A stretch of 20,000 nucleotides of DNA. Source: Baffinella frigidus. Lineage: Eukaryota; Cryptophyceae; Cryptomonadales; Baffinellaceae. Of the stretch, positions 1-20,000 are shown one piece after another (position 1 is the stretch's first letter; the number at the start of each line of letters is the position of its first letter). The stretch lies in NCBI GenBank assembly GCA_026770585.1, contig MU646423.1:430283-450282 (forward strand), in the 5' to 3' direction. Position numbers and translations under genes: made by a program. The notes beneath the pieces were generated by a model that ran no database searches, was not told where the DNA came from, and saw only the letters and a program-made list of their open reading frames with translations.

Positions 1-112
1 GGGTTTGGGGTTTGGGGTTTGGGGTTTGGGGTTTGGGGTTTGGGTTGTGGGTTGTGGGTTGTGGGTTCTGGGTTGTGGGGTGTGGGGATTGTGGTTTGGG
101 CTTCAGGGTTAA
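1..112 (+). repeat. TTTGGGG-type degenerate telomere-like array
   Basis: About 16 copies of gggtttg/gggttgt units. It is degenerate and lies inside the gene (intron after E32), so it is interstitial, not a chromosome end. Confidence 0.85.
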
Positions 113-118
113 GGATAC

Positions 119-218
119 CCCAGCCACGTGTAGTTGGCAGTGTCGGTGAAGCCTTCCGTGAACACCCCGGGGGGCGCGTAGTTTGGAGGCGCTTTGTAGA
201 ACGATACGTCCACGCGCC
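119..218 (-). CDS. Exon E32: last exon in the window, possible start of another module
   Basis: Acceptor ctggaccag|GG, donor CTGGG|gtatcc, phase 1 to 2. It reads RVDVSFYKAPPNYAPPGVFT, then EGFTDTANYTWLG. It is clearly protein-like and embedded between TTTGGGG arrays. The SPF joint expected after a filamin C-half is absent; aromatic and Pro-rich text ending NYTW suggests a different module, perhaps PA14-like, but I cannot confirm that. Sequon NYT. Confidence 0.68.
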
Positions 219-533
219 CTGGTCCAGGGTTTGGGGTTTGAGGTTGATTATTTAGGTTTGAGTGTTTAGGGTTTAGGGTTCAGGGTTTATGGTGGAGGGT
301 TTGGGGTTCAGGGGGGGTTACGGTTTGAGGTTTATGGTTCATGATTTGTGGTTTAGGGTTCAGGATGTAGGGTTAGGGTTTAGGGTTTCGGGGTCGGGGT
401 GTACCGTATTCGTCGTACTGGCCGCACGGGCCGAGGCGTGTCGAGACGCATGACGGTTTCTGTCACATTTTTTGCCAGCACACGTCAGGGCACACAGTAA
501 ACCCCACACCTCAAACCCTAGGATCGAAACCAC
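219..533 (-). other. Intron E31-E32: TTTAGGG-like array
   Basis: 219-393 is a degenerate mixture of gggtttagg, gggttcagg and gggtttgg on the (+) strand. The remainder, 394-533, is mixed sequence with no exon I can support. Confidence 0.6.
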
Positions 534-573
534 CGTGGCGACCAAGTGCTTCCATCCGCAAAGGAATTTGGTA
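534..573 (-). CDS. Exon E31: 40-nt exon after filamin-type repeat G
   Basis: Acceptor gtctgccag|TAC, donor CCACG|gtggtt, phase 0 to 1, encoding YQIPLRMEALGRH plus one base. It is kept because its phases link E30 to E32 exactly and the joined text EYSLYQIPLRMEALGRHG is plausible. Two other frames are open across it, so the frame choice rests on the junctions. Confidence 0.55.
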
Positions 574-690
574 CTGGCAGACACGCCAGGGCACATAGGT
601 ATGCCGAAAGAAAGAATGATTGCAGGACAGACAGCGTCGCGCCTAGAGGCTGATTGCGAGCAACTCCAGGCTCGCAACCTTGCGCCACGA

Positions 691-762
691 GAAGAGAGAA
701 CGAGAGCGAGCAAGAGAGAAAGAGAGACAGCGAGAGAGAGAGCGAGATAGAGAGCGAGAAAG
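691..762 (+). repeat. (GA)n-rich tract
   Basis: Purine tract of gaga/gcga units. On the coding strand it is (CT)n, starting about 18 bases after the E30 donor. Confidence 0.85.
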
Positions 763-779
763 GATGTGAGGGGCAGCAC

Positions 780-836
780 CAGGCTGTACTCGGCCTCCGT
801 GGCGAAGGGGGCCATCGGGACGCAGTCGTGCAACAC
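780..836 (-). CDS. Exon E30: C-half of filamin-type repeat G
   Basis: Acceptor cgccacacag|GTG, donor AGCCTG|gtgctg, phase 0 both sides. It reads VLHDCVPMAPFATEAEYSL. With E29 it gives DGNNYRKVLHDCVP..., fitting 'DG.Y.V.Y.P....EYSL'. The usual AG before Y is replaced by EAE. The downstream intron begins with a long (CT) tract. Confidence 0.7.
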
Positions 837-1954
837 CTGTGTGGCGTTTGGGGGTTATTTGTCCTTTTTGGGGGGGAGTTTGAGTTTTGGGTTTGGGCGT
901 GAGTACCGTCGCCTTTACTCAGACAAAGCTGGCACAAGGGTCAAATCTTAAACCCTGCACCCTACACTCTAACCCCCTTGAACCCGGAACTCGAAACAAG
1001 GCACAGGGGAGTGAGCTGCAAACGAAAGAGTGGGGTCAGGGGGCGGCACCCCCCCGCGCGCGTTGTACGCAACTTCGTTGTTGAGTGCCGGCAGTGCTAT
1101 CGCCTCCTGGTTTGCGGATTGGGGTTTAGGTTTTAGGATTCAGGGTTTAGGGTTTAGGGTGTGATGACGCTCTGGTTTTCCTCGTGGGGTACAGAGCCTC
1201 TTGAGACGTTTTATGCATACATGTCAGAACGATCCCCCGCGTCTCTTCTTGCACTGAACCGGAGCTTGCGGCGTGCTGTGTGATCAATCAAACGACGGGT
1301 CCCCATTTCGTTGGCCTGCACGTGGCACTGATGACAGAGAGGATGATGCGGAAGAGGAGGGTACCTCGGGACCATCGACGACAGTACCGGACGCGGGCCT
1401 GCACGTGCGATCAACATTCAGAGACCTCTCGTGTTTTTTTTGGGGGGGGGTGCCGATGCACCACACAACTCGCGTGTGTCTGCGTGTTTCGAGGATTCGT
1501 CAATCATGCCATGGGGCGAATCCGGCAATCATGCACAACCTTACCATGATGAAACCAGGAAAAAAAATCTAGTCTAGCCAGAGTCCTTGAAACCGGACGC
1601 GGGATGAGGACCTCGTGTTGGCCCATCTGGACCAGACGCTCCCGCAACTATCCCCCGCAGAACAGCCTTCGTCCGGGAACACCTGCACGTCGCATTCCTC
1701 TTCACACACACACTCCATCAAACATTAGGTTTCATGCCCGATCCTTCTACCAACAACATGGAATTGATGGGTTGGGATTGATGCATCAATCCCAACCCCA
1801 ACCCAATTTAATTTCGGAACAAAACAGATTATGTCCCGCTATCTTAGGCTTCCGACGCCAAAGATAAGGTTGTACATGCTATTTTAGGTAAACAATGCTA
1901 TCTTACGCCTTTTTATGCAGACAGATTCTGGCATTTTCCGAGATGAAATTGAAC
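837..1954 (-). other. Intron E29-E30 (1118 nt)
   Basis: It holds a short CCCTAA-like stretch at 950-990, a TTTAGGG-like array at 1115-1162, a 10-base G run near 1441 and the palindrome at 1769-1798. Several overlapping open frames at 1211-1570 were not accepted as exons. Confidence 0.6.
1769..1798. repeat. 30-bp perfect palindrome
   Basis: gggttgggattgatg is followed at once by its exact reverse complement, with no spacer. It contains ATGCAT at the centre and could form a cruciform or an RNA hairpin. Confidence 0.9.
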
Positions 1955-2057
1955 CTTGCGGTAGTTGTTGCCGTCGCTGCCGCCGTTGTTGACGTTGGCG
2001 TTCCAGGTGTGGCAGTAGGGTCCCTCGTCGTTGTCGAACACCCGCCGGTTCCCGAAC
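1955..2057 (-). CDS. Exon E29: end of the N-half of filamin-type repeat G
   Basis: Acceptor ttttgcag|G. It reads FGNRRVFDNDEGPYCHTW, then NVNNGGSDGNNYRK; with E28 this gives RDKFGNRR, the expected 'RD.FGN.R'. Donor CGCAAG|gttcaa, phase 0. The end (SDGNNYRK) enters the next 'DG.Y.V' core, completed by E30. It is rich in Asn and Gly between FDNDEG and GGSDGNN. Confidence 0.85.
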
Positions 2058-2242
2058 CTGCAAAACCAGATCGGATCGTTGACTACACACGACTGACATT
2101 GAAAAATCCGACAGAGGAAGAGCAAGCGGCGGAGAGGAAGGGAGAGGGGGAAGGGGGACGTGGGGAATGACAAGGGGGGTTAAAAGGAGATTGCTAACGG
2201 TGGGAGAATGATGGGGGGGTACAAGGAGGAGGGGGGGGCTAC

Positions 2243-2301
2243 TTATCGCGAAGTTCGACGGCGAAGGTGCAGATCAACCCCGCACCGCACGACGTCAGAC
2301 C
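2243..2301 (-). CDS. Exon E28: N-half of filamin-type repeat G
   Basis: Acceptor gtgacag|GGT after a T-rich stretch; donor GATAA|gtagcc. It reads GLTSCGAGLICTFAVELRD and splits Lys in phase 2 after RD. This is the N-half 'GL....AG..CTF.V.LRD'. The two cysteines are seven residues apart. Confidence 0.85.
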
Positions 2302-2620
2302 CTGTCACCAAAAAATATATTGTTATGATTAATTATTAATTATTATTACCACGGCCCGCTGATTTTACATCTGGTTTTCGTCAGAGGAGGTTTTGGTGGG
2401 TGGGTTGTTATTTTCACTCAGGCAACAACGTGAGCAATTACCTTTCCCAAGTTTCTCAGATGGGTTTTTATTTTTGTGGAAATCGAACAAAGTGGGCCGT
2501 CGCGTGTCCCGATGTGGTTCACGTGGGCGAGAGTCTGGAGTGGGCGTTCTGAACAGGTCAAACACATGCAGTTTTGACACGTGTGAGATGGCTACATAAT
2601 CTGATCTGGGTTGGACGCAC
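2302..2620 (-). other. Intron E27-E28 (319 nt)
   Basis: It includes an AT-rich patch at 2312-2350 (repeated taattatt) that gives the T-rich region before the E28 acceptor. Nothing else recognised. Confidence 0.55.
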
Positions 2621-2687
2621 CTGGCCGAAGGCCGTGGACGACTTGAGGTCGACCTTGTCTGGCCGCACCGATATCATGAACGGCGAT
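2621..2687 (-). CDS. Exon E27: SPF-type joint between filamin-type repeats F and G
   Basis: Acceptor ggtgtgcag|A completes Arg. It reads SPFMISVRPDKVDLKSSTA, then FGQ, a textbook filamin joint (SPF.I.V.P.K.D...S.A.G). Donor GGCCAG|gtgcgt, phase 0. A diverged copy of its 5' part (gatatcatgaa) lies about 34 bp upstream in the preceding intron. Confidence 0.9.
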
Positions 2688-2797
2688 CTGCACACCCACA
2701 CACCGATATCATGAATGGAGAGGACGCACGGATCTCTATCGGCGAGAGGGAGGGATGGTATTCTAGTCAACTCGGTGTTGATTTTTTCGGGGTTGAG

Positions 2798-2832
2798 TTG
2801 GGGGGTTAAGGGTTTAGGGTTCAGGGTTGGGA
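2798..2832 (+). repeat. Short TTTAGGG-like array
   Basis: gggggttaagggtttagggttcagggt-type units sit six bases from the E26 donor, in the intron. Confidence 0.75.
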
Positions 2833-2838
2833 GGGTAC

Positions 2839-2900
2839 CGGTCGAGGTGCATGAGTTCAGCAGCCTCGTTCTTGAGCCTGATATTCAGCGGAAACGTCCC
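2839..2900 (-). CDS. Exon E26: last strands of filamin-type repeat F
   Basis: Acceptor gtcggcag|GGG. It reads GTFPLNIRLKNEAAELMHLD plus two bases of Arg, following E25 as 'TTA-G.F.L.I'. Donor CGACCG|gtaccc, phase 2, the same donor hexamer as E10. The insert NEAAELMHL lengthens the strand pair compared with E5 and E21. Confidence 0.83.
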
Positions 2901-3142
2901 CTGCCGACGCCGACACTTTTCAGTGTGAAGGTGTGGCGTGGTGTCTGTCAAAACAACTCTCTCTCTGTGATTTTCCATGCCGACGAATTCACTCGTGAGT
3001 GGTGTGACACTTGTCCATGTGTTGTCACGTCAATGTTTGTCACTGTCAATGAATCACTTGTCGTCGACGCCGCTTGTCTGTGTGCACCAAGTTGTGGCGA
3101 CCAGGCGTGTCATCTCTCTCTCTCTCGCTGATCATGACTCAC

Positions 3143-3235
3143 CGCAGTAGTGATGCTGTAGTCGACGCGGTAATTCGCATCTCCAAAATCGTGGAACGCG
3201 TACGACAGGAAGTGCGCCGGCCAGTAGTTTGTTTG
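3143..3235 (-). CDS. Exon E25: C-half of filamin-type repeat F
   Basis: Acceptor ggatgcag|CAA, donor ACTGCG|gtgagt (near-consensus), phase 0 both sides. It reads QTNYWPAHFLSYAFHDFG, then DANYRVDYSITTA, the core 'DFGD..Y.V.YSITTAG', with the glycine supplied by E26. Confidence 0.87.
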
Positions 3236-3601
3236 CTGCATCCCCCATCAAGCGTCAGGTTTCGACGCTCTTACAAAAGAGTCAGTTGTCGAGGCTCAAT
3301 GCAAGCATTTCCCACCATCCACCAGTCCCAGCTTGCCAAGACAGTTTTTTCACGTGCTTGCCAAGACAGTTTTTTTACAAGAGAGTCACTTCACAAGACA
3401 GTCGCTTCACAAAACAGTCGCTTCACAAAACAGTCGCGTCACGGCGCAAGCAAGAAGCCTCTGCAGAATAAGACGAGAGAACACACCTCAAAGCGAATGC
3501 CAGTATCGAAGTAGCGGACGCGCATTGGGACACACAAGACAGTTGTTTCACAAGGCAGTGGCAAGCAAAAACTTCCCTTGCAATAAGGCGGGAGGACACA
3601 C
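3236..3601 (-). other. Intron E24-E25 with 16-bp minisatellite
   Basis: 3334-3443 is a tandem array built on acagtcgcttcacaaa (two nearly exact units plus several diverged ones). 3430-3530 and 3545-3645 are copies of one ~115-bp unit that includes the E24 donor. Confidence 0.8.
3487..3529 (-). pseudogene. Copied 3' end of exon E24 with donor
   Basis: 43 bases match 3602-3644 with one difference, including the CTCAAA/donor boundary, and similarity extends on both sides at an offset of 115 bp. It encodes PMRVRYFDTGIRFE in the same orientation. It lacks the front of the exon and a convincing own acceptor. Confidence 0.85.
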
Positions 3602-3701
3602 CTCAAAACGAATGCCAGTATCGAAGTAGCGGACGCGCATTGGATCGAGAGAGATGCGGAATAGTGTCTCGGGGAGTGACCGCCAGATGTAGTTGTCGAA
3701 C
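3602..3701 (-). CDS. Exon E24: end of the N-half of filamin-type repeat F
   Basis: Acceptor gtgtgcag|G completes Met. It reads FDNYIWRSLPETLFRISL, then DPMRVRYFDTGIRFE, matching 'RD.FDN......F.ISL'. Donor TTTGAG|gtgtgt, phase 0. The last 43 bases, including the donor, are repeated with one change 115 bp downstream, at 3487-3529 inside the next intron; splicing to that second donor would add a partly duplicated stretch. Confidence 0.84.
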
Positions 3702-4010
3702 CTGCACACCCCCACATCCACAACCCGAAATCAGGAATGAGTATTTGCCGTGTTTAGGCATCCCTGATGGGGAATCAGTATGCATTACACATCAGTATCA
3801 CGGGACCCGTGCTGATTTCGGAGAGCGGTCGACTCCCAGGGTTGGGGCGCACGTAGATGAGGGCATACAACACAGCAAGGGGCGAGGCGGGCGCAACGCC
3901 AGGAAGGAAAGGAGGGGAAGGAACGGAGGGTCGCTGCCGCACACAGCAAATGGGGGGAAGACGCGACAAGAGCTCTTGTCGAAAGAAAATCAAGGGATCG
4001 AGTGCCGCAC
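3702..4010 (-). other. Intron E23-E24 (309 nt)
   Basis: Mixed sequence; a 170-codon (+)-strand open frame covers it but crosses exons and shows no family features. Nothing else seen. Confidence 0.5.
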
Positions 4011-4078
4011 ATGTCGCGGAGAGCAATATCGAAGAACACGAATTTGCCAGAGACGATCGCTCCTTTGTAGTCCGACGC
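4011..4078 (-). CDS. Exon E23: N-half of filamin-type repeat F
   Basis: It reads ASDYKGAIVSGKFVFFDIAL, then RD and two bases of Met; the N-half strand '..G..SG.F.F.IALRD'. The acceptor cacggag|GCG lacks a pyrimidine tract but keeps phase 0; an alternative AG 12 nt further in would not. The donor GACAT|gtgcgg leaves phase 2 right after RD, the same point as in E10 and E28. Confidence 0.79.
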
Positions 4079-4085
4079 CTCCGTG

Positions 4086-4144
4086 TTTGGGTTCTGGTTG
4101 CGGTGCGAGGGTCAACTTGGGTGCTGGTTGCGGAGTGAGGGTAC
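4086..4144 (+). repeat. 30-bp tandem duplication next to exon E23
   Basis: tttgggttctggttgcgg... is repeated once at an offset of 30 bases, with few changes, just upstream (gene sense) of the E23 acceptor. Confidence 0.8.
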
Positions 4145-4300
4145 ACGAGTGAGAACACAGTATACTCCAGCCAAATGTCAGGCGCGGCAAACACTGGCGA
4201 CACAGCCATAGAAAAGAATGCAATGCAGCTGTGGCAGGATTTGGATTGTGTCACACATTTTTCGAGAAAGTGCTGTTACTGTTTCTGGGTTGGGAAAGAC

Positions 4301-4384
4301 CTTGTTCTTGGAAGCGCCAGTGCCGTTGATAACACAGGACTTGGGGTGGAACTTCTGCGGCGACACGATGAACTCGTAGGGCGC
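4301..4384 (-). CDS. Exon E22: SPF-type joint between filamin-type repeats E and F
   Basis: Acceptor ctgtttcag|GCG, donor AACAAG|gctttc-type start gtcttt, phase 0 both sides, 28 codons. It reads APYEFIVSPQKFHPKSCV, then INGTGASKNK, matching 'SPF.F.V.P....P.SC...G.G'. Sequon NGT. Confidence 0.86.
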
Positions 4385-4915
4385 CTGAAACAGTTGAAGA
4401 CCCTGCCAGAAGCAACGAAAACCGTTGTCAGACATGAAACTGTGTCAGATACGAGACAGCAATGAAAATCGTTGTCAGACACGAGACTGTGCTGGTCCTT
4501 GCAAAGCCTTAACGCCCAGATGTATCATGCATCCTTACTTGCGAAGTTGGGATCTCCAGAACTGCGCCCAACTTGGCAAGACATCTAAATTCGGAGCATG
4601 GTGCACACACCGTGCGCTTTAACGTGTCATTTCAATCTCACAACACCGCGTCTTAGCAGCCCTGTCAAACCCTGAACATGTATACTGTATGTCAAACCCT
4701 GAACATGTATACTGTATACGGCCTACCCAAGTCAACGCCTCATGCTGAACGGCCCTGGGAAATAATGGCGAGATCATCACAGATGAAAGCAAGGACGGTC
4801 GTCCTTGCTTTGCGAGACGAGAAGTGGCAAGGGGGTGCATCCGACACTTCTCTCCCTTCTTTCGTCGAAACGTGATAGGGGGAGGGTTGAATTTGGTGGT
4901 AGAGGGAGGGGGCAC
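4385..4915 (-). other. Intron E21-E22 (531 nt) with three small repeats
   Basis: It holds a 28-bp repeat at 4417-4444 and 4464-4491 (gaaaatcgttgtcagacacg-type), an exact 27-bp tandem duplication at 4664-4717, and a 9-bp-stem hairpin at 4789-4808 (gcaaggacg/cgtccttgc). Confidence 0.8.
4664..4717 (+). repeat. Exact 27-bp tandem duplication
   Basis: gtcaaaccctgaacatgtat plus seven bases occurs twice head to tail without mismatch, so it is probably recent. Confidence 0.92.
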
Positions 4916-5014
4916 CTGGTGAGCGACAGAGAGAGAGTAGAGGCCCGCCCGCGTGATGTTGTAGAATACTGAGTACGTCCCATCGTCGTGATCCATCGAT
5001 GAAAAGTTGCCAAC
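4916..5014 (-). CDS. Exon E21: C-terminal half of filamin-type repeat E
   Basis: Acceptor gtgggcag|GTT, donor CACCAG|gtgccc, phase 0 both sides. It reads VGNFSSMDHDDGTYSVFYN, then ITRAGLYSLSVAHQ. This is the clearest filamin core in the window: DDGTYSV.Y..TRAGLYSLSV. Sequons NFS and NIT. Confidence 0.92.
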
Positions 5015-5500
5015 CTGCCCACAACTCGCTTTACAAAACACCACTTTCTCTTTCCAAGCAGCGGAGCATGACACATCGTAAAACAGTCGTTGACACGTCT
5101 GTTGTTTTTCCTGGTACAAAGCCTGCCCTTATCAGTTGTCCCGTGAGAATGGTCAACTGTTCTGGGACTTTGGTCCGTGCATGCGTTGCGTCTTAGCCAC
5201 ACCACACCCTCTGAAACCAGGCTGGTGCATACCTGCAGGTCCTACAACCCATCCCAAGTCACGTCGTGTCATCGACTGGCAAGCCCCGGTTTGAACAGGG
5301 GGTAACTCCTGGTAACAATCCGGCAACACCAGCCGATGAAAATCATCAATGTGGAGGGCGAGTGGGAGGATCGACTGGGGGTGAAGGGAGACGGGTCCGT
5401 TTCTTAAGGCCCATAAACATATGCATCACTCAACTCAAGGCCCACCTACCTGTGACCTGCATCGAGAGTAATAAAGAAGAAGAAGGAGGCGGGGCAGGAC
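5015..5500 (-). other. Intron E20-E21 (486 nt)
   Basis: It begins, in gene sense, with one copy of a dispersed repeat (5397-5490). The remainder is mixed sequence with a short pyrimidine tract. Confidence 0.55.
5397..5490 (+). repeat. Dispersed repeat, copy 1
   Basis: It matches 16559-16655: shared blocks include atcactcaactcaaggc, cctacct, atcgagag and aaagaagaagaa in the same order, with small indels. Family unknown. Confidence 0.72.
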
Positions 5501-5674
5501 CCTGGTAGCCTGGGAGGGATCCGTGGGAGAGGAGGCGACGCCTTGCGACGTCCTCGACGAGGTGTTGCCGCGCGTGTCCGCCTGCACCATCACCATTTGA
5601 CCATCAACGGCTGAAATGTGTGGCACGCCCCGTCTCACACACAATTGATCGCAAATTCCGGGGTTGTACAGGTA
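5501..5674 (-). CDS. Exon E20: N-terminal half of filamin-type repeat E (longest exon)
   Basis: Acceptor tactgcag|TAC. It reads YLYNPGICDQLCVRRGV, then DGQMVMVQADTRGNTSS, a good filamin N-half ('Y.PG......GV...G..F.V.A.D.RGN'). The donor used is ACCAGG|gtcctg (phase 0, 58 codons); it shares gtcctgc with E16. A GC donor 9 nt earlier (CCCAG|gctacc) would also keep the frame. CDQLC could form a short disulphide loop. Sequon NTS. Confidence 0.79.
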
Positions 5675-5894
5675 CTGCAGTACATATAATTGAGCAGGGT
5701 CCAACGTAGTCCGCTGTGTGGCGGGAGCTCTGCAGCCCGTCAATCTAACGTCAATGTCAAGTGAGTAGGGGGAGGGGGGGGGGGGGGGGGGTACAAGCTC
5801 TTGCACGAAGCCTTCGATGGCATGCCGGGGCCCTGTCGCGTCCGAGTATGCCTGGAAGTATAATTGCCCTGCCGGACACCCCCGCCATGCCCGT

Positions 5895-6052
5895 TCAGAG
5901 TGACTCTTCGGGGTACGATTTGGAGTGACTCTTAGAAGTGACTCTTCGGGGTGACGATTCAGCGCGACTCTTCAGAGTGACGATCCAGCGTGACGCTTGG
6001 AGTGACGTTTCAGAGTGACGATTCGGCGTGACGATTCAGAGTGAAGTTCGAT
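5895..6052 (+). repeat. Degenerate minisatellite, agtgacgattc units
   Basis: About ten units of 13-18 bases built on gagtgac[gt][ac]ttc(g/a). Copies differ at several positions, so the array is old. Confidence 0.8.
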
Positions 6053-6437
6053 AGAGTCTCGCGACTGTCAACGTTCTGTACCGGGTCGGGGACTCGTCCG
6101 CGCAGCCTTTGTACACACAACCCCTTTGATTAGTCAACAGTCCCGGGAATCTCGAATTTCAGAGAGATCCCCGCAGCACTTCCTGGTGTGGCGTTTCGGC
6201 TGGCCCGACAGGGTACGTGACTTGTGTAAAGTCACTCCAACTAGTCCTAGACGGGCATGTATGGTAAATTAGAAATTGGAATCAAAATCTAGATTTGAGG
6301 GACGAGGCAAGGGAGGGGAAGACCTATGGAATTTGTCTCGCGGGAGTAGTAGAGCTCCTGGAGACTGTTGCTCTTGATTGTGGGGTTGGTGGGCAGGCTT
6401 TCGATGAACATGTACACCTGCGGAGCACGGACGATCC

Positions 6438-6524
6438 TTAGCGAAAGGGAGATAGAGAAAAAAAGAGGAGAGAGGGAGGGAGAGAGAGGGAGAGAGCGAT
6501 ATATATGTAGAGAGAGAAAGACCG

Positions 6525-6573
<49 letters not shown>

Positions 6574-6650
6574 AAGAGCGACAGCGAGAGAAAGAGAGAA
6601 AAAGAGAGAGCACGATAGACCGACAGAGAGAGACAGCGAGCGAGATACGT
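6438..6650 (+). repeat. (GA)n tract, 210 bases
   Basis: Almost pure purine on the (+) strand with rare tata and cgat breaks. It is the source of long Ser-Leu and Arg-Glu open frames that are not genes. Confidence 0.9.
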
Positions 6651-6966
6651 GAGCAAACGACGGGAGTGAACAGCCCTCAGCATGGCGTCCAAAAAAAACT
6701 CTAGCTCTGCCTCATTTGGGTTGACCGACTTTTCTCATGTCGACAAGCTGCGTTTGCGTTTCAGTGAACTGTGGAGCGAAAATAAAAACGGGCTCGCCAA
6801 ATTGGTCGGACCTAATAGTCTGAGACAAAACTAGACTCCTTGTATTTGAGCTAATGCTTTTGCAACTGTGCCCCAAACGTCACACGCCAGACACCAAACC
6901 CCGAACAGGGAACCGGCAACGCCAAACGGCACACCCCGAATAGGGAAAGGGCTTTCCGCGCGAGAC

Positions 6967-7047
6967 CTCAGAATCGATGACGAGGCCTTTCCACGACTCG
7001 CGCAGCGGATTCAGGTTCGCCCTGATCAGCCCATACGGCCCCACGAA
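6967..7047 (-). CDS. Exon E19: SPF-type joint between filamin-type repeats D and E
   Basis: The acceptor is a C12 tract plus gcag; the donor is TCTGAG|gtctcg; phase 0 both sides, 27 codons. It reads FVGPYGLIRANLNPLRESW, then KGLVIDSE, equivalent to 'I.GSPF.V.V.P....S.V'. The proline of SPF is kept (GPYG) and the serine is changed to glycine-proline order. Confidence 0.78.
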
Positions 7048-7120
7048 CTGCGGGGGGGGGGGGTTGATCAGCGACAAAGAAGGCTCCCCGCAGGGGCCGC
7101 CGGAGGCTCTTGCCCACCAC

Positions 7121-7161
7121 CGTGAGGCCTATCACGACCAAGGGCTCATAACCTGGGTCGT
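7121..7161 (-). CDS. Exon E18: C-half of filamin-type repeat D
   Basis: Acceptor ttgcttcag|AC, donor CTCACG|gtggtg. With the base carried from E17 it reads DDPGYEPLVVIGLT and leaves phase 0. It is followed by the shortest intron seen here (73 nt, 7048-7120), which contains a run of 12 C on the coding strand. Reading through that intron would shift the frame, which supports splicing. Confidence 0.7.
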
Positions 7162-7283
7162 CTGAAGCAAAATGCCTCCTTCAAGTAACGTGACTCCCAC
7201 TTCATCAAATTTGAGGGTGGACATTTGATGAACGAAATGCGGGGGGGTGGGGGTGATGAGGAGGTCGTCCGAAGTGGCGGTAC

Positions 7284-7323
7284 CGAGATCGTTTCCAACG
7301 CTCGATTTGTACCAGGGCGTTCC
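7284..7323 (-). CDS. Exon E17: 40-nt exon before the core of filamin-type repeat D
   Basis: It encodes GTPWYKSSVGNDL plus one base of Asp, with acceptor gttcaag|GGA (poor pyrimidine tract) and donor CTCG|gtaccg, phase 0 to phase 1. Joined to E18 it gives VGNDLDDPGYEPLVV, the 'V.D.DDG.Y....' core of a filamin C-half. The phase match and the motif formed across the junction are the support. Confidence 0.67.
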
Positions 7324-8122
7324 CTTGAACAGGTAACTTTTTACACAAGTCAAGAGTGTTGTACACAAGTGAAGAGTTGAGTTGGCAGGCCTGGTGGTAA
7401 GGGCGCGCTGCTGTTTCGCAATGCCACGTCAGGCCTGGCAACGGCATATCCCCTGGGAATACCCAATCTTGCCAACCCGGATCGCGCGTCGTTGAGGGGA
7501 CTGGTGATCGGCCGCACCCCCAGGGGTAGCTGCCAACCCGTCAACCAGTCTACACCCAGTCGACTGCCCCCCATGGGAGTCTCAGGGGTATTGCCAACTG
7601 TCGTACAGACTGGGGAGTCCCCTGATTCTGGACAGTAGCAGGGATCGTCTTACGATCCCTGCTACTGACCAGAATCCGCCAAACGCCAGAATCCGCCAAA
7701 GGCCACACAGCGATCCCTGTCACTGTTCAGAATCCGGAAGCTGCGTCAACAGTCACACAGCGGGGACGTGGGAGCACTTTTTGAGGGTAGTCTCAGGGTG
7801 TTGAGGCGGGTCCGTGATAAGGTGTATAGACTATCGGAGCACGCAGAGCAAGGCTCGAGAGTATCAGCCAGCGTCTGCGGTACAGGTCGAATAATAACGA
7901 GAGAAAACAATCGCGATGCGGGACCTGGTGGTACGCAGCTTCTTCAAATTATATCATGATTTGTTTCTACTAATAACGCAGGTGCTTCCAAACGGTGTGT
8001 CTTCCCCTCTCCTTGTCCGGTCAGGAGGGATGCGGAGTGCCTCGAACGAAATACACAAACAAAAAAAGACTCGAGACGCTCAAGGCTCGAGTGTCAAACA
8101 AAAAACGAGCGGGGTGCAGGAC
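7324..8122 (-). other. Intron E16-E17 (799 nt) with foldback
   Basis: It contains the inverted repeat 7624-7676 and its satellite copies to about 7775. The remainder (7777-8122) is unremarkable mixed sequence. Confidence 0.6.
7624..7676. repeat. 25-bp-stem inverted repeat (foldback)
   Basis: gattctgg.cagtagcaggg is followed after three bases by its reverse complement with one mismatched pair. A second right-arm-like copy (gatccctg..actg..cagaatccg) lies at about 7712-7736, and cagaatccgccaaa occurs twice in tandem, at about 7670-7701. Confidence 0.88.
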
Positions 8123-8254
8123 CTGATTGTAGAATGCTACTCCGGGGTCTTTCGGGAGGAGGATCTGCGCCTCGAGGCCAACTCGCTCCAGCTGCGCGCA
8201 TTCCTTCATCGATGTCTGCAGGAACGACTCGAACAGGTCGCCGATCACGTACCC
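8123..8254 (-). CDS. Exon E16: N-half of filamin-type repeat D, unusually long loop
   Basis: Acceptor caaatcag|GGG, donor AATCAG|gtcctg, phase 0 both sides, 44 codons with high coding character. It reads GYVIGDLFESFLQTSMKECA, then GLEAQILLPKDPGVAFYNQ. The first six residues continue the RD/GN turn of the N-half. The middle (SFLQTSMKECAQLERV) looks helical and is longer than the usual filamin loop here, so it may be an insertion. Confidence 0.76.
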
Positions 8255-8261
8255 CTGATTT

Positions 8262-8405
8262 GGTTTTGGGGTTGAGGGTGTGGGGTTTGGGGTTTAGGGT
8301 TTAGGGTTTAGGGTTTAGGGTTTAGGGTTTAGGATTTTGGGTTTGGTGTTGGGGGTTTAGGGCTGAGGGTTTGGAGTTTAGGGTTGAGGGTTCAGGGTTT
8401 AGGGT
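8262..8405 (+). repeat. TTTAGGG array filling intron E15-E16
   Basis: 8287-8333 is about six perfect TTTAGGG units; the flanks are degenerate. Almost the whole 155-nt intron is this repeat, so on the coding strand it is CCCTAAA. Confidence 0.9.
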
Positions 8406-8409
8406 AAAC

Positions 8410-8443
8410 CTGCTGCTGCGCGACTTTCATGTCGACCTTGCAC
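8410..8443 (-). CDS. Exon E15: 34-nt microexon in the N-half of filamin-type repeat D
   Basis: Acceptor cccggcag|G, donor CAGCAG|gtttac. It enters in phase 2, leaves in phase 0 and encodes CKVDMKVAQQQ, fitting the 'C.F.V.A.D..G' strand of the N-half. The intron that follows (in gene order) is a nearly pure CCCTAAA array. Confidence 0.66.
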
Positions 8444-9101
8444 CTGCCGGGTGGAAGGGTGGGGGTTACAGGTTCGGGGTCCAGGGTCCAGGGTGCAATT
8501 CTCTTGTCCGACTCAACAAATTATGATCGGCCCCCCGTGGCGTCAATGCTTCGTTACCATTTTTGAATTGTGGTTTCAAACCCGAGGGTAAAAATAGTAA
8601 AACCCGAGGGTAAAAAAAGTAAAAGGGTTGCCCACGGTGTTAGTCCCCGCCCTGTTCGAGTGGTTGTGTAACAAAAGGCGCGTCACGCATCTGTAATGGG
8701 GCTCTGGAGGAGGGCCACACCCGTGGGCGGCCTCCCCTATAAAAGGCGATGATGAGTTGTTTTCGTGGCCATCACATCTGAAAACTGCACTGTCTTGATG
8801 TTCTGCAAGCATTTTCGCAAACAACCATGGCCTGTCCCAGAGCAGAGTGCAGGCCGCGAAAATGCTCCAGGGCGCCAAGGGTGAGGGGATTGATTCGGGG
8901 GCGGGGGGGGGGGGCTCTGTGCATTGACGCACTATGCATTTCTCCTCGGCCACAGAGAGCGTACGGGTGCTGCGACTGAGTGGGGGGAGGGAGGCGTCGC
9001 AGTGAGGAGGCTTGGTGCATTGACGGACAATGCATTTCGACTCCAGAGCCACACACAGGGCAAGGGTGCTGGGACTGACTGTAGAGGAGGGGGGGTCTTA
9101 C
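8444..9101 (-). other. Intron E14-E15 (658 nt)
   Basis: It holds a 22-bp tandem repeat at 8580-8624 (cccgagggtaaaaa units), a G-rich run at 8900-8914 and the two decayed copies of the E14 region. Confidence 0.7.
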
Positions 9102-9150
9102 TGAGGGGGCTTGGCACATTGACGGACGATGCATTTTGACTCCTGAGCGG
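8921..9150 (-). repeat. ~95-bp tandem array of exon E14 plus flank (2.4 copies)
   Basis: Units start near 8921, 9016 and 9114 on the (+) strand; each carries an attgacg(c/g)ac.atgcatt core. In minus sense each encodes (E/S)KCIVRQC.(K/E)PP. Only the 9102-9142 unit keeps both ctcag and gtaaga splice sites. Confidence 0.85.
9102..9142 (-). CDS. Exon E14: 41-nt exon opening filamin-type repeat D; head of a tandem array
   Basis: Acceptor ccgctcag|GAG and donor CCTCA|gtaaga, the strongest donor in the window. It reads ESKCIVRQCAKPP and leaves phase 2, so E15 completes Gln and continues CKVDMKV. The result resembles the 'P..S.CVVRG....' opening of a filamin repeat. Two further copies of this exon with ~50 bp of flank lie directly downstream (8921-9113), but their donor is mutated, so they are read as intron. 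Confidence 0.66.
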
Positions 9151-9198
9151 ACATGCCGTGTGTCGATGGCATCGAGAACTCCGAACATCCCACCTCCT

Positions 9199-9290
9199 GC
9201 AGAGCGAGAGCGAGAGCGAGAGAGGGCGAAAGAGAAAGAGAGAGAGAGGGAGAGAGAGAGAGGGAGGGAGAGAGAGTGAGCGAGAGAGGG
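9199..9290 (+). repeat. (GA)n tract
   Basis: Purine tract upstream (gene sense) of the E14 acceptor; it reads (CT)n on the coding strand. Confidence 0.88.
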
Positions 9291-9432
9291 GACTTGACTG
9301 AACGGGTGAGGTCATACGAAACAGACGACAGCGGCATGGGTGGTGAAAAACAACTTGAGACAGCGCAGACCACGCAAGGCCCTAGAACTTCTGCAAGAGA
9401 CCTGGTCCATTGATCCCTACTAGGGCACCTAC

Positions 9433-9465
9433 CGGAGTCAATGCAGGGTGATTTGTGACCCTGAA
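9433..9465 (-). CDS. Exon E13: SPF-type end of filamin-type repeat C
   Basis: The block FRVTNHPALTP matches the '(GSP)F.V.V.P' joint. The donor ACTCCG|gtaggt is good and leaves phase 0 for E14. The start is weak: gacgag|TTC gives the required phase 0 but has no pyrimidine tract. The open frame continues upstream through ERDE, so the true exon may be longer, with an extra exon before it. Confidence 0.58.
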
Positions 9466-10294
9466 CTCGTCGCGTTCAACTCCTCGATTGAAATCCATGT
9501 GTTGAGCCAGGAGTCGCAGGCCGTGAATCCTAATTCCTAAACCAAACCCCACTCCCCAAAGTGCAAACTCCCAGCGCTGACCCCTCAAACCCGGGGGCAG
9601 TGCGTCTTTGACATGGGGGACACGCCCCCTGCCGAGGCAGGGGGCTTGGAGAGCACACCTCTCCGTTGGGGCAACATCCGTCATCGCACGCAGCAATGTT
9701 GCGGCGGTACGCGCACGTCAGCGCTGGTGGGATGTTGATCGATAGGTCGGCGCCTGGTTGGTCCTGGTTTCATGTTTGGGGTTTCGGGTTCGGGGCTTGA
9801 GGTTGACTTTTTCCTTCCGTGTTCTTCCGATGTTGATCGATAGGTTGGCGCCTGGCGTGTCCTGTGGAAGGGATCGCGTGCTGAGGATGCAACCGGCTTC
9901 TGCTTCTTCTGCTTCTGCTTCGAAAGGGATAATGCCGGTCCAGACTGCAGCCGGGCGGTACAGGTGGACACTCTACTCTCGGCATCAACATAATGGTGGC
10001 AATCCGTAGGGTGCTGTCATGAGCGAGGGGCGGGCGGTGATGGGCAGGCGATCTGGGGTCGACGAGTGGCTAGCGAGTGTCATCGGAGGCAGGGTGCATC
10101 CATGTGGGCGGGTTCACGCAAACACCGAAACCCCTCCTCCAATCCAGGGCTAAAGGCGCGGTCCTAGAAACCGAACCCTAGTGCCTACCGCAGGTCATAC
10201 GGAATCCTAATTGGCCATACGGAATGCTAACCATCGGGCCCACCGTAGGCCATACGGACTGGTTACTGTCGGAGGGGTATTGAAAGTGGCGAAC
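9466..10294 (-). other. Intron E12-E13 (829 nt)
   Basis: It holds a 9-bp-stem hairpin at 9625-9644 (ccccctgcc/ggcaggggg), a 38-bp direct repeat at 9731-9767 and 9829-9866, (cttctg)n at 9897-9921, and three gccatacgga units at 10194-10258. A Cys-rich open block (9558-9716) is discussed under rejected items. Confidence 0.65.
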
Positions 10295-10375
10295 CTGGAG
10301 GAGGCGGAGGCGGCACTGGGTCATGTTGGATCGGTACATATCCTGGCACTTGCACGACACGTCTTCGATCACCGC
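10295..10375 (-). CDS. Exon E12: C-terminal half of filamin-type repeat C, cysteine-rich
   Basis: Acceptor cgaaagcag|GCG just downstream of the long TTTAGGG-like array; donor CTCCAG|gttcgc; phase 0 both sides, 27 codons. It reads AVIEDVSCKCQDMYRSNMTQ, then CRLRLLQ. The pattern V.D....Y...T...RL.L fits a filamin C-half in which the GDGT turn is replaced by a CxC motif. Family assignment rests on position as much as on sequence. Sequon NMT. Confidence 0.66.
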
Positions 10376-11334
10376 CTGCTTTCGGGTTTCGGGTTTGGGC
10401 TTCAGGTTTTGGGGTTTGGGGTTTAGGGTTTGGGGTTCAGGGTTTAGGGTGTGGAATTGACAGTTTAGGGTGTGGGGTTTAGGGTTTAGGGTTAAGGGGT
10501 TTGGGGTTTGGGGTTTAGGGTTTAGGGTTGAGGGTTGAGGGTTTGGGGTTTAGGGCTGGGTTTAGGTTTTAGGGTATAGGATGTAGGGTGTAGGGTGTAG
10601 GGTGTAGGGTGTAGGGTGTAGGTGTTATGGTTTGGGGTTTAGGGTTTGGGGTTTAGGGCTTAGGGCTCAGGGTTGAGGGTGTCAGATTCAGGGTGCTTCC
10701 ACTGATCCACATGAGCGTTGCGTGGCTTGATTTTCGTGGTAGAAGAAGAGAAAAAAATGTTGAGAACCAGCGAGGGGCTAGCAAAGAGAAAGATAGAACA
10801 GCGTTCAACGGAGGCCACTCAACAGGCACTGAGTTCCTTTCCCCCTGGAAATCCGTAGCAATGGATAAGATGCTGGTACAAATCATGTGGATGGAATGTA
10901 TCTGTAAAGCCCCTGGGGTCTGCTGGGTGGCAAGGCAAGGCATGGATTCAGAGCAGTTTCCGGGAGGATGTTGGCAGCTGTCTCTTTTGCATGGTCGGAC
11001 ATGAGCTCAATGATGGACTGGTGCGTGCAATGATGGAAGAGGGGTTGTTCAACGGTGTGATAGTGGTCGTGAAATGATGGTAATGGTCGTGAAATGATGG
11101 TAAAAAATGAGGATAGGGGCCATGAATGATGCGACCGGCGAGGAGTGAGCGGTAAGGGCTCCTGGAAGCAGAGAAGCCAACTGGGCGACAACTTTAGACG
11201 GTGTCGTTTAGAGTTAAGGGCGCGTGCCTGCTGAAATAAATTTCCGAGAGGATGTTGGATCACTCGACGCAAGGCCCGATAATAATAATGAAAAAAATAC
11301 TGGAAGCAGGCGAGTAAGAGGCACGGGCGCGTGC
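10376..11334 (-). other. Intron E11-E12 (959 nt)
   Basis: In gene sense it starts with mixed sequence containing a 20-bp tandem (11058-11101, atggtcgtgaaatgatggta) and ends in the 310-bp array. Blocks tttccg(g/a)gaggatgttgg at about 10960 and 11240 are direct copies. Confidence 0.65.
10381..10690 (+). repeat. 310-bp TTTAGGG-like array with TGTAGGG sub-array
   Basis: Mixed ttt(a/g)ggg and ttcaggg units, with a homogeneous run of ggtgtag units at about 10580-10622. It is the largest telomere-like block in the window and lies directly before the E12 acceptor. Confidence 0.88.
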
Positions 11335-11337
11335 CTC
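11318..11337. repeat. Hairpin over the E11 GC donor
   Basis: gaggcacg, four bases, cgtgcctc: a perfect 8-bp stem. The last three exon bases and the GC dinucleotide are in the stem. Confidence 0.8.
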
Positions 11338-11425
11338 GTGAATGATGGGGCAGGAGCCAAGCGACAGCCCAGAAAGAGTCATGTCGAAGCGCTCGCCTCC
11401 AACCGTGCGGGGGTTCACAGCAGAC
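11335..11425 (-). CDS. Exon E11: end of the N-half of filamin-type repeat C, GC donor
   Basis: Acceptor tgtgtgcag|G completes the glycine of E10 and gives SAVNPRTVGGERFDMTLSG, the 'N.RTVGG..F.V.L.G' segment. To join E12 in phase 0 the exon must end at CACGAG with intron gcacgc, a GC donor. The only nearby GT (GGGCT|gtcgct) would leave phase 2 and break the frame. The donor lies in a perfect 8-bp hairpin, 11318-11337. Confidence 0.74.
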
Positions 11426-11791
11426 CTGCACACAGGTGCCACGCCAATCAAGGGGAATTGTTGATGCGCAGACATTTCAGGACCTGGGTGCGGAGGCATG
11501 GGACGCCACCAACAAGTCAAGTCACCACTGCACCCAAGCGACCTCTCGTCGTAAGCCAAACTTTTTTTTGTATCACCCATCTCCAGGCTTGAGAGTATTA
11601 ACGAAGAAGCAAGCATCCGACCGGTGTCACACGGGATGGCCGCGGGGGGGGGGGGCGTGCCGTGGCCATACACTCCAACCCTGGACCCTGAACCCTAAGC
11701 GCTAAACCCTGAACCCTGAACCCATACATCAGGGAGGGTCCCTGAAGCCTTTTACCTCACCCCTAACCCCTGAACCCTAGCAAGGGGGTAC
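11426..11791 (-). other. Intron E10-E11 (366 nt), telomere-like array in opposite orientation
   Basis: 11676-11778 carries ccctgaaccctaa-type units on the (+) strand, opposite to nearly all other arrays here. A G12 run lies at 11644-11655. Confidence 0.75.
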
Positions 11792-11901
11792 CCGCGATCG
11801 CGAATGAGGAGGTGGCGGAGGTCGCCCGCAGTGCCGTTCTTGATGCCGCTGCCCTGCACGGTACTGTTTGGGCCGTACGTCGGCGCCGCGAGCACCTTCA
11901 C
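11792..11901 (-). CDS. Exon E10: N-terminal half of filamin-type repeat C
   Basis: Acceptor gcacgcag|GTG behind a (CT)-rich tract. The exon starts VKVLAAPTYGPNSTVQGSG, then IKNGTAGDLRHLLIRDRG, matching the filamin joint and N-half (GSGI..GTAG....LIRDR). It leaves in phase 2 at CGCGG|gtaccc, splitting the codon after RDR; E23 and E28 are interrupted at the same place. Sequons NST and NGT. Confidence 0.87.
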
Positions 11902-11953
11902 CTGCGTGCAGAAGAGGGTGCAAGGTCAGAGAGAGAGAGGGGGGGGTAGAGAG

Positions 11954-11988
<35 letters not shown>

Positions 11989-12709
11989 TAGAGAGAGAGA
12001 GGGCGAGAGGTACAGCAGAAGAGGGTGTCAATTACCCGCGTTCAATGGCCAACGCCCCCCATGTCACTATGTGTACTACCGAGGAGGGCTGCGTGCCGCC
12101 GCGGGTGCAAGGTCATACACCCGCAGCGGGACGTTGCGTGTGTCGCTGGAAATTTGACCATTCGTCAATCACCCAGCACTCAACGGAAATGCTGTCTAGC
12201 CGCGTTTGACCATAAATGGTCAAATCATAACTGGCCAAATCTCCCAGCGTCCCCCGCGCCACTGTTGACTGGGCCAGGCAGATGGTATACCAGGAAGGTG
12301 GCGTGGGGGCAGGTTTTGAAGCGGGAGAAGCTGGAATGAGTCAACGGCTGGAGTCTAGCTCTCCATACAACAGATGTAAAGCATAAAATCCAGGACTAAA
12401 TGGCGAATGAAATACTTTTATTGCCAGCCTGGTTTGACTCAGGCAGAGCTATAGCGTGCTAATGGCCGGGAGGGGTCATCATCTGGGATAGCAGGCATGT
12501 CAAGACCTCACCCTTCGCCGCAACATGTAAGCCAATCGTCATTTCGTGCGTATGGTCCACACGATGGACAAGGAGAGTTACGTTGAACCCAGATGCTGGG
12601 GGCTAACAAGACAAAATTTGCACCAGAAAAGCCCCGACGTTAATTGCCTGAAGGCAAGTTGATTTTTGATGAAAGGTCCGTAGTCCACCGTGTGGCTGAG
12701 GGAGGAGAC
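11902..12709 (-). other. Intron E9-E10 (808 nt)
   Basis: (GA)n at 11926-12012 forms the pyrimidine tract before the E10 acceptor. Near 12431-12447 lies a 17-base motif shared with 19901-19917. The rest is mixed. Confidence 0.6.
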
Positions 12710-12814
12710 CTTGAAAGGAGAGCCGACGATATGTTCGCAGGCGGGGCGGCAGAACATCACGGACAGGTTGTGAGGCCCCGCGAGCACTGGCATCCACTCC
12801 ACCGCGTAGTCGCC
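12710..12814 (-). CDS. Exon E9: C-terminal half of filamin-type repeat B
   Basis: Acceptor attcggcag|GGC; it reads GDYAVEWMPVLAGPHNLSV, then CEHIVGSPFK, a textbook filamin end (GDY.V.W.P..AG...L.V....HI.GSPF). Phase 0 in and out; donor TTCAAG|gtctcc. The two cysteines in FCRPAC could pair. E10 continues the SPFK|VKV strand. Sequon NLS. Confidence 0.88.
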
Positions 12815-13125
12815 CTGCCGAATACAATCGTGTCAAATTCAAAACAAAAAAAATCAAATTCAAATCAAACAAACTCATATTATCGTCAGTATCGATCAAC
12901 TGCACCGCTCAATCGAATTCAAGCGTTTTGATCGGTGCAGGCTCGCGAGTAGAATCAGGTGTCGGTCGATTTCTGCCGAACCTCTGGTGCCAGTCGGTGT
13001 GGGGATATGATGGGAGCTCCGACACTGAGACAGCACTAGTAATCTGCCAGATGTAAACCCCAGTTGACTGAAAGTGCTAGGTGTAAACCCGGACGAGCGA
13101 AGCGCGCAGGTGAAAGAAAGCGATT

Positions 13126-13160
<35 letters not shown>

Positions 13161-13485
13161 CGGGTGAGTGGCAGAGTGGCTGAGTGGGAGAGTTAGAGAA
13201 TGGGGGGGGTGCTGACCAGCGAAAGCTCAAGCTCTTACTCACGCAAAGCCAAAAGCTCTTATTCACGCAGAGCTGGACTACCCTCCGTTTAAAATCGGCG
13301 GTTAAAATCGGCGGGGTGGCCGCGTGCGCAGGAGTGCTGGCATCCCACATAACATCGCTCCTAGGTGTAATTCCAGGCTTGGTGTAATCCCCAGTTGACG
13401 GATAGTGCTAGGTGTCAACCCGGGCGGGCGGTGCGGTGTGCGCAGGTGAGAGAGAGCGATATAGTGAGAGAGCGCGTGGGGGAGT

Positions 13486-13534
<49 letters not shown>

Positions 13535-13560
13535 GGGGGAGAATGGGGGGGGGGGCAGAC
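12815..13560 (-). other. Intron E8-E9 (746 nt) with an 80-bp direct repeat and G48
   Basis: About 80 bases at 13051-13130 recur at 13382-13470 (shared: ccccagttgac, agtgctaggtgt, cgcaggtga, agcgat), each followed by a purine tract. A 24-bp tandem lies at 13230-13277. The G run is listed separately. Confidence 0.78.
13486..13533 (+). repeat. Poly-G run of 48 bases
   Basis: Uninterrupted G on the (+) strand, C48 in the transcript, followed by further G clusters to 13555. Its length may be unreliable in an assembly. Confidence 0.85.
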
Positions 13561-13638
13561 CTGCCAGAGCTCATCACCAGCAAAGATAGCGAGCGCCGTC
13601 GCCGGCGAGGTTGAGTTGCGCTTCCTCGATTGGTATAC
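13561..13638 (-). CDS. Exon E8: middle of filamin-type repeat B
   Basis: Acceptor gtgggcag|GTA, donor TGGCAG|gtctgc, phase 0 on both sides. The 26 codons read VYQSRKRNSTSPATALAIFA followed by GDELWQ. On its own it is weakly diagnostic, but it bridges E7 (..VTVAFELPE) and E9 (GDYAVEW..) at the right length for the strand that leads into 'D.GDY.V'. The other two frames hold longer chance ORFs. Its donor sits 25 bases from a 48-base G run on the (+) strand. Sequon NST. Confidence 0.68.
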
Positions 13639-14178
13639 CTGCCCACCACCCGGAGTCAGTCACCAGAGTGTCTCCGAGCGTCTCAAAGTGCATTAATCCC
13701 AAACGACTGCCTGTTCTACCTGCAGTGCGTGATGAATTTGAGCCCTGCCAATGGCATATGGGATGCACGAGGAGGTCGTGCGTGAGATCAGTAGCAGCAC
13801 GTGTGCGGAGAATGTCTAGCGCTGCCTTGGTCACCTGCACTGACTCTTCGTAAGTAGACATCCTCGGTCAGAGGTGAAAATCGGGGGGGAAACAGGTCCA
13901 GCCTCACCATGTTGATGAGACCAAATCAGAATGAGACTCGTGAAGGAAGCCGGTGCTACGGCCCGCACGCAACCCCCGTGCGGGGATTAGAGTTTAGGGT
14001 TTAGAGTTGGTAGGAATGTGACCACGCCAGAGGCCTCGGGGGAAACCGACGCTTTATCAACGTCAGATCTGACGTCGTTAACTTCAGTATTCAACAGATT
14101 CCCCCTGAAAGATGTCAGAAGTGGATGCTCCCCGCCCTCTTGCGTGGGTGCTCCCAGCCCTCTGGCGTGGGACGGGAC
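13639..14178 (-). other. Intron E7-E8 (540 nt)
   Basis: Short TTTAGGG-like patch at 13984-14009. A long open frame (13574-13861) covers the other half but lacks family features and overlaps E8 in the wrong frame. Confidence 0.55.
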
Positions 14179-14307
14179 CTCGGGAAGCTCGAAGGCGACA
14201 GTGACATTCTCGTCCTGAGAAGCGAAGTTTCCGAAGGCGTCCTGGATGCGGAGCATGAAGAATGCCGAGAACCCCGCGATCGCGTGCGACAGCCCCATCC
14301 CATACGC
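14179..14307 (-). CDS. Exon E7: N-terminal half of filamin-type repeat B
   Basis: Acceptor atatttgcag|GCG; it begins AYGMGLSHAIAGFSAFFM and continues RIQDAFGNFASQDENVTV, the standard filamin N-half (GxGL..AG...F.I...DAFGN). Phase 0 in and out; the donor CCCGAG|gtcccg gives a product end of FELPE that joins E8. The frame stays open for some 60 more codons past the donor, but that stretch runs into TTTAGGG-type repeat and lacks family features. Sequon NVT. Confidence 0.87.
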
Positions 14308-14842
14308 CTGCAAATATTCGATTGAATTGAATGCGCAAACTGATTCAATTTAAAACACCGATTTGCGTTATCTTTGGGGAATGGTGCCATTTTAGCCTCG
14401 ACATAGCTTTGCCAAAGAACAAAATCCATCCCTAATAGCAACACGGTGATTTGAATCCAAAGCTCGACCCCATCCCATACGCCTGCTCCCGCAATAACTA
14501 TTTCACTATTCAAGATCCACAAAATCGAAGACTGGAGTCTCCAAAACCCAAACCGCTTTGGTGTTTCTCCCTTTCACACATCCGTTTGCCTTGCACCAAG
14601 CCAGTCACAGCAGATGTGATGCCAGATTGAACACTTCACTTTGTGTGCATGCCACAGCGTGGGGGGTGGGAAAACGCATGCGGCAACTCCTCCAACAAGT
14701 TGGCATTCAGCATGCACCATCGACTACGGTAGGTCCTCGGGATCCTACCAGAGACGCTGGGGCCTAAGAGCGCTACGATCGACCCTAGTTCCTATCGTAT
14801 GATGACTTGCCCACAAATCGAGAAGTTGGGGTGCAAGCGCAC
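14308..14842 (-). other. Intron E6-E7 (535 nt) with decoy acceptor
   Basis: It contains an 18-base exact copy of the E7 acceptor region (14468-14485). The rest is mixed sequence with T-rich patches. Confidence 0.65.
14468..14485 (-). pseudogene. Copy of the acceptor and start of exon E7
   Basis: caggcgtatgggatgggg is identical to the intron/exon boundary at 14293-14310 and would start AYGMG in the same phase 0, but the next codons (SSFGF...) do not continue the repeat. Confidence 0.85.
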
Positions 14843-14897
14843 CTGGACAGAATCGACGGCCGTGGGTCCCGAGTCCACGAATATCGAGTACGGCGAC
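14843..14897 (-). CDS. Exon E6: SPF-type end of repeat A and link to repeat B
   Basis: Acceptor cttgggcag|G; the exon reads SPYSIFVDSGPTAVDSVQ, the filamin 'GSPF.V.V..GPT...S' joint between repeats. It enters in phase 2 and leaves in phase 0 at GTCCAG|gtgcgc. Of a much longer open stretch in this frame (about 14792-15382) only these 18 codons look filamin-like, so the rest is read as intron. Confidence 0.82.
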
Positions 14898-15479
14898 CTG
14901 CCCAAGTCGCAAACGTTCCCAAGAGTCACACTCTCGAAAGAAATTAAAAAAAACAAAGCAGCACGGCACCAGCCCTCGGAAGTAAACTTTTGCGGTCGTT
15001 TGGCCCAACTCCCGTTCTGCAATGTGTATGCGAAGAGGGCGCCAGAAACCGGCGCCTCCTGGTACATATCCGGCCGCGGAAAGACGAGTGAAGGTCCCCA
15101 AAGCGGGTCCTGTTGCCGCGACGAGGAATCGAACAAGGCAGGAGAGTCCCACGTCAGTTGAAAAATCACAAGGCATTCATGGGGCCAAGCCTGCCGTGAT
15201 GAGGTGCCTTCCAGGTGCAAAAGTTTCCCAGTGCAGTCAAGACCCGGGCTAGCAATCGCGCGTGCCACACGATTCTGGATTGAAGCATGGCGATACAGGT
15301 GAGCGAAGTGCGTCGAGGAGGTTGGTTGCAGGGCACCGACCGTGTCGCAGGCACCCGATAGGTGTGCGAACCGAGAGGGCATCCCATCACCCTACACCCA
15401 GGTCGCTTTGCATCAAGAGTGGGCATCAAGGGCCGAGGACTGACATCGCCACGTTGCTCTCTCGAGGCAGTCAGAAGTC

Positions 15480-15625
15480 AGGGGTGAGCGTGTGGGGTCC
15501 AGGGTTGATGGGTGTGGGTGAGGGGCTAGGGTGTCAGGGTTTGAAAGATTGTGGGTTCCGGGTTTAGGGTTTAGGGTTTAGGGTTTGGGGTTTAGGGTTT
15601 GGGGTTTAGAGTGTAGGAGGTAGGG
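15480..15625 (+). repeat. TTTAGGG-like array
   Basis: Degenerate at first, with near-perfect units at 15559-15600, in the same orientation as most other arrays. Confidence 0.85.
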
Positions 15626-16558
15626 GTTTGACATGGGAGGAATCGGCGCGAGGCCCTTCTGATTTGCGAAGGTGTATGTGCTGCACAGCGAGGCTGCCGA
15701 CCCAGGGGGACACCTGCCATCCACAGAGAGAATCAATGTTTGTGTCAGAGAGATATATAGACAGAGTGAGTGAGATAGTGAATGTGCAAGTGTGTGTGTG
15801 TGAGAGAGATGGCGATAGAGAGTGAGCGTCACACGCATCCCGCGCGCATTTGGTTAGAAAGCGTGAGTCAACCGGACTGAGGAAGCGCTGAGGAAGCGCT
15901 AGGCAGTGGGCAGAGTGTCAGTGCTGACGCTGCGTCGCAGAGTGCTTACGTCCCAAGATCGACGCCATGCCGAGTCACAAAGGAGAAACAAGTACGTGTG
16001 TTACGGATCGAATCCAGGTTGGTGGGGAATAGAGAAATTACTTGAGAAAAGTGTCCCACAGAGGAACCGATTCGCATGGGGTCCTTGAACCCGCTTGAGA
16101 GGGGATGTCAGGACAGCATCTCGTGGACTTACACGGCCTTCACTGAAGGAAATACACGGTGGTCAAGGTGGGTTTGATCCGTGAAAAACCACGTGCGTAT
16201 CAGCACGAGAGTGTCACGCAGCAGCTGCCAGATGCTGGCTCTCGCGTGTAAGGCCCCGTGCGTGCGATTTTTGGTGTTTTGACAGAAGTTTGGTGTGTTG
16301 ACAGAATTTGGGTGTGGTGACTGTGGCAGGCGAGGGACCAAGGGCGTGCCGCACCAGATGGGATGGTCCCCAGCAAGCATCATCACCACCAGGCAACACC
16401 ATATGGTGGTGCGTGATCTTTGAAAGTGAGATCGAGGGGGTGGAATGGGGAGGGCGGCGTACCAAGTATTGCCTCTCAGGCTTTCGATCTGAGCTGTCCT
16501 CTGTGCTCCCATGTGGCACCGCAGCTCGCCTGCGAATCAATCGAGTTTGAGCTGTCAC

Positions 16559-16655
16559 GTTTCCGAGGCGGGCTCATAGACTAAGGTATCACTCAACTCA
16601 AGGCGTCAAGGCCTACCTAGGAACTGTATCGAGAGCAACAAAGAAGAAGAAGAAC
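16559..16655 (+). repeat. Dispersed repeat, copy 2
   Basis: Partner of 5397-5490, same strand; it contains an extra gtcaaggc duplication. It ends in a purine-rich aagaagaagaa tail. Confidence 0.72.
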
Positions 16656-17292
16656 AAGGCATGTCAGAGCAGGAAAAACAGCACAAGACTCGCTTGTTGA
16701 AAAATCTCAGCATCGAAGGAATCGAGGCGAGCCGCAGCGTCACTGAAAATCGGACCTAAATTGCCACACCTGGGATGCGGCAATGCACTGTTTCTGATGT
16801 TGTGTCGACTGCCACTGAGCAGCCACCGAGGCCTTCGATGGCGTGTCCATCTTAACGATTCTGGTACAAATTGGAAAATCGTTTCAGGGTAAGGGGCTTG
16901 AAATGATCCCCGGAAACCTGGGGAAGATATAACTCGGGAACTGCTAAGTGGTGACTGAGCCACACGGATGTGTCCAGGACGACACGTCAACCGGAAAGAA
17001 AGCACCACAATACTCCTGAAAGTCAACAGGCATAGAATTCTGAAAGTGGCGAAGAGGGAGTATAACCGTTGTTAAGAGAGCCTTGATTGCCGAGCGGGAC
17101 GGCCGTCGGGGTCTGGCACGGCTGCGTGTTGCTGCGCACGCGAGCGACAGGGGTGGTTTTACTGGCAAGCAACACGCTGCGTTTCATTCCGCGCTGTTGC
17201 ACCCTGGAGAGTGTGATTTGATGGGTAGGCAATACATGTCAGCGTAGAGTAGACAGAGCCGCCACCCCAGGTAGCGAGCCCGAGCTTCCATA

Positions 17293-17472
17293 CGAGAATG
17301 CTAGAGGGGCCTATTGAAGACCGGTTGATTTCACGAGTGGGCATCTGTGTAGTAACTTTCGTGAGGTTGGTCACCTAACTCTGCGGACTTAGCGAAGTCA
17401 AGAGGTTGGTTGCGTTATCTTGGTACAAATATTTACAACCCCACATGTAAATAGGGTCCTCTAGCATTCTCG
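17293..17472. mobile_element. 180-bp element with 23-bp terminal inverted repeats (MITE-like)
   Basis: cgagaatgctagagg.. at 17293-17315 pairs with 17450-17472, 21 of 23 positions matching, the outer 15 perfectly. There is no coding capacity. No clear target-site duplication is visible in the flanks, so the boundaries are set by the inverted repeats alone. Confidence 0.62.
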
Positions 17473-17504
17473 AGTGGTTTCGGCGGCTGTGTGAAGTGAT
17501 GAGG

Positions 17505-17572
17505 GAACGTTGTTTCCGCACCTCGTGAGTGAGCCCTACCACCTTAACCACTATGCTACAACACCACTTTGG
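17505..17572 (-). repeat. tRNA-like block, possible SINE head
   Basis: In minus sense, ttgtagcatagtggttaagg matches the tRNA D-arm/A-box pattern well. The expected B-box (gttcgaatcc) is only weakly present as acaacgttccc and the arms do not fold into a complete cloverleaf, so it is not a working tRNA. It may be an old tRNA-derived retroposon. Confidence 0.35.
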
Positions 17573-17787
17573 CGAGGCTCTGCGTGCAGAGCGTCAGGGT
17601 GCCACGCGAAGATAACCTGTGTATCAAATCAATTACGTATTTCTATTTTTATGCACTGATAAAAGTATTTTTGGTCAGAATCCGCGCAAAGTTGACAGAT
17701 TTGTGGGTAGGTTGACTTTAACAACAGGTCGACTTGATACACAGGTCATCGTCGCGTGGTGGCTCTCATGTTGGCGGGGGTCATAAC

Positions 17788-17903
17788 CTGTGCTTGAGCG
17801 TGATGTGCATATCGTAGCGTCCGTTGAGGGTGAGGTTGTAGAGGACAACGTACGTTCCATTACCCATGTTTGACACGTCCGCAAAAAATGACTCACCCAG
17901 TTC
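17788..17903 (-). CDS. Exon E5: C-terminal half of filamin-type repeat A
   Basis: Acceptor ctcaaccag|GAA; the frame reads GNGTYVVLYNLTLNGRYDMH, a near-perfect filamin 'GDGTY.V.Y.LT..G.Y.L' core, with sequons NGT and NLT. It ends ITLKH plus two bases of Arg at CACAG|gttatg (phase 2). E6 supplies the third base and continues SPYSIFV, exactly as E26 is followed by E27 (..LDR|SPFMIS), so no exon appears to be missing across the long intron. Confidence 0.87.
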
Positions 17904-18038
17904 CTGGTTGAGGGTTTTGCAGGGTTAGGGTTCAGAGTTTAAGATTTTGCGGCGCCAAAGTGTCAATCGAGCCTGGTCCCTGCGTCAATCGAGGGACACA
18001 TCGTCAATCGAGCTTGGTTAAGTTTGCGTAAAAAATGG

Positions 18039-18125
18039 CGAGACCAAGTAGACTGAGACAGAAGACTGAGACAGTGAGACCAAGTAGACTGAGACAGAAG
18101 ACTGAGACAGAAGACTGAGACAGAG
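18039..18125 (+). repeat. Minisatellite, agactgagacag units
   Basis: Units agactgagacaga, alternating with tgagaccaagt, are arranged in about two longer periods just after the E4 donor. Confidence 0.88.
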
Positions 18126-18141
18126 GTAGGGAAGGGGGCAC

Positions 18142-18176
18142 CTGGTGTACGAGAGCAACGTTCCACTGGTCCCCCC
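18142..18176 (-). CDS. Exon E4: 35-nt microexon, end of the N-half of repeat A
   Basis: After acceptor tttcag the exon gives GGDQWNVALVHQ, the canonical 'GGD.F.V.L' segment that follows '..D..N....' in filamin repeats. It enters in phase 1, completing the codon left by E3, and leaves in phase 0 at CACCAG|gtgccc. That donor hexamer context is identical to that of E21. Its fit to both neighbours is the main evidence for the GA donor of E3. Confidence 0.75.
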
Positions 18177-18328
18177 CTGAAAGGTTTTGGGTGTAGGGTT
18201 TAGGGTTTGGGATTTAGGGTTTAGGGTTTAGGGTTTAGGGTTTGGGGTTTAGGGTTTAGGGTTCAGGGTTTAGGTTTCAGAGTTTAGGGTTTCGGGTTTA
18301 GGGTTGAGGGTTAAGGGTGTAGGGTTTC
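18177..18328 (-). other. GA-AG intron E3-E4 made of CCCTAAA array
   Basis: 152 nt starting GAAACCCT and ending TTTCAG on the coding strand; 18185-18328 is TTTAGGG-like repeat on (+). The boundaries are dictated by the joined peptide ARLSG-GDQWNV. Confidence 0.7.
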
Positions 18329-18494
18329 CTGAGAGGCGGGCATTGAGCAGCTCGTCGTAAGTATCAATATGGAAGTAGGACGTGCTCCCCGCCCGCGCTG
18401 ACTTGGCATAGTTCATCCCGGGACCTGCCAGTGTTTCGTCCGTTCCCGCATAAGTCGCGTCCATTTCGTCCATTTCCGTATAGGACGTCCATTT
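18329..18494 (-). CDS. Exon E3: N-terminal half of filamin-type repeat A
   Basis: It reads DATYAGTDETLAGPGM, then TSYFHIDTYDELLNARLSG, matching the filamin N-half 'GPGL..A.AG..S.F.I...D...N..L.GG'. The end is fixed by E4, which continues with GDQWNVALVHQ only if this exon stops after CTCTCAG, so the intron starts GAAACC. No GT near the end keeps the frame. The start is uncertain: aaatcaag gives 18494 in phase 0, while ctggcag gives 18424 in phase 1, starting at GPGM with the usual CAG|G. A nearby aaatggacg triplication makes the first 30 bases low-complexity. Confidence 0.7.
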
Positions 18495-18778
18495 CTTGAT
18501 TTCCGTGAAAGCCGTGTGTGGTGTGTGCGTACACCACATGGCGGCATATAACCTTCCGGCATTCCGTACGGCGCTACGATACGCAACATGCAGGGTGCTA
18601 CGGAATGCCGAAAGCACTTTCGGTTGATCGCGAAAGCAGGTTCATGCCGAAATCAGTTTGCTTCTGAAATCAGGTGCAGGCAGGCGAATCAGGTTGATTG
18701 CGAAATCAGAGTTTACACCAGGGCACACCAAATCTCGGGGGTGCCTCAGTGTAGGGTGTGCACGCGTACGCAGTGAAT

Positions 18779-18815
18779 TTAGAGAGAGGGAGAGAAAGAG
18801 AGAGAGGGAGAGAGG

Positions 18816-18871
<56 letters not shown>

Positions 18872-18942
18872 CGCGCGTTGAATGGAGAGAGTGAGAGAGA
18901 GAGAGAGAGCGCGCGCGCGCGAAAGAGAGAGAGAGCTCGCAT
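18779..18942 (+). repeat. (GA)n tract with (GC)n islands
   Basis: Purine repeat broken by two gcgcgcgcg runs; the alternating GC could take up Z-form. On the coding strand it is (CT)n. Confidence 0.9.
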
Positions 18943-19055
18943 ACCGTGGGCGAGGCAGTGGGCGGCAGAGGTGGGGCCAGGAACGACAATGACTGCCCGA
19001 AGGTGGTTTGGTATCGGGAACGGAATCGCCTCCATGTACTGCCGAGGTTCAGGGT

Positions 19056-19170
19056 TCAGCGTTTCTCGGTTGGGGCTTAAGTTTGGCGTTTTGCGTTTAT
19101 CGGTTGGGGCTTAAGTTTAGCGTTTATCGGTTGGGGCTTAAGCTTAGCGTTTAGCGTTCAGCGGTTGGGG
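19056..19170 (+). repeat. Tandem repeat, cggttggggcttaag units
   Basis: Four units of about 28-32 bases (gcgttta-tcggttggggcttaagttta). The last is shortened and merges into TTTAGGG-like repeat. Confidence 0.87.
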
Positions 19171-19277
19171 ATTAAGGTTTAGGGTTTAATGTTTTGGGTG
19201 TGGCGCGCTGCGGGGGAGATGAGGGTGCAGGGGTTATAGGGTCTAGGGTTTGGGGTTTGAGCTCTATTTTGGCCCAC

Positions 19278-19393
19278 CAATTTGGTGAGCCCGGGTTCTT
19301 TTCCGCTCCAAAGTTGACGGGCATGTACCGCAAACCCAGCATGTCAACTGAAGAACAGCCAGCCAACCCGAGTAAGGCAAAGCCAGGACTGTT
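19278..19393 (-). CDS. Exon E2 (tentative): link between two filamin-type repeats
   Basis: An open stretch reading SPGFALLGLAGCSS, then LRYMPVNFGAEKNPGSPN, resembles the SPF...V joint and a strand of a filamin repeat. The proposed start follows aaaag (phase 0, agreeing with E1). A pyrimidine-rich acceptor at 19348 (gttcttcag) would start it later in phase 1. The 3' end is unclear: aattg|gtggg leaves phase 2, which does not fit E3, and ccc|gtcaac at about 19313 leaves phase 0. It could be non-coding. Confidence 0.33.
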
Positions 19394-19517
19394 CTTTTGG
19401 GAACGCTTCGTGATTTCGTCAGCGAGGGGCACGAGTTTCCGGAACGGTACGTTAACCGGGCAGGCTCAGTATCAGGAAACCCTGTGATTCGTGTGAGACG
19501 GGTCGGTGACACCGCAC

Positions 19518-19617
19518 CGTGGGTTCTTCATTGAGGGGCACGAGTTTGCGGAGGTTGAAGAACTCCGCCTCGTAGAAGCCCGGGATCGTTGGCGTGAAGC
19601 GCAGGTCGCATTGCTCG
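19518..19617 (-). CDS. Exon E1: C-terminal half of a filamin-type repeat
   Basis: After the acceptor tgcgtgcag the frame reads CDLRFTPTIPGFYEAEFF, the filamin pattern 'YxLRFTPTxPGxYxxxxx' of the last strands of a repeat. The exon enters in phase 2. Two donors leave in phase 0: ACG|gtgcgg at 19518, or CTC|gtgcccc, which would end the exon at 19542. The second resembles the CAG|gtgccc donors of E4 and E21. What precedes it lies beyond the window or was not recognised. Confidence 0.62.
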
Positions 19618-20000
19618 CTGCACGCAATCGGAGCCATGTCAGGACATATTGCTGGCTGCACGCGCGATGCAGGCGCGCGGTTAATCAATCACGTGAAAAT
19701 CAAACCAAACAGCGCGACATCAATCAGTTCCCAAGACGTGTTTCTCGGCGTCAACGAGAAAGCAACGTCTACCAACCAGGTGCAACCGCGATTGTCCTAG
19801 GGACCTTGAGGCTGCCTTGGTGTCTTCTTGTGCGAAACCGTGTGTCCAACTTGGGAACAGGGAAATCAACTGCTGGATTTCTCGTTTTGAGGAGACCAGG
19901 TTGACTCAGGCAGAGCTGGAGCAGTGCCACGCAACGGCGTCGTCGGTATTGGACTATGGTATTGGACTATGGTTAGCCCCATCGCTCCTTGGGCCCGCGA
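19618..20000 (-). other. Upstream flank of E1: nothing certain
   Basis: Mixed sequence. A 13-bp exact tandem (tattggactatgg, 19947-19972) and the 17-base motif at 19901-19917 are the only structures seen. The exon that should precede E1 was not found. Confidence 0.5.

Follow-up and report, generated by a model that had tools for sequence, protein, structure and literature searches.

Gene structure on the minus strand

The window, i.e., the whole 20,000-nt stretch of Baffinella frigidus DNA that was analyzed, contains the middle part of a gene on its minus strand. We have placed 36 exons between positions 19617 and 119, a number that is a lower bound for the whole gene, which continues past both window ends (upstream beyond 20000 and downstream beyond 1). 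The joined exons amount to 3009 nt and read as a 1002-residue protein with 0 stops. The exons are 34–132 nt long (median 87) and the 35 introns 151–2074 nt (median 366), with an intron density of 11.6 per kb of coding sequence. The intron ends were GT-AG in 33 of the 35 cases, GC-AG in one and GA-AG in one. Phases 0, 2, and 1 occurred at 23, 8, and 4 of the 35 junctions, respectively, and all but one of the 35 introns would, if retained, disrupt the reading frame.

An earlier note on this DNA had proposed 29 tiny exons in 18176..119, each flanked by splice signals and joined in phase into one gene larger than 19 kb. The tiny exons were confirmed, but their count was not, with 33 being found in that interval and three more upstream (19617–18329). 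The gene nevertheless has the proposed extent, its exons running from 19617 to 119, and the in-phase joining was borne out by the open frame and by the protein record described below. The suggested size range of 33–174 nt was close to, but not the same as, that obtained here, and the splice signals held for all introns except that one donor is GC and another GA. The prediction that ORF calling would miss the gene also agreed with its coding sequence being split into exons of such small median size.

The first exons of the window, 1 (19518..19617), 2 (18945..19038) and 4 (18142..18176, the first in the interval of the earlier note), were placed by their splice sites and by alignment with the protein record P0008, which is ungapped and shows 69% identity over window residues 1–110. 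Exon 3 (18329..18424) has GA instead of GT as donor, and the peptide ARLSGGDQW that it helps to define is unbroken in P0008. Exon 5 (17788..17903) encodes filamin strands (GNGTYVVLYNLTLNGRYDMHI). The least certain is exon 6 (15633..15713), placed only by phase and splice sites.

Agreement with an apparently intron-free protein record

The remaining exons were compared with P0001, a public JGI protein record of 861 residues located on a 6348-nt contig. Exact peptides of P0001 covered 830 of its 861 residues on the minus strand and 0 on the plus strand, and codon-shuffled controls (n = 3) matched 0 residues. P0001 residues 1–795 were identical to the spliced window reading and unbroken, residue 1 being a start M and little informative. 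The 30 matched blocks define 29 junctions, 28 of which had a splice solution reproducing the protein exactly (27 GT-AG and 1 GC-AG). The chance of a GT-AG solution at a random junction was 0.54% (20,000 trials). The contig of P0001 is shorter than the corresponding ~14.8-kb genomic span and leaves no room for introns; thus P0001, known here as a protein record alone, is probably cDNA-derived. Judged by sequence, its source is the same gene as that of the window or a near-identical one. With the intron ends given above, and with 28 of 29 junctions reproduced by this inferred cDNA, the introns are of the spliceosomal type. The GA donor after exon 3 and exon 6 are without P0001 support.

Exact P0001 matches were obtained for exons 7 (14843..14897), 8 (14179..14307, filamin strands), 9 (13561..13638), 10 (12710..12814, filamin strands with GSPFK), 11 (11792..11901), 12 (11335..11425, with the GC donor) and 13 (10295..10375). 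They continued through the Cys-containing exons 14 (9659..9763) and 15 (9102..9196), the 34-nt exon 16 (8410..8443) and exon 17 (8123..8254), which at 132 nt is the longest. The same held for exons 18 (6967..7047), 19 (6324..6417), 20 (5795..5868), 21 (5501..5581), 22 (4916..5014, filamin strands, DDGTYSVFYNITRAGLYSLSV), 23 (4301..4402), 24 (4011..4093), 25 (3602..3701), 26 (3143..3235), 27 (2839..2900), 28 (2621..2687, with SPFMISV), 29 (2243..2301), 30 (1955..2057) and 31 (1612..1682). Closer to the downstream end, exon 32 (1365..1398) again has only 34 nt and is followed by exons 33 (1050..1106) and 34 (780..836), both matched exactly, and by exon 35 (405..459), matched as far as residue 795.

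The one junction that P0001 leaves unsolved is 405/218, where its frame slips as by one extra base. The residues past the slip still match exon 36 (119..218), one base out of frame. Another record, P0071 (78% identical), goes on in the window's frame past this junction, and both P0071 and P0006 align with exon 36 in that frame.

We have also built a statistical exon chain from codon usage and splice-site weights, which was rejected as evidence. Most of the main exons were recovered, but exons 3, 6, and 29 were absent from the chain, several exon ends were placed wrongly and many of the short exons included were false. In its unconstrained form, only 37 of 69 junctions were phase-consistent. 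Phase consistency by itself is thus no proof of a gene; the proof is supplied, at the level of sequence comparison, by the relatives. Three candidate exon pieces (19347–19278, ~9527–9453, and 7323–7252) were dropped, P0001 and P0008 being continuous without them.

A decayed gene copy broken up by repeat insertions might be suspected from introns packed with simple and telomere-like repeats and from the single GA donor. Against this, 1002 residues are read without a stop or frame break, 33 of the 35 splice pairs are canonical and an intron-free record is identical across 795 residues, so that we regard a pseudogene as extremely improbable. The minus-strand gene is genuine and its general type is known, but its introns are unusually many. 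A gene read by hand and invisible to ORF calling can therefore be real, even when a large protein is encoded in exons of median 87 nt.

Filamin/Ig-type repeats in the spliced protein

As the earlier note had proposed as a check, the spliced 1002-residue translation was compared with Pfam Filamin (PF00630). It matched in three stretches with an E-value of 5.5e-28 and 98.1 bits (gathering score 26.9), one of them at residues 56–147, where exon 5 contributes. The exon 22 piece alone gave a weak match of 21.4 bits, under the 26.9 cut-off. The protein also matched Pfam Ig_GEX2_N (PF23616) at residues 202–297, which include exon 8 (E 1.5e-11, 44.8 bits, cut-off 27). In P0001, the Ig_GEX2_N match overlaps the Filamin match and is not specific. 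Profile searches of PDB with the family alignment retrieved gelation factor (3.2e-23) and filamin-A (3e-18). The filamin/Ig-type repeats flank a Cys-containing stretch to which no Pfam match was obtained, and the part of the protein in the window has 13 N-glycosylation sequons and 28 Cys. An AlphaFold model of P0001 (12 sequences) had a mean pLDDT of 36.9 and was left unused.

The name filamin-repeat protein, given in the earlier note, is correct yet covers only part of the protein, and a cytoskeletal filamin of the ABP280 type became improbable when the long relatives were considered.

Multidomain relatives and the probable nature of the product

Two apparently full-length relatives were compared with the window protein. 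P0010 is a 2402-residue EukProt record from Hanusia phi (Cryptophyceae, Geminigeraceae), known here as a protein record only. It is colinear with window residues 1–980 at 44% identity, the window part corresponding to P0010 residues 641–1648, and has the same Filamin and Ig_GEX2_N matches. P0009 (2611 residues) is 53% identical over window residues 175–979 and 48% over 1–144. Both combine EGF, filamin/Ig, legume-lectin and ephrin-receptor-like modules, with EGF located upstream of the window part, and with the legume-type lectin and the Cys modules of ephrin-receptor-like type following it. The relatives' downstream part also matched a legume lectin by PDB profile (1.3e-12), and Lectin_legB was over the Pfam cut-off in P0003, P0004, P0006, P0009, and P0010. 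P0008 has a CUB match upstream. Some EGF and ephrin-receptor-like matches (e.g., in P0004) were under the Pfam cut-off. In the window's own gene, lectin, ephrin-receptor-like and any downstream EGF modules would fall past window position 1.

P0009 contains 22 sequons and 88 Cys, and P0010 29 sequons and 86 Cys. A hydrophobic stretch, a candidate signal peptide, is found at residues 17–36 of P0010 and at residues 72–98 of P0009, in the latter some 70 residues from the start, which counts against such a role there. No relatives were confirmed in the viral_contigs and genome_contigs collections, and no paper joining cryptophyte, filamin, and lectin was found in the literature collection searched.

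The repeats match Pfam Filamin and, by sequence, the PDB entries of gelation factor and filamin A, and among the weaker matches are animal filamins listing PF00307, which we take to be the CH domain. Such likeness would be expected of a true ABP280-kind filamin, a cytoplasmic actin cross-linker with CH domains upstream of the window. However, when the relatives P0009 and P0010 were searched at E 0.01 (the 5' part of the window's own gene falls outside the window), no CH domain was obtained, and these proteins have EGF, lectin, and ephrin-receptor-like modules instead. They are moreover rich in sequons and cysteines, and the named animal filamins cover only 4–25% of the query. Given the multidomain architecture and the lack of a CH match in the long relatives, the product is probably not an ABP280-type cytoskeletal filamin, and we give the actin cross-linker very little credence. 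GEX2, a plant gamete attachment protein, is likewise similar in part through the Ig_GEX2_N match, but it is not known to have lectin and EGF modules, whereas the window's relatives carry both.

The product is probably a secreted cryptophyte surface protein, the label "cryptophyte" being taken from Hanusia phi, the only close relative with an organism name. The domains suggest that it would be secreted via the ER and that its Ig-like repeats may form a rod that keeps its lectin and EGF modules at a distance from the cell. Such a rod could serve in cell-surface adhesion or glycan binding, or could belong to a surface layer or a flagellar hair. Altogether, we have high confidence in reading the window as the central part of a single nuclear protein-coding minus-strand gene of a filamin/Ig-lectin family, with a product that is probably secreted and an exon count that was probably raised by intron gain in the lineage.

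Intron origin and telomere-like introns

At 23 of the 35 intron sites, the relatives' ORFs have continuous coding sequence; the comparison was made with protein records, and these ORFs are apparently genomic. Three introns consist for 95–96% of degenerate (CCCTAAA)n, nearly from donor to acceptor. In intron 3 (18177..18328, GA-AG), the repeat covers 95% of 152 nt, with TRF reporting 20.7 copies of the 7-mer at 18183–18327. In intron 16 (8255..8409), the telomere-like array extends over 95% of 155 nt (20.1 copies, 8265–8405), and in intron 35 (219..404) over 96% of 186 nt (23.6 copies, 226–392, 65% matches). The site of intron 16 is continuous coding sequence in P0002, and that of intron 35 in P0071 and P0073. 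The uninterrupted relatives and the three telomere-like introns suggest that introns were gained specifically in this lineage, with telomere-like DNA as a possible source, so that the many exons would reflect introns gained by the lineage and absent from its relatives.

The opposite direction has also to be considered, namely that reverse transcription removed introns from P0002, P0071, and P0073, or that these are themselves intron-free copies or cDNAs. The relatives are known as proteins, and P0002 and P0071 are cluster representatives, whose contigs may be shorter than the longest ones listed (90 and 53 kb, respectively). However, P0073 has just one record, located on one contig of 22.7 kb. 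In addition, P0002 carries a 66-residue in-frame insert exactly at the intron-20 site, beginning with V and ending with Q, as would be expected of a GT..CAG intron left unspliced. In two published cryptomonad genomes, the mean number of introns per gene is 5.3 and 3.5 (PMC6260743), which likewise speaks against loss. We therefore consider intron loss possible but rather unlikely.

As to how introns would have been gained, we tentatively propose, as one possibility among others, that they were born in bulk in once intron-poor coding sequence, and that some of them derive directly from telomere-like repeats that had entered exons, perhaps where DNA breaks were healed. An insert in the CCCTAAA orientation would bring CTAAC/CTAAA motifs, which resemble branch points, together with a C-rich tract, and would need only a flanking AG|G context for splicing. 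If true, interstitial telomere repeats would be a source of introns. Such sequences are short non-terminal arrays, introduced in mammals at DNA breaks, and the human ones are 31% intronic and none exonic, as stated in PMC7215372. The window introns are also short telomere-like arrays at non-terminal sites but differ in that each of the three arrays occupies nearly all of its intron between donor and acceptor. Among the titles listed for telomeric sequence and introns, none referred to introns composed of telomere repeats. In a 2012 review, the study of intron-gain mechanisms is described as "not even started in earnest" (PMC3488318). The gene may offer a test bed for intron origin, with 23 of its 35 intron sites uninterrupted in relatives that are apparently genomic, including those of the telomere-array introns 16 and 35.

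Direct repeats of 3–6 nt across the splice sites were common and were rejected as target-site duplications, fitting the ordinary AG|GT..AG|G consensus. An all-against-all comparison of the 35 introns of the gene gave no introner family, and the similarity was mainly between repeat tracts. Beyond these tracts, introns 5 and 21 share an 82-nt match with 79% identity, and introns 9 and 10 a match of 25 nt.

Gene structure and splicing

Both strands of the window were examined, exons were rebuilt and independent sequences were sought. The resulting model is a minus-strand gene with 36 exons between positions 19617 and 119, which join into 3009 nt (1002 residues) free of stops. Exons measure 34-132 nt (median 87) and introns 151-2074 nt (median 366), the latter occurring at 11.6 per kb of coding sequence. 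The earlier note had proposed 29 tiny in-phase minus-strand exons between 18176 and 119; the exons proved to be of this kind, but their number had to be corrected to 33 in that interval, with three more upstream. Its claim that no single open frame reveals the gene held, as none of the 121 listed frames of at least 60 aa corresponds to it and the longest exon is 132 nt.

The splice pairs are GT-AG in 33 of the 35 introns; the two exceptions are a GC-AG pair following 11335 and a GA-AG pair following 18329. Junctions fall in phase 0 (23), phase 2 (8) or phase 1 (4), and retention of any of 34 introns would break the frame. Exon 6 was left out by the statistical exon chain and is placed solely on its phase and splice sites. 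Splice sites flank even the outermost exons, 1 and 36; thus, the gene extends past both window ends.

Support from related proteins

The search for relatives, with the first hand-spliced draft (910 aa) as query, yielded 8 proteins out of 6921 candidates. One of them, the public JGI protein P0001 (861 aa), aligned to the minus strand in 30 blocks that together account for 830 of its 861 residues, with no block on the plus strand or in three codon-shuffled controls. Residues 1-795 of P0001 are identical letter for letter to the final spliced reading, residue 1, its start methionine, carrying little weight within this identity. Twenty-eight of the 29 junctions between blocks could be solved so that the protein was reproduced exactly (27 GT-AG, 1 GC-AG), while a GT-AG solution arose by chance in 0.54% of 20,000 random junctions. 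The 29th, between exons 35 and 36, had no splice solution because P0001 is one base out of frame in exon 36. The related protein P0071 (78% identical) keeps the window's frame over this junction (DEYG-RTDVPFYKAPPNF vs. DEYG-RVDVSFYKAPPNY). The P0001 contig has 6348 nt, shorter than the ~14.8 kb genomic span of its exons; hence, we infer that P0001, known here as a protein alone, derives from a cDNA. Exons 1-4 are matched by another relative, P0008, which aligns ungapped at 69% over window residues 1-110. The many-exon filamin-repeat gene is real, and the interpretation in the earlier note was sound.

A multidomain filamin-repeat protein

The proposed filamin-repeat identity was confirmed by Pfam, with Filamin matching the spliced protein in three stretches (5.5e-28, 98 bits). 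Ig_GEX2_N also matched (1.5e-11), and in P0001 the matches to the two models overlap. Gelation factor and filamin A are the solved structures closest in sequence. A chimeric query of 2187 aa, used for a second search, gave at least 63 proteins among 7988 scored candidates; many of the lower-ranked matches listed were animal filamins, at a query coverage of 4-25%. As judged by alignment, the close long relatives among the matches listed are two apparently full-length proteins, P0009 (2611 aa; 53% identity to window residues 175-979) and P0010 from the cryptophycean Hanusia phi (2402 aa; 44% identity to residues 1-980). P0010, the single close relative with an organism name, is the basis for assigning the window to a cryptophyte. 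The gene belongs to an already known type, the multidomain filamin-repeat proteins.

Pfam matches in P0009 and P0010 comprise EGF, Filamin (three stretches each), legume-type lectin and ephrin-receptor-like modules; Lectin_legB scored above and Lectin_L-type_dom below the cut-off in both. The two proteins contain 88 and 86 cysteines, 22 and 29 N-glycosylation sequons, and a hydrophobic stretch in the N-terminal region (residues 72-98 and 17-36), respectively. Together, these features of the relatives suggest that the product would be a secreted, rod-like surface protein bearing a lectin. No CH domain was found in P0009 or P0010 (Pfam, E 0.01), and a cytoskeletal filamin is unlikely. P0008 showed an additional upstream CUB match. 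A second, shorter family branch (P0011, P0012 and P0013; 1548-1661 aa) reaches 26-33% identity to the window part in its best stretches; in P0012, the matches run filamin, legume-type lectin, EGF.

Intron sites in relatives

The main interest of the gene lies in its introns. The related protein P0002 (68% identical; a cluster of 12 contigs, the longest 90 kb) reads uninterrupted at all 12 window intron sites within its aligned stretch (introns 8-19). At the intron 20 site it carries a 66-residue insert beginning with V and ending with Q, which could be an unspliced GT..CAG intron. P0071 (2 contigs, the longest 52.6 kb) is likewise uninterrupted at 11/11 sites (introns 25-35). P0073 (54%; represented by one record, from one contig of 22.7 kb) passes 11 sites, of which 10 were counted, the first falling in its unrelated start. 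Thus, judged from the proteins, 23 of the 35 window introns lie at sites that look empty in apparently genomic relatives. The other relatives compared passed 133 of 143 sites, the remainder being at alignment gaps; they were left out of the count as possible cDNAs or spliced models. The 23 empty-looking sites are explained more simply by intron gain in the window's lineage, with intron loss in the relatives as a possible alternative.

Telomere-like introns

Three introns are filled almost wholly, from donor to acceptor, by degenerate telomere-like (CCCTAAA)n arrays: intron 3 (18177-18328), intron 16 (8255-8409) and intron 35 (219-404), all on the minus strand. Alignment to a (CCCTAAA)n concatemer covered 95, 95 and 96% of their length, with scores of 112.5, 99.5 and 84.0 (five shuffles each, at most 11.5), and TRF called all three arrays independently. 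Scores exceeded 15 in 12 of the 35 introns, 10 of them CCCTAAA-oriented on the coding strand. Intron 3 has a GA donor (18327-18328) and lacks GT throughout, and the codons joined across it match P0008 exactly (LSGGDQW). The intron 16 site reads as continuous coding sequence in P0002, as does that of intron 35 in P0071 and P0073.

In mammals, according to one article (PMC7215372), telomere-like arrays are introduced at DNA breaks; those in human are 31% intronic, with none in exons, and its authors regard their effect on splicing as interesting to test. Introns 3, 16 and 35 may have been born from telomere-like insertions. In the partial intron past exon 36 (1-118), positions 1-100 are occupied by a related GGGTTTG array.

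Among other repeats, a 78-base G run within intron 9 (13478-13555; TRF, 85% matches) is likely a difficult spot for assembly. Dinucleotide repeats show a strand bias, with (CT)5 or longer on the coding strand of six introns (2, 9, 10, 14, 18 and 34) vs. (GA)5 in intron 26 only. With low-complexity sequence filtered, introns 5 (17787-15714) and 21 (5500-5015) still have an 82-nt stretch in common (79% identity), which may be a dispersed element.
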